Part shown: positions 1 to 64,000 of the stretch, one piece after another | Position numbering within the stretch: the stretch's first letter is position 1 | Layout: every line of letters starts with the position of its first letter | Origin: Deltaproteobacteria bacterium | GTDB lineage: Bacteria > Desulfobacterota > Desulfomonilia > UBA1062 | Reading direction: 5' to 3' | Assembly: GCA_018434685.1 (NCBI GenBank) | Contig: JAHDOV010000023.1 | Location: 1-64,000, forward strand | DNA: 64,000 bases | Notes under the pieces: model-generated | What the model was told of the DNA's origin: nothing | What the model saw: only the letters and a program-made list of their open reading frames with translations | The model's database searches: none | Program-made: the position numbers and the translations under genes

Positions 1-1
1 G

Positions 2-352
2 GACGACATCCCTCTCCTGACCAGGATCGGCATGCTGCCCGGTATCGACCTGAAGGTAACCACTGAAGACGGATCGTTCGGTCACAAGGGCCTGGCAACG
101 GATATCCTCGGCGACATGGTCCATACTGCACGGCAAGCCGTGACCCTCTATGCGTGCGGACCCCGGGAGATGCTTCGTGCAGTGAGCACCTATGCCAGCC
201 AGAATGGAATCAGGTGCGAGGTCTCGCTGGAAGAATACATGTCATGCGGCTTCGGGGTGTGTTCAGGCTGTGTCGTGGAAACAGTTCACGGGAACCTCAG
301 GGTGTGCAGGGAAGGGCCGGTATTTGATTCGTCGCACCTGATATGGAGTTGA
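2..352 (+). CDS. pyrK: Dihydroorotate dehydrogenase B, electron-transfer subunit (C-terminal part)
   Basis: This is the last 116 codons of PyrK; the 5' part lies outside the window. PyrK carries FAD and a [2Fe-2S] cluster and passes electrons from PyrD to NAD+ in pyrimidine synthesis. The cluster-binding cysteines are visible in CGFGVCSGC, with a fourth cysteine about 12 residues later, and the ferredoxin-reductase-like segment YACGPREML precedes them. The stop codon overlaps the region just before pyrD, so the two subunits are translationally coupled. Confidence 0.93.
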   Translation, partial: DDIPLLTRIGMLPGIDLKVTTEDGSFGHKGLATDILGDMVHTARQAVTLYACGPREMLRAVSTYASQNGIRCEVSLEEYMSCGFGVCSGCVVETVHGNLRVCREGPVFDSSHLIWS

Positions 353-354
353 TC

Positions 355-1266
355 ATGGATACATCGGTTCGGATTACCCCGTCCCTCACATTGAAGAACC
401 CGGTATTGAACGCCTCGGGAACCTTTGCCTACGGCGAAGAATTCTCGGAGATCTTTGACCTCTCTGTCCTGGGGGGGATCGTGACAAAGGGGCTCTCCCT
501 CAAGCCCAAGAAGGGCAATCCCACGCCGAGGATCTGTGAAACCCCCTGCGGGCTCATCAATGCCATCGGGCTGGAGAATATCGGTGTCGATGCCTTTGTC
601 GAGGAAAAGCTCCCATTTCTCAAGCAATTTGGCACCCCGGTGTTTGCCAATTTCTTCGGATCCTCAGAAGATGAATATGTGCTCGCGGCACATAGTCTGG
701 ATGTCGAGGGGATCTCGGCTGTCGAGATGAATGTGTCGTGTCCGAATGTGAAACAGGGCGGGATAGAGTTCGGTAAAGACCCCAAGGTGCTGTTCTCGCT
801 GGTCTCGATGGTACGCAGGGAGACCGGCAAGACCCTGCTGGTCAAACTCTCGCCCATGGTGACCGATATCCGCCAGATGGCCCTGGCTGCCCAGGAGGCC
901 GGTGCGGATGCCATCACCTGTGCCAATACCATCCCGGCCATGGCCATCGATGAGACGACGTGGAGACCGGTTCTGGGCAATATCACCGGAGGACTCTCAG
1001 GGCCGGCAATCAAACCGGTGGCATTGAAGATTGTCTGGGATGTTCATCAGTGTGTACAGATACCCATTATCGCCTCGGGCGGGATCACCACCTACCGGGA
1101 TGTCGTCCAGTTTCTCCTTGCCGGTGCATCCGCTGTAGAGGTCGGCAGCGCCTCATTGAGAGATCCGTTCTGCTTTACCGGGATTATCCAGGGAATATCC
1201 GATTACATGAAAAAGTATTCCTTAGCGGCGGTTACCGATCTGATCGGCAAACTGAAAACATGTTAG
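355..1266 (+). CDS. pyrD: Dihydroorotate dehydrogenase B, catalytic subunit
   Basis: A 303-residue FMN TIM-barrel enzyme that oxidises dihydroorotate to orotate in the cytosol. The motif NVSCPNVKQGG contains the catalytic cysteine of class 1B enzymes, and the phosphate-binding end GGITTYRD and VEVGSAS are present. An in-frame ATG exists at 343, but the ATG at 355 has a GGAG ribosome-binding site six bases upstream (345-348), so 355 is the better start. It follows pyrK directly; class 1B PyrD needs PyrK for electron transfer to NAD+, and the pairing confirms the subclass. Confidence 0.95.
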   Translation: MDTSVRITPSLTLKNPVLNASGTFAYGEEFSEIFDLSVLGGIVTKGLSLKPKKGNPTPRICETPCGLINAIGLENIGVDAFVEEKLPFLKQFGTPVFANFFGSSEDEYVLAAHSLDVEGISAVEMNVSCPNVKQGGIEFGKDPKVLFSLVSMVRRETGKTLLVKLSPMVTDIRQMALAAQEAGADAITCANTIPAMAIDETTWRPVLGNITGGLSGPAIKPVALKIVWDVHQCVQIPIIASGGITTYRDVVQFLLAGASAVEVGSASLRDPFCFTGIIQGISDYMKKYSLAAVTDLIGKLKTC

Positions 1267-1373
1267 TGATCACCGGATAGCGATATCCCTCGAGTTGTGC
1301 CTCACGACGTGCACGGGTTCTTTACCCGGGCAGGTATTGTTGTAATGACATTTGATTAGCATTGGAGGTGCAG

Positions 1374-3656
1374 ATGTTGCGGCACGTGGGAAAGACAACA
1401 CCCCTGGCTGTTGTGTTTGCAGGCGTATGCCTTGGAATCCTTGTTGTTCACCGTGATATTACCCCCCTGGTCTTCACCGGCGTACTTGTGCTTGCGCTGA
1501 CCGGCCCGCAACGGTTTGTCCATCTCCTCACCGGCATCGTCACAGGAGTTGTTGCCCTGTGTCTCGCCCCGGGGTGGGCAGATGTCCCGGAAGGCAGACA
1601 TCTCGTGGAAGGGGTGGTGGAAAACGCCGGCTTTTCCCGTGGAACATACAAAATTGCCCTGGAGGGGGTATCGGTGGATCACCGGAAGGTGAGGGGAAGT
1701 GCGCTCATAACCGTGTATGAACACGTGGCAGCTATCGATCCGGGAAGCCGCATCAGGGCGTATATGACGGTCAGGCCACCCAGGATGTATGGAAATTCCG
1801 GGGAATTCGATTATCAGGAGTATCTCCTTACGCAGGGGATCACCCTTGCCGGCGTTGTCAAGGATTTTGAAACCATCGAGGTCATCGGTTCATCAGCGTC
1901 CCCGGGTTTCAGAAACCGGGTTGTCTCGCGACTGGATGCCTTTGCCCGGCCTGAGTCCGAGGTGCTCAAGGCGGTTCTTGCAGGAGACCGGTCTGGCCTG
2001 GTATATTCCCTCACGGATTGCTTTGCATCACTCGGGATCGCCCATCTCATGGCCATATCAGGCCTTCATATGGGCATTATCATGTTCCTGGGATACACCG
2101 CTGTCTTCGGCGTACTGAGGCTCATCCCCCCGTTGTCTCTGCGCTGCGATGCGCCCTTTGTTGCAAAGACCGGCGGACTGATAGCTGCCCTCGGGTACAC
2201 CCTGTTTGTGGGCGCGACAATCCCTACCTTGAGGGCTGCGATCATGGCAGGCTGCGTCATCGGCTCCATAGCATTTCTGCGCAAGGCGAATCTCCTCGAG
2301 AGCCTGGCTCTCTCCGGCATAATCATAGTCTTTTTATGGCCGGCCTCACTCTATTCGGCAAGCTTCCTGCTCTCCTTCTCAGCCGTATTAGGCATAATCG
2401 CTGTCTGTTCCCGTCTCGAGACGTATCCGTAGTGGACCCTGCTGTTTGGAATCCCTCTCGGTGCGACGGTCTTCACCCTGCCGGTGGTCATGTACGTCTT
2501 CGGATTTGTATCCCCCATGAGTATCCCGGCCAACCTGTTGCTGGTCCCTTTTTTCAGTTTCGTGATTATGCCCTCGGGCCTTCTGGGACTTGCAGCCTCT
2601 TTCCTGTGTGAATCTTTTTCAACGCAGCTCTTTTGTCTGTGTATGGATGGCATCGGTGTCATCCTCAAGTCAGGTGAACTCTTCGGTAGTTTGAAACCCG
2701 TTGCAACGCCATGGCTACCCTGGGTTTTTCTGACCTATGCCGGGCTCATCACCGGCTTCTTTGCCGGGCGCTCCCGGACAAGAGCCATCCTCATTGCCGT
2801 GAGCTGCATCCTCATTGTCAGTATCCCCATCGCCAGACAGGCCTCACGGTCTGTCCAGCCCATGAGCTTCGACTTCATCAGCGTGGGACAGGGAGACAGC
2901 ACGCTGATTACCAGGGGGTCTTATGCCATGCTCATCGATGCCGGCGGCTCGTATTCAGGCTTCGATACCGGCAGGTTCATCGTCGGGCCGCACCTGCTCG
3001 AAAGAGGAATAACGTCCCTGGATCTCGTCGTGATCACCCATCCGCATCCTGACCATATCGGGGGTATCCCCTTTATCCTTCAGCGGTTTCCGGTGGGGGA
3101 GGTCTGGTCGAACGTGAGCTCTTACCACAGTGCCGGCTTTCAGGATATGATACGGACCACAAGAGAAAAATCCCTCCCCTTGAAAACCGTTGGTTTGGGT
3201 GATACATATGAGCACGGCGGGTTGAGAATATCTGTATTGAACCCCCAGATACCGCTCGAAGACAGGATGGATTCAATGGACCAGAATATACATTCCATAG
3301 TTCTGAAAGTGTGTGATGAAACCATGCGTGGCCTCTTCATGGGCGATGCAGATGGTCTGGGAGAGATCCGAACAAGCCGCCTCGATGGGGATCTCTCTGC
3401 CGATGTGTTGAAGGTGGCACATCACGGCTCACGGAGATCCTGCCTGAACATGCTGCTGGACAGGGTGAACCCCGGAATTGCCGTGATTTCCTGCGGAGAA
3501 AAGAATCCATACAACCTTCCGAGCAGAGATGCCATCAAACGTCTGGAAAACAGAGGAATACGAGTCTACCGGACAGATATGCACGGAGAAATAACCATAA
3601 CACCTGCAAATATGGTTCTCGGGGTTAAGTCGGGAAGGGTTCATGCCGATAATTAA
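1374..3656 (+). pseudogene. comEC: ComEC/Rec2 DNA-uptake channel, interrupted by an in-frame TAG
   Basis: Reading frame 1374-3656 encodes a full-length ComEC (761 codons) except for TAG at 2430-2432, with no frame change on either side. The N-terminal part holds the hydrophobic OB region and the competence domain (LGIAHLMAISGLHMG); the part after the stop continues the membrane helices and ends in a metallo-beta-lactamase domain with HPHPDHIGG and VAHHGSRR. ComEC forms the inner-membrane channel for transforming DNA. ATG 1374 has GGAGG five bases upstream. No convincing start with a ribosome-binding site follows the stop, so the gene is either inactivated, decoded by amber suppression or affected by a sequencing error. 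It lies immediately before a type IV pilus operon. Confidence 0.85.
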
Positions 3657-3699
3657 CCCAATAGACACCACTGGTGCAGCTGAAATAAAGAAGAGGTGT

Positions 3700-4161
3700 A
3701 TGAAGCATACAATGAACAAGAGAGGGTTTTCCCTGTTAGAGCTCATGGTGGTCGTAGTGATCGTCGGCATCCTCGCCGCAGTGGCCGTGCCCAATATGGG
3801 TGCCTGGCAGTCACAGAAGGATCTGAAGTCTGCTGCCAGGACGATAGCCTCTCAGATGCAGCAGGCCCGGAGTGAAGCCATCATGCGGAATATGGATGTC
3901 TGGCTCGAGTTCTCCCCGGCGAGCAACTCGTACCTCATGCGAACGAACACGCAGGTACTTGTGCCGGCAACCACCCTGACAAATGGAATATCCATGGACA
4001 ATCCAACAACCTTTCCGGCAAATCAGGCACGGTTCAACAGCAGGGGGTTCGCCGATGATCCCGGGAGCATTACCATCCGGGTCACCGGAGAGAACGATGA
4101 CGATAACTGGAGAAGAATCATTTCTATAACTTTAGGCGGGAGTGTAAGCATAAATCCGTGA
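3700..4161 (+). CDS. Minor pilin, GspH/FimT family
   Basis: A 153-residue pseudopilin. The class III leader ends in KRG before FSLLELMVVVVIVGILAAVAVP, with glutamate at +5, the signature processed and methylated by PilD. The rest is a GspH/FimT-type domain (SQMQQARSEAIMRNMDVWLEF). Minor pilins prime type IV pilus assembly in the inner membrane. An upstream in-frame start at 3643 would overlap comEC; ATG 3700 follows AGAGGTG and gives a normal short leader. ATG 3712 is an alternative. It is the first gene of a five-gene pilin and tip-adhesin operon. Confidence 0.88.
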   Translation: MKHTMNKRGFSLLELMVVVVIVGILAAVAVPNMGAWQSQKDLKSAARTIASQMQQARSEAIMRNMDVWLEFSPASNSYLMRTNTQVLVPATTLTNGISMDNPTTFPANQARFNSRGFADDPGSITIRVTGENDDDNWRRIISITLGGSVSINP

Positions 4162-4805
4162 AACGTATACAGGTGATCCATAACAGAGATGGTCTCACGC
4201 TCATCGAGCTCATGATCGTCATGGTGTTGTCCCTGCTGGTGATGGCCGGTGCCTACATGGCCTACCATGCTCAGAACAAGTCAAGCAATGCGCAGCATCA
4301 GGTTACGCAGGTTCAGCAGGATCTCAGGGCGGCAATGGATATCATTACCCGGGATATCAGGAATGCCGGGTGTCAATCGCAAAAGGCCATAGTGCACCCC
4401 ATAGATGCCTCTACCCTGAACAGCACCGGATTGGACAACATAACCTTATACATGGATCTCGGCGATGGAGCCGGGGGCAGCCTGGATAGTGATGTAAACG
4501 ACACAGGAGAGCACGTGTTGTATCGCCTGGACGGCACGGATCTGGAGAGAATCGATTACAACGGCCCTGGAACGCAGATCATTGCACAAAATGTGACCGA
4601 ATACAGCCTGCATTATTATCAGTATGATCCTACGACGGAGACCAGTACGGAAATACCTGTTGCATCGTTATCCGGAAATGAAACCCAGGTGAGCTACATC
4701 GATGTCACACTGACGGTTCGGAGCAAACAGCGGGATCCCGACACAAACCAATTCTTCTCCCGTTCGCTCAACAGGCGTGTCAAATTGAGAAATGCCGGAG
4801 AATAA
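4158..4805 (+). CDS. pilW: Type IV pilus minor pilin, PilW-like
   Basis: 215 residues. The short leader HNRDG precedes LTLIELMIVMVLSLLVMAGAYM, a canonical prepilin cleavage site with Glu+5. The ectodomain (DIITRDIRNAGCQ, later DVTLTVRSKQRD) is typical of PilW proteins, which form the pilus-initiating complex with PilV, PilX and FimT. The GTG start at 4158 overlaps the TGA of the previous pilin by four bases, so the two are translationally coupled. Confidence 0.87.
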   Translation: MKRIQVIHNRDGLTLIELMIVMVLSLLVMAGAYMAYHAQNKSSNAQHQVTQVQQDLRAAMDIITRDIRNAGCQSQKAIVHPIDASTLNSTGLDNITLYMDLGDGAGGSLDSDVNDTGEHVLYRLDGTDLERIDYNGPGTQIIAQNVTEYSLHYYQYDPTTETSTEIPVASLSGNETQVSYIDVTLTVRSKQRDPDTNQFFSRSLNRRVKLRNAGE

Positions 4806-4824
4806 CAAGGATGAAGAAGGCTCT

Positions 4825-5268
4825 ATGATGGCCCCACATGCCCAGAATGATCTTCACAAAAGCGATGTCGCAGGTGCCCTGAACAAGGGCTTTACCCTCA
4901 TAGAACTGCTGGTTGCCGTGCTGGTATTCAGCATCGGGATCATCGGGGTAGCGAAGATGCAGAGCGAGGCCATCAGGGGGAACAGCTTTGCCATGCAGAT
5001 GACCAGGGCAAACAATATCGCAGAAGATGTGGCTGAATATCTCAAGGTGCTGCCTTTCATCTCTACATCGCTGGGCGGTGCTGCCATCCCCTTGCCGGCA
5101 GATGTAACGATTGCCGCCAACGATGTCACCAGCAGTGGAATAACCTATGAGCGAGAATGGATTGTCAGGCAGGTTGCCGGAAAAGATAACCTGCGCAGCG
5201 TCTCGGTAGAGATATGGTGGCAGAACAGGGAACACAGCGTTGCCCTCATGTTCTACAAGAGACAATAA
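4825..5268 (+). CDS. pilV: Type IV pilus minor pilin, PilV-like
   Basis: 147 residues from ATG 4825, which follows a GAAGAAGG Shine-Dalgarno-like run. The leader is longer than usual (ending ALNKG) and precedes FTLIELLVAVLVFSIGIIGV, then KMQSEAIRGNSFAMQMTRANNIAED, the conserved start of PilV proteins. It belongs to the minor-pilin priming complex. An upstream in-frame ATG at 4792 overlaps pilW and would lengthen the leader by 11 residues; either start could be used. Confidence 0.85.
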   Translation: MMAPHAQNDLHKSDVAGALNKGFTLIELLVAVLVFSIGIIGVAKMQSEAIRGNSFAMQMTRANNIAEDVAEYLKVLPFISTSLGGAAIPLPADVTIAANDVTSSGITYEREWIVRQVAGKDNLRSVSVEIWWQNREHSVALMFYKRQ

Positions 5269-5293
5269 GCCTGTGAGAAATGAGGTATGGAGT

Positions 5294-5779
5294 ATGCCGG
5301 AAAAGAGAACACCCCAAAGGATAGTGCGTGATAATGAAGGGATGGTGCTCATTCTCGTCCTCATAGTCCTTGTTGCCACCATCATTATCGGGACCACCGT
5401 CATGAGGACAACCACAGTCGACACAAAGATCACAGGAAACGAACGCATCGTGATGCAGAACTTCAACAAGTCGGAAAGCGGCACTGAGTTTGCCCTGGAT
5501 GATCATATTTCTTTTGTAGGCACCCTCGGCATTGCGATGAACACGATCTATACATACACTACAACCGGCACGCTCCCTTCCGACCTGGACGACCTGGATG
5601 AACTGAGCGTGTCCCTGTTCCACAAAGGGGCTCCTCCCATTGCAGAGTCTGATGAATACGTTTATGGCATTGGGGGCGAGAACGAGTTGGAATCCCGGTA
5701 CTACCAGGTCAACGCCAGGCGGGGGAATGAGCAGGTGGAGGTATCCGCCTTCAAGATGTTCCCCAGGGTCAGTGAATAA
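5294..5779 (+). CDS. pilX: Type IV pilus assembly protein, PilX-like
   Basis: 161 residues. An N-terminal hydrophobic helix (GMVLILVLIVLVATIIIGTT) is followed by MRTTTVDTKITGNERIVMQNFNKSESG, the characteristic PilX N-terminal domain in which residues after the helix align pseudo-pilin subunits. It lacks the usual G-F-T-L-I-E processing motif, as PilX proteins often do. GAGG lies eight bases before ATG 5294; earlier in-frame starts overlap pilV. It sits between pilV and pilY1, the order seen in other pilus operons. Confidence 0.85.
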   Translation: MPEKRTPQRIVRDNEGMVLILVLIVLVATIIIGTTVMRTTTVDTKITGNERIVMQNFNKSESGTEFALDDHISFVGTLGIAMNTIYTYTTTGTLPSDLDDLDELSVSLFHKGAPPIAESDEYVYGIGGENELESRYYQVNARRGNEQVEVSAFKMFPRVSE

Positions 5780-5791
5780 AGGAGTCCCGCC

Positions 5792-8700
5792 ATGTTGAAA
5801 AGAATAGCACCCTTACTGGTCGTTTGTGCAGTCATTCTGTTATCACAGGTCGGAAATGCCGACGATACGGGCATTTTTGGCGGCGGTGTGATCGACGTTC
5901 CCCCCAATGTGCTCATCATCTTCGACAACTCGGGCAGCATGAACTGGACGACCGAGGAATACTACGGCGAAACCTACGACCCGTCAGTAACATATCCCGG
6001 GTCCCACAATAACAGGTATGTCTATTATAAGGAACGCTCGTGGGCGAACTGGTACAGTTTTCAATATATCGGAACCGACAGGGTGGTCAGTTCCTCAGAG
6101 ATCAACTGCACCTCTGCCAGGGAGACCCTGAACGAGAAGGGACACTGGTTGGGCAATATCAGTACGAGTGCCCCGCACTATTGCGGGTCATGGTACACGG
6201 CCAGAAGACTGAGGACCGGCAATTACTGGAATTTCCTCGAATCAGTCTCGGCGGTGGAAAAAACCAGGCTCCAGGTCGCAAAAGATGTCATTTCCGATCT
6301 GGTGAGCACGACCCCGGGCGTACGGTTCGGGATCATGGTGTTCAACTACGACAAGGGCGGCCACCTCATTGCCCCCCTGCAGGATCGGACGACAAGCGAG
6401 ATCAACACCCTCACGACACAGATTAACGGCATCTCAGCCACCACCTGGACCCCGCTTGCAGAGACACTGGCAGAGGCAGGTCTTTACTTTGCCGGTGAGA
6501 ATTCCTGGTCGAATTCGAGCACCACGCCGGGAATGTTCAGCGGAACCACGACGTATGATTCCCCCATAGACTGGCGTTGCCAGAAGAATTACGTGATTAT
6601 CATGACTGACGGTGAGCCCACTATGGACCAGGGTTCCATCCTAACAACCAGCGATTATATGCATGGCAAACCGATACAGGACAAGGATGGTGATAATCAC
6701 GAACCCGGGTACAGTGACGAGATATCCTACCCTGATGACGGCAGTGACTATCTCGATGACGTGGCGAAATTTCTCTATGAAGAAGACCTGCTGGCAGGAA
6801 GCACTGCCGATACCGGGGGGATATCCTTTGACAATGACGACTATCCCACGCAGAATATCATAACCTACACCGTCGGATTTGATGTTGCCAATACCCTCCT
6901 GGAGGAGACCGCAGATGCAGATCACGGGCAGGGGGATTATTTTACAACGGAAGAAGGCGACAGCTTAAGCGATATTTTTGAAACAATCCTTGCCAGTATA
7001 CTGGAAACCAGCATCCAGTTCGTAGCGCCTGTTGTCCCGGTCAACAGGACAAACAGAACCTTTGCAGACAATGCCATGTATCTCGGATTGTTCAAACCTG
7101 CCAGTTCCGGGTTCTGGAAGGGGAATCTCAAAAAGTTCGGCCTGAATGACGACGGGGTGATCCTCGACAGGTATGGAAATTCTGCAGTGGACGCGTCGGG
7201 CAAGATCAAAGAAGGTGCAAAAACGTGCTGGTATGAAGTGACCGGGCTCGAAGGCATCGCTGTTGAGGTGGGGGGTGCAGGACAGGTACTCCTCGAACAG
7301 TCCGCGAGAAACTTCTATACCCGGGAGACCGGGACTGCGCTCATCACGTTTAACAAAACCAACATAACCTCATCCGATCTCGGGTATGCTGATGATACCT
7401 ATACGAACGAGCGGGATGATCTGATCGATTATGTCAGGGCGGACGGACGGTACAATCCCGCTGCCACCGGTGAAACCGACAGGCCTCGAACCTGGCTGTT
7501 CGGCGATATTTTGCATTCAAAGCCAGCGGTATTATATGATGATCTCAACAGCACGAACGTAATCTTCGTCGGTGCAAACGATGGTTTTCTCCACTGTTTC
7601 CTCGATAATGACAATACGCAGGTCGGGCAGTCCAATACCAATCTTCAAGACGACCAACTGACCGAGGCATGGGCATTTATCCCATGGGATTTACTCCCGG
7701 ATCTCAGGTCCTTGCCTCCCGAAGGGGAAACACTCTACATCACGGGTGACACCGTGCACGACTATTTCGTTGATGGAACGCCTATCGTCTTCAGGCCAAA
7801 GGGAACTCCGAGAAAATCGTACGTGACCTTTGGGCTGCGCAGGGGTGGAGATAAATATTACTGTCTGGACGTAACGAATTATACCTCTCCTTCATTTGCG
7901 TGGGAGATCCCCAGTAACATTCTCGGCACTTCCAGCGAAGCCCTCGGGCAGTCCTGGTCTATCCCGAGATTTATCACGGTAAAGACCTCCTCGGCAGATA
8001 CGACCGGCACGCAGATGCTCCTGTTTGCAGGGGGATATGATCCGAACCAGGACAATGCAGATCCAGGGGCCAGTGATACGAAGGGCAGGGCGGTCTTTGC
8101 CGTCGCACCAGGTGCCACGAGCTGCTCTCTCAGCTCCAATGTCAATTTCAATCATAGCAACTACGCCAGCATGACCTACAGCATTGTGGATCTGAATTCC
8201 TTCGACTGCAATGAAGACGGTTTCGAAGATACCATCTATGCAGCCTCCCTGGGCGGGGACGTCTTCGTCTTCTCAGACCGGGACGGTGACGGCACCTGGG
8301 ATAAACGGAGACTCTTCAGTGCCGGCAATGACGGGGGCACGGACAGGCTGAGAAAATTCTTCAAGTCACCGGGGATCGTCCGGATGAACTTCTCCTATGA
8401 CTACATCTACATCGGTTCTGGCGACAGGGAAGACCCCTTGAAAGAGACCGTCACCAACAGGTTCTATGCCATCAAGAACAAGTGGCCTGTTTCCTGGTCG
8501 GACTCAACAAGCACGATGACAATAGCCGACCTGGAAGACGTGAATACCGATCTGTTCAACTCACCGACCGCCACCGAGGAACAAAAGACGGACAAGTACG
8601 AGTCCCTGGATACAAAAAGCGGGTGGTGGTTCAATCTTCCCAATACGGGAGAGAAGGTCGTATCGTCACCGATCATATACGATAAAGCAGTGTGGTTCAC

Positions 8701-8998
8701 CACGTTCACACCTTCTAACGACACATCCGACACCACCGACCGGTGCAGCACATCAAGCGGTGCCGGTACCGGCCGTCTCTATGCGGTCAATTACAAGACA
8801 GGCAGTGCAATCTTCGATCTGAACGATGACGGGACCAAGGAACGCAGTCTTAACATCGGTGGCGGTATTCCCTCTGATCCGGTTGTCATCGTCACGAAAA
8901 AGGGTTCGTACATAGCGGTAGGCAGGCAGGAGGGCGTCGAGATCACCACATCTCGCAGCGACCAGCTCATTAACCCGTACTACTGGCTGCAAAAGTAA
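5792..8998 (+). CDS. pilY1: PilY1-type pilus tip adhesin / assembly factor
   Basis: 1,068 residues with an N-terminal signal peptide (LLVVCAVILLSQVGNA). An N-terminal von Willebrand A domain carries the MIDAS motif DNSGSM near residue 46. The C-terminal half is the PilY1 beta-propeller (WAFIPWDLLPDL, VDGTPIV) with a calcium-loop-like segment DCNEDGFEDTIYAAS and FSDRDGDGTW. PilY1 proteins sit at the pilus tip, promote extension against PilT and bind surfaces. AAAGGAG precedes the start. It is the largest gene of the operon and follows pilX with only 12 bases between. Confidence 0.92.
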   Translation: MLKRIAPLLVVCAVILLSQVGNADDTGIFGGGVIDVPPNVLIIFDNSGSMNWTTEEYYGETYDPSVTYPGSHNNRYVYYKERSWANWYSFQYIGTDRVVSSSEINCTSARETLNEKGHWLGNISTSAPHYCGSWYTARRLRTGNYWNFLESVSAVEKTRLQVAKDVISDLVSTTPGVRFGIMVFNYDKGGHLIAPLQDRTTSEINTLTTQINGISATTWTPLAETLAEAGLYFAGENSWSNSSTTPGMFSGTTTYDSPIDWRCQKNYVIIMTDGEPTMDQGSILTTSDYMHGKPIQDKDGDNHEPGYSDEISYPDDGSDYLDDVAKFLYEEDLLAGSTADTGGISFDNDDYPTQNIITYTVGFDVANTLLEETADADHGQGDYFTTEEGDSLSDIFETILASILETSIQFVAPVVPVNRTNRTFADNAMYLGLFKPASSGFWKGNLKKFGLNDDGVILDRYGNSAVDASGKIKEGAKTCWYEVTGLEGIAVEVGGAGQVLLEQSARNFYTRETGTALITFNKTNITSSDLGYADDTYTNERDDLIDYVRADGRYNPAATGETDRPRTWLFGDILHSKPAVLYDDLNSTNVIFVGANDGFLHCFLDNDNTQVGQSNTNLQDDQLTEAWAFIPWDLLPDLRSLPPEGETLYITGDTVHDYFVDGTPIVFRPKGTPRKSYVTFGLRRGGDKYYCLDVTNYTSPSFAWEIPSNILGTSSEALGQSWSIPRFITVKTSSADTTGTQMLLFAGGYDPNQDNADPGASDTKGRAVFAVAPGATSCSLSSNVNFNHSNYASMTYSIVDLNSFDCNEDGFEDTIYAASLGGDVFVFSDRDGDGTWDKRRLFSAGNDGGTDRLRKFFKSPGIVRMNFSYDYIYIGSGDREDPLKETVTNRFYAIKNKWPVSWSDSTSTMTIADLEDVNTDLFNSPTATEEQKTDKYESLDTKSGWWFNLPNTGEKVVSSPIIYDKAVWFTTFTPSNDTSDTTDRCSTSSGAGTGRLYAVNYKTGSAIFDLNDDGTKERSLNIGGGIPSDPVVIVTKKGSYIAVGRQEGVEITTSRSDQLINPYYWLQK

Positions 8999-9019
8999 GG
9001 CGTCGTAAAGGAGCATGAA

Positions 9020-9469
9020 ATGATGAACACAACCGGGAAGACTCCCCTATTCAGGACCGCGGCATGTGTCATGGCGTTTGTATTCTGCCTGGGATCGGCC
9101 AGCGCAGCAGACCCGCTGGGCATGGTGTTGAACGACTGGAATCCCTTGGAACTGACTGGAAGAATCATGGAAGTCGGACCCGACCTGGATTATATCGTGA
9201 TACATGAAAACAGGATCCGGATTGTGGATACCGTGAAAAACGGCAAGACCTATGCTACCGGCATCTACAATCTGAATGGGGCAGCAGTGGATAAGCATGC
9301 AGTGAAACAGGGAAAATACGTGTATGTGCGTGCAGGATCCGCCATAGATGCCGACCTGGGACTGGAGGTCATCGTGGCAAAGGAGATTTACCTGCTTGGC
9401 GGTCCCATGAGCAGAAAAGAACTGAAGAAGAACAAACTCCTGAGCGCTCCGGCAACGCCATGGGAATAA
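9020..9469 (+). CDS. Small secreted protein of the pilus operon, function unknown
   Basis: 149 residues with a clear signal peptide ending SASAA. The mature part (ELTGRIMEVGPDLDYIVIHENRIRIVDT) looks like a small beta-rich domain ending in a basic tail. I do not recognise a family with confidence. It starts 21 bases after pilY1 with a good AAAGGAG site, so it is probably co-transcribed with the pilus genes and may act in the periplasm in pilus assembly; that role is inference from position only. Confidence 0.75.
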   Translation: MMNTTGKTPLFRTAACVMAFVFCLGSASAADPLGMVLNDWNPLELTGRIMEVGPDLDYIVIHENRIRIVDTVKNGKTYATGIYNLNGAAVDKHAVKQGKYVYVRAGSAIDADLGLEVIVAKEIYLLGGPMSRKELKKNKLLSAPATPWE

Positions 9470-9677
9470 TCTGAGCACTGGAGCTGTCCTGATGTTCTCC
9501 AAAGGACTGGCTCAGAATTACGGTCCAGCCCCGGCCTCATCATCAGCGAGCAAAAGCCCTTGCGGCATTCTGTGTGCAAGAGATTTGGCCTGATACCTGC
9601 ACACCTTACTGCAGAACAGCAGGCCTGCATAATCTGTCAGAGGGTATTTGCTGCCTTGTGGGTATGTGCTGTGATCT
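9470..9677. other. Convergent intergenic region
   Basis: 208 bases separate the end of the pilus operon (+) from the end of the hfq-linked gene (-). No convincing open frame is seen. A weak hairpin with CTTGC/GCAAG arms near 9559-9580 could contribute to termination, but has no U-tract. Confidence 0.4.
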
Positions 9678-10787
9678 TCACTGTGCGAGTATGCGCACAT
9701 GGGCAGTATCTTCTTCTACCATGAAGTCCGCCTCGGTTATCTGTTCACGCTTCAGGTTCTCCATGATATCGAAGAGGCTTCCCTTGATCTTCAGGGTATG
9801 ACAAATGGTGTGCCCCTCAATGCTCTCAATCTCTACAGCGGATATGCTCTCCATGGCCCGCAGCGCACTGATGAGAGACTGATAGGTGACATAGTCGCCA
9901 ATGCCCTCGATACAGAGTCTCTTTTTCATGACAACAGGGCTCAGACTGAGCATTCTCTGGGTGAACCGGGCCCGTATGGGGGTTACCACCTCGTCTATCA
10001 TGAGAGCGTTCATGGTTGAAAGGGGGAAATCTCCCCGGTGCGAGGCAGACCACGAACCGATCGGTTCGGCAGTCTGAAGGTCTATCAGGTTCATTTCCAC
10101 GGAACATTCGTAGAGGGTGTCAAGGACCGGCGTATAGCTGATCGAGCCGGTGAGCAGCAGATCTGCCCCGGCAGCCCCGGCTATATCCACCGGGCTCGAG
10201 TCCTCGAACCGTACCCCCTTGAGCCTCCGGGGAAGATCGAGTACATTCTCTCCGCTGCGGGAGAATTCTTCCGACAGTTGCGCTTCGAAGGAGGAGTAGG
10301 CCTTTTTTCCCTTCGTGGTCCACCACTCGTGGCGTTCCTCATTGCCCGGACCATACGAGGTGATCATCAGGAGTATCTTTGGCCTGAGTTCGAGAGGAAC
10401 AGTGAGAGCATGAGCATAGAGCCAGTCTCTCAGGGATTCTTCGTCGAGTTTGATATCCACGCTGAGTTGAAGGACGTCGTATTGCCGGTTCCGCGAGGTA
10501 ATCTTGTACTGGATGATGTCCTGCATCCCGCGTGAGTCGATATAATCAGGTAATATCTGAATGAGATCGCGCGACGAGGTATTGGGTACCTGCCGCAATG
10601 CAACATGAAGAAGCGCCTTGGCAAAGGCATCGTTCAAGGCGAGCTGCTCGGCCTTTGCGAGGTTGTCTTCCTCGATTGCTCCGACCCCATATATCTCAAG
10701 GGATGTGTCACCGAGAGCATTGATATGTGAACAAAGAAATAGAGTCAGACAAAATGCAAAGGCCGCAAATCTTTGATGTTCCCTCAT
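9678..10787 (-). CDS. Secreted protein linked to hfq, function unknown
   Basis: 369 residues with a signal peptide (FAAFAFCLTLFLCSHINA). Residues after the signal (AKAEQLALNDAFAKALLHV) resemble the N-terminal domain of FlgT/LPP20-like envelope proteins, and the middle (IAGAAGADLLLTGSISYTPV) resembles the curli-assembly/TolB-like strand arrangement in the same group. The resemblance is by eye only. The start ATG overlaps the hfq stop by four bases, so it is translationally coupled to hfq. A periplasmic location is likely. Confidence 0.72.
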   Translation of the reverse strand: MREHQRFAAFAFCLTLFLCSHINALGDTSLEIYGVGAIEEDNLAKAEQLALNDAFAKALLHVALRQVPNTSSRDLIQILPDYIDSRGMQDIIQYKITSRNRQYDVLQLSVDIKLDEESLRDWLYAHALTVPLELRPKILLMITSYGPGNEERHEWWTTKGKKAYSSFEAQLSEEFSRSGENVLDLPRRLKGVRFEDSSPVDIAGAAGADLLLTGSISYTPVLDTLYECSVEMNLIDLQTAEPIGSWSASHRGDFPLSTMNALMIDEVVTPIRARFTQRMLSLSPVVMKKRLCIEGIGDYVTYQSLISALRAMESISAVEIESIEGHTICHTLKIKGSLFDIMENLKREQITEADFMVEEDTAHVRILAQ

Positions 10788-11020
10788 CCCGCTAGAAAAT
10801 CTTTAAGTTTTGAATTCGTCTCAGAAGGTTCTATACTCGCGACTGCGTGTTTATAGATGAGTATAGGTTTATCTGTCTGAATCAAGATGCAGAAGGGATC
10901 GAAACTCTTTACAAACCCCTCAACCTTTTCTTTGTCCACGAGCGTAACAATTATCGGGACCTTTTCCTTCCTTGCCTGGTTGAGGAACTGATCCTGAACA
11001 TTGAATACAACTTTACCCAT
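10784..11020 (-). CDS. hfq: RNA chaperone Hfq
   Basis: 78 residues. The Sm1 region (NQARKEKVPIIVTLVDKE) and Sm2 region ending YKHAVASIEP, the Hfq signature, are both visible. Hfq is a hexameric RNA-binding protein that pairs small RNAs with mRNAs. A longer in-frame extension to 11068 exists, but ATG 11020 is preceded by a strong AAGGAGGT site, and the resulting protein has the usual length and N-terminus (VFNVQDQFLN). It overlaps the following secreted-protein gene by four bases. Confidence 0.95.
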   Translation of the reverse strand: MGKVVFNVQDQFLNQARKEKVPIIVTLVDKEKVEGFVKSFDPFCILIQTDKPILIYKHAVASIEPSETNSKLKDFLAG

Positions 11021-11082
11021 TACAACCTCCTTGTAGTTCACGATGCACTTGTTTATCGCAGAGTGCATTTACCTTCATATAA

Positions 11083-13182
<2,100 letters not shown>

Positions 13183-13186
13183 GGAT

Positions 13187-13459
13187 ATGAAGGCGCTGCA
13201 TATAAAGATTTACGGCAGGGTTCAGGGCGTGTGGTTCAGGGCAAACACGCAGCAGACCGCACAACGCCTGGGCCTGGCCGGATGGGTCAGGAACAGGCCT
13301 GATGGCGGGGTGGAAGTTCACGTCCAGGGAAGCAGGGATGACGTGAACGAACTCCTTTCCTGGTGTCACCAGGGCCCGCCGGGGGCCCGTGTCGACAGGG
13401 TCGATTTCGAGGAAGTGGGGATGGATGGCGCTCTCACGGGGTTCACTATCCGGTATTGA
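13187..13459 (+). CDS. acyP: Acylphosphatase
   Basis: 90 residues with the complete family signature: GRVQGVWFRANTQQTA contains the catalytic arginine and oxyanion loop, and GWVRNRPDGGVEVHVQG contains the catalytic asparagine. It hydrolyses acyl phosphates such as 1,3-bisphosphoglycerate. ATG 13187 lies four bases after the ligA stop with GAGGA before it, so both are probably on one transcript. Confidence 0.94.
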   Translation: MKALHIKIYGRVQGVWFRANTQQTAQRLGLAGWVRNRPDGGVEVHVQGSRDDVNELLSWCHQGPPGARVDRVDFEEVGMDGALTGFTIRY

Positions 13460-13602
13460 TGCCTGAGTATTCCTCACTGTTCACCGGTGTTCTGACAAGG
13501 TCAGAGGCCCCTGCATTTCCCCCTTGCATAATACAGAGCTTTATTATATGAAAATGCCGCTCCTTGCTCCTCATGGGGCTACAAATCCACAAGGAGGAAC
13601 GT

Positions 13603-13995
13603 ATGAACTACTATGAGTTGATGTTTATTCAAAACCCTGATCTCGGGGAAGAGGACCAGGAAAAGCTTCACACCAGACTCAGGAACACCATCGGGAAAAA
13701 CGGCGGAGACATCATCAGAATCAATGATATGGGAGTCAGAGGACTTGCATACAAGATTCAGAAGAAGCCGAGAGGTCGCTATTTCCTGTTGTATCTCGAA
13801 GGACCGGGTTCCATGATCCCGGAGATCGAGCGGTTCCTGAGGCTTGATGAGAACGTCATCCGGTTTGTGGTCGTCAAGCTTGACAGACACACAACCAGAG
13901 CAGACCTGGAACCAAAACCAGAACCAAAGCCGGAGCCAATACCCGAACCAGCCGAACCGGTTTCCGAGACTCAGCCAGAGGAGGTTACAGAGTAA
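13603..13995 (+). CDS. rpsF: Ribosomal protein bS6
   Basis: 130 residues. [14 protein letters not shown] and [19 protein letters not shown] are typical bS6 sequence; bS6 pairs with bS18 on the 30S platform. The tail after residue about 100 is an extension of Pro-Glu-rich repeats ([14 protein letters not shown]) ending in acids, longer than in many species. ATG 13603 is preceded by AAGGAGG. It heads the block rpsF-rpsR-DUF2232-rplI-dnaB. Confidence 0.95.
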
Positions 13996-13996
13996 G

Positions 13997-14245
13997 ATGC
14001 AGAACAGACCATCAAACCCAAGACAGAGGACCTATTACAAGAGGAAGACCTGCAGGTTCTGTGAAGACAAGAACATCCCGATAGATTACAAGTCACCTCA
14101 CATCCTGAAGGATTTCATCACCGAGCGCGGCAAGATCCTTCCAAGGCGGATAACCGGCACCTGTTCCGGCCATCAGAAGAAGCTGAGTCTCGAGATCAAG
14201 CGGGCAAGGATCATGGCTCTGGTGCCATTTACCGTTCACGACTGA
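13997..14245 (+). CDS. rpsR: Ribosomal protein bS18
   Basis: 82 residues. [21 protein letters not shown] and [15 protein letters not shown] are the bS18 signature, including the CxxC pair of the zinc-binding form. The protein binds 16S rRNA with bS6. It starts one base after the rpsF stop; an in-frame upstream extension overlapping rpsF has no support. Confidence 0.95.
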
Positions 14246-14249
14246 AAAT

Positions 14250-15170
14250 ATGCCTCTTATAGACAGAGGCCCAAAGATCCTGTGGATATACACCGGGGTC
14301 TTTCTTTTTATGTGCGTCCTGGTCATAGCGATGACACCACAAGCTGTGCCGCTTGCACTATGCCTCCCTTCCATATACTGCGCATTTTCTGAGAGAATCC
14401 GCGGAATCAACCCTATCATTATAGGGTTGATTCCTGCGGTGTTGATCTTTATCCCCCCGCTCTTTCAGAGTGTTATTCTCTACCTGAGCCTGCTTGCGTG
14501 CGGGATTCTCCTGCACTGGCTTGTGCAGAGGGAGCATGTCGGCCTGGCCGTTCTGATTCCGACATGCCTGATCTTTTCTCTGTTCATGCTCAGTATCTTT
14601 TTCATAGCCTCCTCGGAAGGGATATCCTTCATGGCGGTCATAGCAGGGTGGGTCGAGAACATCATGAACCAGGTCGCTTCAGTGTACGAAACCATGCTCT
14701 CGCCCAGCGACATGATGCAGTTCAAGATGAACAGGCCGGAGATTCAGGGCCGTATCATCGACCTCTTCCCTGCAATCATGGCAACGACCTTTGCCTTTGC
14801 CATGTGGATCAACCTGTTGATTGTGGCAGCGATCAAGAAGGACATCCTGCTTCGGACATGGAAATGTCCGGACTGGGTGGTCGGTATCTTTATTCTTGCC
14901 GGTGTGTTATCCATCATCACTGCAGATACTGTCCGGGCATTCGGACTGAACCTGCTCATCGTGGTGGTATACGTATATTTCTATCAGGGCCTGGCCATCG
15001 TGGCATCGTTTATGGCCGGACATAACTGGGTCAGGATGATCAGATGGGTTATTTATGTATTGATCTTAAGCCAAATATATATCATGATTATCGTATCAGC
15101 CCTCGGTTTATTCGATACCTGGTTCAATTTCAGGAAAAGAATAAGAACTTCTAAAGGAGATGAAACATGA
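14250..15170 (+). CDS. DUF2232 (YybS-like) integral membrane protein
   Basis: 306 residues with seven or eight hydrophobic segments, for example TGVFLFMCVLVIAMTP, IIGLIPAVLIFIPPL and VAGWVEN between later helices. Position between rpsR and rplI is where DUF2232 membrane proteins are found in deltaproteobacteria. The function is unknown; a transporter-like role is only a guess from the topology. It follows rpsR by four bases and its TGA overlaps the rplI ATG. Confidence 0.82.
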   Translation: MPLIDRGPKILWIYTGVFLFMCVLVIAMTPQAVPLALCLPSIYCAFSERIRGINPIIIGLIPAVLIFIPPLFQSVILYLSLLACGILLHWLVQREHVGLAVLIPTCLIFSLFMLSIFFIASSEGISFMAVIAGWVENIMNQVASVYETMLSPSDMMQFKMNRPEIQGRIIDLFPAIMATTFAFAMWINLLIVAAIKKDILLRTWKCPDWVVGIFILAGVLSIITADTVRAFGLNLLIVVVYVYFYQGLAIVASFMAGHNWVRMIRWVIYVLILSQIYIMIIVSALGLFDTWFNFRKRIRTSKGDET

Positions 15171-15619
15171 AGGTAGTACTGTTGGAAAGTATCGAAGGTC
15201 TCGGAACTGTCGGCCAGGAGGTCAAGGTCAAGGAGGGATATGCCAGAAACTATCTCATCCCCAAAGGTCTTGCGCTCAAGGCAACGGACAGTAATATCAA
15301 GGCATTCAAAGACCAGATCCAGTCGCGCATCAAATCCGACGCGAAATCAAAAGAGCATGCCCAGATGATCGCAGAGCAGCTTGAATCCGTTACATTGCAG
15401 TTTGTCGTCAAGACCGGTCAGGAGGGAAAACTCTTCGGATCGATTACGAGTTCCAACATCTATGATGCCCTTGTAGAAAAAGGCTTCGAGATCGACAAGA
15501 AAAAAATCCTGCTGCCCGAGGCAATCAAGCATATCGGGGTACATGAAGTAACCATAAGGCTCTACCCGGAAGTCTCTGCCGCGGTAAAGGTAGATGTGAC
15601 TGCAGGAGCCGAGGGCTGA
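15167..15619 (+). CDS. rplI: Ribosomal protein bL9
   Basis: 150 residues. MKVVLLESIEGLGTVGQEV and KEGYARNYLIPKGLA are the N-terminal bL9 domain; a charged helix follows, then the C-terminal domain (GKLFGSITSSNIYDAL). bL9 lies near the L1 stalk of the 50S subunit. The start is coupled to the DUF2232 stop by a four-base overlap, with AAAGGAGA upstream. Confidence 0.95.
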   Translation: MKVVLLESIEGLGTVGQEVKVKEGYARNYLIPKGLALKATDSNIKAFKDQIQSRIKSDAKSKEHAQMIAEQLESVTLQFVVKTGQEGKLFGSITSSNIYDALVEKGFEIDKKKILLPEAIKHIGVHEVTIRLYPEVSAAVKVDVTAGAEG

Positions 15620-15623
15620 GCCA

Positions 15624-16970
15624 ATGGATGATTCTTCTGTAATTCTTCCGCACAACAAAGAGGCGGAAGAATATATCCTCGGAGGGGTGCTGCTCGAGAA
15701 CTCCTCCCTCGATACCCTCACAGAAGTAATCTCCCCTGATGATTTCTATGCAGAACGGCACCGGATCATCTTTGAAGAGATGCTCCACCTCATGGACAAG
15801 GGCCTGCCCATCGACCTGGTCTCCCTGACCGAGGCAATAGAGAAGAAGGGGTCGCAGGACAAGGTAGGGGGCGGGAGCTATATCGCCCAGCTCGCAGACC
15901 ATATACCCACCACGGCCAATATCGAGTATTATGCCAAACTTATTCGCGACAAGTCCATCCTCAGATCTCTCATTGCGGGCGCAGGCCAGATAATCAAGAG
16001 TGCACGCAATCCCGGGGAAGACATCCCGCATGTGCTCGAGAACGCCGAACAGATCATTTTCAATATAAACAAGCAGATCAAGACGAATAAGGGCGGCCTG
16101 ATCAGGGTTGGCATCCCCCTGCAGGACATGTATCACAATCTCGCGAGGATGGCCAAAGGGGAGATCGACCAGGGAGTGATCCCCTCCGGATTTATTGATC
16201 TGGACAATCAGCTCCTCGGCGGTCTTCACCGGTCCGATCTCATAATCGTTGCCGGGCGGCCATCCATGGGAAAGACCTCGCTGGCCATGAATATCGCTCA
16301 ATATGTGGCGGTTACGGAACAGATGCCCGTTGCAGTATTCTCTCTCGAGATGGGGATAGAACAGCTGGTGCTCAGGATGCTGGCCTGTGAGGCCGAGATC
16401 AATCAGAGCTTTGTCCGGTCGGCATCGTCCCTGTCCATGCTGAAGAAAGACGACTGGAGCAGGCTCCTGAATGCCTCGGGCGTGTTATCGGAGGCCCCGC
16501 TCTACATTGACGACACCCCGGGGATTTCCCCCATGGAGATACGGGCCAAACTGAGGAGGCTGGTAGCTCGTGATGACATCAGGCTCATTGTCATCGATTA
16601 CCTCCAGCTGATGAGTTCGAAGACCAGGATCGACTCCCGGGAACAGGAGATCTCCGAGATCTCCCGGACGCTGAAGGCCATTGCCAAGGAATTCAACATC
16701 CCGGTGATAGCATTAAGCCAGCTCAACCGGAGGGTTGAAGAGCGACAGAACAAGCGCCCGCAGATGGCAGACCTGAGAGAATCCGGTGCCATTGAACAGG
16801 ACGCCGACATCATCTGCTTCATCTACCGTGACGAGGTATATAACCCGGAGACGCCCGACAAGGGGATCGCCGAGGTCATCGTTGCAAAACATCGTAACGG
16901 GCCGACCGGCGAAGTCAGGCTGGCGTGGCGTCCCGAACTGACACGATTCGGCGACCTGGCAAATCGTTGA
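15624..16970 (+). CDS. dnaB: Replicative DNA helicase DnaB
   Basis: 448 residues. The N-terminal helical domain begins LPHNKEAEEYILGGVLLE; the RecA-like motor has Walker A GRPSMGKTSLA, Walker B-like LIVIDYLQLMSS, and the arginine-finger region AKHRNGPTG. It unwinds DNA at the replication fork as a hexamer. It follows rplI by four bases. There is no intein or insertion. Confidence 0.96.
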   Translation: MDDSSVILPHNKEAEEYILGGVLLENSSLDTLTEVISPDDFYAERHRIIFEEMLHLMDKGLPIDLVSLTEAIEKKGSQDKVGGGSYIAQLADHIPTTANIEYYAKLIRDKSILRSLIAGAGQIIKSARNPGEDIPHVLENAEQIIFNINKQIKTNKGGLIRVGIPLQDMYHNLARMAKGEIDQGVIPSGFIDLDNQLLGGLHRSDLIIVAGRPSMGKTSLAMNIAQYVAVTEQMPVAVFSLEMGIEQLVLRMLACEAEINQSFVRSASSLSMLKKDDWSRLLNASGVLSEAPLYIDDTPGISPMEIRAKLRRLVARDDIRLIVIDYLQLMSSKTRIDSREQEISEISRTLKAIAKEFNIPVIALSQLNRRVEERQNKRPQMADLRESGAIEQDADIICFIYRDEVYNPETPDKGIAEVIVAKHRNGPTGEVRLAWRPELTRFGDLANR

Positions 16971-17070
16971 TTAATCCGCGCAGGCCTTCATCATTGTGAT
17001 TTCTCGGCTCTCGTGTCGTCTGGTACGAGCCTGAACAGCGCCTTCTTTCGGGCTCATCTCCCAGGGCTTT

Positions 17071-17829
17071 CTAGAATTTCTTTCTCCTGATGGGGTATTC
17101 ATGACCGATATGAATATCCTCCACAAGGATATCACGCTGTCTTTCAATGGCGGACTTGATGCGCTGGAGAGACCGCATCTCTATCTGCCTGACGCGCTCT
17201 CTGGTGACGCCTATCTGAATGGCGATATCTTTCAGCGTTGCAGGTGGATCGTTGAAGAAGCGCTTTTCGATGATGAAGACTTCGCGCTTGGTGAGAATAG
17301 GCGGCTCTGATTTGAGCAGCTTCAGGAGGTAGCAGTGTCTCTCCTTGTGGGTGTAGAAGTCATCCTGGTCAGGTCCTTCATACAGCAGATGATCGAGGAG
17401 GCTTTCTTCGGTCTCATTCTCTCCCGAAACACAACTATCCAGAGAGATGAGGCCCTTTGCATGCGTCAATCTCCCTGTATGAACCTGGTAGCTCTTGTGG
17501 ATGAAATTTTTGATGTAGGCCTTGATCCACCAGATGGCATAACAGATGAATCGAACCCCCATTTCCGGGTCGAACCGGGTCAGGGCCTTGACGAGGCCCA
17601 TATTCCCCTCCTGAACTATCTCAAGCGGACCGTACCCGAGATGGAAATAACCCTGGGCTATCTTCACGACAAATCTCAGGTTGGATGTGACGATCTTCTG
17701 TCCTGCCGCTATATCGCCCTGCCTGTACTTCCTGGCATAATCAAGCTCTTCTTCTGGGGTGAGCAGTGAATAATCTTTTATCTTACGGGTGTAGAGCTCA
17801 AAATCCGACGACGAATATTTGCTCCCCAT
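17071..17829 (-). CDS. rpoH: Sigma-70 family factor, RpoH type
   Basis: 252 residues. Region 2 (ARKYRQGDIAAGQKIVTSNLRFVVKIA, EIVQEGNMGLVKALTRFDPE, AIWWIKAYI) and region 4 (TLKDIAIQIGVTRERVRQIE) are complete, while region 1.1 is absent, as in heat-shock sigma-32 factors. It directs RNA polymerase to stress promoters. GGGAGGG lies upstream of ATG 17829. It is transcribed towards dnaB, with 100 bases between the two ends. Confidence 0.85.
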   Translation of the reverse strand: MGSKYSSSDFELYTRKIKDYSLLTPEEELDYARKYRQGDIAAGQKIVTSNLRFVVKIAQGYFHLGYGPLEIVQEGNMGLVKALTRFDPEMGVRFICYAIWWIKAYIKNFIHKSYQVHTGRLTHAKGLISLDSCVSGENETEESLLDHLLYEGPDQDDFYTHKERHCYLLKLLKSEPPILTKREVFIIEKRFFNDPPATLKDIAIQIGVTRERVRQIEMRSLQRIKSAIERQRDILVEDIHIGHEYPIRRKKF

Positions 17830-17862
17830 AGACCCTCCCTCAAAAAAAGGAAACGAATTTTA

Positions 17863-17892
17863 AAGCTACCCCATATCTTTCACAGTTGTCAA
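17863..17892 (-). promoter_or_regulatory. Possible sigma-70 promoter of the rpoH-type gene
   Basis: On the minus strand a perfect TTGACA (17887-17892) is followed after 18 bases by TAGCTT (17863-17868), about 35 bases before the start codon. The -10 match is poor (3 of 6), so support rests on the -35 and on position. Confidence 0.35.
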
Positions 17893-18014
17893 CACATTAT
17901 TTGGGTTAATTTATTATGGTAGTATTATCAGTTGGTTAAATATGTTTTTGGGCTGAAACATGATAGTTATCTTGCTCAAAACTGAATCTTCATTCATCCG
18001 GGGCTTTTAACCCC

Positions 18015-18626
18015 TTATATTTTCTTGGTCCTTATGCTGTTCATGGTGCGTTTGACATAGATAAAAACGATAATCGCTATGCATGCAAGCAGGGCGATGG
18101 TTGCCTGCCGGGAGTATTGTTTGACCAGGTCCATGTTGTTGCCCACAAAGTACCCTATGGAGGCGAGCACGACAACCCATATCGCCGCTCCGAGCGAGGT
18201 GTACAGGCAGAACTTCCAGAGGTTCATCCTGGCAAGCCCTGCGGGAAATGAAATATATTGACGGATTCCCGGAATGAGCCTGCACACGAACGTGCTGATC
18301 TCACCGTGCCTGGAAAAAAAGGCATCGACCTTCAGGAATCGTTCCTCGGGGAGGAACAGGTACTTCCCGTAGCGCACCAGGAGAGGCCTGCCGAGCCACA
18401 GCGCGAGGAAATAATTGAACAGGGCCCCCAGGAGGCTGCCGAGAATGCCGCAGACGATGACGAGCCACAGCTCCATATCGCCCCGGTAGGCGAGATATCC
18501 TGCGGGCGGGACGACTACCTCGCTGGGAAAGGGGAAGAATGAACTCTCCAGGAACATGAGCGCTATAATGCCGAGATATCCGAGCCTTCCGATCGTATCG
18601 ACAAGCCACGCAACGATGTATTCCAT
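18015..18626 (-). CDS. DedA family membrane protein
   Basis: 203 residues with four to five hydrophobic segments. The family signatures [21 protein letters not shown] and [22 protein letters not shown] are both present, with the conserved glutamate and arginines. DedA proteins are thought to translocate undecaprenyl phosphate or phospholipids across the inner membrane. It stands alone, with its 3' end facing the upstream region of the sigma factor gene. Confidence 0.9.
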
Positions 18627-18731
18627 ACACTCCGCTCAGGGTGAGAGATTTTCATTGCAATATATCCATTATATCGATAGATTGTAAACCGTCAAATACG
18701 AAAGATCCGAAGGTTATGGTAATCGCCTGAT

Positions 18732-20027
18732 ATGGGCACAGACACTGAAATCGTTACTATCGAGTCCCTGTCCTATGGCGGCAGGGGGGTTGGAAAAAGA
18801 ACCGACGGAAAGATTGTATTTGTTCCCGGGGTCATTCCTGACGAGCAGGTCCGTGTTCGTGTATCCAAAGAATATGCTTCCTATATCATAGCCGAGGTTG
18901 ATGAGATCCTTGAGCCCTCTCTGCACCGGGTCGAGCCGGAATGCCCTCTTTTCTCCACGTGCGGCGGCTGTGACTGGCAGCATATTTCGTATCCCGAACA
19001 GGTCAGATGGAAGAACGATATTCTTGCCGGCGAGATCAGCAAGACATGCCGGTGCGTTGCCCAGCAGCAACAGCCGCCGGTATTGTCGGAGAAGAGCTAT
19101 GGATACCGGGGTCATGCAGTGGTTCAATGCAGATACGACCCTGACTTCAGCGTGGGCTTCTTCCAGAAGAAGACAAACCGGTTTGTAGGCTTTGAGCAAT
19201 GCCCTGTCCTCAATCCCCTGATTCAGAAGACGCTTGGAGACCTGCGGGAGATCCTCCATCGAGACCCTGTCTACGGTATCTCCTCTCTCGAGATCCACGC
19301 ACCGCAGGATGAGGTCATTCTCCTGGCACGGTGCAAGGGCACTGCGCACCTAAACGATATCCGTACCATGAACAAGATCTATACCGAGCTCAACATCTCC
19401 GGCGTCTCGTTCGTCACGCATGGTGCACGCAGGAGCGATCACGTGCTCGGACAACGATTCTGCAGGTATGATGTCCCCACCGGGAGCGGCACCATCCAGC
19501 TCTCGACCGGATTCGGCGGGTTTATCCAGGCAAATATCCGGGTAAATGCGGATCTTGTTGCCTATGTCATGGACCTGGCCCGGAATTCACACAGCATCCT
19601 CGACCTGTACAGCGGCAGCGGCAATTTCAGCATACCCCTGGCACAGGTTTCCAAAGAGGTTGTGGCCATCGAGAGAAACGCCCGGCTTGCCTCCCAGGGG
19701 AAGACCAACGCCAAGAAGAACAACATAGGCAACGTCCGTTTCCTCAGCATGGATGCCAGAAAAGCGGTCGAGTCCATTCGAGACGAAATGCTCAGGTTCG
19801 ACACCATTATTCTCGATCCCCCCAGGGAAGGGGCGAAAGATATCGTAGAGATTATTCCCGAACTGGGTGCATCCCGCATCATCTACATTTCCTGTAACCC
19901 CAGCACCCTTGCCAGGGATATCGAGTCTCTTATCGGGGCGGGGTTTATCCTGAAGGAAACCCGCGTCTTCGACATGTTCCCCCAGACGTACCACCTCGAG
20001 TCTGTCTCGTATCTCGAAAGGCCGTAG
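18732..20027 (+). CDS. rlmD: 23S rRNA (uracil-5-)-methyltransferase, RlmD type
   Basis: 431 residues. An N-terminal TRAM domain (VTIESLSYGGRGVGK) is followed by the iron-sulfur cysteines C71, C77 and C80 in CPLFSTCGGC and a later cysteine in FEQCPVLN. The SAM-binding segment LDLYSGSGNFSIPLA and the catalytic loop ISCNPSTLARDIE complete the RumA fold. Such enzymes make m5U1939 in 23S rRNA. Other RumA paralogues methylate different uridines, so the exact target is inferred. Confidence 0.85.
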   Translation: MGTDTEIVTIESLSYGGRGVGKRTDGKIVFVPGVIPDEQVRVRVSKEYASYIIAEVDEILEPSLHRVEPECPLFSTCGGCDWQHISYPEQVRWKNDILAGEISKTCRCVAQQQQPPVLSEKSYGYRGHAVVQCRYDPDFSVGFFQKKTNRFVGFEQCPVLNPLIQKTLGDLREILHRDPVYGISSLEIHAPQDEVILLARCKGTAHLNDIRTMNKIYTELNISGVSFVTHGARRSDHVLGQRFCRYDVPTGSGTIQLSTGFGGFIQANIRVNADLVAYVMDLARNSHSILDLYSGSGNFSIPLAQVSKEVVAIERNARLASQGKTNAKKNNIGNVRFLSMDARKAVESIRDEMLRFDTIILDPPREGAKDIVEIIPELGASRIIYISCNPSTLARDIESLIGAGFILKETRVFDMFPQTYHLESVSYLERP

Positions 20028-20090
20028 CGCCTGATCGCCTCACTATTTTCAGCTAGACAAATCCTCTTGGCCGCGGGTATATGACTCGTG

Positions 20091-20939
20091 ATGATCTTCG
20101 GCATTGTGTGTAAGGAATATAACACGGAAGCCCTCACCCTTTCGGTGCGGGTGTGGGATTGGATGCAGGCAAAGGGCTTCACGTGTTTGCTTGAGCAGCA
20201 TATTGCCGATTTCATAGGCTGCGACCAGACTGAGGACATCTGGAACAGATCCGAGCTGCTGCTTGTCATAGGCGGAGACGGTACCCTGCTGCGGGCTATC
20301 CGGCTGTCGGCCGAGCGGGAGATACCCATCCTCGGGGTGCATATGGGGTATCTCGGGTTCCTCACCGAGGTCATGGAAGACGAGGTGTACGATGCCATCG
20401 AGTCCGTGATCAAGGGGGATTATATCCGCGACGAGAGGATCATGTTCAAGGCTATCCTCATCAGGGATGGCAGGACGATATCCTCGCATCATGTCATGAA
20501 TGATGTCGTCATCAACAAGAGCGCACTGGCAAGGATGATCAACATCGAGGTGTGGACCAACTCGAGGTTCATCACCTGTTACCGTGCCGACGGGCTCATC
20601 GTTTCGACACCCACAGGCTCCACTGCGTACAATCTCGCCACTGGCGGTCCCATCGTGCATCCCCAGGTGGATGCCATCATCCTCACCCCCATCTGCCCTC
20701 ATGTGCTCTCGAACAGGAGCATCGTACTGCCTGATTTCCAGGAAGTCGTCATTGTGGTCACCTCGGGAAAGTCATCTGATAATGTCTTCCTCACCCTTGA
20801 CGGACAGAAAGGGTGCCCCCTCAAGGCAGGAGATCGGATCGTGGTAAAACGGGGAGAACAGAAAGCCATAATGCTGCGGTTTCCCCAGCGCGATTATTTC
20901 GAGATCTTGAGAACGAAGCTCGGATGGCAGGAGAGATGA
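20091..20939 (+). CDS. nadK: NAD kinase
   Basis: 282 residues. VIGGDGTLLRA is the family GGDGT motif, and the second motif region GLIVSTPTGSTAYNLATGGPIVHP is complete. The enzyme makes NADP from NAD and ATP. ATG 20091 and GTG 20088 are both in frame and neither has a strong ribosome-binding site. The stop overlaps the recN start. Confidence 0.94.
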   Translation: MIFGIVCKEYNTEALTLSVRVWDWMQAKGFTCLLEQHIADFIGCDQTEDIWNRSELLLVIGGDGTLLRAIRLSAEREIPILGVHMGYLGFLTEVMEDEVYDAIESVIKGDYIRDERIMFKAILIRDGRTISSHHVMNDVVINKSALARMINIEVWTNSRFITCYRADGLIVSTPTGSTAYNLATGGPIVHPQVDAIILTPICPHVLSNRSIVLPDFQEVVIVVTSGKSSDNVFLTLDGQKGCPLKAGDRIVVKRGEQKAIMLRFPQRDYFEILRTKLGWQER

Positions 20940-22597
20940 TCGATTTCCTGAAGATATCATCACTGGCAATCTTTGATGAAATCGAACTGGAGTTCGGCCC
21001 GGGGCTCAATTGCATCACCGGCGAGACCGGGGCCGGAAAATCACTGATTCTCGGAGCCCTCACGCTGCTCCTCGGGGCAAAGGCCAGCCGGGATCTCGTG
21101 AGGCCGGGCAGGGAAAAGACAAGCATCGAGGCATTATTCAGGGTCTCGGGAGAAGAAATGGTCCTCAGGAGGGAGATCTTCCCTTCCGGGTCGAACCGCT
21201 GCTATATCGATGGCAAACTGGCTACCGTTGCAAATCTTGCGGAGGTGTCGTCCGACCTGATCCACATTTACGGTCAGCATGAATACCAGGATCTGCTCAA
21301 CCCCGCACAGCACATGGCGATCCTGGAGGACCTGGCAGGTCTTGACCGGAGCGAGATCCATGCCGCCCATGACGCCCTGTGCGCAGCACATAAACAGCTC
21401 CACGATCTCGAGACGAAGCTCCGGCAATACCAGCTCGACAAGGACGATCTCGTCTTCAGCCTGAACGAACTTCGCTCCATCGCCATCAGCCAAGGGCTCG
21501 AGGACGAGCTCTCAGCCGAACTCTCTCTTGCATATTCAGCCGCCGAGCTCAAGAGGTCGGCGCACCTGGCAGAGGACATCCTCTACTCGGGAAACACCTC
21601 TGTGGTTGACCTGCTGGCCCAGGTGAGGGAACATCTTTCAAAAATAACCTCGATCGATCAGCGGCTCTTCGATTTCTCTCAGTCCCTGGAGAATATCGTG
21701 GCCCAGATTGAAGACATAAGTCTCGGCCTGCGGGAAAGGATAGAAACATACGAGTATGATCCGGAAAAGATCGAGACCCTGGAAGGCAACCTGCACGCCC
21801 TCCAGGACCTGAAACGCAAATACAAGACCGATGAGAGCGGATTGCTCGCACTGAAGGATGACCTGGCAAAAAGGATCGCCATAACCGAAGACTCGAGCAG
21901 TGCACTCCAGGAGGCCTCTTCGGCCCTTGAACTGGCTCAAGAAACCTACGAGCGCCTGCTGTCGCAGTATCTGCGCAACCGCACGTCGTTTGCCGATACA
22001 TTCTGCAGCCGTATCAACACAACACTGAAGGATCTGGGAATGCCGGGAACCTGTTTCGATGTTCAGCAGTCAGACCCGGATCATATCGGGGACCTCATCG
22101 TCGATGCCAGGGGTGAAATAGCCCCGGCCAATTCCCTTCTCAAGGGTGAGTTCTTCATCTCAACAAATGTCGGACAGAATCCGCTTCCCCTGTGCCGAAC
22201 CGCATCGGGAGGTGAACTGAGCCGTATCATGCTTGCCATCAAGGTGCAGCAGAAGACCACGCAGGACGCCACCCTGGTCTTCGATGAGATCGATTCCGGC
22301 ATCAGCGGACAGACTGCCTTCATGATTGCACACAGGCTCAAAGAGCTCTCGAACAACGCCCAGTCCATCGTGGTCACCCACCTCCATCAGGTGGCATCAC
22401 TTGCCGATACGCATTTTGTCATTACGAAGAATGTTGTGGATGCCAATACGGTCTCCACTGTCCACTCGGTGCACGAGATGGACCGGGTGATGGAACTCGC
22501 ACGGATGATGGGAGGAGAAACACCCAGTTCCACCGTGATCGAACACGCAAAAGAGCTGGTAAAAAACCATGAGAACCTGGCTCAGACATACCCCTGA
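20936..22597 (+). CDS. recN: DNA repair protein RecN
   Basis: 553 residues, an SMC-like ATPase for double-strand break repair. Walker A GETGAGKS is near residue 30, a long coiled-coil region follows, and the C-terminal half carries the signature TASGGELSRIMLAIK, the Walker B LVFDEIDSGISG, and the H-loop VVTHLHQVAS. ATG 20936 overlaps the nadK stop (ATGA); ATG 20924 is an alternative start. nadK-recN adjacency is common in bacteria. Confidence 0.95.
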   Translation: MIDFLKISSLAIFDEIELEFGPGLNCITGETGAGKSLILGALTLLLGAKASRDLVRPGREKTSIEALFRVSGEEMVLRREIFPSGSNRCYIDGKLATVANLAEVSSDLIHIYGQHEYQDLLNPAQHMAILEDLAGLDRSEIHAAHDALCAAHKQLHDLETKLRQYQLDKDDLVFSLNELRSIAISQGLEDELSAELSLAYSAAELKRSAHLAEDILYSGNTSVVDLLAQVREHLSKITSIDQRLFDFSQSLENIVAQIEDISLGLRERIETYEYDPEKIETLEGNLHALQDLKRKYKTDESGLLALKDDLAKRIAITEDSSSALQEASSALELAQETYERLLSQYLRNRTSFADTFCSRINTTLKDLGMPGTCFDVQQSDPDHIGDLIVDARGEIAPANSLLKGEFFISTNVGQNPLPLCRTASGGELSRIMLAIKVQQKTTQDATLVFDEIDSGISGQTAFMIAHRLKELSNNAQSIVVTHLHQVASLADTHFVITKNVVDANTVSTVHSVHEMDRVMELARMMGGETPSSTVIEHAKELVKNHENLAQTYP

Positions 22598-22676
22598 TAG
22601 CGTTATCCACAAGTTTAGGTTTGACATTTTGTGCGGCCAGTGATGTATGTAGAAAAATTTTGTTGGGTTAAGTGTA

Positions 22677-23135
22677 ATGATACGAAAAGCGTTGGTAAAC
22701 GAGATACCTGAAATAAAGAGATTGATCGAGCCTTTTGTCAAAGAGGGGCTCATCTTGCCGAAGTCGCTTCTTTCGCTGTATACATCGGTGCGAGACTTCT
22801 GGGTCCTGGTCGACGATGAAGACCAGGGGACAATACATGGCTGTTGCGCGCTCCAGGTTTCATGGGTCGATATAGCGGAGATACGGACCCTGGCCGTGGG
22901 AAAGGCTTTTCAAAAAATCGGCGCAGGCAGATCGCTGGTGAATGCCTGTATTGACGAGGCAAGCCAGCTCGGGGTGAAAAAGCTGTTCACCCTCACCTAT
23001 GTACCTGGTTTTTTTGAGAAGATGGGCTTTGCCGAGGTTGACAAGACCTCACTTCCCAACAAGATCTGGGCTGATTGCATTCACTGCCAGTATTTCCCTG
23101 ACTGCAGGGAAACCGCACTGGTCTACCAGATATAG
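22677..23135 (+). CDS. GNAT acetyltransferase, short N-acetylglutamate synthase type
   Basis: 152 residues with the GNAT fold: LAVGKAFQKIGAGRSLV is the acetyl-CoA loop, and VPGFFEKMGF follows. Standalone GNAT proteins of this length with a C-terminal CxxCxxFPDC segment (here CIHCQYFPDC) act as the first enzyme of arginine synthesis in many deltaproteobacteria and relatives. The assignment is by family resemblance; argJ lies 5 kb downstream. The reading frame ends 9 bases before the pmbA start. Confidence 0.8.
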   Translation: MIRKALVNEIPEIKRLIEPFVKEGLILPKSLLSLYTSVRDFWVLVDDEDQGTIHGCCALQVSWVDIAEIRTLAVGKAFQKIGAGRSLVNACIDEASQLGVKKLFTLTYVPGFFEKMGFAEVDKTSLPNKIWADCIHCQYFPDCRETALVYQI

Positions 23136-23144
23136 AGGATGAGC

Positions 23145-24470
23145 ATGGAACTGGGAGATAAGATACACAAGGCAGTAGATCTCCTGAGAAAAAGATCCAT
23201 CAACGATTTTGAAGTATTTGGCAGCGCCACCGACACCATTCGTGCGGAATCCAAGGACTGCACGGTAGGGTCTCTCAACCGGGCCAATGAGTCCGGGATA
23301 AGCATCCGTATCCTCGCTCATGGTGCCATGGGATTCGCCTATGGGTCCGAGGCCACGGATGATCTGATCGATTCCGCCATGAATTCTGCCCGTTATCAGT
23401 TCAAAGATGAACATCATCATCTCCCGTCATGCCCCGATGGTTACCGGGAGATGGACGTATTTGACCCGGCTGTCTCCGCCCTGAGCGCGGATGAATGCAT
23501 TTCACTGGCCATCGATCTCGAAAAAAGCGCCCGGGAAGCGGACAAGAGGATACAGCAGGTCCGCAAGGCATCCTTCTCCCGGACCGTTGCCACCTCACAT
23601 ATCGTGAATTCACACGGGGTGGACATCTCCTCCACTGCCTCATTCGTCTCCGCTTCCGTTATGGTCATGGCAAAAGACCAGGATGAGAGCCAATCCGGGT
23701 ATGAGTTTGATCTCAGTCATCGGAAACGTGATATCAATGTGGCCAAGGTCGGTGCGGATGCAGCAAAAATGGCAACCGACATGCTCTTTGCCAGGAAAAT
23801 CAAGACAACAAAGATCCCTGTCGTCTTCGACAACACGACTACGGCTCAACTGCTGGAATTCATCTCTGATGCCTTCATCGGAGAGAATGTCATCAAGGGG
23901 AAGTCTTACCTGAAAGATAAATGCGGCAAGAAGTGTTTCTCGAGCATGATCACCCTTACCGACAACCCTCTCGACAGCCGGGCTGTCGACGGATGTCCGT
24001 ATGATGGGGAAGGGCTCCCTTCCCAGGAGACAATCCTGGTAGACAATGGCTCTGTTCTTGCATTTATCTATGACAGTTTCTGGGGAAAAGTAGCCGGGAA
24101 ACCTTCAACGGGGAATTCGCTGCGGGGCGGGTATCGTTCCGTACCGACACTGGGTGTCCGGCATATATGCATGAAACCGGGCACAGGGGATATGTCATTG
24201 GAACTCAAAGGGTTAAAGCTGGTCCTGAAAGTCACCGATATTATGGGCATGCATACCGCAAATCCGATAAGTGGTGAGTTCTCGGTCGGAGTCAATGGCC
24301 TGCTCCTCGAAGGAAACAATGCCCTGTATCCGGTACGCGAGGCGGCACTCTCCGGGAATATGTACGAGCTGTTCTCCCGGGTCGGCGCGGTAGGCAGTGA
24401 CGTCCGGGAATTCGGACATGTGCTGTGTCCATCCGTTCTGTTTGAAGAAATGGACATCAGTTCTCAATAA
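23145..24470 (+). CDS. pmbA: TldD/PmbA family metalloprotease, PmbA (TldE) type
   Basis: 441 residues. Segments KSYLKDKCGKKCFSS, DGEGLPSQ and the family end FSVGVNGLLLEGNNALYPVR are typical of PmbA, which pairs with TldD to degrade unfolded peptides and mature modified peptides. No TldD partner is seen in the window. ATG 23139 is also in frame, but AGAGG leaves a proper spacing only for ATG 23145. Confidence 0.87.
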   Translation: MELGDKIHKAVDLLRKRSINDFEVFGSATDTIRAESKDCTVGSLNRANESGISIRILAHGAMGFAYGSEATDDLIDSAMNSARYQFKDEHHHLPSCPDGYREMDVFDPAVSALSADECISLAIDLEKSAREADKRIQQVRKASFSRTVATSHIVNSHGVDISSTASFVSASVMVMAKDQDESQSGYEFDLSHRKRDINVAKVGADAAKMATDMLFARKIKTTKIPVVFDNTTTAQLLEFISDAFIGENVIKGKSYLKDKCGKKCFSSMITLTDNPLDSRAVDGCPYDGEGLPSQETILVDNGSVLAFIYDSFWGKVAGKPSTGNSLRGGYRSVPTLGVRHICMKPGTGDMSLELKGLKLVLKVTDIMGMHTANPISGEFSVGVNGLLLEGNNALYPVREAALSGNMYELFSRVGAVGSDVREFGHVLCPSVLFEEMDISSQ

Positions 24471-24480
24471 AAGGGATTAT

Positions 24481-25389
24481 ATGAAATCACACTGGACAAT
24501 ACTCATACTCTCCAAAGAGAATGAAGGGATAAAAAGGATCAAGGTTTCTGTACCGCTTATCTTCCTGGCCGTATTTGTCTTCGTGGCACTTGCCGGATAT
24601 TCCTGTTTTTCCGGCTACAGGCTCTACCACCTGCGCACGGACATGTCCCGTATAGACCAGATCAAGGAAATGAACAAAGACCAGAGCAGGCAGATCGCCG
24701 TGCTGTCGGAAAAAGTGGCCGGCCTCGATGAAGAGATGAGTGTTCTCAGGAGCTTCAACAGACATTTAAGCGAGCTTGCAAAGGTCGATCTCAACACGCC
24801 CGAGGAGATCATCGGTGTCGGGGGCGGGGGTTCCGATGCCATCGGATCAGGCCAGGGCACGGCTGTCCTCACCGAGAAGATTCTTACCCGCAAACTCCAC
24901 TCCCACATAAAGCAGCTTGGAGATGATGTCAGCATCGAGAAAGAGGTATCCAAGGAACTTCTCGCCCAGATTGAACGACAGCGCTCGCTCATGGCTCACA
25001 CCCCTTCGGCCTGGCCCACCCGCGGGTGGATCACCTCAGGCTTCGGATGGCGGAACTCACCGTTTACGGGAAAGAGAGAATTCCACAAGGGGATCGATAT
25101 CGCCTCCAGGAAGGGAACCCCGATATATGCCCCTGCAGACGGAGTAGTAACGTCGTATTACAACAATGGTGGTTACGGGAACTTTCTTGTGATCAATCAT
25201 GGTTTCGGGATTGTCAGCAGGTATGCACATCTCTTGAAGTCCAATGATATCAGGGTTGGACAACGGGTGCATAAAGGTGAGAAAATCGCATTCCTCGGCA
25301 ACTCGGGCCGGTCCACCGGTTCACACGTGCATTACGAGATCCTCGTAAACGGTATTCACGTGAACCCGAAAAGATACATGTTGAAATAG
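24481..25389 (+). CDS. Membrane-anchored M23 (LytM-type) peptidase
   Basis: 302 residues. One N-terminal membrane helix (LIFLAVFVFVALAGYSCF) leads into a coiled-coil region (EKVAGLDEEMSVLRSFNR) and a C-terminal M23 domain with the zinc ligands in FHKGIDIA and HVHYEILVNG. It would act on peptidoglycan in the periplasm or serve as an amidase activator; the complete HxxxD and HxH residues suggest it is enzymatically active. It follows pmbA by ten bases. Confidence 0.9.
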   Translation: MKSHWTILILSKENEGIKRIKVSVPLIFLAVFVFVALAGYSCFSGYRLYHLRTDMSRIDQIKEMNKDQSRQIAVLSEKVAGLDEEMSVLRSFNRHLSELAKVDLNTPEEIIGVGGGGSDAIGSGQGTAVLTEKILTRKLHSHIKQLGDDVSIEKEVSKELLAQIERQRSLMAHTPSAWPTRGWITSGFGWRNSPFTGKREFHKGIDIASRKGTPIYAPADGVVTSYYNNGGYGNFLVINHGFGIVSRYAHLLKSNDIRVGQRVHKGEKIAFLGNSGRSTGSHVHYEILVNGIHVNPKRYMLK

Positions 25390-25457
25390 TCTTCCCTATA
25401 TTCTATTACTTATAACAAGTTAGATTTCCTGAATAAGCTAAGGACCGGATAATCCAT

Positions 25458-28094
25458 ATGTATAATTGGTTGATTAAGATCATCGGCAGCAAGAATGACA
25501 GGGAGCTCAAGCGCCTGGCTCCCCTGGTGAACAGTATAAACTCTCTCGAAAAGGAGTTCGCGGCCAAGGACGATGCAGCACTCAAGGCCATGACCCCACA
25601 CCTGAAGGAGAGACTTTCCGCGGGTGCAAGCCTCGACGATATCCTGCCCGAGGCCTTTGCAACCGTGAGGGAGGCAGCGAAGAGAACCCTCGGGATGAGA
25701 CCTTTCGATGTCCAGCTCCTCGGGGGAATCATCCTCCATCAGGGAAAGATCGCCGAGATGAAAACAGGTGAAGGAAAGACCCTCGTGGCGACCATGCCCG
25801 TATACCTCAATGCCCTGACAGGAAAGGGCGTGCACGTCGTCACGGTCAATGACTACCTGGCTCGGCGCGACTCCGAATGGATGGGAAAGATATACCGCTA
25901 TCTCGGGCTCGAGGTGGGTGTCATTGTCCACGGGCTCGACGACATTCAGAGAAAGGCGAATTACCGGGCAGATATCACCTACGGGACGAATAACGAATTC
26001 GGGTTCGATTATCTCAGGGACAACATGAAGTTCACCTTCGAGGACTACGTGCAGCGAGACTTTCACTATGCCATAGTCGACGAGGTGGATTCCATTCTCA
26101 TAGACGAGGCCCGGACCCCGCTCATCATATCCGGACCGGCTGAAGACTCCACCTCAAAGTACTATGATGCCAACAATGCCCTGAACGAACTGCTCAGGAG
26201 AAAGGATGCCGATACCCTCTTCAGCAAGGACGAGAAGGCGAACACCGTGGTCTTCACCGAGGAAGGCGTGGAGCTCCTGCAGAAGATCACCTCGAAGAGC
26301 AACCTCTACGAACCATCGGAGTTCGAGACCGTCCACCATCTCAACCAGGCTCTCCGTGCCCACATCCTCTTTCACCGGGACAAGGACTATGTGGTCAATG
26401 AAGGTGAAGTGGTCATCGTGGACGAGTTCACCGGCAGGCTGATGCCCGGAAGACGGTATTCCGAGGGTCTCCACCAGGCGCTCGAGGCCAAGGAAGGGGT
26501 GAAGGTCGCAAACGAGAACCAGACGCTCGCCTCGATCACCTTCCAGAATTACTTCAGGATGTACGAGAAGCTCGCAGGGATGACCGGCACCGCAGAAACA
26601 GAGGCCCTGGAGTTCAAGAATATCTACGGACTCGAGGTCATGGTGATCCCGACAAACATGCCCATGGTCCGCATGGATCATTCCGATGTCATCTACAAGA
26701 CAGAGGTGGAGAAATACCGGGCCGTGGTCTCCCAGATCGCCCAGTGCCACGAAAAGGGGCAGCCGGTCCTGGTGGGAACGAGCTCCATCGAGAATTCGGA
26801 AAAGGTATCGAACCTTTTGAAGAGAAAAGGACTGCCGCACCATGTCCTCAACGCAAAGCACCATGAGCGGGAGGCAGAGATCGTTGCCCAGGCAGGGAGA
26901 AAAGGGGCAGTCACCATTGCGACGAATATGGCCGGTAGAGGCACGGACATCATGCTCGGCGGGAATCCCGAATTCCTGTCCAGACAGCGTGCGAACGGCG
27001 ATGACGAGATCTACCGGGAAATCATCTCCACATTCAAGGATCAATGCGAAAAGGAACACCATGATGTCATAACTGCCGGCGGGCTTTTCATCCTCGGCAC
27101 AGAACGGCACGAGAGCCGGCGCATCGACAACCAGCTCAGGGGCCGTTCAGGAAGACAGGGAGATCCCGGTGCGTCGCGCTTTTACCTGAGCCTCGAGGAT
27201 GACCTTCTGCGCATCTTCGGTTCCGAGCGCATCTCATCCATCATGGACAGGCTCGGCGTCGGCGAGGACGAACCCATCGAGCACAACCTCATCTCACGCA
27301 GTATCGAAGGGGCGCAGAAAAAGGTCGAGGGAAGGAATTTCGAGATCCGCAAACACCTGCTGGAATATGACGATGTCATGAACAAGCAGAGGGAGGTTAT
27401 CTACACCCAGCGGCGCAAAATCCTCTCCGAGGAGAACCTGCGTGACTTTATCGAAGAAATGATCGATGAACTCCTCGATGAGGTCATCGAGGTCTATGTG
27501 CCGAGGAAATCAGCGGCAACGGACTGGGACATGGATGGACTGCGGGGCTGGATCAAGAACACCTTCGACTTCCAGCTGCAGTACTCCCCTGAAAAGGGTC
27601 AGACTTCTGATGATCTCCTCGAGGCGGTCCGCTCAGAGATAATCGATGCCTACAACAGGCGGGAGGAAGAGTTCACCCCCGATATCATGAGGATGGTCGA
27701 GCGGCAGATCCTGCTCCTGACCCTGGACAGCTACTGGAAGGATCACCTCCTTTCCATGGATCACCTCAAGGACGGTATCGGCCTGAGGGGCTACGGCCAG
27801 AAGAATCCGTTGAGGGAATACCAGCGGGAGGGGTTTGACATGTTCGTCGCCACGATCTCGAGGATGAAAGAGCTCTCACTCGAACGGCTCTTCAAGATCC
27901 AGATCCAGCGGCAGGAAGATGTGGAAAAGATCTCCCAGCGGGAACGCAAACAGCGTATGCAGCTCGGCAGGGGGGGTCCATCATCCGAAAAACCCTCCAC
28001 GATCAGAAGAGACGGGAAAAAGATCGGAAGAAACGATCCCTGTCCCTGCGGTTCGGGCAAAAAATACAAACAGTGTTGCGGCAGGACGATATGA
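25458..28094 (+). CDS. secA: Protein translocase ATPase SecA
   Basis: 878 residues. The DEAD motor carries Walker A-type [13 protein letters not shown] and [21 protein letters not shown]; the second motor has [11 protein letters not shown] and [13 protein letters not shown]. The C-terminus ends in the SEC-C zinc motif [15 protein letters not shown], which binds SecB and phospholipid. It drives preproteins through SecYEG. It overlaps argJ by four bases. Confidence 0.97.
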
Positions 28095-29239
28095 CACCTC
28101 GAGGATTTACCTTTTCAGCTACGAATGCCGGCGTGAAATCCCCCGCGGTTACCGGCCTCGATATGGGGCTCATCTTCTGTGACACAGATGCCGTGGTATC
28201 CGGGGTGTTCACGACAAACCTGGTCAAGGCAGCCCCGGTGCTCGTGGGCATGGACCTGGTGGCCAGGGGAACCGTACGGGCCATTGTCGCCAATGCCGGC
28301 AATGCCAACGCGTGCACCGGCAAAGAGGGAATCGACGACGCCATGGCAGTGACCGGTGAGGTTGCAGCAAGGCTCGGGGTAGGGCGGGATCAGGTGATTC
28401 CCCTTTCCACTGGCGTGATCGGCGTCAGGCTCCCTGCTGCGAGAATGATCGACAAGATTCCCCGTCTCACCCAGGGGCTTAGCGATGACGTCCAGGTATT
28501 TGCCCGCTCAATCATGACCACAGACACATTCCCCAAGGTTGCCTGCCGGCAGGCAGGCAACGCCAAAGTGCTTGGTATCGCCAAGGGGGCCGGCATGATT
28601 GCCCCGAACATGGCAACGACCCTTGCCGTGGTGCTCACCGATGCAAAAGTATCCAAGCAACTCCTTGATAATATTATTATTAAAGCCATTTCGCACACAT
28701 TCAACGCCATAACCATCGACGGGGACACCTCAACAAACGACACGCTGCTTGCACTGGCTTCGGGGTATGTCGAAGAACCTGTTGCCGCGGTCGAACAAGC
28801 CATCACTGAAGTGATCCAGGAACTGGCCCTGATGATCGTGAAGGATGGTGAAGGAGCGACGAAACTGGTTCAGATTACAGTCAACGGCGCCGCTGACAAC
28901 GCCGGGGCAAAAACCGTGGCCATGAGCATCGCAAACTCGCTGCTCGTAAAGACAGCTCTGTTCGGGTGCGATCCGAACTGGGGAAGGATCATCGCGGCCA
29001 TCGGCTACAGCGGGGTCACGGTTAATCCCGACAAGATTGAGATCACCATCGGGGGATATCCTGTAGTGGTCTCCGGCATCGAGGCCCCGGGGTTTGAAGA
29101 GAACACACTCTATGAGATCCTCAAGAAGCCGGAGATATCCATCGATATCCTGCTGGGCAGTGGCAGCGGTGAATTCCGCGCTTACACCACCGACCTGTCA
29201 TATAAATACGTAGAGATCAATTCCGCATACCGCACCTGA
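28091..29239 (+). CDS. argJ: Glutamate N-acetyltransferase / ornithine acetyltransferase
   Basis: 382 residues. ArgJ transfers the acetyl group from N-acetylornithine to glutamate in the cyclic arginine pathway. The self-cleavage site lies in [16 protein letters not shown], with threonine 176 the probable nucleophile. The C-terminal half has [20 protein letters not shown] 28091 overlaps the secA TGA; the pairing secA-argJ occurs in Geobacter-type genomes. An exact 10-bp hairpin lies inside the coding sequence (28538-28561). Confidence 0.95.
28538..28561. repeat. Perfect hairpin inside argJ
   Basis: GTTGCCTGCC (28538-28547) and GGCAGGCAAC (28552-28561) are exact inverted copies around a four-base loop. 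The codons read V-A-C-R-Q-A-G-N, a segment shorter and different from the usual EVxIxGKxVxI stretch of ArgJ at this place, so the hairpin may have replaced native sequence. Confidence 0.6.
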
Positions 29240-29253
29240 AATGTGCGGTATGC
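29225..29253 (+). terminator. Hairpin overlapping the end of argJ
   Basis: An 11-bp perfect stem, GCATACCGCAC (29225-29235) and GTGCGGTATGC (29243-29253), spans the argJ stop codon with a seven-base loop. It lacks a strong U-tract, so intrinsic termination is likely but not certain. Confidence 0.6.
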
Positions 29254-29481
29254 CTGTTTAGCCGATAATATATGTTATGTTAAATTATAATACTCGCTCA
29301 TGGTGCCGCATGCCCCCTTTCGTAATCTCATGAAAGGTTACCACCATAGGAACAGTTCCTTCATGCCGGGATTCCATTGCCGTGCCTGCCATTAAATAAA
29401 CCATTCACCCTGCAGATAAAATGCAATACAGGGCAAATGGTGAAGACTTTTTAATCAGTTATTTCAGGTGGTTGGAGATCC

Positions 29482-30573
29482 CTAGATAGAGCCCGCAATC
29501 GAGCGCTCAATGACCTCGTCCACCAGGGCCTGGACCTTGGCAGGCAGGCCTTCGATCTTGATATCGAGGAACCCGCGGATAATGAGCGAGCGTGCCTGTT
29601 CCTCGGTGAGCCCCCTGGTCATGAGATAACTGAGTTCTTCGGTCGAGATCTTTCCCACAGCAGCCTCGTGAGAGAGATTGATATCCGGATGCGCACCGCG
29701 GAGCTCGGGGATCGAATGGATGACCCCGTTCTCGTTTAAGAGCAGACCGCTGCATTCCATGTGGCCGACGGTTCCCGGTTCGTTTCCCGAGAGCATCTGC
29801 CGGGAAATGACCGTGCCGCCGTCAGAGACGACCCTGCCGATGATTTCCCCATTTGCACCGGCCCCTTCGAGCAGTGCCTTTGCACCCGAATCAAAATAAG
29901 AACCCTTCTTTGCAAAGATGATGGAGAAAAACCGGGCAGAGCCACCTTGTTTCACATGCGCTACCGGGTATGAGACAATCTTCTTCACCGCTGTCATGGC
30001 TACATAGTTTGAGATGTACCGTGCATTTTCACCCACGAGTATGGCCCCAACGGGAAACACCTCCACTGTATTGCCCCAGTTGTGGAGCATGGTGAAGCCC
30101 AGTGAGGAGTTCTTGCCCAGGTAGGTCTCGGTGATTCCCACATGGGTGCCCTGGCTGTGATGCGTGGCAGTCGTGCACCCGTTCACGATATTGATTTCCG
30201 CCCCGTCACACAGCTCTATGATGTTGTGTATGAGCTGGGTCGATCCCTGTTCTCCGAAGAGAAAGGCCGCCTGCAGGGGTTCCTCTATCTTGACGCCCTC
30301 TTCCACACGGATATAGTACCCAACCGGCTCGGAGTTATAGGACATCCTGGTATATTCATTCTTGTCCTTGTCCACGATGCCGAAAAAGAGCTTCTCACGT
30401 ATGTGCGGGTAGACATCAAAGGCCTTGGCAAGGGGCATTACCTTCAGGCCTTGGTATCTGCTCTCAATATCGAGTATCGTGTGGTCGAGGACCATGAAAT
30501 TGCCGCAACTGGCAGCGCATGCGTCATATCCAATGTTGAGTAGCTGTTCCGAATCCACTGATGGTATGTTCAT
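29482..30573 (-). CDS. SUF system core protein, SufB/SufD family
   Basis: 363 residues. The C-terminal half contains the beta-helix SUF core (LLEGAGANGEIIGRVVSDGG, HMECSGLLLNENG, RGAHPDINLSHEAAVGKI) that scaffolds iron-sulfur clusters with SufC. Only one core subunit is present, unlike the sufBCD arrangement, so it may form a homodimeric scaffold, as in the two-gene SUF modules of archaea and anaerobes. The start overlaps the sufC stop by four bases. Confidence 0.88.
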   Translation of the reverse strand: MNIPSVDSEQLLNIGYDACAASCGNFMVLDHTILDIESRYQGLKVMPLAKAFDVYPHIREKLFFGIVDKDKNEYTRMSYNSEPVGYYIRVEEGVKIEEPLQAAFLFGEQGSTQLIHNIIELCDGAEINIVNGCTTATHHSQGTHVGITETYLGKNSSLGFTMLHNWGNTVEVFPVGAILVGENARYISNYVAMTAVKKIVSYPVAHVKQGGSARFFSIIFAKKGSYFDSGAKALLEGAGANGEIIGRVVSDGGTVISRQMLSGNEPGTVGHMECSGLLLNENGVIHSIPELRGAHPDINLSHEAAVGKISTEELSYLMTRGLTEEQARSLIIRGFLDIKIEGLPAKVQALVDEVIERSIAGSI

Positions 30574-31337
30574 CGTTCGTCACCTGTCTTGATCCCTTGA
30601 AATTGTTCGGCAAAGCAACTGGCACATTTTTCATAACCGTGCAGCTTTATCTCCTCGAAGATCTCGCCGGGCGATCCGCAGCCCCGCACGTGTCCATCCA
30701 TGATCACGTAGGCGATGTCCGCCTTGACGTAATCGAGGATAAAGCCGGTGTGGGTTATGATAATCGATGACCGTGTCCGTTGGGATATCGGCTTTTCCTT
30801 CTCGAGCATGGTTTTCACCACATTGGCTATGACCGAGATGTTCTCGATATCCACCCCTGATTCCGGCTCGTCGAAGAGCATGAGATCAGGATTCTGGAGC
30901 AGGAGCTGGAGGATCTCCGAGCGCTTGCGTTCCCCGCCTGAAAAGCCCACATTGATATCTCTCTGGAGAAAGTCGGTGAGGTTGAGTGCCTTTGACCAGG
31001 AAGCAATACCCTCGGGGTTATTATTGATGTTCTGCAGCAGGGTCTGCAGCTTAACCCCCTTGATGGCCGGCGGATACTGGTAGGAGATCCCGATCCCCAG
31101 CCGCGATATCTCATCTATCGAGAGCGTGCCCAGATCCTGTCCCTTGAAGAGGATCGTTCCCTGGGTAATTTCATAACCGGGCAACCCGGCGATTGTTCCG
31201 AGCAGCGTGCTCTTGCCGGAGCCATTCGGACCGAAGATGACGGCAGTCTTGCCCCGTTCGAGCGTAAGGTCGATGCCCTTGATAATTTCTTTTCCAGCCA
31301 CAGATACGTGCAGATCTTTAATCTCGAGAAAACCCAT
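30570..31337 (-). CDS. sufC: SUF system ATPase SufC
   Basis: 255 residues. Walker A FGPNGSGKSTL, signature VGFSGGERKRSEIL and Walker B LMLFDEPESGVDIEN are complete, and the FSGGERKR form is characteristic of SufC. It powers cluster assembly on the adjacent SufB/D-type scaffold. GGAGATATTC precedes the start. The gene follows a 510-base region rich in inverted repeats. Confidence 0.93.
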   Translation of the reverse strand: MGFLEIKDLHVSVAGKEIIKGIDLTLERGKTAVIFGPNGSGKSTLLGTIAGLPGYEITQGTILFKGQDLGTLSIDEISRLGIGISYQYPPAIKGVKLQTLLQNINNNPEGIASWSKALNLTDFLQRDINVGFSGGERKRSEILQLLLQNPDLMLFDEPESGVDIENISVIANVVKTMLEKEKPISQRTRSSIIITHTGFILDYVKADIAYVIMDGHVRGCGSPGEIFEEIKLHGYEKCASCFAEQFQGIKTGDER

Positions 31338-31847
31338 ATGAATATCTCCAATGCTGTGTGTTTACTCTGCCTGAAAGCCAAACCCTGTATCATAAAAAAA
31401 TGCCGAAAAGTCAAGGAAACTTGTTCCCTCGCGCCTTGCTCAATTATAAGATCAATATATTCAGAACAGTATGTCAGGAGAAATGCCCGCCCTCCCCTGT
31501 CCGCGGATTGAACCCGTCTGGGCGGGCCACCGCTGGCGCCAGCAATACAATACAGCAGGTACATTGAAGTCACATATTGATTTATCTTATTGATATAATT
31601 GATATAATATGTCGTCTTATTGAATTCGGCCCGGCACTGAATGACAGGTGACACCACCCGCACGGTGCCGTTTTATTGAGTTATATGATCATTCGATCAT
31701 ATATTATATTCATTACCCTCATCATACGATGCGGGTATCACCTCGGCGGGTGCACATCGAGTGCGCCAGGAAGCCCGGGCCGGAGCCTTCCGTGCAGATC
31801 CATCCACGCAGACTGCGCCGGGCATTTACTCACAGAGTTTTCCGGCG
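31338..31847. other. Intergenic region upstream of the SUF genes
   Basis: No gene is seen in these 510 bases. It holds a perfect palindrome GCTGGCGCCAGC (31532-31543), an AT-rich stretch at about 31575-31620 with a tandem TTGATATAA motif, a palindrome at 31683-31702 and an imperfect stem GGTGCAC/GTGCGCC near 31748-31766. These may hold the SUF promoter and operators, and the terminator side of the next gene. Confidence 0.4.
31683..31702. promoter_or_regulatory. Perfect palindrome upstream of the SUF operon, possible operator
   Basis: ATATGATC (31683-31690) and GATCATAT (31695-31702) are exact inverted copies around ATTC. The symmetry suits a dimeric regulator. Which regulator binds is unknown; it could serve the SUF operon to the left or be part of the 3' region of the gene to the right. 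Confidence 0.3.
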
Positions 31848-32348
31848 TTATTCCATTACCTTTTCCATGCCGCTCCAGGAGAATTTCCGGGCAAGGTCCA
31901 GGGCCTCTTCGTGGGATAATCCCTCATAGGCGAGTGCAAATATGCCGTTCTTTGCCTTGGTATTGAGCAGAACGACAATGGTGCCTGTCTTCTCCATCTT
32001 GTCATGAGTGATCCCGATGCGATGACCCGAGACATCCATGGTCTTGGCGACGATCTCCGGGGATTCCATGTTATATCCGGCCTCGAAGGGTGCCCAGGTA
32101 CTCTGCGCAATGCCCCCCACAACGATCTGGGCACTGATCTGAGCGCCATTCTTCTCATATTCCCTCACAGCATTGACCATTTCCCCCATGGGACCGTTCA
32201 TGTTCATGCCGGTGGCCTCCTGGGCCTCCCAGCCGTCAATATCGACGAGCTGTTTTGTCAGATCAGCATAGTTGGGCATCTGCGCATACGCAGGCAGGCA
32301 CGAAAGGACCGCCAGTAAAACCGCTATGACCAGTAACTGTTTTTTCAT
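31848..32348 (-). CDS. Secreted protein of unknown function
   Basis: 166 residues with a signal peptide (LLVIAVLLAVLSCLPAYAQ). The mature part contains GPMGEMVNAVREYEKNGAQISAQIVVGG and ends FSWSGMEKVM, which resembles small periplasmic proteins with an alpha/beta fold. I do not recognise a named family. GGGGGAGG precedes the start. It stands alone, divergent from mutL. Confidence 0.72.
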   Translation of the reverse strand: MKKQLLVIAVLLAVLSCLPAYAQMPNYADLTKQLVDIDGWEAQEATGMNMNGPMGEMVNAVREYEKNGAQISAQIVVGGIAQSTWAPFEAGYNMESPEIVAKTMDVSGHRIGITHDKMEKTGTIVVLLNTKAKNGIFALAYEGLSHEEALDLARKFSWSGMEKVME

Positions 32349-32538
32349 ACGGTGTTTCCTCCCCCAAACGCATTGATTTCATAGATCTTCTGTTATAGGT
32401 GAAACAGCAGGCGGATTCAATCACAAATCATACATGCATGAGTTGACTTCTCTTGTTTATCGCTATAGTTTTAAAGTAAAAAACATGCAGGGAAGTGCTC
32501 CACCGTCGTCAAGAGAAAGGATATGGTGCCCGCATACC

Positions 32539-34254
32539 ATGAGTTCGATACGATTGCTGCCGCAGGATCTCATTAACCAGATAGCTGCCGGAGAGGTCAT
32601 AGAGCGGCCTGCCTCTGTCGTCAAGGAACTCCTGGAGAATGCCCTCGATGCGCAGGCAAGCTCCATATCCATCGACGTCGAAGGCGGGGGGCTCGAACTC
32701 ATACGGGTCGTTGACGATGGGTGCGGCATGGCCGAAGAAGACCTCGAGGTGTCGGTCCTGAGGCACGCGACGAGCAAGATCCGGAGCTCGGACGACCTGT
32801 TCTCCATACATACCCTGGGGTTCCGGGGCGAGGCATTGCCGAGCATTCTGTCGGTCAGCAGGGCCACCCTTTCCACGAGGACTGCCCGGTCGCCCAAGGG
32901 TTTCTCCCTCTCGATCGAGGCAGGCATGATCGCTGAGAAGGCTATGAAGGGCATGCCTTCCGGCACCATTGTCGAGGTGAGGGATCTCTTCTTCAACATG
33001 CCTGCACGCAAGAAATTTCTGAAAACCACTGCCACCGAGCAGCGCCACGTCATCGATATCGTGTCGCGATACGCCATTGCCTATCCATCCACACGTTTTC
33101 TCCTCACCATGGGCGGACGGACAGTGTTGAATCTCAGGGAAGGGTCCTCCCCCGAGGAACGGGTGAAGGCCATCTGGGGAAAAGGGCTCAACGGCAAACT
33201 GCACACCTTCTTGGAGGATCGAGGAGCCATACAGGTGCACGGCATCGTTGCATCGCCAGGGGAAAGCCGGCCAACCCGATCCGGGATCTATACCTATGTG
33301 AACAACAGATCTGTCCGGGATCAGACCCTGAGCGCGGCCGTCGTGGAGGGATACCGGGGCCTGCTCATGAAGCAGCGCTTCCCGCTTGCTGTGCTGTTCA
33401 TCGACATCGACCCTGCGGAGGTGGATGTGAATGTGCACCCGGCAAAGGCCGAGGTGCGCTTCAAAAACTCTTCCGCGGTTTTCGGCCTGGTGGCAAAGAG
33501 CATACGGGATACCCTGACCTGCCCGGCCGAGAAACCATCCTACACCCCGCCCGCAAACCATTCCGACTGTCCCGATGTCCGGGAACAGGTGCGGCCCCTG
33601 TACACGATCCCAATACAACGCCGTCAGCCCGCAGAGGAATTCTTTCAGCAGAGCCTCTTTGCACCGACCAAAACAACCTATGCCGACAAGGCTGTAATCG
33701 GCACCCTGCACTCGACCTATATCCTGCTCCAGGATCATGCCGCACTCTACATCCTCGATCAGCATGCGGCTCACGAACGCATCACCTATGAGAGGCTCAA
33801 AGAACTGCCGGCCGCTGCTGCCGGCACCTCGCAGATGCTTCTTACTCCGGTTGTCCTGGAACTCTCGCCGGTGGAGTTCAGCGCCTTTGAAGAGATTGCG
33901 GCTCACATCGAGCAGATCGGCATCGAGACGAGCCCGTTCGGTGACTGCGCAGTGGCTGTCAGGTCCATTCCCGCTGCACTGGACAAGGGTGATATCCGGG
34001 GCATCATCCTCGAGCTCATCAGCGAAGCAGTCCAGGGAACTCTCGGCAAGGGCGATTACCAGCACGAAATCCTCTCCAGCATTGCCTGTCATGCCAGTGT
34101 CCGCTCCGGGGACAGCCTTTCTCAACCGGAGATCGCCGCACTCCTCGATGATCTTGACAGGATCGGTTCCCCGCTCACCTGCCCCCACGGCAGGCCGCTG
34201 TATAAGAAGATCAGCAAAGACGAGATCGAACGGTGGATCGGAAGACGCCCCTGA
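32539..34254 (+). CDS. mutL: DNA mismatch repair protein MutL
   Basis: 571 residues. The N-terminal GHKL ATPase has INQIAAGEVIERPASVVKEL, ENALDA and GFRGEALPSI; the family middle NVHPAKAEVRF is present. The C-terminal dimerisation domain includes LDQHAAHERITYE and ACHASVRSGD, but no DQHAxxExxxYE(x)4E endonuclease metal motif is evident by eye beyond that segment. In-frame starts reach back to 32434, but ATG 32539 fits the conserved N-terminus (RLLPQDLINQIAAGEV). It overlaps miaA by 22 bases. Confidence 0.94.
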   Translation: MSSIRLLPQDLINQIAAGEVIERPASVVKELLENALDAQASSISIDVEGGGLELIRVVDDGCGMAEEDLEVSVLRHATSKIRSSDDLFSIHTLGFRGEALPSILSVSRATLSTRTARSPKGFSLSIEAGMIAEKAMKGMPSGTIVEVRDLFFNMPARKKFLKTTATEQRHVIDIVSRYAIAYPSTRFLLTMGGRTVLNLREGSSPEERVKAIWGKGLNGKLHTFLEDRGAIQVHGIVASPGESRPTRSGIYTYVNNRSVRDQTLSAAVVEGYRGLLMKQRFPLAVLFIDIDPAEVDVNVHPAKAEVRFKNSSAVFGLVAKSIRDTLTCPAEKPSYTPPANHSDCPDVREQVRPLYTIPIQRRQPAEEFFQQSLFAPTKTTYADKAVIGTLHSTYILLQDHAALYILDQHAAHERITYERLKELPAAAAGTSQMLLTPVVLELSPVEFSAFEEIAAHIEQIGIETSPFGDCAVAVRSIPAALDKGDIRGIILELISEAVQGTLGKGDYQHEILSSIACHASVRSGDSLSQPEIAALLDDLDRIGSPLTCPHGRPLYKKISKDEIERWIGRRP

Positions 34255-35165
34255 TTGTCATAACCGGACCCACAGGTTCCGGCAAGACCGGCCTCGCTCT
34301 CGAGCTCGCCGGTACATACCCCATCGAGGTAATATCTGCAGATTCCATGCAGATATACCGCTACATGGATATCGCCACCGCAAAGCCCGATGAACAGGAG
34401 CGATCTCTCCTGCCCCACCACCTCATCGACGTGGTGGACCCTGACGAAGAATTCAATGCAGGCATTTTTGCAACACTTGCCAGGGAGAAGATATCCCAGG
34501 TGTATGCCGCGAAAAAGATACCCATCGTGGTCGGCGGCACCGGGCTCTACATAAAGGCGCTCATCTTCGGCCTGATCCCGGCACCGGCCGGATCGGAGAG
34601 ATTGCGCGCCTATCTCCGGTCGCTCGCCGCGAGCAGGGGCAGCCGGCACCTCTGGGACGTTCTGGCCAGGCTCGATCCGCCCTCGGCCGGAAAAATCACC
34701 CCGAACGATTCCGCCAGGATCATCCGCTACCTGGAGATCGTCTTCCTCACCGGAGAGAGGCCCAGCATGCTTCAGGATGGCCACGGCTTTGCCCTGCCGC
34801 TGTTTGATACGCGTATTGCCTGCATCATGCCCCAGAGGCAGGAGCTCTACCAGGCCATCGACAACCGGGTATACCGCATGCTTGATCTCGGCCTGGTGGA
34901 TGAGACCGAGCAGCTTATCCGCAGGGGGTACAGCCCGTCGCTGAGATCCATGCAGACCCTTGCCTACAAGCATGTCCTGAGCTACCTCTCCCATGAAACA
35001 GGTCTCGATGAGGCCGTTTCATTGATTCAACGAGACACGAGACGCTATGCCAAGCGCCAGATCACCTGGATCAGGGCGCATCATGCCCCTCAGACCTGCT
35101 ACGACCCTGCAGCGGCACGGCCCGTCATTGCCCGCTGGCTCGACGATATCCTCGCCTCGTGCTGA
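34233..35165 (+). CDS. miaA: tRNA dimethylallyltransferase MiaA
   Basis: 310 residues. ITGPTGSGKTGLALELA (P-loop), ISADSMQIYRYMDIATAKP, PHHLIDVVDP and IVVGGTGLYIKAL are the diagnostic MiaA motifs. It adds an isopentenyl group to A37 of tRNAs reading UNN codons. It begins inside the end of mutL, so the pair is co-translated. With the following ttcA and tsaC genes it forms a run of three tRNA modification genes. Confidence 0.95.
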   Translation: MDRKTPLIVITGPTGSGKTGLALELAGTYPIEVISADSMQIYRYMDIATAKPDEQERSLLPHHLIDVVDPDEEFNAGIFATLAREKISQVYAAKKIPIVVGGTGLYIKALIFGLIPAPAGSERLRAYLRSLAASRGSRHLWDVLARLDPPSAGKITPNDSARIIRYLEIVFLTGERPSMLQDGHGFALPLFDTRIACIMPQRQELYQAIDNRVYRMLDLGLVDETEQLIRRGYSPSLRSMQTLAYKHVLSYLSHETGLDEAVSLIQRDTRRYAKRQITWIRAHHAPQTCYDPAAARPVIARWLDDILASC

Positions 35166-35281
35166 TGGCGATCACTCCTGCGGGAGAGGAACCTGAAGCA
35201 GCCCGTAATCTGCCCTGAGCGCAGCACGTAATGGTATTTTCACATATTGCAAAACCGGCGTTATATGATAAGGGATAATTC

Positions 35282-36049
35282 GTGAGTTATAACACAAGAC
35301 GCTATTTTGAAAAACGCATCCGCAAGAAGGCAGGAACCGCGATCCACGACTACCGCATGATCGAGCAGGGAGACAAAGTCCTCGTGGCTGTCTCCGGCGG
35401 CAGGGACTCCATCGTACTGCTCAAGGTACTTGCAGACCTCCGCAGGTCAGCGCCCGTGAGTTTCGACATCATTCCTGTCCATATAGCAACCGGATTTGAG
35501 AGAGACTTTCCCCGCATCGCCCACTGGATCGAAAAAACACTCGACCTCAAGACCCTGGTGGTCGAATCCGGGATCTCCGAGATCCTCAAGGAGTCCTCGG
35601 ACCCTGACAAGAGTCCCTGTGCGCTCTGTTCCCGGCTTCGCAGGGGAAACCTCTATTCCCTGGCCCAGGAACTCGGGGTATCCTCCATTGCGCTGGGCCA
35701 CCACATGGATGATGTCATCGAGACCTTCCTGCTGCGGACTCTCTTTACCGGGCAGATCGGTGCCATGGCGCCGGCACGGGTTTCAAATGACGGGAACAAC
35801 CGGGTGATCAGGCCGCTGGCATACTGCACGGGCGAACTGGTCAATGACTACTTCCGCTTCCTCGACCTTGCCCCGGTGGTAAATGCCTGCATAATTCGAC
35901 CAGACGGAAAACGCGAGTTGATCAGAAAATATATCAGCATGATGGAAAAAGACATCCCCTCGGTGAAATATTCCCTTTTTGCCGCGCTCGGCAATGTCGA
36001 TATGAAGAGCATGTGTAACAGGGAGAACACGTATGCGCATCCTCATTGA
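35282..36049 (+). CDS. ttcA: TtcA-family tRNA 2-thiolation protein
   Basis: 255 residues. The PP-loop VAVSGGRDSIVLLKVL and CxxC in CALCSRLRRG, plus ALGHHMDDVIETFLLRTL, are TtcA-family features. Members carry an iron-sulfur cluster and thiolate C32 of tRNA. The GTG start at 35282 has only a weak AAGGGA upstream. It overlaps the next gene by 17 bases. Other TtcA/TtuA subfamilies could act at another position, so the product is named by family. Confidence 0.82.
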   Translation: MSYNTRRYFEKRIRKKAGTAIHDYRMIEQGDKVLVAVSGGRDSIVLLKVLADLRRSAPVSFDIIPVHIATGFERDFPRIAHWIEKTLDLKTLVVESGISEILKESSDPDKSPCALCSRLRRGNLYSLAQELGVSSIALGHHMDDVIETFLLRTLFTGQIGAMAPARVSNDGNNRVIRPLAYCTGELVNDYFRFLDLAPVVNACIIRPDGKRELIRKYISMMEKDIPSVKYSLFAALGNVDMKSMCNRENTYAHPH

Positions 36050-36635
36050 TCCTTTCACGCCCAAACCGAGGGTTGTCAAACGCATTGCAGAAATCCTCTC
36101 GGCCGGGGGCATCATCGTGTATCCCACAGATACGGTCTATGGCCTGGGGTGCTGCATCACCAACAAGAAGGGCATCGACAAGATCAATGCCATCAAGGCC
36201 TCGGTAAAGCCGCGGAGCATCATGTTCTCCGAGATCAAGTGCATCAGCAAATATGCCAAGGTGTCCAATGAGGCCTTCCGGATAATGAAGAACCTGCTGC
36301 CCGGGCCGTACACCATCGTGCTCCCGGCCACCAGACTGGTCCCGAGGCTCCTCCAGTCCAACCGGAAATCCATCGGCGTGCGCATACCCGATCACTGGTT
36401 CTGCAAGGCAATCGTGGATGAGATCGGTGAGCCGATCATAACCACGAGCGTACCCCTGTCTCACGAACGGCTCCACATAGACCCGGTGGAGATAGACGCA
36501 GACCTCGGTCACATTGTGGATGCGGTCGTAGACAGCGGAATCCTCCCCGACATCCCCTCCACGATGATCTCCCTCGAGACCGACACCGTGGAGGTGATCC
36601 GCGAGGGGCAGGGACCTCTGGATATTTTCGGATAA
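36033..36635 (+). CDS. Sua5/YciO/YrdC/YwlC family protein (threonylcarbamoyl-AMP synthase type)
   Basis: 200 residues. IIVYPTDTVYGLGC and LPGPYTIVLPAT match the YrdC fold, which binds ATP and threonine to make threonylcarbamoyl-AMP for t6A37 of tRNA. The protein resembles the YciO branch, in which activity is less certain. Its 5' end overlaps the TtcA-family gene, so it belongs to the same tRNA-modification operon. Confidence 0.82.
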   Translation: MRILIDPFTPKPRVVKRIAEILSAGGIIVYPTDTVYGLGCCITNKKGIDKINAIKASVKPRSIMFSEIKCISKYAKVSNEAFRIMKNLLPGPYTIVLPATRLVPRLLQSNRKSIGVRIPDHWFCKAIVDEIGEPIITTSVPLSHERLHIDPVEIDADLGHIVDAVVDSGILPDIPSTMISLETDTVEVIREGQGPLDIFG

Positions 36636-36658
36636 ACTGAAATGAGAAGGGCTCGGCC

Positions 36659-38128
36659 ATGAAGAAGATGCTGATCAATGCAATCCATCCTGAAGAGATC
36701 AGGGTTGCAGTAGTTGAAAACAGTGTTCTCAAGGAACTCCACATAGAGAGCTCCCTGAAAGAACAGCTCAGGGGAAACATCTTCCGGGGAAAGATCTCGA
36801 AGGTGGAAAAAGGCCTCGATGCGGTGTTCGTGGACTACGGGCGGGAGAAACACGGCCTGCTGCCGAAGGGGGATATGAACCCTGCCTTCGTCCCCGGCGC
36901 GCTTGCGGGCAGCGACATCTTTCCCTGCCTGAGAAACGGGCTCGAGATCCCGGTCCAGGTGAGCCGGGAGGAGAAGGGTGCAAAAGGGGCGCTGCTCACC
37001 ATGAACCTGTCGATTCCCGGGCGGTACATGGTGCTGGTGCCCAAGCAGGAACTCGCCGGCATATCCCGCAAGATAGAAGACGAGGTCCAGAGAAAACGCC
37101 TCAAGGAGATCATCGGTCAGCTGCAGCTCCCCGCTGACATGGGGCTCATTGTGAGAACAGCGGGCATGGATAAGACCAAGGCCGATCTCTCCAAGGACAT
37201 CAACTACCTCATGAGGCTCTGGAAGAGCATGGAGGCCGAATTTGTCAAGGCCCCCTGCCCTTCGCTCATCTACCGGGAGGGCGATATCATTATCCGCTCC
37301 ATCAGGGATTACTTCACCAGCGATATGTCCGAGGTGCTCATCGACGACGAGGAGACCCACAAGAGGGCCCTGCTGTTCATGAAGAGCGTCATGCCCAGGC
37401 ACCAGAACCGCATCAAGTTCTACAAGCAGTCAAAGCCCCTGTTCACGAAGTACGATCTCGAACAGCAGATACAGGGCATCTACGACAAGAAGGTGAAGCT
37501 GAAATCCGGCGGCACCATCGTCATCGAGTCGACCGAGGCAATGGTGGTCATCGATGTGAATTCAGCACAATCCCGCAGCAGCAAGAATATCGAGGACACG
37601 GCCTTTTCCACCAATATGGAGGCTGCAGCCGAGATTGCCCGTCAGCTGGTGCTGCGCGACCTGGGCGGCCTCGTGGTGATCGACTTTATCGACATGCGCT
37701 CGAAGGACCACATCCGCAAGGTGGAGAAAGAGCTGAAAGACAGGCTCAAGGAAGACAGGGCCCACCTCGTGATCGGCAAGATCTCCAAGTTCGGCATCAT
37801 GGAACTCTCCCGTGAGAAACTCACCTCCACGCTCATGGAAAAGAGCCACATAACCTGTCCGACCTGCGATGGGACAGGCATGGTGAGGTCGGTGGAATCT
37901 TCGGCATTCATGGCACTGCGTGAGCTGCAGCTCTTCATCAACCGCAACAAGGCAAAGAGCATCAGGGTCGGTCTGCCCAGGGACGTGGCACTCTATCTCC
38001 TCAATCAGCAGAGGAAACACCTCATCAGGATCGAGCAGGAATTCTCGGGCGAAATCCACATCTATTTCCATGAGGGGCTCAAACACGGCCAGATGGAGAT
38101 CATTCCGGAACCCCAGGCATCTTCCTGA
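36659..38128 (+). CDS. rng: Ribonuclease G/E family protein
   Basis: 489 residues, the size of RNase G. An S1 domain begins with NIFRGKISKVEKGLDAVFVDYGREKHG; the catalytic aspartates are in MVVIDVNSAQSR and GLVVIDFIDMRS; the zinc-link CPTCDGTG follows. It processes 16S rRNA and degrades mRNA. It has a good match to RNase G rather than RNase E because no long C-terminal scaffold exists. It is the last housekeeping gene before the accessory region. Confidence 0.93.
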   Translation: MKKMLINAIHPEEIRVAVVENSVLKELHIESSLKEQLRGNIFRGKISKVEKGLDAVFVDYGREKHGLLPKGDMNPAFVPGALAGSDIFPCLRNGLEIPVQVSREEKGAKGALLTMNLSIPGRYMVLVPKQELAGISRKIEDEVQRKRLKEIIGQLQLPADMGLIVRTAGMDKTKADLSKDINYLMRLWKSMEAEFVKAPCPSLIYREGDIIIRSIRDYFTSDMSEVLIDDEETHKRALLFMKSVMPRHQNRIKFYKQSKPLFTKYDLEQQIQGIYDKKVKLKSGGTIVIESTEAMVVIDVNSAQSRSSKNIEDTAFSTNMEAAAEIARQLVLRDLGGLVVIDFIDMRSKDHIRKVEKELKDRLKEDRAHLVIGKISKFGIMELSREKLTSTLMEKSHITCPTCDGTGMVRSVESSAFMALRELQLFINRNKAKSIRVGLPRDVALYLLNQQRKHLIRIEQEFSGEIHIYFHEGLKHGQMEIIPEPQASS

Positions 38129-38493
38129 GGTGAGAGCATGCATCACAAGCCTTGAGCTTAACCGTAGAAATCTCGAAGATAACATGAGAGCAGACATATC
38201 ACGTTTCCAGGGGGACCCTGGGCTGATATGGCAATGGAATACCTTGGCGATGCAATGGTTCATCCCACAGATTATCTGACAGATATAATTGGAGAACTGT
38301 CGAGTTCCAGGACCTCTTCTTCATTGATGGTGTCCACTGGTTCAGGGCAGGTTCAAGATCACCACCGGGACCATTCACTACCCACCCGGCCGCATCCAAG
38401 GCCGTTATAATTTAATCGACTTTTCAAGCGCCGTTACCGACATATCGTTTGTTATGTAGTGTCTCTCAAACAGCCATAGGCGAAAGGAACATC
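38129..38493. other. Intergenic region with direct-repeat copy A
   Basis: A 365-base region after RNase G. No open frame looks coding. It contains the first copy of the direct repeat (38256-38320) that recurs at 40538-40602. An imperfect hairpin with AACT/AGTT arms lies inside the copy. It marks the switch from housekeeping to accessory DNA. Confidence 0.5.
38256..38320 (+). repeat. Degenerate 65-bp direct repeat, copy A
   Basis: Shares GGTTCA, GATTATCTGAC, ATTGGA, AACTGTC and GACCTCTT in the same order and spacing with 40538-40602. About three quarters of positions agree by eye. The two copies enclose a lipoprotein gene and a toxin-antitoxin pair, so they may mark an insertion by recombination or be two members of a dispersed intergenic repeat. 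Confidence 0.65.
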
Positions 38494-39459
38494 ATGAAAA
38501 GAACATACTTCTACAATACCATGTTGCTCATCGGGGTCTTACAACTGTGCCTGTTCCTGGCTGGATGCGGGGGAACTGATAAAAGAGAAGAAACCTATGG
38601 CGATGGTAAAATTATGGTCCGTTATTATGTCAAAGAGATCGATGGGAATTTTTTAATACATGGGATGTATAGATCCTGGTATCACGACGGCACAAAAAGA
38701 GAAGAGATTGAATATGAAAAAGGCAAAAAGCATGGAAAATATATTTCATGGCATGAGAATGGAACCAAAAACATAGAGAGCGAATTTAAAAATGACAAAA
38801 AGCATGGCCTTTATGCCTCATGGTATGAAAATGGAGCCAAAAAAGAAGAGATCGAATTTGAAAATGATGAAATGAACGGTGATTGCACCTGGTGGTATGA
38901 AAATGGAACCCGGGGATGCCAAGAACAATACGTTAACGGATTACGAGACGGCACCTCCAAAAACTGGTATTCTGATGGTCGAAAGAAATCGATTGCGAAC
39001 TATAACAAGGGAACTATCGATGGCAAGATTGTTATCATGGACGAAAAGAACGAATGTACTGCCAATTTTAAAGATGGACTCCTCGATGGTAAACTTGAAG
39101 CATTCTATTCCGAGGACGCATGTGATTTTGAATTGAAGATTAAGGCATCCTTTAACAATGGTGTCCCTGTCGATAAATTTTTTATATCACAGCAGAACAA
39201 TTGCAATGGAACCACGTTTTCAATAGCAGGCAGATTCCTCAAAGATTCAGTACAGATCGATAACATGCAGAATATTGAGAACGATGGAGACCGTTTATTG
39301 GCTGGTGGTTTATGGCATAATGATTTCAATGCATTCTTTTACTCCTGGAAAGGGCTCGGTGCGCTGTGGGACAATTACAACTTTGGGACCGGGTTTTTTA
39401 CAGAATTACTCCCTAAGCTCAAAAACTGTGTTGCAGAAACTGAAAATCTGAACATGTAG
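38494..39459 (+). CDS. Lipoprotein with YwqK/MORN-like repeats
   Basis: 321 residues. The N-terminus is a lipoprotein signal with lipobox FLAGC (Cys25). The body contains at least six repeats of the form HGxYxSWYENGxKKEEIEFEND, the YwqK-type MORN-2 repeat found in toxin-antitoxin-related and surface proteins. An exact role is unknown. An upstream in-frame start at 38449 exists, but ATG 38494 has AAAGGA and gives the lipoprotein signal. Codon and base usage (A-rich) differ from the housekeeping genes, consistent with transfer. Confidence 0.8.
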   Translation: MKRTYFYNTMLLIGVLQLCLFLAGCGGTDKREETYGDGKIMVRYYVKEIDGNFLIHGMYRSWYHDGTKREEIEYEKGKKHGKYISWHENGTKNIESEFKNDKKHGLYASWYENGAKKEEIEFENDEMNGDCTWWYENGTRGCQEQYVNGLRDGTSKNWYSDGRKKSIANYNKGTIDGKIVIMDEKNECTANFKDGLLDGKLEAFYSEDACDFELKIKASFNNGVPVDKFFISQQNNCNGTTFSIAGRFLKDSVQIDNMQNIENDGDRLLAGGLWHNDFNAFFYSWKGLGALWDNYNFGTGFFTELLPKLKNCVAETENLNM

Positions 39460-39486
39460 CGTGCTTTATTGAAACAGCTAGAGAAA

Positions 39487-39520
39487 AACAACCCCTCCCA
39501 TAGCATAAAGAGGGGTTGTT
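39487..39520. terminator. Hairpin terminator after the lipoprotein gene
   Basis: AACAACCCCTC (39487-39497) pairs perfectly with GAGGGGTTGTT (39510-39520). Five A residues precede the stem and TTTC follows, so it could terminate in either direction, mainly for the lipoprotein gene 27 bases upstream. Confidence 0.7.
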
Positions 39521-39729
39521 TCAACAATACTCGCGGCATTATTCCAATGGGATATATTTATCCAAAATGGGCCCGGCCAATCCGGAACAAACGAACAAAC
39601 CGGGGTCAGCGTAGTATTTTTCACAGCAGGAAAAACTTACTCCGACCTCGATATTTTGACTTTCTTTGCTTGCACAATGAGAATTTACCTGTCCTGCCGA
39701 GGTGAGAAGACTTTTCTCGATTATAAGTA

Positions 39730-39770
39730 TTGTGGTTATTGCCGATAAAGTGTATACTTTAAAGTGTACA
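39730..39770 (+). promoter_or_regulatory. Toxin-antitoxin promoter with palindromic operator
   Basis: TTGTGG (39730-39735), 17 bases, then TATACT (39753-39758) form a plausible sigma-70 promoter. The -10 lies inside a near-perfect 20-bp palindrome, TGTATACTTTAAAGTGTACA (39751-39770), with two mismatches. Placement suits autorepression by the antitoxin or toxin-antitoxin complex, as is known for Phd/VapB families. Confidence 0.65.
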
Positions 39771-39786
39771 TTTAGAGGTGATTAAG

Positions 39787-40029
39787 ATGAAAGTGACCGC
39801 CAAGGAATTGAGAGAAAGAACCAAGGAGATCATGGGCTCCGTGGAGAGAGGTGAAGAAGTGGAAGTGACCTATCATGGGAAACCTTTCGCCGTGATAACA
39901 CCGACACGGAAAGTCAGGAAAGCCGATAAGCACACCATCTTTGGGATGTGGTCCGATACTCCCCAGGCTGAAGATGTGGATGCATACGTTCGCAATCTGC
40001 GAAAGGGAAGAACTTTCGGTGCTGATTGA
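39787..40029 (+). CDS. Phd/YefM-family antitoxin
   Basis: 80 residues. MKVTAKELRERTKEIMGSVERGEEVEVTYHGKPFAVITP is the N-terminal Phd/YefM DNA-binding and dimerisation domain; the C-terminal tail (FGMWSDTPQAEDVDAYVRNLRKGR) neutralises the toxin. GAGG lies eight bases before ATG 39787; a GTG at 39778 is in frame. It is paired with the PIN toxin that overlaps its 3' end. Confidence 0.9.
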   Translation: MKVTAKELRERTKEIMGSVERGEEVEVTYHGKPFAVITPTRKVRKADKHTIFGMWSDTPQAEDVDAYVRNLRKGRTFGAD

Positions 40030-40399
40030 TACTGATGTCTTGATTTGGTACCTCAGAGGCAACAAGAATGCGTATAAAGTCATTGATGCCCAGGAAGGCT
40101 TTGAGATCTCTGCTGTAACCTACATGGAACTGGTCCAGGGAATGCGCGACAAAAATGAACTGCAGAAAATGAGGAAAGCCTTAACAGAATTAGATGTCAC
40201 CATGCTTGCCATTAGCGAGAGTATCACTTCCAGGGCAATGGTGATAGTGGAAGAGAACTATTTAAGCAGCTCCGTTGAGCTTGCCGATGCTCTTATCGCT
40301 GCAACAGCTATTGAGCACGGACTTGATCTGCTGACAGGAAATGTCAAGCATTACAAAGTAATAAAGAATTTGAGCCTGAAAAACTTCCGTCCCAAATGA
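40019..40399 (+). CDS. vapC: PIN-domain toxin, VapC type
   Basis: 126 residues. The acidic residues of the PIN nuclease are in VLIDTDVLIWYL, TYMELVQGMRD and SVELADALIAATA, and the final part LLTGNVKHY is typical of VapC. The likely activity is cleavage of RNA, commonly tRNA or rRNA, restrained by the antitoxin. GTG 40019 (11-base overlap with the antitoxin) is preferred because the upstream frame only reads antitoxin DNA. Confidence 0.88.
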   Translation: MLIDTDVLIWYLRGNKNAYKVIDAQEGFEISAVTYMELVQGMRDKNELQKMRKALTELDVTMLAISESITSRAMVIVEENYLSSSVELADALIAATAIEHGLDLLTGNVKHYKVIKNLSLKNFRPK

Positions 40400-40537
40400 A
40401 CCACATCAAAGAAGGCTAAGGGTAATAAAAGAACTCAGAAATCAGTATCCAGAATCAAATGATAATAGAAGCAGCTGACGGAGATTTTTCATTTAAATTC
40501 AAACAAGCTGCGAAACATGATCATGCCCTGCCCTGTG

Positions 40538-40602
40538 GTTCACACCACGGATTATCTGACTGAATTAATTGGATAACTGTCTGATTTGAAGACCTCTTTT
40601 CC
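40538..40602 (+). repeat. Degenerate 65-bp direct repeat, copy B
   Basis: Second copy of the repeat at 38256-38320. This copy also has a short inverted pair GTGGT/ACCAC at its left end. It lies between the PIN toxin and the sigma-54 promoter region. Confidence 0.65.
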
Positions 40603-40668
40603 CCTATGATAAACTCCAGGAGTCAAAATAGTCAGTTTTCTACTCTACTCTGTTTTCTTTTACTTTAA

Positions 40669-40750
40669 GTCAACCTCATCTTTTGCTATCTCAACATCTT
40701 CAGATCTTATATCAATATTTGATCCCACTTACTCAACCATAAAAAGTCAA
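40669..40750 (+). promoter_or_regulatory. Candidate enhancer-binding sites for the promoter at 40817
   Basis: GTCAAC at 40669-40674, CTCAAC at 40690-40695, CTCAAC at 40732-40737 and GTCAAC at 40745-40750. The first three are spaced 21 and 42 bases apart, two and four helical turns. They end 67 bases before the -24 element. The same hexamer is repeated ahead of three other sigma-54-like promoters in the window. Confidence 0.55.
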
Positions 40751-40816
40751 CTGATTACACTGTTTCTATCCTATAATCACTTTAATATTAATTACATATG
40801 CAATATTGAGCTGGCA

Positions 40817-40832
40817 TGGCATACCGCTTGCT
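40817..40832 (+). promoter_or_regulatory. Sigma-54 (-24/-12) promoter
   Basis: TGGCATACCGCTTGCT matches the sigma-54 consensus TGGCACGNNNNTTGCW except at two less conserved bases, and GG-N10-GC spacing is exact. It is 59 bases before the start codon at 40892 and nearly identical to the promoter at 62577. Confidence 0.8.
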
Positions 40833-40891
40833 CTACAGTTATCAATCGATCGTAATACAAATAAAACTAATTAAAAAAAAGGAGAAACAGG

Positions 40892-41302
40892 ATGAAGAGG
40901 TTGACAGACAAGGCTATGGGGATCAAGGTTCTAACGATTTTACTTGCTGCTTGTTTTATTATGCAGGCATCTGCCACAAATGTATTTGCAGCTTACACCG
41001 ATCAGAGTGGTTCTCTGCCGGGGATGGATGACAGTGACAGCACAAATAAGACGTTGCGTACATCCTTGCTGGTTGCTGGTGTTGTTGCCGTAGGGGGGTT
41101 AATTTACTACCTGGTCACAAATTCTGACGCCACAGATACGAACTCACTTGAGACTGACAAAGTATCGTTTTCGAATGATTCTTTTGGTGGGATCAAAGTC
41201 GCCAGTCAAAATCCGCCAAAGAATATATTGAGCACCATCTTTAATAAGTTTAAGCCGGATAAACAGGGATGCTCCGTTCTTGATTTTGCGTATCACTTTT
41301 AG
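40892..41302 (+). CDS. Small exported or membrane protein under a sigma-54 promoter
   Basis: 136 residues. A signal-like N-terminal helix (GIKVLTILLAACFIMQASATNVFA) is followed by a second hydrophobic helix (SLLVAGVVAVGGLIYYLV) and a polar C-terminal part. The family is unknown to me. An AAAAGGAG site precedes the start. The gene is single, is flanked by a strong hairpin at its 3' end, and has a good sigma-54 promoter, which suggests a stress- or signal-induced membrane protein. Confidence 0.7.
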   Translation: MKRLTDKAMGIKVLTILLAACFIMQASATNVFAAYTDQSGSLPGMDDSDSTNKTLRTSLLVAGVVAVGGLIYYLVTNSDATDTNSLETDKVSFSNDSFGGIKVASQNPPKNILSTIFNKFKPDKQGCSVLDFAYHF

Positions 41303-41319
41303 CGGAGGAGGTTTTAAAC

Positions 41320-41363
41320 CAGGTTTTCCAGGAGAGGTACAACAATCTTTCCTGGAAAACCTG
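41320..41363. terminator. Long hairpin after the 136-aa gene
   Basis: CAGGTTTTCCAGGA (41320-41333) and TCCTGGAAAACCTG (41350-41363) form a perfect 14-bp stem with a 16-base loop, 17 bases after the stop codon. No U-run follows, so it may act as an mRNA-stabilising structure as well as a terminator. Confidence 0.6.
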
Positions 41364-41475
41364 TAAAAGCGTAATAAAAATAACCAATAAAATGGCAGTT
41401 ATTTCAAGGCAATATGCCTATGACAATACAATCATGGTTAGTCTTTCTTGATGGATTCGCAAAAAGTCAAAAATA

Positions 41476-41560
41476 CTCCCTCTCTTGAAGGGAGACGGTG
41501 TTGGAAAAGGCCAAACTAAACTCCCTCTCCCTTGAAGGGAGAGGGTTGGGGTGAGGGTGA
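41476..41560. repeat. Two copies of a palindromic CTCCCTCTCCC-type intergenic repeat
   Basis: A shorter copy (CTCCCTCT CTTGAA GGGAGA, 41476-41495) and a fuller copy (41521-41560) with CCCTCTCCC/GGGAGAGGG arms followed by TTGGGGTGAGGGTGA. Repeats with this sequence occur in intergenic DNA of many Gram-negative bacteria; I recall the pattern but cannot name a family. It is probably a non-autonomous mobile or REP-like element. Confidence 0.6.
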
Positions 41561-41634
41561 ATACATCATTATTTCTTACACCTCAAACCTGCTCTCCACT
41601 TCATCCCCTGTCCGGTCCCTGTTCCTGAACGCTC

Positions 41635-41955
41635 CTATCTGGATGGTAAAGTCTGGTCAGACTGTTCAGGGGAGTTCTTCATAAGAAAATCATAGAAGAA
41701 GTACCCATAACCACTTGCGGAAGCACTTTTCGTCTCTATAGGCTCAGGCTCAGTCACGTTCTCTCGTTCGTGTGAAAAAGCACCCTTAAAACCAGCATGA
41801 ACATTGTCAAAGGAGTGACCGGAACGATTATTGAGAGTTGCTACCAGTGAAACAGATGCCCCCAGAAGGAGCAGGGAAAGAAGAAGCAGTGCAATATTCT
41901 TCCAGAGAGGAGGCTGCTTTTTGTAATTTCTCTTTTTCTTCATGTACCCGCCCAT
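41635..41955 (-). CDS. Small single-helix membrane protein
   Basis: 106 residues from ATG 41955. Basic N-terminus (KKKRNYKKQ), one hydrophobic helix (IALLLLSLLLLGASVSLVA), then a soluble tail. It has no recognised domain. An ATG at 41943 is an alternative start; the frame can be extended to 42018 without support. It lies just after the DUF4062-STAND gene on the same strand with 84 bases between, so it might be co-transcribed with it. Confidence 0.55.
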   Translation of the reverse strand: MGGYMKKKRNYKKQPPLWKNIALLLLSLLLLGASVSLVATLNNRSGHSFDNVHAGFKGAFSHERENVTEPEPIETKSASASGYGYFFYDFLMKNSPEQSDQTLPSR

Positions 41956-42039
41956 ACAATCTGATAGACCTGTAACTATTGTAAACTTTGTCTTCGCATC
42001 ACTGCAATCTCTTTTCACACGGAAATACTATTCTGCTTA

Positions 42040-45000
42040 TTACCCTTGTTTTTCAAGGGCGTCATTCACAAGACCCCAGAGCTGACCAAGCTGGCCATGG
42101 GTTATTCCGTTTTGTACAAGGGGCGCCAGAACGCTTTTCGCCTTGGTCAGCCAGGCGATCTCTTCTTCTTTCCTGCACACACGGTACATGTTCCAGTGGC
42201 TGATGGCATAGTCCACACGGAAATCTACGCGGTCAGGCTCTTTGGTGCAGAGTTCTTCCATAATCTGTATTGACTTTTCAAAATATGAGATAGCTTTATT
42301 GGTACCGCCTGTGGATTCGTAACTTTTCCCCAAGTTATTGAGGCTAACAGAGAGATCTCGGCGGAAATCGGTACGGTCGGGCTCTTTGGTACAAAGTCTT
42401 TCCATCATCAAGAAATACTGATTAAAATACAAGATTGCCTTGTCATTATTGCCCAAAGATTTATAGATATTGCCTAAATAATCAATTGAAACACCGTAAT
42501 AATAATAGAAATCTGTTCGATCGGGCTCTTTTCCACAGAGCTCATCCATAATCTGTAAGGATTTTTCAAAATACAAGATTGCCTTGTCATTATCATTCAT
42601 TGTTTCAAATATCTTACCCAAGTTATTGTAAGTTACGGCATGATAATAGCTAAAATCGGTACGGTTAGGGTCTTTATTACAAAGATCTTCTATAATCCTG
42701 AAGGATTCTTCAAAATATGGGAGTGCTTTGCTGGAATCACTCCTGATATTATAGAAATAATACCCTATATTACTCAAACTGATGAAAAGATCGCGGGAGA
42801 ATTCTATACGATCAGGTTTGTTTAAGCAGAGTTCTCTTCTGAGTTTGAGAGATTTTTCAAAATACAAGATTGCTTTGTCGCCATCGCCAATGGACTGGAA
42901 GATGTATCCTATATTATTGAAGTTGACTGTAATATCTCTAATAAAGTCGGTATCGTCAGGCTCTTTGGCACATAGCATTTCAATGGTCTGTAGTTCTTTT
43001 TTAAAATACAAAAGTGCCTTGCTGCTGTCCCCCATTGCTTGATAGATTCTTGCAACGTTACTGAAGCTGGCGGAGAGATCTCGGCGGAAATCGGTACGGT
43101 CGGGCTCTTTGTTACAAAGTTCTTCCATGATCTGTAAATCTTCTTCGTAATACAGAAGGGCTTTGTTGCTATCCCCTATAGTTTGATATATTTTGCCAAT
43201 GCTACCTATGCAGACTGCGAGTTCGCGACGGAGATCGAGACGTTCGGGCTCTTTAGCTTGGAGCTTTTTAAGACTATCCATTATTGTAGTGAAAAAAAAT
43301 AAAGACCAAAGAGTGTTGCCGGTCTTTTCAAATAGAGTTCCCTTTAAAAAAAAGAAGGTTGATAATTTTAATGAGAAAATTTTCTTTACGAGCTTCAAAA
43401 GAATCTGTTTCAAGAGTGATTCATCTGTATAAGGTTTACTGTAAGCGACCCATTCAAATAATGTACCTGCTATGACTTTATAAACAGCAAAGAGCGGATC
43501 AGTAAGGGAAAAAATATCTTGTAAGAATTTATACAAGCATTTCCCATCTCCTATTTGATAAAGATATATGCCTGTAAAGAGAATAGTGTTAGTTATATCT
43601 CCAGATTTAGAATTGAATTTTGTTAGCCCGTATCCGGCCAGCATCTGATAGTAACTCTTCCGGGCCTGTTCATCCTTCAGGTAGCGGTCCTTCACCGCAT
43701 CCAGCAGCTGCTGATGGAAGAAGCCGATGAGCCCTTCCCGGTTTTCTCCGGCATTGTGCAGATATGCAGCCGCCGCCCTTCCCAGCCTTGCCCAGATGTT
43801 CGACGGCAGCCTGTCTTCGCCTTCGCGCTTTAAGAGTTCGAGCAGCTCGCTTTCCAGGAGGCCGTACCGGGAGGAGGCAATGAGGGAGAAGGCATCTCTC
43901 ACCAGCTGCCTGCCGTGGTCCTCCTCGAGGCGGGCAAGAACCTGGGCAAAAAGCCCGGGTATGGTGCCTGGCATCTGGTCGATACGGTCCGTGATCTCTT
44001 CGAACCGGGGATACACCCGCAGCTCCTCGCAGGCCACGGTCAGATACAGGGGCTTGTCTGCGTCGGCCTTGCCCAGGAGCAACTCCATCTGGTCCCTGCC
44101 CCGCTTTCTGTCGTGGCCGAGGCCTTTGCGGAAAACCTCCAGGCGGTCTTTGACAAGAGCACGGCTGTTGTCTGAGGGCAGGCTCTGCATCCAAGTGACA
44201 GGGATGCCTGCCCTGACGGCTGCATCCACGGTCTGTCCGGGCAGGGTGCTGACCACCATCCTGACGTTTTCCGGCAGACGCTTAGGCAGCCAGTTCAGGG
44301 TATGGGCATGGAACGTAGGCATCATCTGGTTCAGGGCATCGATGAAGATGACCACCCTGCCCTGGCGGGCAGCGGTATTAAGCGTCAGGCGGAAGGCCTC
44401 GCTGATCTTGTCCATGTTGACCAGTTCTGTTGCATCGAACGGTATATCGAAGCGCCGGGACACGGTCTCGATGATGTTGAGCAGCAGTCTGTCCACCTCA
44501 TGGGACATGGGGCTTGCCCCCACGAACCTGGTGACCAGGCAATCATCGGGATGATTTTTCCGCCACGTGCGTGCTGCCACGGCCATGACCGCGGACTTGC
44601 CGCTGCCGGCCTCGCCCGCTAGCACGAAAGGCATGTGCCTTCCGGCATCGTTCAGATAATCCGCAATGCTTCCCAGGGTGTCTTCCCGGCCGATGAAGAT
44701 GCGGGAGCGCTGTTCCATGAACCTCAGGTGATGCGTGTCTTCTATGACCAGCGGGTCGGTCTCTGCTTCTGACTCAGGATACTCATCCTCTATGGCCTGC
44801 CAGAGATCTTCCAGCACTGCTTCCCCGAATGTTTCCAGTCCCTCCAGATAAACATCGCTGTACCGGTTGATGACTTTGCACTGTTTTTCATTCAGGCGTG
44901 CATGCTCATCGTTGTCGAGGAGGTTGTCCTCCCCGACGATCTCCCTGAGCAGGGCCATGTCCTGTTCCGACAGGCCATCACCCAGCTCTGCCTTGGCCTC

Positions 45001-45600
45001 GAGCCAGTTGACACGCAGGCCCCTGTACGTGCAGGGATAGCTCTCCTCAATATGCCCGTAAAGGCTGTCATTGCTGAACGCCTCGCGGATGTCATCCTTC
45101 AGTTTTGAGAGCCTGCCTGAGGCATCCGGGTTTTCCGCATTGGCATCCGGCCGCTTGTTCTCAGGAACCTTAGAGATAAATGCCGGATCCCTAAAATAGA
45201 AAAATGCCCGTGGTTTCATGGCATGGTTCTTCAGCACGCCGTGGTAGATCTCAAGGGCTGTGACGGAATGCCCATCTTCGAACTCCTTCAGCCAGTCGTA
45301 GCGTGCCATATCAGGCACGTCATATGTGTCAGGCACCCACCCGTACCGCTCGCCCAGGATGCCGATGAAGAACGGGCGGCAGTTCTCGATCTCGTCCAGA
45401 CAGATCTCCAGGACTTTGCCGCTCTCGGCCTGCTCCTCGGTCACGCCCCAGCGCAGGTCCACATCCACAAGGTGCAGCCCCTTCTTCAGGCAGCGTTCCT
45501 TCAATTCCGGAAACACGTATCGCACAAGGTAGTCGCGTTCCGAGTGCATGTCCCTGAACGTAGACGATATGAATATGCGGATGGTTCGTTCCTGTTTCAT
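42040..45600 (-). CDS. DUF4062-STAND NTPase-TPR protein
   Basis: 1,186 residues. Residues 7-130 are a DUF4062 domain (IRIFISSTFRDMHSERDYLV; LHLVDVDLRWGVT). A NACHT/STAND NTPase follows, with P-loop GEAGSGKS (329-336), the segment FVGASPMSHEVDRLLLNI and Walker B VVIFIDALNQM. From about 770 to the end are TPR units with a repeated TDFRRDLSVSLNN register. The domain order resembles the eukaryotic nephrocystin-3/NWD group. STAND proteins are usually sensors that oligomerise after ligand binding; a defence role is inferred from domains and neighbours. A sigma-54-like promoter lies upstream. Near-identical 48-bp DNA repeats inside the TPR part indicate recent duplication. Confidence 0.88.
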   Translation of the reverse strand: MKQERTIRIFISSTFRDMHSERDYLVRYVFPELKERCLKKGLHLVDVDLRWGVTEEQAESGKVLEICLDEIENCRPFFIGILGERYGWVPDTYDVPDMARYDWLKEFEDGHSVTALEIYHGVLKNHAMKPRAFFYFRDPAFISKVPENKRPDANAENPDASGRLSKLKDDIREAFSNDSLYGHIEESYPCTYRGLRVNWLEAKAELGDGLSEQDMALLREIVGEDNLLDNDEHARLNEKQCKVINRYSDVYLEGLETFGEAVLEDLWQAIEDEYPESEAETDPLVIEDTHHLRFMEQRSRIFIGREDTLGSIADYLNDAGRHMPFVLAGEAGSGKSAVMAVAARTWRKNHPDDCLVTRFVGASPMSHEVDRLLLNIIETVSRRFDIPFDATELVNMDKISEAFRLTLNTAARQGRVVIFIDALNQMMPTFHAHTLNWLPKRLPENVRMVVSTLPGQTVDAAVRAGIPVTWMQSLPSDNSRALVKDRLEVFRKGLGHDRKRGRDQMELLLGKADADKPLYLTVACEELRVYPRFEEITDRIDQMPGTIPGLFAQVLARLEEDHGRQLVRDAFSLIASSRYGLLESELLELLKREGEDRLPSNIWARLGRAAAAYLHNAGENREGLIGFFHQQLLDAVKDRYLKDEQARKSYYQMLAGYGLTKFNSKSGDITNTILFTGIYLYQIGDGKCLYKFLQDIFSLTDPLFAVYKVIAGTLFEWVAYSKPYTDESLLKQILLKLVKKIFSLKLSTFFFLKGTLFEKTGNTLWSLFFFTTIMDSLKKLQAKEPERLDLRRELAVCIGSIGKIYQTIGDSNKALLYYEEDLQIMEELCNKEPDRTDFRRDLSASFSNVARIYQAMGDSSKALLYFKKELQTIEMLCAKEPDDTDFIRDITVNFNNIGYIFQSIGDGDKAILYFEKSLKLRRELCLNKPDRIEFSRDLFISLSNIGYYFYNIRSDSSKALPYFEESFRIIEDLCNKDPNRTDFSYYHAVTYNNLGKIFETMNDNDKAILYFEKSLQIMDELCGKEPDRTDFYYYYGVSIDYLGNIYKSLGNNDKAILYFNQYFLMMERLCTKEPDRTDFRRDLSVSLNNLGKSYESTGGTNKAISYFEKSIQIMEELCTKEPDRVDFRVDYAISHWNMYRVCRKEEEIAWLTKAKSVLAPLVQNGITHGQLGQLWGLVNDALEKQG
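42350..43120 (-). repeat. Near-identical DNA repeats in the TPR-coding part
   Basis: Bases 42350-42397 and 43073-43120 are identical over the first 39 bases and differ at one of 48, at an offset of 723 bases (241 codons). A second pair, 26 identical bases beginning at 42424 and 42568, lies 144 bases apart. Protein-level repeats would not need such DNA identity, so recombination or recent duplication has occurred. Confidence 0.7.
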
Positions 45601-45684
45601 GGTTCCTCCTCGATTGTATCATCACAAAATAACAACTCATATTTTTATTATAGTATATTGCGGATCTGTACAAGATCATGCTTT

Positions 45685-45700
45685 TGCAGAATATGTGCCT
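45685..45700 (-). promoter_or_regulatory. Sigma-54-like promoter of the DUF4062-STAND gene
   Basis: On the minus strand, AGGCACATATTCTGCA keeps GGCAC at -24 and TGCA at -12 with the correct ten-base spacing; two consensus bases differ. It is about 85 bases before the start codon at 45600. It is the weakest of the five candidates but has a clear CTCAAC pair upstream. Confidence 0.6.
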
Positions 45701-45807
45701 GATAAATGAAAGTTGATTTAACTATATAAAAACAGGTTGTTGAAATGCCTCTGGCCATAGACATCTTGAATATGATCATGGATATTGATAATCTTTCTGA
45801 TTGGGAA

Positions 45808-45835
45808 GTTGAGTTTATGATATATTTGTTGAGTT
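45808..45835 (-). promoter_or_regulatory. Candidate enhancer-binding sites for the promoter at 45685
   Basis: On the minus strand AACTCAAC occurs at 45828-45835 and again at 45808-45815, exactly 20 bases apart, each preceded by TAA or ATA. They lie 108-135 bases upstream of the -24 element. Confidence 0.6.
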
Positions 45836-46117
45836 TATTGAAAAGAATAATAAAAAAGGAATATCAAGGAGATCAACTCACCATATCCCGATAACTCAGG
45901 GATAAAATTCGGTCAATAAAGGGCACCTCTAATAATTAGGTTAAACCTGCGGAGATTTGGCTTGAATCCAGAGTATATATGTCCCTGATGGTGAATTATT
46001 AGAAGCCCCCTAAATCTTTATTGACTCTTATTGTCACTTACAATATAATATAAATTATCAGGTCATTATTAAAGCCTTTTAATTTACAATGAGTTGGTTA
46101 GATTGAAAGGAGATCAT

Positions 46118-47113
46118 ATGTTATTCGAGGGCATAAGGAAAAAATTATGGTTATCTAGAATCAAATCTGTTGTTGACCTTTCATCTGCTCTAGAAAATAG
46201 AATTCTGAGACATGAACTTCATTTTGTATATCAACTCGCAAAGATTTCAAAGAAGTATGACCGCAAGGATAAAAAAGATCGGGCTGTTTTCAAAATATCG
46301 CTCAAGTTGCTCGTTGAAGAACCATCAAAGATTGATGATACGATGAATACGGGCGATGGTATCAGACCCTTCATAGATCAGTTAATCCAAAATCATGCTG
46401 GTATTATTACTGATAAAATGAAGGATGAACTCTCTCCACGAATTCCTGATGGCTGTATAATTATTGACTCCGCAACTCTTCTGGCAACTGTTGAACTGCT
46501 TCTCTCCGATATTAATGATGATGAAGTGTATTCCCTGTTAATCAAGGATATTAAAAATAATCCCACAAAATATATCGGAGGATATAATGATTGGCTGAAT
46601 GCAACTGCAAAAAATATATTTGATGCAGTTCATGACAAAATCCAAGAAGGCATACCCAAGGGATGCAACGTAAACAGTTCCGCATGTACCGATGCTCTCT
46701 ATTCTTTATTAAATACCAAAGAACACGTCGACATTTTTGAGAATAAGATCTCTTATGACGTTGTAGTAAGCAAATTATACGAGAAAATTAATGAAAACCC
46801 CGAATTATATATTTCTGGTTATATAGACCTCTTAATGAATACTGCAAAAAATTTCTTTAAACAAATCGCAAGTCAATTATCATCCAGCCTCCCCAATGGA
46901 TTTTGTCTGGATGAGGATACTTCGATCCTACTTCTATGTTCTTTGATAAAGAAAGGATACGAGCCTTCAAATATTTTCGAAGCTTTTATCAATGAATTGA
47001 AAAAAAATCCAAGAGGGTACATCTATAATCTTCAGGAAAGACTCGCAAGAATCATAAGTTCAAATTCAAGCTCAACCCAAAGAGATTATGCTATGGTCTC
47101 TTCCAGAGATTAA
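46118..47113 (+). CDS. Protein of unknown function with three internal repeats
   Basis: 331 residues, mostly helical. Three repeats of about 100 residues are visible, marked by IPDGCIIIDSATLLATVELL, IPKGCNVNSSACTDALYSLL and LPNGFCLDEDTSILLLCSLI, each preceded by a hydrophobic segment such as NDWLNATAKNIFDAVHDKI. No known domain is recognised and no membrane helix is evident. AAAGGAGAT precedes ATG 46118. The gene is convergent with the TIR-STAND gene. Its role may be tied to the neighbouring STAND proteins, but that is only positional. Confidence 0.68.
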   Translation: MLFEGIRKKLWLSRIKSVVDLSSALENRILRHELHFVYQLAKISKKYDRKDKKDRAVFKISLKLLVEEPSKIDDTMNTGDGIRPFIDQLIQNHAGIITDKMKDELSPRIPDGCIIIDSATLLATVELLLSDINDDEVYSLLIKDIKNNPTKYIGGYNDWLNATAKNIFDAVHDKIQEGIPKGCNVNSSACTDALYSLLNTKEHVDIFENKISYDVVVSKLYEKINENPELYISGYIDLLMNTAKNFFKQIASQLSSSLPNGFCLDEDTSILLLCSLIKKGYEPSNIFEAFINELKKNPRGYIYNLQERLARIISSNSSSTQRDYAMVSSRD

Positions 47114-47125
47114 ATGATTCCATCA

Positions 47126-50100
47126 TCATAGGGGAGTTGCCTTCGGGCTGGCAAGGCTCCGCTCTATCCCCTTGAGTATCAATCCTGCCCTTGCAGGAGA
47201 ACATTGTCTTGAAATCGATTTTGCCCGTTGCCAACATGATTCAGCCTCTTTAACATTTTCTCCATGCCAATAGAGAGTTCCCAACCCCACCCATGCTTCT
47301 GCCTCACGTGACTTCTGGTGATATAGCTGACCGAGACGTATAACTTCCCGGTACTGGATTTCAGCAGCATCCGGTTGGCCTCTCTGATGTGTGATGGCAG
47401 CTCTCAACAAATGCGTTCCAATAATTAGATCATATGAGCTTTCCTGCGTTATGCTCTGCTCTATATCGCAAACGAGAGTATTAGCCGAACCTGGATCATA
47501 CTGGACCAGGAAACACCAAGCCAGACCAAGTTTTGCAGAATATAGGTAGGGGATATAGGAGCATTTCTTTGCATCATTAATGGTCTTTTGAAATATCTCC
47601 ATGGCTTGAACGAGATTGAAGTCATTACTGAGGATAGAACGGGTATACTCAAGCCATGCCCTCAGATGAGATATTGCAACCTTTTCCAAGAGAAGAGAAT
47701 CAAATTCTGCTAGCATGTCAGCCATATTCAAGTGTTCTTCAGACTTGTCAAAGTTCATATTGTCCTTCCATGCTGTTGCTAGAATGCGATGAGCTGCAAT
47801 GGTTCGGGTAATGTCTCCGGAATCCTTTGCCTTTTCTAAAGCGTCATTCGCTAGGGCATACACATCGTCATATTTGTACTGGAGAAGCCTTATGGAAGCT
47901 AAACCCAACAGGTTTGCAGCAGCTTCATCTGTAATTATTGGATCTCCCATTAAGCAGAGACTCAATGCGTTTTCATAGGTTTTATATGCAGCATCGAGAT
48001 CTCCCTTATAAAGGTACAAGGAGCCGCATTCATGGAGCGCTATGGATGATATTCTTCTGTCATCCGATACTGCCTGTGCCCGTATGAGCTGCGCTTCAGC
48101 ATCTTTGTATTTGCCCAGTGAGCTGTAGATGCCGGCAATCTGGGTTATCAGACCTGCGGCATAGGATGATTGACGGTTTCCTTCGGTGATATGGTTGACG
48201 AGCCCGTGAAGACATATTAGACCTTCATGCTGATACCCTCGTGCGGTCCATCGATCACTGAGTTCAAGCTCGTTTGAGTTTATCAGCAAGATCAGATCAT
48301 CCCATCTACAGGTATAGGTAAGATGCATGGGGAGATGCTCTCTGAAATAGGGGTGCATTGCATCCTTGCCTTTCTGATACTCTTCCATGCCTGCAACAGC
48401 AAGGCGTCTATGTCCGGATAGCCTGTCAATCCAGTAGTCACCTGCCTTCTTGTTGTCACAAAGCCAGTCAGTCAGAGATTTGTGGGATAACCGTATCCGA
48501 TCATCCATAAATCTCAGCAACGAGCCAAAGGAATCAGCGATGTTGTTAAAATCATAACTGTTCAGACCGAGAATGGCTGAAAGAAATTTTTGATCAAGCG
48601 GTTCCTGTGCCGCCGATATCAGCTCCAGAAAAGGGCGGCATTCATGCTTATAGTATGCAAGGTCATATGCGACAGCTGCAGGAGCGGTTTTTTGGGGAGA
48701 ACATTGTTTTTTGATAAATTGCAGGAAAGCCTTACCCAATCCCTGTGAATGCGTGGGAGGGAACTGGCGCTTCAAGAAATTCAGGAACACCTGACCCAAT
48801 CCCTGTGGAAATGTATCTATGCCATCGATTGAAAGGTATCCGAAAAGAATGTCGTTGCATATATGCTCAGCATAAAGAAATGCACCTTCACTTTTGTGGA
48901 GAATGTTCTCGATGAGGTTATCTACGTCCTGCCGGCCTTCGAACTTCGATGAAAGCCTGTGATGAAGGTAGTTGCGGATGTCGGAGCGATTTTCTTCGTT
49001 CTCGGCATCAAAAACGAACGGTTTAAGATGCTGCAGAGGCACTGTAACATCCTTTTCCGGCCTGCTTGTGATTACTATTCTGATCCACTCCGGCAACCTT
49101 CCCGCATGAGATGCAATAATGTCCGCAAGGGGGTTGTGGAGATCTTCCCTGGCTTCATCGAGCGCATCGATTACAATCAGATAGCGCTGCCTTCCACCAT
49201 CTATCGTACTGCGCAATGGATTCAAAATGAGATAATCAAAAAGTTCCGATGATTGTTTCTGGTTGAGATCGCCTATCTCCGGCAGCATCAGGAGCAGTTT
49301 GCGATAGTCAGGCAACCTGGTGGCAATCTGAAAGGCAATACTTCTGATGACTCGCTGTGCGTTCCTATGGTCCGACTTGTCCCATTCACAGAACTGGACG
49401 GCAATTACTTTGTCCCGGCCGAAGTGAGCCAGATGAGCGACAAATGCGCTCTTTCCTACCCCAGGAGCACCGAGAAGCCAGAAGATACGCGAGGTGGGAT
49501 ATTCATCCTTATACCACTTCTCGATGACATCGATCAGCCATCCACGTCCCACCAGGCCATTCTTCAGCAATTGCGAGATACGCGAGACCGATGAGATGGG
49601 TTTCAGGTGTTCTTCCAGTGTTCTGATTTCTCCGGCAAAACGTCTGCTTTCGTCGCTCTCCACGACTCGAACGATTTCGGCGAGCTTTTCTTGATACCAG
49701 TTCTTCCAAACCGTTTCGCCTGCAGAATTCTGCTCCTGCCAGTCATGCATATCAAGCCACTGGATATGGCTGATACTGCTTGGAGGCATTACCTCTTTTT
49801 CGTTTTCCACCAGTATGGTCTGAATGTTTCCCCCTTTTGCACCGATGGCGATGGCGATCTCATCGAGGCATACGCCGGGGTCGCGTGTGGAATGCTTGGA
49901 GAGAAAGGACATAAAACGGTGGCACTTCGTTATGCCGTCTGTAATGGAGCACCGCCAGTCATCTCCAGGCAAGATCCTGGTCTTGTCGAACCAGACATCA
50001 TGTCCACGTTTTTCAAGATCTGTCTTTATACATCGAACGAGTTTCTTGCTACTATCATGCCCATAGCTGAGAAAGATTCGCAAAGGGTCAACAGATTTTT

Positions 50101-50206
50101 CCTGATCGAACTCATAGAGGCAGTCTTCACACAAATATTTGCCCCGTTTCTTGCTGAAAATGACATTTTCAGAGCTGCACTTGGGGCAAATGAGATCCTT
50201 TGTCAT
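47126..50206 (-). CDS. Zinc-ribbon TIR-STAND NTPase-TPR protein
   Basis: 1,026 residues. A zinc ribbon with Cys 7, 10, 26 and 29 is followed by a TIR domain (43-165): RIFLSYGHDSSKKLV, VWFDKTRILPGDDW, and CLDEIAIA, where Glu116 occupies the NAD-cleaving position. A STAND NTPase has P-loop GAPGVGKS (246-253), Walker B LIVIDALDEA and TSRPEKDV. The C-terminal third is TPR-like. Such fusions resemble antiphage NLR-like proteins in which sensing triggers TIR NAD+ cleavage or signalling; the trigger is unknown. It lies 83 bases after the RyR/TrkA gene, probably in the same operon. ATG 50206 starts the zinc ribbon; longer in-frame extension to 50254 is not supported. Confidence 0.88.
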   Translation of the reverse strand: MTKDLICPKCSSENVIFSKKRGKYLCEDCLYEFDQEKSVDPLRIFLSYGHDSSKKLVRCIKTDLEKRGHDVWFDKTRILPGDDWRCSITDGITKCHRFMSFLSKHSTRDPGVCLDEIAIAIGAKGGNIQTILVENEKEVMPPSSISHIQWLDMHDWQEQNSAGETVWKNWYQEKLAEIVRVVESDESRRFAGEIRTLEEHLKPISSVSRISQLLKNGLVGRGWLIDVIEKWYKDEYPTSRIFWLLGAPGVGKSAFVAHLAHFGRDKVIAVQFCEWDKSDHRNAQRVIRSIAFQIATRLPDYRKLLLMLPEIGDLNQKQSSELFDYLILNPLRSTIDGGRQRYLIVIDALDEAREDLHNPLADIIASHAGRLPEWIRIVITSRPEKDVTVPLQHLKPFVFDAENEENRSDIRNYLHHRLSSKFEGRQDVDNLIENILHKSEGAFLYAEHICNDILFGYLSIDGIDTFPQGLGQVFLNFLKRQFPPTHSQGLGKAFLQFIKKQCSPQKTAPAAVAYDLAYYKHECRPFLELISAAQEPLDQKFLSAILGLNSYDFNNIADSFGSLLRFMDDRIRLSHKSLTDWLCDNKKAGDYWIDRLSGHRRLAVAGMEEYQKGKDAMHPYFREHLPMHLTYTCRWDDLILLINSNELELSDRWTARGYQHEGLICLHGLVNHITEGNRQSSYAAGLITQIAGIYSSLGKYKDAEAQLIRAQAVSDDRRISSIALHECGSLYLYKGDLDAAYKTYENALSLCLMGDPIITDEAAANLLGLASIRLLQYKYDDVYALANDALEKAKDSGDITRTIAAHRILATAWKDNMNFDKSEEHLNMADMLAEFDSLLLEKVAISHLRAWLEYTRSILSNDFNLVQAMEIFQKTINDAKKCSYIPYLYSAKLGLAWCFLVQYDPGSANTLVCDIEQSITQESSYDLIIGTHLLRAAITHQRGQPDAAEIQYREVIRLGQLYHQKSREAEAWVGLGTLYWHGENVKEAESCWQRAKSISRQCSPARAGLILKGIERSLASPKATPL

Positions 50207-50288
50207 GGCGCTACCCCTTGGTCTTGCCCAAGGAAGACTCTGTACAGGATACAAGGTTGATTGAGCTGATTCTCTCCTTTTCTCAGCA

Positions 50289-52100
50289 TTATTGCTCTAC
50301 CCGGCATACCTTAAACCCCGCATCTGCAAGGATTTGAGGCATGTTTTTGATAGCGTCTCTGTCTTTATCCTTGTCTTCTTCAGAAAGTTCGTCCCAGGGA
50401 ATAAGGGTGGGGTTTGTCTTTTTCTCATTGTCTTTAACCGGGCCCTTTACCCATCCGTCACGCTTGCGTTCCTTCACAAATCGGTCATGTTCCATCACAG
50501 CCATCAACCCGATCTCTTCATTGGTGAATTCAAAGAGCGGTTCATCCCAGTTTGTCAGTTTCATAATGTCGCAGCCGATAGATGACAGCTTGTTCCTGAT
50601 ATCTTCTGCCTGCTGCCGGTTCGATTCCTTCAATGACTCAGGCAATTCAGTCCAGGGGACCATGGATGGGTTGTCATCTGTTGTGAGGCCCTTCTCCATT
50701 TCACCCATCAAGTAGTTGTAGTGTATGGAAAACGCCAACTGCTCATAGACGCCGCGGGACACCACATCATCTGTGCATGCCTGGTCAATGAGCCCGAAGG
50801 GCAGCAGGTTGTCAAAGCTGTCCTGGAACTTATCACTCCCATTCAGAAGGCTCGAGAGTCCTGTATCGTGCTCCATTCTGAGGATTATGGATATTTCCCG
50901 ACTCGAGATCTTCTGCTTCAGGATCAAGGCCGTCGTTATTGCCAGTGATTCGTTATCCAGGCAGATATATACATTTGTCACATCGCACACATCTTTGTCG
51001 AAGAGGAAAGCACCATGATAAAACTCGGGGCTTTGTACATCCATATCCAGGGCCCTCAATTCACAGATATGTTCAATGTTCCGGTTCTTTAAGCACAAAA
51101 GATCTTTCTTTACCTGTGCATGCTTATCTATGATGGTGATTCGCGGGACATTCATCTTATACTTCAGGCCCCTGTGATATGCCTCTGCGATGCACTCTGT
51201 CAGGTTCTCCCCCAAACGGCCCATACCGACAATCACAATATGCGGCCTGACCGGAGAATGTTCCTGCTTATGGGGGAAAGGCGGATATTTCTCGAGCAGT
51301 ATCCTCGACCCGCTGTCAAAGATATTAAAAAAATCGAGCCTGAAGGCATCATTGGTGCCGAACTGCAGCTCTTTTTCCCTGAGCAGATGGCACAGTTGGG
51401 GGTCCGTCACATGGACAAGGCAAGTGAGCGCCCTGCCCTTTCTCTGCCTGAGCAGTTCCTGAACATGGACCGCCACTTCGACATTCACCCCATCGTCACC
51501 GCAAACAGAGATGAGGTATTTTGCCTTTTCAACCCTGGACCTGTGAAGCAGTCCGGGATTTGTGGCATTGCCCAAAAAGACAACAATGCCCTTTTCATTG
51601 CATCTGCCGATGAAGCTGTTGTCATCATCCTGCTCGATGACAACCACGGTATAGCCTTTCTCCCGGAACCTCTCGGCAAACAACAGGCCCTTGCGGCCAA
51701 GCCCGCAGATGATCACATGATTGTTAGTGAACATTATTCGTATCAGGTTGAACTGTTCGTGGAAGATCTTGGCCAGGCCGGCCAGTGCTGCATAGCCCAT
51801 GAGTGCCGGGGCCAGAACCCGTGCTATCTGCAGCATCCAGTTCAGATCACCGGACACCGATCCGGATTCGAGGATGAAGAGCTGGAGTGAGAGGTAGATA
51901 TTGTCCCATGGGGTGCGATAGATGTGAGCTGAAAGGGAATGTTCCCTAAACCCGAGATATCCGAGAAGAAACGCTGCTGCCCAGCAGGACATTATCAGCG
52001 GCCACTTGTAATCCTCGACTTGTTGGTGAAGATAATTTACAAATCCTTTGATCTTTGATTGGTTGTTTGATGGTTCCAATTTATGCTCTTTGTGAGTCAT
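50289..52100 (-). CDS. Membrane protein with two TrkA-N domains and RyR-like units
   Basis: 603 residues. Two membrane helices (33-51 and 91-112) precede a first TrkA-N nucleotide-binding domain (IICGLGRKG, 131-138) and a second (IVIVGMGRLG, about 288-297), as in potassium-channel RCK proteins, although no TxGYG pore signature is seen. The C-terminus has two ryanodine-receptor-type units, WTELPESLKESNRQQAE and EHDRFVKERKRDGWVKGP...PWDELSEEDK. RyR units in prokaryotes occur in nucleotide-conflict operons and are thought to bind a nucleotide-derived ligand. AGGAGAAGGTGA precedes ATG 52100. A ligand-gated ion flux is inferred. Confidence 0.85.
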   Translation of the reverse strand: MTHKEHKLEPSNNQSKIKGFVNYLHQQVEDYKWPLIMSCWAAAFLLGYLGFREHSLSAHIYRTPWDNIYLSLQLFILESGSVSGDLNWMLQIARVLAPALMGYAALAGLAKIFHEQFNLIRIMFTNNHVIICGLGRKGLLFAERFREKGYTVVVIEQDDDNSFIGRCNEKGIVVFLGNATNPGLLHRSRVEKAKYLISVCGDDGVNVEVAVHVQELLRQRKGRALTCLVHVTDPQLCHLLREKELQFGTNDAFRLDFFNIFDSGSRILLEKYPPFPHKQEHSPVRPHIVIVGMGRLGENLTECIAEAYHRGLKYKMNVPRITIIDKHAQVKKDLLCLKNRNIEHICELRALDMDVQSPEFYHGAFLFDKDVCDVTNVYICLDNESLAITTALILKQKISSREISIILRMEHDTGLSSLLNGSDKFQDSFDNLLPFGLIDQACTDDVVSRGVYEQLAFSIHYNYLMGEMEKGLTTDDNPSMVPWTELPESLKESNRQQAEDIRNKLSSIGCDIMKLTNWDEPLFEFTNEEIGLMAVMEHDRFVKERKRDGWVKGPVKDNEKKTNPTLIPWDELSEEDKDKDRDAIKNMPQILADAGFKVCRVEQ

Positions 52101-52110
52101 TCACCTTCTC

Positions 52111-52269
52111 CTATTTTGTCAGCTCCACACCTCTCGACGGGCACTGCTTGCGAAGCTTGGGAAAAACCTGCTTCACCAGGTGGTTACGTTCAACCATCAT
52201 GTCCCGAGATGTTGATGATACGAAGATACTGATCTCGCGGTTTTTGTCCTGAGCGATCAGGTCTATCAA
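52111..52269 (-). pseudogene. Truncated DUF4062 domain (52 codons)
   Basis: TTG 52269 to TAG 52111-52113 encodes EISIFVSSTSRDMMVERNHL and then VKQVFPKLRKQCPSRGVELTK, which aligns with residues 7-43 of the DUF4062-STAND protein at 42040 but stops where LVDVDLRWGVT would begin. AGGAGG lies seven bases before TTG, and the next gene starts 11 bases after the stop with its own site. It looks like the start of a lost DUF4062 gene kept as an operon leader, or a tiny expressed DUF4062 protein. Confidence 0.7.
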
Positions 52270-52433
52270 GAGATTTCCTCCTCAATGTTAAATATTCAAA
52301 GCAAAATAGAATCGCCAGTCTTCAGCGAATATTCTTGATGTATATCAAGCAGAAAACAGAATATTTATATCATAACCAGGCTCAATGAAAAAGCTCGATG
52401 TATCAACATGTAGATTGTTATCCGACCGGTTGA
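52270..52433. other. Short intergenic spacer
   Basis: The bases between the SLOG gene and the DUF4062 remnant hold a small perfect hairpin, CTTGAT/ATCAAG (52334-52349), and no coding frame. No sigma-54 site with correct spacing is present; a GC..GCC near-match at 52304 has a spacing two bases too long. Confidence 0.4.
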
Positions 52434-54131
52434 TTACACAACATTCTCCAGCTCTGCAAAGCTCATCAGCCGCACCCAGTCCTGCGACTCTGTGAGCATC
52501 AGGCTCTTGGCAGCCAGCAGCATGGATTCGAGCTCTTCATGGGTTTTCACACTTTGATACTGATCATTCAATGTGCTTAAATGATCTGCCATGACCGAGC
52601 TGCGTGAGGCAATGCGCGAGAACTCCATGAGCAGGCGGTAGCCGTTCATGGCGGCAGCAGCGGCAGGCAGCGTGACAGCAATAACAGATATGACCTTCTC
52701 AGCCATATGAACCCAATGCCCAAATAACTGGCCATATATATTCGTCATAGAGATCGCCAGGTGTGCGCAGGTAACTGCAATGGCCAGACCAAACAGCCAT
52801 AGGCCCAACTGTTTGAAGATATGGTTATTTCTCTGGTTAGTTTTTGCTTTGTCCCGGTGGTAATTAAGCTGGTCTACTATCCAGCATGTCTTGATATACT
52901 CTCCATAAGCATCAGCATCTTGCCCTGCAGGCCGCTTGAAAGCCGGTATTGCATAAAGAATCTCATCAAGGGTTTTATTTGCCCAGGTTTCGCTCTCAGC
53001 CGAATACAGACCAACCGGCAGATTGGATGAATGGCTTGGATTCATTCCACATGCAGCCAAGTAGAATGCTGTCCGTATTCCCTCTGTCAGGGCGCGGCAC
53101 CTCAGCCAGTTTTTGTGTACGTGAGCACGGTGAGCACGCAAGATCATTACAAGCAGGCTGATAAGGGAAACCAGCTCACAAAAATATGCCAAAAGAGAGA
53201 TGATGCGATTATCATGAAAGACCACTGCCACAGCCATGAAGAACACTGCCGCAGTGGAGAGGATATATGCGTTCCGGCCCGTATGCTGATATGTTTCTTG
53301 GTTCGCTTTGGCGATGATGGAGGCACGGACATAATATGGAAGAAGATAATCGGATACCACCTGTTTCAATTCCTTGGGGATCGGCTCACCACAGTCTTTG
53401 CCAAATAGCTTGTCGTATTGATTGAGAGAATACGATTGAAATTCCTCATCGCGTATCGGCCAGGCATTGAATGCATCGAGTTTGTCAAGATGACGGGCAT
53501 TGAGTGCACCCCCATTTTCCAATTTAAGATCGTGCTGTTCTTTCGTCGAAATGATGAAAACCGGTTTTCCCTCCTTGATTGCCAGGGATACGATCTCCGC
53601 TGTCCCTCCCCCGCCACGTGCAGGTTTGCCATCCCACAGGGCTATCAGTATGTCGCTGTGCTCAACTACATACTCCCCTATCCTGCGATATCCGCTTCGA
53701 CGAGCATCAACAGTATCTGCCCCCTGTGTGGCATTGGCAACTTTCATGTCCAGTTCGATACAGCGGTGGGACTTTTTGAGTAATGTTGTGAACTCATCTT
53801 TTGATTTAGGAGTGACAAAGTCATCCAGATAGTCTTCCCTTTTGAAAGGAAGTGCAGCGATGAGACGAGTATTGGTTTGCTCAAGCACTATCCGGGCGAC
53901 GAGCCTGTCAGCGCCTTCAGCTAAGGGAGAGATGATAGTGAAAGACACAGGTGTGGCCTGTAATTCTTGTATATTCTTTCGAGATTCTGCATTAAATGCC
54001 TCAAGATACCTGGTTTCCACTATTTCCCTAATTTGCTGTTCAAGATTCTGCTCATCAGTTAAGCTGCGATGGCCGGTTACGCCAATGCGTATACGGAAAG
54101 ACACAATTGATTTCGGTTGTTCTTTATTCAT
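52434..54131 (-). CDS. SLOG-domain protein with C-terminal membrane segments
   Basis: 565 residues. The N-terminal 200 residues are a Rossmann-like SLOG domain: GVTGHR (17-22), SPLAEGAD (68-75) and ALWDGKPARGGGG (164-176) form the nucleotide-binding signature. Residues 285-565 carry two pairs of hydrophobic helices (STAAVFFMAVAVVF, SLISLLVMIL, LFGLAIAVTCAHLAI, SVIAVTLPAAAAAMNG) separated by conserved soluble stretches, like SLATT-type effectors. The likely action is that a nucleotide ligand bound by SLOG opens or assembles a membrane pore. It has a sigma-54 promoter (54251-54266). It leads an apparent minus-strand operon with the RyR/TrkA and TIR-STAND genes, though the 164-base spacer leaves room for a further promoter. 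Confidence 0.85.
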   Translation of the reverse strand: MNKEQPKSIVSFRIRIGVTGHRSLTDEQNLEQQIREIVETRYLEAFNAESRKNIQELQATPVSFTIISPLAEGADRLVARIVLEQTNTRLIAALPFKREDYLDDFVTPKSKDEFTTLLKKSHRCIELDMKVANATQGADTVDARRSGYRRIGEYVVEHSDILIALWDGKPARGGGGTAEIVSLAIKEGKPVFIISTKEQHDLKLENGGALNARHLDKLDAFNAWPIRDEEFQSYSLNQYDKLFGKDCGEPIPKELKQVVSDYLLPYYVRASIIAKANQETYQHTGRNAYILSTAAVFFMAVAVVFHDNRIISLLAYFCELVSLISLLVMILRAHRAHVHKNWLRCRALTEGIRTAFYLAACGMNPSHSSNLPVGLYSAESETWANKTLDEILYAIPAFKRPAGQDADAYGEYIKTCWIVDQLNYHRDKAKTNQRNNHIFKQLGLWLFGLAIAVTCAHLAISMTNIYGQLFGHWVHMAEKVISVIAVTLPAAAAAMNGYRLLMEFSRIASRSSVMADHLSTLNDQYQSVKTHEELESMLLAAKSLMLTESQDWVRLMSFAELENVV

Positions 54132-54250
54132 GTTTATACTTTTATTACAGAAAATTTCCTTCGAGGTAAATCATTGGTTTTTTGTTGCTTCGCCCTGGAT
54201 TGATTTTCTTGGATTGTTTTCTTTTGGAGGTTATGGATTTTATATTAAAC

Positions 54251-54266
54251 AGCAATGGAGATGCCA
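54251..54266 (-). promoter_or_regulatory. Sigma-54 promoter of the SLOG operon
   Basis: On the minus strand, TGGCATCTCCATTGCT has perfect GG and GC elements with ten-base spacing and matches all but two consensus positions. It is about 120 bases before the SLOG start codon. Unlike the other four candidates no CTCAAC pair is seen within the 250-bp divergent region; a single GTCAAAC at 54318 might be a weak site. Confidence 0.75.
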
Positions 54267-54381
54267 CATGTACTATGTTGTTTTTCTTTTAATGTTTATT
54301 GCGATATGATAGTGTGTCAAACTGCAAGCATAATATATTGATACATGTAATCAGCACCAATTTTCATAGAGGAGGATTCTC

Positions 54382-57165
54382 ATGTCACAGAAAATCGTCA
54401 TCTATGGCGACCTGATTCAGGACATCAACCTTCTGGAGCAACCCCTACCCCCGGCGTTCCATTTCCAGACCCTTCCCCATACAGTTCAGAAGACCACCGA
54501 TGGGGGTGTTGCATACATGAAAAAGCTGCTGGAAGGAACGTTGACAGGCTGCACAATTACTGCCCCCCAAGTCGATCAAGGACAATGGGAAAAGAACGCA
54601 GTAAGGGTTTTTCAGACCTGGAAACAGTTTCCTGCATCGGCAAAAAGCAGGAATAAGGTGTGGCGCATCTCCAAACTCATGGGTCGATCATCTTGTACAG
54701 AGATTCCCAAAGTCATTAAATCGATTAAAAAAGCCCCTCAGGCAGATCTCATGTTGATAGACAGTATGGGGATGGGCTTCTTAGGAAAAGAATTGATGTG
54801 GGAAGACCCGAAGGCAACTCACCTGAAAGAGTCTGAAAAATGGGAGCCGTTTGAGTCTCTGGTGAGAAAGGTGAACCCAAAAGATATAATTTTCAAGCTC
54901 TCTTCTTTTCGTGAAGGCCTTCCACTGCCCTGCACCTCTGAATTATTGAAAAAGACCACGGTAATTCTTTCGGTCAAGGCACTCCGGGAACGGGGGGCTG
55001 ACATTTCAGAAGGGCTGTCCTGGGACAAGACCATCGAGGACACAGTCAGGGAATTCAGCAATGGACTCTCCAGTCATGACCTGGCTCTGTGCAAGCGCGT
55101 GGTGGTGCTCTTCTCCACCGAGGGGGCTGCAGTCTTCGAGCCTGAAAAAGAACCCGGCAAAGAAGAAATCAAGTATTTGAAAAAATTCATCTACCATCCC
55201 TGCCAATACGAAGGGACTTTCAAGACACAGCACCCCGGTCATTTCTTCGGCGACATCTCAATACTCACCGCTGCCATCATACGTCATATCATGGATCCGA
55301 AAGGATTCCCCCTGTTTGCAGCTCTTTGTCTTGGTCTGTCGGCCATGCGCACTGTTCACGAAAAAGGGATTACAGAAGACAAAACAGGCCAATTTGATAT
55401 CAACATGCCTGCAAAGACAGCCTGTGACCTCCTTTCACTTCCGTACACTCTGAAAGAATTAGAGAATACAAAAGGGGCTACGAAAAAGAAAGAAAAGGAA
55501 AGAAAAGAACAAATAGAAAGCATAAAAAAACAGCTCAATGACTGCCTCAATAAGTTTGCCTGCTCGTTCCAGCACGACCTGCTCCACGATGGTGAGTTGA
55601 AAAAACAGCATGAGGGAGAATCCAATCTCCTGCGAGATACCACCGGTTTTGGCTATGAATACGTGGCTGCCAAGGCATCTGAGATCGTCATAAAGGGTGC
55701 GCGAAAGGCATTGAATCATGTCCCCATTGTCTCATATGGCAATTTCCTGACCGCTGACCGGCAAGAGATCGAACGGATCAATTCCATAAGAAAACTGATC
55801 ACTACCTACTGTGCAGCACCTGGTGACAACAAGCCCCTCTCCATCGCAGTCTTCGGACCTCCGGGCGCAGGCAAGTCCTTTGCCATTAAACAGCTGGCCA
55901 ACGAGCTCGGCTTCGAGAAGAAACTGATCCATGAGTTCAACCTCTCCCAGTTCTGCAGAGATACTATGCAGGAACTCCATACCGCATTCCACCAGGTCCG
56001 TGATGCCTCCATGAAGGGTAAAATCCCACTCATCTTCTGGGATGAGTTCGACACCGACAAATACCAGTGGCTCAAGGAGTTCCTTGCGCCCATGCAGGAT
56101 GCCGAATTCAGGGTCGGCAGTGTCACTCATCCCTTCAACAAGGCGATCTTCATCTTTGCAGGAGGAGTAACCAAAACGTTTCAGGAACTCGATGCGCGAA
56201 AGGATGATGAGTATAACAAGGGACAAAAAGTTCCCGATTTCATAAGTCGTCTCAGGGGGTATGTAAACATCAAGGGACCAAATAAACCCGGAAGTGACGA
56301 CCAAGAAAAGGAATCTGTAAATGAAACAGACCCCAATCAGGTAAAGGAACCTGTAAAGGAAACAGACTCCAACCATGAGTATCTCATTCGCCGGGCTATA
56401 CTGTTCCGCTCAATCCTGGAGCGTTTCTGCAGTCATCTGATCGGGGATGACGGCACTGCTGCAGTGAGCGGTCCGCTGGTACAGGCATTCCTGCGGGTTA
56501 AGAAGTACAAGCACGGTGCGCGGTCCATGGAATCGCTCATCACCATGAGCAGCCTTGGAGGTGTCAGTTTCTTTGGTGAATCTTCACTGCCGTCGGATGA
56601 CCTTATGAACCTTCATGTGGATGTGAAAAACTTCCGCACACATCTACAGGCAAACACTCTGGAACAGCCCATAATAGAACTGATCGCCGCAGCATATCAC
56701 GAGGCATGGTGCCAAGAGAAAAAGGATCAAGGCTACGAGCTGGGTGAGGTTCGATGTGACGATGAAACCAAGAAGAAAACCCACCCGCTGCTGAAAGCTT
56801 ATACCGAGCTCAGCGAAAAGGATAAAGAGGCTAACAGGATAACCGCGCGGCTCACCCAGCCAAAGCTCAACAATGTCGGGTTAAAGCTGGCATGGAAATG
56901 CGGTGTGGATAAAACCGACATCGACCTTAACGAATATAAGGAAACGCTCAGCAATATCGAGCACGATATCTGGCTGAGAGAGCATCTTCTGAGCGGCTAC
57001 GAGGATGCAGACAACACAGAAGATATACTCCGCCTTCACAGGAATATGAGGCAGTTCAAAGAACTGAGCGATGAAGATAAAAAGCTCGACAGTGTCATCA
57101 TAGAAGCATTGGAAGAGGTTTTAGAAGACAAGCAGTACACGTTGGGGCCTGCCGAGAAAGAATAG
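54382..57165 (+). CDS. PfkB-like / AAA+ ATPase / RyR-like fusion protein
   Basis: 927 residues. The N-terminal 330 residues resemble the ribokinase (PfkB) fold: IVIYGDLIQDINL at the start and GHFFGDISILTAA near 286-298, although the catalytic GAGD is altered. A charged helical linker (KKKEKERKEQIESIKK) leads to an AAA+ domain with P-loop GPPGAGKS (492-499) and Walker B LIFWDEFDTD. The C-terminus has two RyR-like units, HEAWCQEKKDQGYEL and EHDIWLREHLLSGYED. GAGGAGG precedes the start. It is divergent from the SLOG gene; both strands of this island thus use RyR-type domains. The enzymatic role is unknown; a ligand-dependent chaperone or remodeller is plausible. Confidence 0.82.
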   Translation: MSQKIVIYGDLIQDINLLEQPLPPAFHFQTLPHTVQKTTDGGVAYMKKLLEGTLTGCTITAPQVDQGQWEKNAVRVFQTWKQFPASAKSRNKVWRISKLMGRSSCTEIPKVIKSIKKAPQADLMLIDSMGMGFLGKELMWEDPKATHLKESEKWEPFESLVRKVNPKDIIFKLSSFREGLPLPCTSELLKKTTVILSVKALRERGADISEGLSWDKTIEDTVREFSNGLSSHDLALCKRVVVLFSTEGAAVFEPEKEPGKEEIKYLKKFIYHPCQYEGTFKTQHPGHFFGDISILTAAIIRHIMDPKGFPLFAALCLGLSAMRTVHEKGITEDKTGQFDINMPAKTACDLLSLPYTLKELENTKGATKKKEKERKEQIESIKKQLNDCLNKFACSFQHDLLHDGELKKQHEGESNLLRDTTGFGYEYVAAKASEIVIKGARKALNHVPIVSYGNFLTADRQEIERINSIRKLITTYCAAPGDNKPLSIAVFGPPGAGKSFAIKQLANELGFEKKLIHEFNLSQFCRDTMQELHTAFHQVRDASMKGKIPLIFWDEFDTDKYQWLKEFLAPMQDAEFRVGSVTHPFNKAIFIFAGGVTKTFQELDARKDDEYNKGQKVPDFISRLRGYVNIKGPNKPGSDDQEKESVNETDPNQVKEPVKETDSNHEYLIRRAILFRSILERFCSHLIGDDGTAAVSGPLVQAFLRVKKYKHGARSMESLITMSSLGGVSFFGESSLPSDDLMNLHVDVKNFRTHLQANTLEQPIIELIAAAYHEAWCQEKKDQGYELGEVRCDDETKKKTHPLLKAYTELSEKDKEANRITARLTQPKLNNVGLKLAWKCGVDKTDIDLNEYKETLSNIEHDIWLREHLLSGYEDADNTEDILRLHRNMRQFKELSDEDKKLDSVIIEALEEVLEDKQYTLGPAEKE

Positions 57166-57303
57166 GCAACTTAGGGATCTGAATCTTGAGATACAGCCTG
57201 AAGAAGACAGGGTGCTAGATATACGAAGAGAGATGTTCTGTATCAAACTAAAATATTGTTGTGTACATTAAAACCGTGATGAAATGTATTATGAGGGTTC
57301 GCG

Positions 57304-57711
57304 ATGCCAAAACGTGTGTTCATAAGTTTTAAGGCTGAGGATAAGAAAAAAGTTGATGGTCTCCGTCTGCTTGCAAAGAATCCCAACTATGAACTCGAGT
57401 TTTATGATGAATCAATACGTGCTGCTATTGACAGCCGAAATGCAGTGTATATTAAAAGCATTATTCGGGAGAAAATCGAGAGAAGTGGGGTAGTTTTGTG
57501 CCTGGTAAATACTGATATGCACACAAGTTCCTGGGTGAATTGGGAATTGGAGACCGCTATAAAGCTGGATAAACCAATTGTAGCTATGGCAGTAAAGGAT
57601 GTGCAGGAGGCAATATTGCCAACACCAATTCGAGGGAAAGTACATTTCTACTCATGGAACCCTGCATCACTTGGTAGCTACCTGGTGAATGCCGGAATTA
57701 TAGGATCATAA
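57304..57711 (+). CDS. TIR-like protein, ThsB/DUF1863 family
   Basis: 135 residues, a complete single-domain TIR-like protein. KRVFISFKAEDKKKVDGL, YDESI, IKSIIREKIERSGVVLCLV and SSWVNWELETAIKLDKPIV fit the DUF1863 family that includes the Thoeris sensor ThsB; the glutamate in WELE is in the catalytic position. ThsB enzymes make a cyclic ADP-ribose isomer that activates the SLOG-containing ThsA. No ThsA (SIR2-SLOG) is in the window; the closest SLOG protein is at 52434. GAGGG precedes ATG 57304. Confidence 0.88.
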   Translation: MPKRVFISFKAEDKKKVDGLRLLAKNPNYELEFYDESIRAAIDSRNAVYIKSIIREKIERSGVVLCLVNTDMHTSSWVNWELETAIKLDKPIVAMAVKDVQEAILPTPIRGKVHFYSWNPASLGSYLVNAGIIGS

Positions 57712-57870
57712 TAGCACCGAATCCTGGCCCCCTACGATATCCCATTTCGAATACTGGTTTATTTTAATTACAGCCTCGACTTCGCCCGCTACATGTTTCC
57801 CTTCCTTGTCAAATTGTCGCACGAATTCTACCGAGATGTTATAGAGATCTGCCCTTACGGTAAATACTGT
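57706..57870 (-). pseudogene. Possible C-terminal gene remnant
   Basis: Between stop codons the minus strand reads 54 residues including ADLYNISVEFVRQFDKEG and AVIKINQYSKWDIVGGQDS, with protein-like composition, but there is no start codon or ribosome-binding site. It ends inside the last codons of the TIR gene. Likely a decayed fragment; the parent family is not recognised. Confidence 0.35.
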
Positions 57871-57901
57871 TTACTCTGAATCCGTCCTCAATTTCCCTCT
57901 T

Positions 57902-57966
57902 AACTCAACATGTTATCCATCAAAACTCAACCTATCTCAGCCAAGTTCACAGCAAATATTGTCAAC
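57902..57966 (+). promoter_or_regulatory. Candidate enhancer-binding sites for the promoter at 57995
   Basis: AACTCAAC at 57902-57909 and at 57924-57931 are 22 bases apart, and GTCAAC follows at 57961-57966. They lie 30-93 bases upstream of the -24 element, a usual distance for a sigma-54 activator. Confidence 0.6.
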
Positions 57967-57994
57967 TAGATTGATTTACAGGGTAATTTATCAC

Positions 57995-58010
57995 TGGCAC
58001 AGTCGTTGCT
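57995..58010 (+). promoter_or_regulatory. Sigma-54 promoter of the MoxR cassette
   Basis: TGGCACAGTCGTTGCT differs from the sigma-54 consensus at one position only and has the exact GG-N10-GC spacing. It is 41-56 bases before the MoxR start codon. This is the strongest of the five candidates. Confidence 0.87.
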
Positions 58011-58050
58011 CAAATTGTTCCTGCTATAAAGACATAGAGGGGAGGCAGAG

Positions 58051-59004
58051 ATGGGACAAATGAAATGCCCTGAGAAAACAACAACCATGAAAAGAGCCGG
58101 TTCGGGAGGAGGCAAGGCTATGGAGGTTAACAGAATCAGCATCAACGGCAAGACAGTCCAGCTCGGCCAGCCATACCGGGCGCAAACCTCGGAACTTGTG
58201 GGCAGGGACAGGGAGATGAAGAAGATCCTGGCCGCATGGATGGGCAGTGCGGGCGACATAACTCTCTCGCCTCTCCTGGTGGGAGGCCCGGGCATGGGCA
58301 AGAACCGCCTGGTCTACGAATGCGCCCGTGTCTGTGCAAAGGAGCTTTACATATTCCAGGGGCACGAAGACGTCTCTGCCGAAGACCTCATATGTGCGGT
58401 ACGGTTCAGCGACGACCGTGAAAGGCAGATGGACTATATTATGTCACCCATTGTCACGGCCATGATCAGGGGCGGCATATGCTTCATCGACGAGATAGCC
58501 AAGATAAGGCCACGGGCCCTTGCCCCTCTGGCAAGCCTGCTTGACGAACGCCGCTACATCGATTCAATCATCCTCGGTGAGCGTATCTATGCGCACCCTG
58601 GCTTCCGCCTGGTCGGGGCCACCAACACCATCGATTTGCAGCAGAACCAGCTCCCTGACTTCATCCAGTCGAGGATGCGGCCTGTTATAACCGTTGAGTT
58701 TCCCGGACGTGCAGAGATAGACGCCATCGTCACCTCCCGTTTCCACAGCCTCAACTCCAGGAGCCGTCCTCTGCTCGATAAGTACTGGAATCTCTGGGCG
58801 GAGCGTTATGGAGACCATCCGCCCACCCCGCGCGACAGCATCTACATCTTCGGCTATGCCCACAAGCTTGCCGATTTCGAATCCGCCGGCAGTGACAGGC
58901 CGCTTGTGCTGGATGGATCGGTCAAGGCAGCTCCCATAACAGAGGCCCACATCGCCCGTGCCATGGAGGCGTTCTTTAAGCCAACCGACAAGAGGAGCGC
59001 CTGA
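58051..59004 (+). CDS. MoxR-type AAA+ ATPase
   Basis: 317 residues. After a 45-residue lead, VGRDREMKKIL starts the AAA+ core; the Walker A is GGPGMGKN (78-85), where asparagine replaces the usual Ser/Thr after lysine. Walker B GGICFIDEIAKI, sensor 1 GATNTIDLQQ and the arginine-finger region FIQSRMRPVI are MoxR-like. MoxR proteins are chaperone-like ATPases that usually act with a partner protein. It is the first gene of a cassette with the 766-aa and TPR genes. GGGAGG precedes ATG 58051; ATG 58120 is an alternative start. Confidence 0.86.
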   Translation: MGQMKCPEKTTTMKRAGSGGGKAMEVNRISINGKTVQLGQPYRAQTSELVGRDREMKKILAAWMGSAGDITLSPLLVGGPGMGKNRLVYECARVCAKELYIFQGHEDVSAEDLICAVRFSDDRERQMDYIMSPIVTAMIRGGICFIDEIAKIRPRALAPLASLLDERRYIDSIILGERIYAHPGFRLVGATNTIDLQQNQLPDFIQSRMRPVITVEFPGRAEIDAIVTSRFHSLNSRSRPLLDKYWNLWAERYGDHPPTPRDSIYIFGYAHKLADFESAGSDRPLVLDGSVKAAPITEAHIARAMEAFFKPTDKRSA

Positions 59005-59005
59005 C

Positions 59006-61306
59006 ATGAGAGAGAGTTTGATCATCCATAAACTGGACGATGCCGAGCTCTTCGTGGTGCCTGCAATCCACTATCACCAGTTCTTTGCTCACGAAGTCCA
59101 TCGCATCTGCGCTGATCCGGACACGCGGCCGGAGGCTGTTGCCGTGGAGCTCGGCCCCCAGATTGCCCAAGAGGCCGGGGACTGGCTCCGAAAGCTGTGC
59201 AGAAAAAAACACAAATACGGTATGCTTCCGGTCATGCTGGGGATCACAAAAATAAACGATCTGATCCGGCCATCACTGAGGGAAAAGGCCATAAGCCTTC
59301 AGCAGGAAAACCGCATGGACCTCAGTGAACTCCCTTCCGATCTTTTGAAACAGGAGCTGGACTTTGCAAGCCACTCCATGCTCCTGCTTTCACCCACAGA
59401 CAGCATCATCGAGGCACTCAGGTGCGGGGTGGAACTCGCCCTCCCCGTTTTCGGCGTGGATCTGGACGACATAGCCGGATATGACCATGAGACTGTACAC
59501 ATGGAGGTTCCCTTCCCGGAGCAGGACCTGTCGGTCTATGTGTCCAGAAATGCACCTCATGTCAGCCGTTACCGTTTCGATGAGATCGACCTTCGCAGGG
59601 AGATCGCCATGGCCGCCCGTCTTAAAGCGCTCCTAAAGAAGTATCGCAGGGTTCTCTTCACCTGCGGCATCGGGCACTGGCTGAGCATCAGAAAACTCCT
59701 GGACGACCCAGACCTCAGGCCTGCAAGGATTCCCGAGCAGAATGAACTCAAGACAGACAGATTCAGACGTGTGCTGGTCCACCCATCCATAGCCGTACAG
59801 TATATGGACATGTTCCCTGCACTGACCATTGCATATGAAGCATACCGCAGGCCCGCGACCACAGGCGAAAGAGAAATAGAAGACCTGCCGCCATCAGATT
59901 CTTGTGTTTTGTTCTACGAACAGCTTGAAATTGCCTACAGTGAATACCTCAAAAAATCTCGTGACAAGAAATCTGCAAACTTTAAGGAAACTTACCCTGA
60001 GTGTTTCAGGCAGTTTGAGGCATATCTCAACAATATCTGCCTTCTGGATAATGCCCCGGTCCCGGGCATTTTCACTGCGCTTAGGGCTTCAAAGGAGATG
60101 GTGAACGAACCCTTCATGGAAGTTCTGTCAAATACCATGATGGAGTTCCCCTGGGCCTCGCAAGATCAGTTCCCTGACCTGCCGATGGTAAGCCCCCAGG
60201 AGCGCAGTTTCCCGGGGGCAGTGGTGCTTCATGGAGGAACGCTGCCCAGTTCCAGGCGGTTCCATGTACGTTCCTATCATCCGAGCAGCCTGCATACCGA
60301 TTCTCTCGGCAAACTCCCGTATCGCAGGAAAAGCCACGAATCAACTGGCTGGAGTTCCCTCTCATACACCTGGGTGCCCTGGGACCGGCTTGTCACTGCA
60401 CTGTCGCTGCGCGCAACTGCAACAACAGGGCGAATGCGCACGGGCAAAAATGCTGTGGCATTCGAAGGCAGCCTGCTGGGCGGCATCGATGTCAAGAAAA
60501 CCCTTCGTGCATACGCGAGGGGAGAACAATCACTCTATGTCAGGGATACTATCCCTGAAAGATCCGGACAAGCCGGGTTCATGGAAAGATTCCCGGTGGT
60601 GTGGATTCTTGATCAGAATCCTGACGAAAATGCATGGCTCAGCGCACAATTCATCCCCTGCGATCACATAATGCCCCATGTAACGGACAGGCCTCGCCTA
60701 CAGCGCATCATGGATGAGCAGGGCGATAACATCGTTGCAGTCATTGGTTACAAGACGAGAGATACATCCAGCGGTCTGTTTGCCTCCTCTAACAGCATAG
60801 CTACGGACCACCTCTATGGGCTTGCCGTGTTGCAGCCGCTTTGCTGGACCAACAAGCAGCATGCCTGCTGGTTTGAAGCTACGGGCTACAATCGCAATCC
60901 GGTTTGTTCCAACACATCTTTCAACAATTATACAGGCAGCATCTCTCTGCTCTACCAGGAACGATTAGGGTTAAATGTGAGAGAATATCACTGGTCAACC
61001 GTTCTGATCCTTACAGCCCTTCCCTATGCAAGGGGAAATATCACCATCGTTGTTCCCGATGGTTACCAGGTGGAGCAGATCGTGCACCAAAAAGCGCATG
61101 AATACCGTGTACATATTAATACGGTGCCGCTCGATCATTTTTCCCGGACAGAGACCAACCGCATGGCAATCTGCCATTTTGCGCAGGCCATGACCACTGA
61201 ACCAGAGTACACCTTTTCAAAGGAGACAGAGAAGATCATCGGTGAACGACAGACAGAGTATCTTCACCTTGTGCCACATGAAATCCTGGAATTCGGAACC
61301 AGATAA
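59006..61306 (+). CDS. Large protein of unknown function, TraB/EreA-like N-terminus
   Basis: 766 residues. AVAVELGPQIAQE (44-56) and a conserved histidine in CGIGHWLSIRK near residue 215 recall the TraB/PrgY/EreA superfamily, and HKLDDAELFVVPAIHYHQFF begins the domain; this is by eye and weak. The remaining 500 residues are not recognised. No membrane segments are evident. It starts one base after the MoxR stop, with AGAGGA upstream, so it is co-translated with MoxR and is the likely client or effector of that ATPase. Confidence 0.72.
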   Translation: MRESLIIHKLDDAELFVVPAIHYHQFFAHEVHRICADPDTRPEAVAVELGPQIAQEAGDWLRKLCRKKHKYGMLPVMLGITKINDLIRPSLREKAISLQQENRMDLSELPSDLLKQELDFASHSMLLLSPTDSIIEALRCGVELALPVFGVDLDDIAGYDHETVHMEVPFPEQDLSVYVSRNAPHVSRYRFDEIDLRREIAMAARLKALLKKYRRVLFTCGIGHWLSIRKLLDDPDLRPARIPEQNELKTDRFRRVLVHPSIAVQYMDMFPALTIAYEAYRRPATTGEREIEDLPPSDSCVLFYEQLEIAYSEYLKKSRDKKSANFKETYPECFRQFEAYLNNICLLDNAPVPGIFTALRASKEMVNEPFMEVLSNTMMEFPWASQDQFPDLPMVSPQERSFPGAVVLHGGTLPSSRRFHVRSYHPSSLHTDSLGKLPYRRKSHESTGWSSLSYTWVPWDRLVTALSLRATATTGRMRTGKNAVAFEGSLLGGIDVKKTLRAYARGEQSLYVRDTIPERSGQAGFMERFPVVWILDQNPDENAWLSAQFIPCDHIMPHVTDRPRLQRIMDEQGDNIVAVIGYKTRDTSSGLFASSNSIATDHLYGLAVLQPLCWTNKQHACWFEATGYNRNPVCSNTSFNNYTGSISLLYQERLGLNVREYHWSTVLILTALPYARGNITIVVPDGYQVEQIVHQKAHEYRVHINTVPLDHFSRTETNRMAICHFAQAMTTEPEYTFSKETEKIIGERQTEYLHLVPHEILEFGTR

Positions 61307-61323
61307 AAGAGAGAGGTGAACAA

Positions 61324-62310
61324 ATGGGACAGCCACGGGAGATAAAATACCAAAGGATAAAAAAACCGAACCGTGAATATGGTGATGATGGCAGTATATT
61401 GTACATCTATGTCGATGATGAGCCCCTGGAGCATATACTCTACGGCAATGGATCACACACCCAAGATCCGGTGAATCTCTACCTGCCCTTATACAAGCAT
61501 GTGCGCGCCATTGAGGAGGCTTGCGAAAAGGGAGACATGGAAGCTGTCATTACTGCCTCCAAGCCCTTCTTAAGTGGCACCCTTCACCTTTCTTCAAATA
61601 TATGCCGCTGGCTGGCAGAAGCATTATCACGGGTCTTCCCTGATATGCCAAACCCGGTGATAAGCTTCGACTACACTGCTTTCCGGCCCCTGCTGGAAAA
61701 CATGTGGTCGGTTGCCTGTGAAGACAGGAACGAGAACCTGCAGATCAAGACAGCTCCACTTCTTACCAGATGGTATGAATACCATGGCCATTACCGGCGA
61801 TCACTTAGAATACATATGGAAATTCTGTATCTTCACCACATGAACCAGGATACTCGTATGGAAGCATCCACGATCAATAATATAGGCTTTGTCTATCTTC
61901 TGGAAAAATGCTGGAAGGAGGCCATGCACTATTTCGACGAAGCTGCAAAACGCTACCATGACCTCGGTATAATAATCAACCACGCCAACTCCCGCTGCAA
62001 CTGGTGGCACTGCAGGTTTGAACTTGGTGGCTGGGGTGAATACGAAAGTACGAAAAATGAGCTGGGTGATTACGCAGAAATCTTGAAAAATTCTCAGAAA
62101 TGGCATGCAAGAAAACCGCATATTCTCCTGGCCCGTCTTGAAGAATTTTGCGGTAACCTGGAAGAAGCGATCAGTCATGTAAAGATTGCCATACAGCACA
62201 CAACCGGCAGCGGGACCAGATACACTGAAGAAGATGGTAAGTATCTTATCGAATTACTGGAGAAACACCATATGGCTGATTACTCTCCAGCAGATCTGCC
62301 TCTCCTGTAA
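61324..62310 (+). CDS. TPR-type helical protein of the MoxR cassette
   Basis: 328 residues. Tandem helical repeats of the TPR kind include STINNIGFVYLLEKCWKEAM, HYFDEAAKRYHDLG and HILLARLEEFCGNLEEAISH. GAGGTGA precedes the start, 14 bases after the previous gene. It probably mediates binding between the MoxR ATPase, the 766-aa protein and a target. The three genes form a stable trio under a sigma-54 promoter. Confidence 0.75.
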   Translation: MGQPREIKYQRIKKPNREYGDDGSILYIYVDDEPLEHILYGNGSHTQDPVNLYLPLYKHVRAIEEACEKGDMEAVITASKPFLSGTLHLSSNICRWLAEALSRVFPDMPNPVISFDYTAFRPLLENMWSVACEDRNENLQIKTAPLLTRWYEYHGHYRRSLRIHMEILYLHHMNQDTRMEASTINNIGFVYLLEKCWKEAMHYFDEAAKRYHDLGIIINHANSRCNWWHCRFELGGWGEYESTKNELGDYAEILKNSQKWHARKPHILLARLEEFCGNLEEAISHVKIAIQHTTGSGTRYTEEDGKYLIELLEKHHMADYSPADLPLL

Positions 62311-62426
62311 CCCCCTGCTTTGATAATCTCGACGTCGTCCGAGAACACGCCATTCTTTTTCAATGACCCTTGGACGATTGCCCAGAAAGGTATGCCGGTG
62401 TCCTGCAGGAGTATTTTGCTGGTTAA
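62280..62426 (-). pseudogene. Possible C-terminal gene remnant
   Basis: The minus strand reads 48 residues between stop codons, including KILLQDTGIPFWAIVQGSLK and NGVFSDDVEIIKAGGY, which look protein-like, but no start is present. It overlaps the end of the TPR gene. Competing frames exist, so this is tentative. Confidence 0.3.
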
Positions 62427-62464
62427 TCAGAATCCATCTTTGATTTTGCTTTTTTTTCATGGCA

Positions 62465-62499
62465 GTTGAGATCGCGTATAAATGAATACATAACTCAAC
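62465..62499 (+). promoter_or_regulatory. Candidate enhancer-binding sites for the promoter at 62577
   Basis: GTTGAG (62465-62470) and CTCAAC (62494-62499) are inverted copies of the same hexamer, 78-112 bases upstream of the -24 element. Unlike the other promoters the pair here is inverted. Another CTCAAC overlaps the -12 element at 62591-62596. Confidence 0.5.
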
Positions 62500-62576
62500 A
62501 ATTATAATCAATTCATGATGGCTTCTATTTCATGATATTGTCGATAACAATTTAATTTAATTTACTATTTATTCTG

Positions 62577-62592
62577 TGGCATACCCCTTGCT
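62577..62592 (+). promoter_or_regulatory. Sigma-54 (-24/-12) promoter
   Basis: TGGCATACCCCTTGCT has exact GG-N10-GC spacing and differs from the promoter at 40817 by only one base. It lies 39 bases before the start codon of the membrane protein at 62631. Confidence 0.8.
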
Positions 62593-62630
62593 CAACATCA
62601 AAAGTCGTAAAACTTATGAGGAGGTAAGAA

Positions 62631-63398
62631 ATGAACAGTAATCAGGCAATTTCGGAGACGGGTGTTTTCCTGGATATACAACAACAAAACGATAATGTTC
62701 TGGAAAGATTAAAACAGCGAAGTGATCGGTTCATAGGTGTTAATGAGGGCAGTGGTTCAAGTCGCTACTATGACAAGCATGAGGTTATTTCAGGGCTTCG
62801 CAATGATCTTATTAATGGCAGGCACCAGCGAGACAGCTCTGTTGTCGTCTACGCCAAGAAGGAAGACGGTACGTGGGATCAGACCAAAACAAATATCGAT
62901 GACTTTGTCCGGTCAGATTTTGATCTTCGTGTTCTCTATCATCCTGTCTGGAGCTATGCCATGGCAGGGCTGAAATGGGGAGCACTTGCAGGAGTAGCTA
63001 TAAAGCTGGCTGATACTGCCTTGATGCTGGCATACGTTAATCCGGGGTTTGCATTTCTTTTTCTGGTTGCTATAGGAGTTTGCTTCATCCCGAGTATAGG
63101 AGTACTCGGGGTTTGTCTGATATCGTTTTTTATGATCAAGTACAGCCATGTGAACTTTTTCTTAATGGGTTCAGCATCTGCCTTTGTGGGTGCAGCGCTA
63201 GGCTGTCTTCCAGGCATGGCTATCGGTGGAATCATAGGCCTGAGCCGTCGAAATGGCCTGCCCCGGGCGCAAGACGCCCAGATCGAATCTCCCAGCATTA
63301 TGCTTAACGCCTTTGTATTGCCGCTGCTTGGTACTATTGGACTGTGGGCATTCTATATCTTTGTCTTTAACCCATGGCTCATGAATTATTTGCAGTAG
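62631..63398 (+). CDS. Membrane protein with four hydrophobic helices under a sigma-54 promoter
   Basis: 255 residues. A soluble N-terminal part of about 100 residues (SDRFIGVNEGSGSSRYYDKH) is followed by four or five hydrophobic segments (WGALAGVAIKLADTAL, FAFLFLVAIGVCFI, MGSASAFVGAALGCLPGMA, LPLLGTIGLWAFYIF). Glycine-zipper-like GALAGVA and GAALG patterns are visible. The family is not recognised. GAGGAGGT precedes the start. A membrane effector or stress response role is inferred from the promoter and neighbours. Confidence 0.72.
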   Translation: MNSNQAISETGVFLDIQQQNDNVLERLKQRSDRFIGVNEGSGSSRYYDKHEVISGLRNDLINGRHQRDSSVVVYAKKEDGTWDQTKTNIDDFVRSDFDLRVLYHPVWSYAMAGLKWGALAGVAIKLADTALMLAYVNPGFAFLFLVAIGVCFIPSIGVLGVCLISFFMIKYSHVNFFLMGSASAFVGAALGCLPGMAIGGIIGLSRRNGLPRAQDAQIESPSIMLNAFVLPLLGTIGLWAFYIFVFNPWLMNYLQ

Positions 63399-63594
63399 CA
63401 AACGAATGTAACACTGGCAGAAACGATCGAGAAGCAGATGAATCGTCTTGGAATATGGCTTCCTTATCCTGCTGCAAGAATACCATAAGGAGGGAGATTT
63501 AAAATGTATTCAATATCCTTTGGATATATTTATCCCACATTTTGCAGTTGAACCATTTTATGGTGTTTAATCATTCATTGCACATAGCTTATTT

Positions 63595-63618
63595 TGTGGG
63601 AGCGGCTTCAGCCGCGAT
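63595..63618. repeat. REP-like palindrome
   Basis: TGTGGGAGCGGCTTCAGCCGCGAT contains a GCGGCT/AGCCGC stem. Similar intergenic palindromes occur in Pseudomonas and related genomes. Only a single copy is seen in the window. Confidence 0.5.
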
Positions 63619-63655
63619 AATATCTTTGTGCATTCTCCTGTAAAATCAGGAGGCA

Positions 63656-64000
63656 TCATTCTACCTTCATCATCATAATGGTATGTCCCAGTTTTTGGCG
63701 AAGGTCGTACATATCATCTGTATATTTCAGGATGATATGTGATTGTACATCGAATGGCAGAGGAGGCATAAACCCGTCAGAATATACATGTCGAAGTAAA
63801 ATAACCGGCTTATTTGCGGCATGAGCCATACCCAATTCATACATTACATTTGGACGATCTCCAGTTGTAACAGCTATGGCAAAGGAACAATGGTTAATTC
63901 CGTCTCGTATAGCCTCGATTATGTCACCGTAAGGTACTGAATGGTCCGTTCTCCAGGATTGATAACCGTGAGCTGAAAGAGCCGGCTGAATCACTTCATT
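63656..64000 (-). CDS. Nucleoside 2-deoxyribosyltransferase / TIR-like protein (partial)
   Basis: The C-terminal 114 residues of a gene whose 5' end is outside the window. VIQPALSAHGYQSWRTDH, SFAIAVTTGDRPNVMYELGMAHAANKPVILL is typical of NDT-related domains found in nucleotide-conflict systems. The glutamate in MYELG is in the catalytic position. It may make or cleave a nucleoside signal; substrate unknown. Confidence 0.75.
   Translation of the reverse strand, partial: NEVIQPALSAHGYQSWRTDHSVPYGDIIEAIRDGINHCSFAIAVTTGDRPNVMYELGMAHAANKPVILLRHVYSDGFMPPLPFDVQSHIILKYTDDMYDLRQKLGHTIMMMKVE

What the first reader, a model, noticed from the sequence alone, without database searches (positions are those of the whole stretch)
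40817..62592. Five sigma-54 promoters confined to the conflict-gene region
Seen: sequences with exact GG-N10-GC spacing at 40817, 45685 (-), 54251 (-), 57995 and 62577. Each stands 39-120 bases before a gene: a small membrane protein, DUF4062-STAND, SLOG, MoxR cassette and a four-helix membrane protein. I noticed none in front of core genes. Established: sigma-54 promoters are silent without an enhancer-binding ATPase. Inference: defence modules of different types are switched on together by one inducing signal instead of being constitutive.
Basis: partly seen in the sequence, partly recalled or inferred. Interest (0 to 1): 0.87.

Follow-up and report, generated by a model that had tools for sequence, protein, structure and literature searches.

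The report
Sigma-54 enhancer regulon in defence island
Several unrelated conflict (defence-like) genes packed into one bacterial genome island carry the same strictly activator-dependent kind of promoter plus a shared upstream motif, so they are probably switched on together by one activator that may be encoded in the same island.

Summary
The five sites are real, but sigma-54 promoters are not confined to conflict genes. The genome has 31 exact TGGCAYN5TTGCW sites (reversed control 4); 26 lie outside the window and the C18 conflict locus, several before amtB, flagellar and PEP-CTERM genes. Clustering is still strong: 4 of 31 in this 21.8 kb (0.16 expected).

New evidence is a shared motif, AACTCAAC, mostly paired, about 96-175 bases upstream of the estimated start at four of the five sites (not 54251) and at a sixth promoter on contig C18. 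ACTCAAC is at 5 of 6 conflict promoters and 1 of 25 other sites examined. A composite motif-plus-promoter pattern hits the genome six times: these five promoters and one coding frame. In 395 phylum genomes this one has 4 strict matches, no other more than 2.

The C18 promoter lies directly behind a sigma-54 activator gene beside a TIR-STAND-WD40 gene. C18 and the window's contig end in the same WD40 array, so the activator is probably in the same island.

Best reading: a small sigma-54 regulon of conflict genes. Weak points: no recognisable DNA-binding domain in the C18 activator, no conservation found, motif chosen after the fact, signal and transcription untested.

The parts
40817..40832 (+). 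sigma-54 -24/-12 element TGGCATACCGCTTGCT before a 136 aa secreted/membrane protein (40892-41302)
40667..40751 (+). upstream motif cluster, near-copies of AACTCAAC: AAGTCAAC 40667, ATCTCAAC 40688, TACTCAAC 40730, AAGTCAAC 40744
40892..41302 (+). 136 aa protein with two hydrophobic segments, no Pfam family
45685..45700 (-). weaker sigma-54 element AGGCACATATTCTGCA before DUF4062-STAND
45808..45835 (-). direct pair of AACTCAAC, starts 20 bases apart
42040..45600 (-). DUF4062 - STAND NTPase - TPR protein, 1186 aa
41635..42018 (-). 127 aa protein with one hydrophobic segment, possibly same operon
54251..54266 (-). sigma-54 element TGGCATCTCCATTGCT before the SLOG-SLATT gene; no AACTCAAC motif
52434..54131 (-).
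57995..58010 (+). sigma-54 element TGGCACAGTCGTTGCT before the MoxR cassette
57902..57931 (+). direct pair of AACTCAAC, starts 22 bases apart
58051..59004 (+).
58958..61306 (+). partner of the ATPase, no Pfam family; distant relatives in 45 of 394 other phylum genomes
61324..62310 (+). TPR-like protein, third gene of the cassette
62577..62592 (+). sigma-54 element TGGCATACCCCTTGCT before a multi-TM protein
62465..62499 (+). inverted pair: GTTGAGAT 62465-62472 and AACTCAAC 62492-62499
62631..63398 (+). 255 aa protein with several hydrophobic segments, no family

Best explanation
The region carries a small sigma-54 regulon of conflict genes. Shown by sequence: six sigma-54-like promoters lie at conflict genes (five in the window, one on contig C18; five exact, 45685 weaker). 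Five of the six carry AACTCAAC or close copies about 96-175 bases upstream of the estimated start, where enhancers of sigma-54 activators usually lie (recalled). The C18 copy sits between an activator gene with an intact GAFTGA loop and the operon it precedes. Inferred: the promoters stay closed until an activator assembles at AACTCAAC and remodels the sigma-54 polymerase; the DUF4062-STAND gene, the MoxR cassette, two small membrane proteins and the C18 WD40 operon then rise together on one signal. The C18 activator, with its own undescribed N-terminal domain as sensor, is the most likely switch (about 0.55). The SLOG promoter at 54251 is a possible member without the motif.
For: RpoN is present once, with 31 strong sigma-54 activators, none on the window's contig. 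ACTCAAC lies within 220 bases upstream of 5 of 6 conflict promoters and 1 of 25 other sites (Fisher 2e-4, motif chosen after the fact). On the transcribed strand within 200 bases, no random six of the other 25 sites share a 7-mer five times (0 of 5000) and Markov copies reach it in 6 of 1000; AACTCAAC with at most one mismatch, both strands: 14 hits in 6 conflict upstreams, 2 in 25 others. All 6 intergenic ACTCAAC of the window (by my gene list) lie upstream of one of four sites, on the transcribed strand. Composite pattern in the genome: 6 matches, control 0, five at these promoters. Strict composite in 395 phylum genomes: 4 here, at most 2 elsewhere, 22 matches in the 394 others, control 3. 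The C18 activator lies directly upstream of the C18 promoter and is divergent from a TIR-STAND-WD40 gene. C12 and C18 share a WD40 array at their ends in compatible orientation.
Against: The C18 activator has no Pfam DNA-binding domain and its C-terminus is unlike the helix-turn-helix ends of the other 30 activators (by eye), so what binds AACTCAAC is open. Its two known relatives have altered GAFTGA loops (GAWPGA, GALAGA) and no STAND or TIR neighbour that I recognise, and the 51% relative's genome (80% complete) has no composite match. The motif was found on the promoters it is tested on, and with both strands counted the controls are weaker: 43 of 5000 random sixes and 13 of 500 Markov sets share a 7-mer five times or more. 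Ten ACTCAAC in the whole window is near chance (6.5 expected); only their placement is notable. The looser composite also matches a same-genus draft 3 times and another genome twice, nearly all inside coding frames. Relatives of the MoxR partner and of the SLOG gene show no sigma-54 promoter in front, and in other genomes strict composite matches precede ordinary genes. 54251 lacks the motif. No transcript data.
Confidence: 0.66

Rival explanations
1. The promoters are real but independent: sigma-54 sites happen to cluster in an AT-rich island of a genome with 31 activators, each conflict gene answers its own activator, and AACTCAAC is coincidence or an unrelated element.
For: 26 of 31 exact sites are outside the conflict loci; the motif was picked after the fact; chance sets share a 7-mer in five of six in 6 of 1000 (one strand) to 13 of 500 (both strands) cases; 54251 lacks the motif; no conservation.
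Against: 5 of 6 against 1 of 25 upstreams; several copies per promoter, mostly same strand, similar distance; 4 strict composite matches in one genome against at most 2 in any of 394 others.
Confidence: 0.2
2. A shared sigma-54 regulon exists, but the activator is another of the 30 helix-turn-helix activators of this genome; the C18 protein is a modulator or acts without DNA binding. (A sub-case of the best explanation, so the odds overlap.)
For: The C18 activator lacks a recognisable DNA-binding domain while the others end in one; its relatives have lost the canonical loop.
Against: None of the strong activators lies on the window's contig; the C18 gene is directly upstream of a motif-bearing promoter and probably in the same island.
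Confidence: 0.3
3. AACTCAAC is the site of a repressor or other regulator of the island and the sigma-54 elements are used otherwise or not at all.
For: Tandem direct repeats 20-22 bases apart are not the palindromes typical of many sigma-54 activators (recalled).
Against: The motif lies far upstream (-96 to -175), an enhancer rather than an operator position; apart from winged-helix domains inside STAND proteins no HTH or WYL regulator appeared among the island proteins scanned, which were most but not all.
Confidence: 0.08

Closest known systems
[quoted passage not shown] PMC9650030 seen in a listing, PMC9879122 abstract and outline; RtcR-like CARF proteins beside CoCoNuT systems, PMC11090510 passages)
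   Same: A sigma-54 activator tied to damage or conflict genes.
   Different: RtcR is described there as CARF-ATPase-HTH and acts on the RNA-repair operon; here five promoters of unrelated conflict genes share a motif, and neither CARF nor HTH was detected in the C18 protein.
Psp response (PspF, sigma-54; also listed for Desulfovibrio vulgaris, PMC4641369 passages)
   Same: Stress- and phage-related genes under a sigma-54 activator.
   Different: Membrane-stress proteins, not STAND, TIR, MoxR or SLOG genes (recalled).
Defence-island regulators BrxR/CapW, CapR, RptR (PMC12255303, passages) and CapK/CapS (PMC13373217, listing)
   Same: A regulator sets expression of defence genes beside it.
   Different: Described as repressor-based circuits; here control would be positive and strictly activator-dependent.
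MoxR-vWA ternary conflict systems (Kaur et al. 2020, PMC7159879, passages)
   Same: MoxR-type ATPase in a conflict cassette.
   Different: No vWA protein detected by Pfam in the cassette; the words sigma, RpoN, promoter and enhancer have 0 occurrences in that paper's main text.

Membership tests
sigma-54 (RpoN) promoter | -24 GG and -12 GC with 10 bases between, consensus TGGCAYN5TTGCW | tested here: met
   4 of 5 exact, 45685 with mismatches
sigma-54 (RpoN) promoter | rpoN and sigma-54 activators in the genome | tested here: met
   one RpoN, 31 strong PF00158 matches plus 2 weak ones
sigma-54 (RpoN) promoter | upstream activator sites roughly 80-200 bases before the start | tested here: inconclusive
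   AACTCAAC or close copies at 4 of 5 window sites and C18, -96 to -175; binding not shown
sigma-54 (RpoN) promoter | rpoN-dependent transcript starting about 12 bases downstream of the -12 element | not testable with these tools
   needs RNA data
bacterial enhancer-binding protein (C18:16017-17771) | sigma-54 interaction AAA+ domain with GAFTGA loop | tested here: met
   PF00158 E 2e-57; GAFTGA, GGTGTGKD and LFLDEI read
bacterial enhancer-binding protein (C18:16017-17771) | C-terminal Fis-type HTH (most members) | tested here: not met
   no Pfam HTH; end unlike the other 30 (by eye)
RtcR | CARF sensor domain | tested here: not met
   no CARF by Pfam in the first 137 residues at E up to 5; structure not tested
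RtcR | adjacent rtcBA | tested here: not met
   neighbours on C18:8906-21061 are TIR-STAND-WD40, a 521 aa protein, WD40, TPR and two proteins without a Pfam family
MoxR-vWA ternary system | vWA partner protein | tested here: not met
   58958-61306 and 61324-62310 give no vWA by Pfam

The most novel reading that the evidence does not exclude
A bacterial conflict island carries its own sigma-54 switch: an activator with an undescribed sensor domain and an undescribed DNA-binding end recognises AACTCAAC and turns on at least five promoters at once (STAND, MoxR cassette, membrane proteins, WD40 operon). This would be an enhancer-driven immune regulon that is fully silent until triggered.
Probability: 0.37. 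Interest if true: 0.8.

Novelty: new variant of a known kind. Interest (0 to 1): 0.6.

Why it matters
How defence and conflict genes that can harm the cell are kept silent and then raised together is poorly known; the island regulators named in the papers I saw are repressors. Sigma-54 promoters cannot fire without an activator's ATP-driven remodelling (established knowledge), so they would be an unusually tight lock. A shared motif and a candidate activator make the idea directly testable with a few reporters.

Tried and rejected
Rejected: 'confined to the conflict region' for sigma-54 sites as such. Rejected as a marker: pairs of CTCAAC alone (8 matches against 6 in the control, two of them at promoters). 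Ten ACTCAAC in the window are not more than chance by number (mean 6.46, 13 of 100 shuffles reach 10).

Considered: conservation of the control in relatives. Among 29 loci of MoxR-partner relatives 5 hold a site scoring 18.5 or more; by position and direction (by eye) none of the five stands in front of the ATPase gene: one lies behind the cassette, two inside genes, and the two exact ones, in one genus, point away. In 15 of the 29 loci an adjacent ATPase-sized frame with at least 150 bases of upstream DNA is present, so only about half can be judged. Five relatives of the SLOG gene have no site above 18.0. The 22 strict composite matches in 21 other genomes precede transporters, flagellar, metabolic, secreted or unclear frames, none a conflict gene that I recognise (by eye). 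The looser composite was run on five genomes only: 6 here, 3 in G001, 1 in G002, 2 in G235, 0 in G022; the matches of G001 and G002 and one of G235 lie inside open frames.

Led nowhere: AlphaFold model of the RA.bin117 relative of the activator, mean pLDDT 46, not used for fold search; HMMs of the activator's N- and C-terminal parts found no relative among island proteins beyond the activator itself; IHF-like sites lie near 6 of 31 promoters, one of them a conflict site (54251). My regular expression for Fis-type HTH caught only 7 of 31 activators although the ends of 23 more read as HTH by eye, so that statement rests on reading. PADLOC and NCBIfam added only ThsB-like, TIR, TPR, TrkA and SLATT matches.

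Not in print, within limits: paper searches (6 of 6 listed; 20 of 188; 11 of 11; 12 of 28; 12 of 59; 12 of 31; 20 of 687; 12 of 488; 15 of 302) listed no title or abstract start on sigma-54 control of STAND, TIR, MoxR or SLOG islands. I read listings, found passages and one abstract with outline; no whole paper. Searches (PMC12316311; PMC10907252, 0 occurrences of sigma or promoter) added nothing further.

Full report
Observation. The five sites are present as stated, with GG and GC ten bases apart and 38-119 bases to the next start codon. Four are exact matches to TGGCAYN5TTGCW; the site at 45685 is weaker. In the whole genome (4,287,232 bases, 58 contigs) the exact pattern occurs 31 times and its reversed control 4 times, so most matches are probably real sigma-54 promoters.

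The claim of confinement fails genome-wide. Of the 27 exact sites outside the window, one is at another conflict locus (C18). Of the other 26 I looked at 25, by the next open frame and by eye; one (C56:192272) had no locus. Ten of the downstream proteins, checked by Pfam, are an ammonium transporter, acetyl-CoA synthetase, a pyruvate-formate-lyase-like enzyme, a carboxylase, a MotA/ExbB-family protein, a FlgE/F/G-type protein, FlgH and three PEP-CTERM proteins.

The island. By Pfam the region encodes DUF4062-STAND-TPR, TIR-STAND-TPR, a TrkA-N/RyR protein, a protein with a weak SLATT match (its SLOG part by eye), an AAA-RyR protein, a ThsB-like TIR protein and a MoxR-like ATPase with an unclassified partner and a TPR-like protein. 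Beyond the window's end the contig continues with LDcluster4-TIR, TIR-NB-ARC, TIR-NB-ARC-WD40, TIR-STAND, DUF4062 and WD40 genes to its end at 75,730. RyR domains were found in this genome only here (3 matches). A RyR-domain gene (with AAA by Pfam in one case, by eye in the other) stands directly beside a relative of the SLOG gene in two other genomes; in one of them only the N-terminal half of that relative is present and a DUF4062-STAND gene follows. So the region is partly one recurring neighbourhood, not only a collection.

A sixth promoter and an activator. One exact site elsewhere, C18:15771, TGGCATACCCATTGCT, resembles those at 40817 and 62577. It precedes a run of genes on one strand (521 aa protein, WD40, TPR, then a 265 aa and a 626 aa protein without a Pfam family) and lies directly behind a gene for a sigma-54 activator (C18:16017-17771), which is divergent from a TIR-STAND-WD40 gene. 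The activator has a full sigma-54 interaction domain and GAFTGA. None of the 31 strong activators of the genome lies on the window's own contig.

The same island? The TIR-STAND-WD40 gene runs off the right end of C18, and a WD40 gene without its start runs in from the right end of the window's contig C12. Their repeats share exact stretches of 61 and 64 bases; repeats within C18 itself share up to 53. Copies at 84% identity or more were found only at these two contig ends; a 72-75% paralogue lies at C12:67.9-69.2k. Orientation fits one gene broken in assembly. I infer adjacency at about 0.75; it is not shown.

The shared motif. Upstream of C18:15771, 40817, 45685, 57995 and 62577 lies ACTCAAC, at four of them as AACTCAAC, mostly in pairs: direct with starts 20 and 22 bases apart at 45685 and 57995, inverted with a one-mismatch partner at 62577 and C18, and four one-mismatch copies at 40817. 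Distances are -96 to -175 from the estimated start; one further near-copy lies at -44 of 45685. 54251 has none. Five of six conflict promoters have ACTCAAC within 220 bases, against 1 of 25 other exact sites. On the transcribed strand no random six of the 25 others share any 7-mer five times in 5000 draws, and Markov copies of the six do in 6 of 1000. With both strands counted the contrast is weaker: 43 of 5000 random sixes and 13 of 500 Markov sets reach five or more. The window holds ten ACTCAAC, near the 6.5 expected; six are intergenic by my gene list, and all six lie at these promoters on the transcribed strand. A composite pattern (ACTCAAC, 65-125 bases, GGCA-N7-TGC) matches the genome six times with control 0: four in the window, C18, and one inside a 765 aa open frame. 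The same pattern matches three times in a same-genus draft, all in open frames, and once or twice in two others. The strict composite gives 4 matches here and 22 in 394 other genomes of the phylum, never more than 2 per genome, control 3. The motif was discovered on the promoters it is counted on, so these figures bound rather than prove.

Against. The C18 activator has no DNA-binding domain that Pfam knows, and its end differs from the HTH ends of the other 30 activators, by eye. Two relatives of its N-terminus turned up: G022 among 40 relatives and G235 among 394 other phylum genomes; a pattern-seeded search of the named genome collection found two loci that appear to be the same. Both have altered loops, GAWPGA and GALAGA, though an annotated Desulfovibrio activator also has a variant, GAFPGA (PMC4641369). 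I recognise no STAND or TIR gene beside them; a frame that may be an ADP-ribosyltransferase lies about 3 kb from the G022 copy (by eye). No relative of the MoxR partner or the SLOG gene that could be judged carried a sigma-54 site in front. Strict composite matches in other genomes precede ordinary or unclear genes.

Mechanism. From established knowledge, sigma-54 polymerase forms closed complexes that need an activator's ATP hydrolysis. I infer an activator at AACTCAAC that turns on the DUF4062-STAND gene, the MoxR cassette, two membrane proteins and the C18 operon together; the C18 protein is the first candidate (0.55), another activator the second. The signal is unknown. The SLOG promoter may belong or may be separate.

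Place among the known. This works like a sigma-54 regulon and like a regulated defence island; I found no printed case of both for genes of this kind among the rows listed by the searches named in Tried and rejected. The nearest is RtcR, which fails here on its defining CARF domain. I therefore file it as a new variant of a known kind.

Noticed in passing
window 52111-52269 (-): Between the TrkA-RyR and SLOG genes a short frame with a good ribosome site reads as a truncated DUF4062 start (by eye), probably a remnant of another STAND gene.
   Followed up: no
L146:10001-11725 and L147:9887-11716: Relatives of the C18 activator keep the AAA+ domain but have GAWPGA and GALAGA in place of GAFTGA, so they may not act on sigma-54.
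   Followed up: partly
window 50289-57711: RyR-domain proteins stand beside a ThsB-like TIR protein; a 2026 preprint (PMC13232231, abstract start seen in the listing) concerns phage RyR proteins that degrade ADPR immune signals, so these may process such signals.
   Followed up: no
L063:17683 (+), contig C18: A further AACTCAAC lies near the start of the activator gene, about 310 bases before the TIR-STAND-WD40 gene, without a sigma-54 site between.
   Followed up: partly
loci L116-L144: Distant relatives of the MoxR partner (58958-61306) occur in 45 of 394 other phylum genomes, often beside an ATPase-sized frame; the window copy has no Pfam family.
   Followed up: partly
L149 (G001), frame 630-2201 (-): A same-genus genome has a 523 aa frame whose start resembles DUF4062 (by eye), so the genus carries such genes elsewhere too.
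   Followed up: no

Follow-up and report, generated by a model that had tools for sequence, protein, structure and literature searches.

A pseudo-ribokinase/AAA+/tandem-RyR protein in a bacterial conflict-gene island: a candidate nucleotide-gated regulator with TIR and SLOG neighbours

A stretch of 64,000 nucleotides of DNA from a Deltaproteobacteria bacterium (contig JAHDOV010000023.1; hereafter 'the window') contains a gene encoding one 927-residue protein, in which a divergent ribokinase-like (PfkB) domain, an AAA+ ATPase module and two RyR repeats are joined in a single chain (Table 1). That order of domains, which the original prediction had read from the nucleotide sequence, was recovered both by Pfam, with matches to AAA (E 7e-7) and, over two stretches, to RyR (E 3.6e-16), and by predicted structures. 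The ATG assigned as the start of this target gene is supported by an AGGAGG sequence 6 nucleotides before it, and by full-length homologues (31-44% identity) that begin at the same motif. Such relatives, from Brocadiia, Poribacteria, Planctomycetota and WS1 MAGs, could be aligned with the target from end to end, and the homologue alignment includes one further row that is ended by a contig edge. Neither PADLOC nor NCBIfam offers a model for the protein, its first 440 residues display zero Pfam matches, and scans for promoters and terminators returned chance-level results only.

Table 1. Features of the target gene and its neighbours, in window coordinates
Feature	Position	Strand	Details
DUF4062-STAND-TPR	42040..45600	-	relatives adjoin target homologues in L008/L091, L036 and L087
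Zn-ribbon-TIR-NACHT(NPHP3_N)-TPR	47126..50254	-	34 bp after TrkA-RyR
TrkA-RyR (TrkA-N Rossmann, N-terminal hydrophobic region, tandem RyR)	50289..52100	-	Pfam TrkA_N 7.8e-20, RyR 6.4e-16
SLOG-SLATT, divergent from target	52434..54131	-	putative SLOG about 53463-54116, then 2TM SLATT-like C-terminus
Shine-Dalgarno AGGAGG	54370..54375	+	6 nt upstream of ATG 54382, read directly
Target gene, pseudo-PfkB / AAA+ / RyR-RyR	54382..57165	+	one 927-aa protein
N-domain, ribokinase/PfkB fold	54382..55569	+	residues 1-396; predicted structure, structural matches, motif table
AAA+ ATPase module	55699..56631	+	residues about 440-750; Pfam AAA E 7e-7
Walker A GPPGAGKS	55855..55878	+	residues 492-499; G492, P494, G495, G497 and K498 invariant in homologue alignment
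Walker B FWDEFD	56035..56052	+	residues 552-557; invariant in homologue alignment
RyR repeat 1	56641..56901	+	residues 754-840; H773, W776, K780, R791, H801; Asn818 at RyDEP D117 position
RyR repeat 2	56914..57150	+	residues 845-923; H861, W864, H886, D903, a full RyDEP-type H/W/H/D set
ThsB-like TIR	57304..57711	+	138 bp downstream of target; Pfam ThsB_TIR E 4.6e-18, PADLOC ThsB 8.2e-16

The identity of the N-terminal domain was settled by structure prediction alone, because sequence methods gave either no support or a negligible amount of it: Pfam, NCBIfam and a PDB profile search returned nothing for the domain, the Pfam PfkB family (PF00294) matched 0 of 20 members above its cut-off, and a profile-profile alignment with true PfkB proteins was colinear and weak (P about 0.01). 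A model built from 38 homologous N-domains (pLDDT 83.8, pTM 0.87), which replaced an earlier one made from 7 sequences that was poor in this region, gave a best 50 listed structural matches that all fall within the ribokinase/PfkB or sugar-kinase families (Z 16.8-19.4 over 249-294 residues, with pseudouridine kinase a good match at Z 18.5), and Foldseek agreed, at E values down to 8.9e-9. The ribokinase fold on which the original prediction had been staked is thus the fold that was found. Like the ribokinase-family enzymes, such as tagatose-6-P kinase (2jg1) and pseudouridine kinase (7c1x), the domain retains the whole fold, the GDxxxD motif (G9, D10 and D14), the GG motif (G41 and G42) and a VxVxxxxxGA strand motif; unlike them, it is part of a multidomain regulator, lies below Pfam detection, and lacks the GAGD catalytic motif, at which position the target reads FFGDIS (residues 288-293). 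The position of D291 is occupied in relatives by C, S, M, T, Y, L or N (motif table), and throughout the RyR-bearing lineage GAGD is replaced by FG and then D, C, S, M, T, Y or L, with no conserved acid at or around the site, whereas GDxxxD and GG, on the substrate side, are retained in nearly every member; the catalytic residues are therefore altered, as had been proposed. Given that loss of GAGD across the lineage, the domain is probably a pseudokinase, and probably one that binds a ligand.

The central module scores 30.2 bits against the Pfam AAA model (cut-off 21.2), and it matches the structures of TRIP13, ClpA, NSF, AFG2 and Torsin (Z 11-11.7). Its Walker A and Walker B motifs, sensor 1, a candidate arginine finger (R623) and a sensor-2-like HGxRS motif (711-715) are almost wholly invariant in the alignment of homologues; intact by these signatures, the module should be an active ATPase.

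The C-terminal region matches the RyR family (PF02026) at 59.6 bits, against a cut-off of 27.4, and the predicted structure of residues 754-923 superposes on human RyR3 Repeat12 (Z 14.6, rmsd 3.2 Å, 160 residues) and on a Bacteroides/human chimera (Z 14.2), which together identify the segments as genuine RyR repeats, exactly two in number, and so uphold the second point on which the original prediction could have failed. As in animal Repeat12 (PDB 9ls7, 9l91 and 6uhe), the two repeats of the model make up one clamshell with corresponding adenine- and phosphate-contact residues; the animal ryanodine receptor is a giant Ca2+ channel which, unlike the target, has no AAA+ module or kinase fold. 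Human RyR3 Repeat12 (R12) binds ADP/ATP (AMP-PCP/ADP) through W880, K884 and R895 and closes (PMC12627627), and these contacts correspond to W776, K780 and R791 of the target. A sequence comparison found nucleotide-contact residues to be conserved in the putative cleft of the tandem; the Trp/Lys/Arg contacts of repeat 1 are variable in several relatives.

A second precedent is provided by phage RyR proteins that act on TIR-made cADPR, first reported in 2026, of which RyDEP binds or cleaves the 2'/3'cADPR made by TIR, using residues H75, W78, H100 and D117; most of the assayed RyDEP homologues with conserved residues bind the molecule and do not cut it (PMC13232231). The H-3-W-22-H-17-D spacing of those four residues recurs in bacterial RyR sequences, that of a Bacteroides protein among them, and the target has this spacing, together with the RyR/Repeat12 unit, in common with RyDEP and sponge-type RyR proteins (PF02026; PMC13232231). 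The phage protein is, however, a counter-defence enzyme or sponge, whereas the tandem of the target is joined to an AAA+ module and a pseudokinase, is encoded within an island of a bacterial genome, and has Asn in place of Asp in its first repeat. Across the 20 tandem proteins of the loci collected, the D117-equivalent position is Asn in every first repeat (20/20) and Asp in 17 of 20 second repeats, and His is present in 40 of 40 cases; among single RyR repeats, Asp is found at that position in 12 of 13. It follows from this split at the position of the catalytic Asp that the tandem is, by sequence, an asymmetric pseudo-dimer, and the same split leads to the expectation of one specialised predicted site, binding rather than cutting.

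The target gene is present in 0 of 23 other same-family genomes, and the window copy sits in an acquired island. The left edge of that island is marked by the end of nucleotide similarity to a same-genus genome at window position 38094, which coincides with the end of an RNase G gene, and G+C drops at the island from 0.537 to 0.44-0.49. The island reaches the end of the contig, at 75.7 kb, and carries TIR-NB-ARC, TIR-NACHT, DUF4062 and SLOG/TIR-like genes; taken as a whole (38094-64000 and on to 75730, L124), this large AT-richer region is dense in TIR, STAND (NACHT, NB-ARC), SLOG, DUF4062, WD40 and TPR genes. A MORN_2-repeat lipoprotein-like protein (38449-39459) is encoded close to the left edge, and at 58051-61306, on the strand of the target and TIR genes, the gene for a MoxR-like AAA_5 protein overlaps that for a 782-residue protein that neither Pfam nor NCBIfam matches.

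Immediate neighbours of the target include the ThsB-like TIR protein, in which a Glu lies within an SSWVNWELE stretch, and a divergently transcribed, putative SLOG-SLATT gene. The SLOG-type motifs of the latter (GVTGHR and DGxxxxxGGTAE) were read by eye, its SLATT_1 match (E 1.6e-6) lies below the curated cut-off, and its SLOG relatives match YAcAr (9.5e-5) and, weakly, YpsA/DprA, the window copy itself having no match. The original prediction had described the divergent arrangement, and RyR units that the target shares with the SLOG operon; the SLOG protein itself has no RyR, and the units lie in the next same-strand gene, TrkA-RyR, where the repeats occupy about 50556-50753 and 50295-50528. 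The TIR-NACHT-TPR architecture found beyond that gene also stands beside relatives of the target in L078, L080 and L087 (the L numbers designating loci). In combining TIR and putative SLOG partners, the locus resembles Thoeris, which consists of the TIR protein ThsB and the SIR2-SLOG protein ThsA, the SLOG domain of which binds 3'cADPR (PMC11204291). Unlike Thoeris, the neighbourhood contains AAA+, RyR, SLATT, TrkA and NACHT proteins, and a scan of the genes at 42-75.7 kb turned up no ThsA, whether SIR2-SLOG or TM-macro; membership of Thoeris was rejected because ThsA is lacking.

Sensor-lineage relatives of the target are distributed patchily over several phyla. Full or partial copies were counted in about 8 of the 395 genomes surveyed from the window's phylum, in 6 of the 392 from the one to which L003 belongs and in 9 of the 201 from that of L008; RyR is itself rare in the window's phylum (14/385 genomes). 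The target falls within an 8-row clade of the tree (99/99). No relative was found in phage records or viral contigs, and only three partial matches in plasmids, and both a phage origin and plasmid spread were set aside. Among 29 sensor-lineage loci, the C-terminal module consists of two RyR repeats in 13, two RyR repeats and SLOG in 2 (L091 and L084), one detected RyR in 5, and SLOG or two SLOG domains in 2 (L087 and L088, respectively); it is absent from 5 and cut in 2. In L079, an AAA gene without a sensor module overlaps a SLOG-SLATT gene. Separate RyR or SLOG genes lie nearby in 18 of the 29 loci, versus 1 of 11 orphan-paralogue loci, and TIR genes adjoin 8 of the 29, the corresponding orphan count (0/11) having been obtained with a home-made, less sensitive model. 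The recurrent neighbours are SLOG-SLATT, TrkA-RyR, lone RyR, TIR-NACHT-TPR and DUF4062-NACHT genes, which in places form operon-like runs (AAA-RyR / SLOG-SLATT / TIR-NACHT-TPR in L078; TIR-NACHT-TPR / TIR / SLOG-SLATT / AAA-RyR in L080). The connection that had been drawn between the target and SLOG is strongly supported: genes are fused, one module takes the place of the other, and the two recur side by side, which links RyR and SLOG to a single task. That both respond to the same ligand, as had also been suggested, would be in keeping with published work in which RyR-type and SLOG domains bind cADPR isomers made by TIR.

Small lone RyR genes adjoin the AAA gene in L004, L005, L041, L083, L086 and L089, most of them with a full H/W/H/D set (in that of L004 the second His is replaced by N); by their residues, they could be an off-switch, as candidate signal degraders or sequesterers. 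A separate family of roughly 750 residues (L017-L033 and L043-L052) has the N-domain and AAA core, lacks RyR, and occurs in single-gene contexts without conserved neighbours. These orphan paralogues, 10 of 11 of which form one clade (100/100; L053 lies outside it on a very long branch, its placement unsure), display a motif pattern opposite to that of the RyR lineage, having lost GD/GG and kept PC(Y/F/H)D at the GAGD site, and their loci have no RyR, SLOG or TIR neighbours, bar one RyR fragment beside L053. Clade, neighbours and motif pattern set them apart from the system of the target.

In the literature searched, no description of a pseudo-PfkB/AAA+/RyR architecture was found; a 2015 survey by Burroughs et al., which reportedly dealt with SLOG/SLATT/SMODS nucleotide-centric conflict systems, lay outside that search. 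Those systems have in common with the target locus putative SLOG and SLATT partners, TIR neighbours and predicted nucleotide signalling. Each component domain family is already known, and the target is best described as a variant of nucleotide-signalling conflict systems.

The setting of the gene, a mobile and immune-like island with TIR and SLOG neighbours, argues for a role in defence, and the protein probably helps to switch on a cell-defence response. The proposal that it does so by regulating a TIR/SLOG/STAND conflict (immune-like) system, driven by ATP and gated by a nucleotide, is made tentatively, with a confidence that falls a little short of even. In such a process, infection or damage would lead a TIR enzyme (the ThsB-like TIR, the TIR-NACHT-TPR protein, or both) to make an ADP-ribose-type nucleotide, which would enter the cleft between the two RyR repeats, for which fold and contact residues were computed, and bring about closure of the clamshell; R12 (ATP/ADP) and RyDEP (2'/3'cADPR) suggest the kind of ligand involved. 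Closure would then alter the state of an AAA+ ring, the module being intact by sequence, and the ring would act upon a partner, to judge from recurrent adjacency most likely the SLOG-SLATT or TrkA-RyR membrane protein, with perturbation of the membrane as the outcome. The N-terminal pseudokinase, so named from a computed fold and signature loss, may serve as a second head, for the binding of a ligand or a partner. On the simplest account, RyR and SLOG can stand in for one another as receptors of a TIR-made nucleotide, and the AAA+ ring would turn binding into action on a membrane partner. Since a TIR gene lies beside only 8 of the 29 loci, other signals are possible; since R12 binds ATP/ADP, the ligand could be a plain adenine nucleotide; and RelA/SpoT in L003 likewise leaves room for other ligands. 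The fuller proposal, of a previously undescribed immune-switch family in which exchangeable RyR/SLOG modules read TIR-made cyclic ADP-ribose and drive an AAA+ ring with a pseudo-ribokinase head, is considered rather unlikely.

We know of no cellular function assigned to bacterial RyR domains. Phage RyR proteins that bind or cut TIR-made cADPR raise the question of where the host-side RyR receptor lies, and the target family, with its tandems fused to an ATPase, their replacement by SLOG in relatives, and several loci beside TIR genes, is a concrete candidate. The Asn/Asp asymmetry makes for a sharp prediction, open to testing by a single point mutation, and an RyR receptor in bacteria would be relevant to the long-standing question of whether animal ryanodine receptors are acted on by cyclic ADP-ribose, and in what way. 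If the immune-switch reading were true, animal Repeat12 would have arisen from a bacterial receptor for immune signals, or from an ancestor common to both, and phage RyDEP would represent captured or mimicked host receptor domains.

Three other explanations were weighed. According to the first, the target is a regulator of energy or ion homeostasis, in which the RyR tandem senses ATP/ADP and the AAA+ module, together with TrkA-RyR, tunes the flux of K+ or other ions with no involvement of an infection signal or TIR product. The binding of AMP-PCP/ADP by R12 through residues conserved in the target (PMC12627627) is consistent with this, as is the presence of adjoining TrkA-RyR genes at the window copy, L006 and L084; most copies, however, have no neighbouring TrkA-RyR, and the genes belong to a patchy, acquired island rich in TIR, STAND and SLOG and are missing from 23 same-family genomes, whereas genes for housekeeping ion control should be better conserved. 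This explanation is thought quite unlikely. In the second, the target terminates signals: the RyR tandem would hydrolyse or sequester host-made cADPR in the manner of RyDEP, and the AAA+ module would reset or disassemble the complex, averting autotoxicity. While the complete H/W/H/D set of repeat 2 and the lone RyR genes that mostly share it speak for such a machine, repeat 1 always has Asn at the acid position, most of the assayed RyDEP homologues with conserved residues bind without cutting (PMC13232231), and SLOG replaces RyR in L087 and L088, where a receptor fits better than a hydrolase; a terminating role is held to be distinctly improbable.

Equally doubtful is the third, that the pseudokinase rather than RyR is the primary sensor, of a different nucleotide ((p)ppGpp-like, a nucleoside or an oligonucleotide): the PfkB fold, the GDxxxD and GG motifs kept in nearly all RyR-lineage members, the match to pseudouridine kinase and a RelA_SpoT-SLOG-RyR protein directly upstream in L003 accord with it, but RelA/SpoT occurs at one locus only, and the N-domain has diverged much further than the AAA core, any single conserved ligand pocket in it being putative. 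The L003 protein (L003:5372-7966) is a RelA/SpoT-TPR-SLOG-RyR fusion, its SLOG part being LSDAT-like and sub-threshold, encoded directly upstream of the target homologue; RyR-TPR proteins of about 780 residues, possibly with a similar SLOG-like part, are found in L128-L130.
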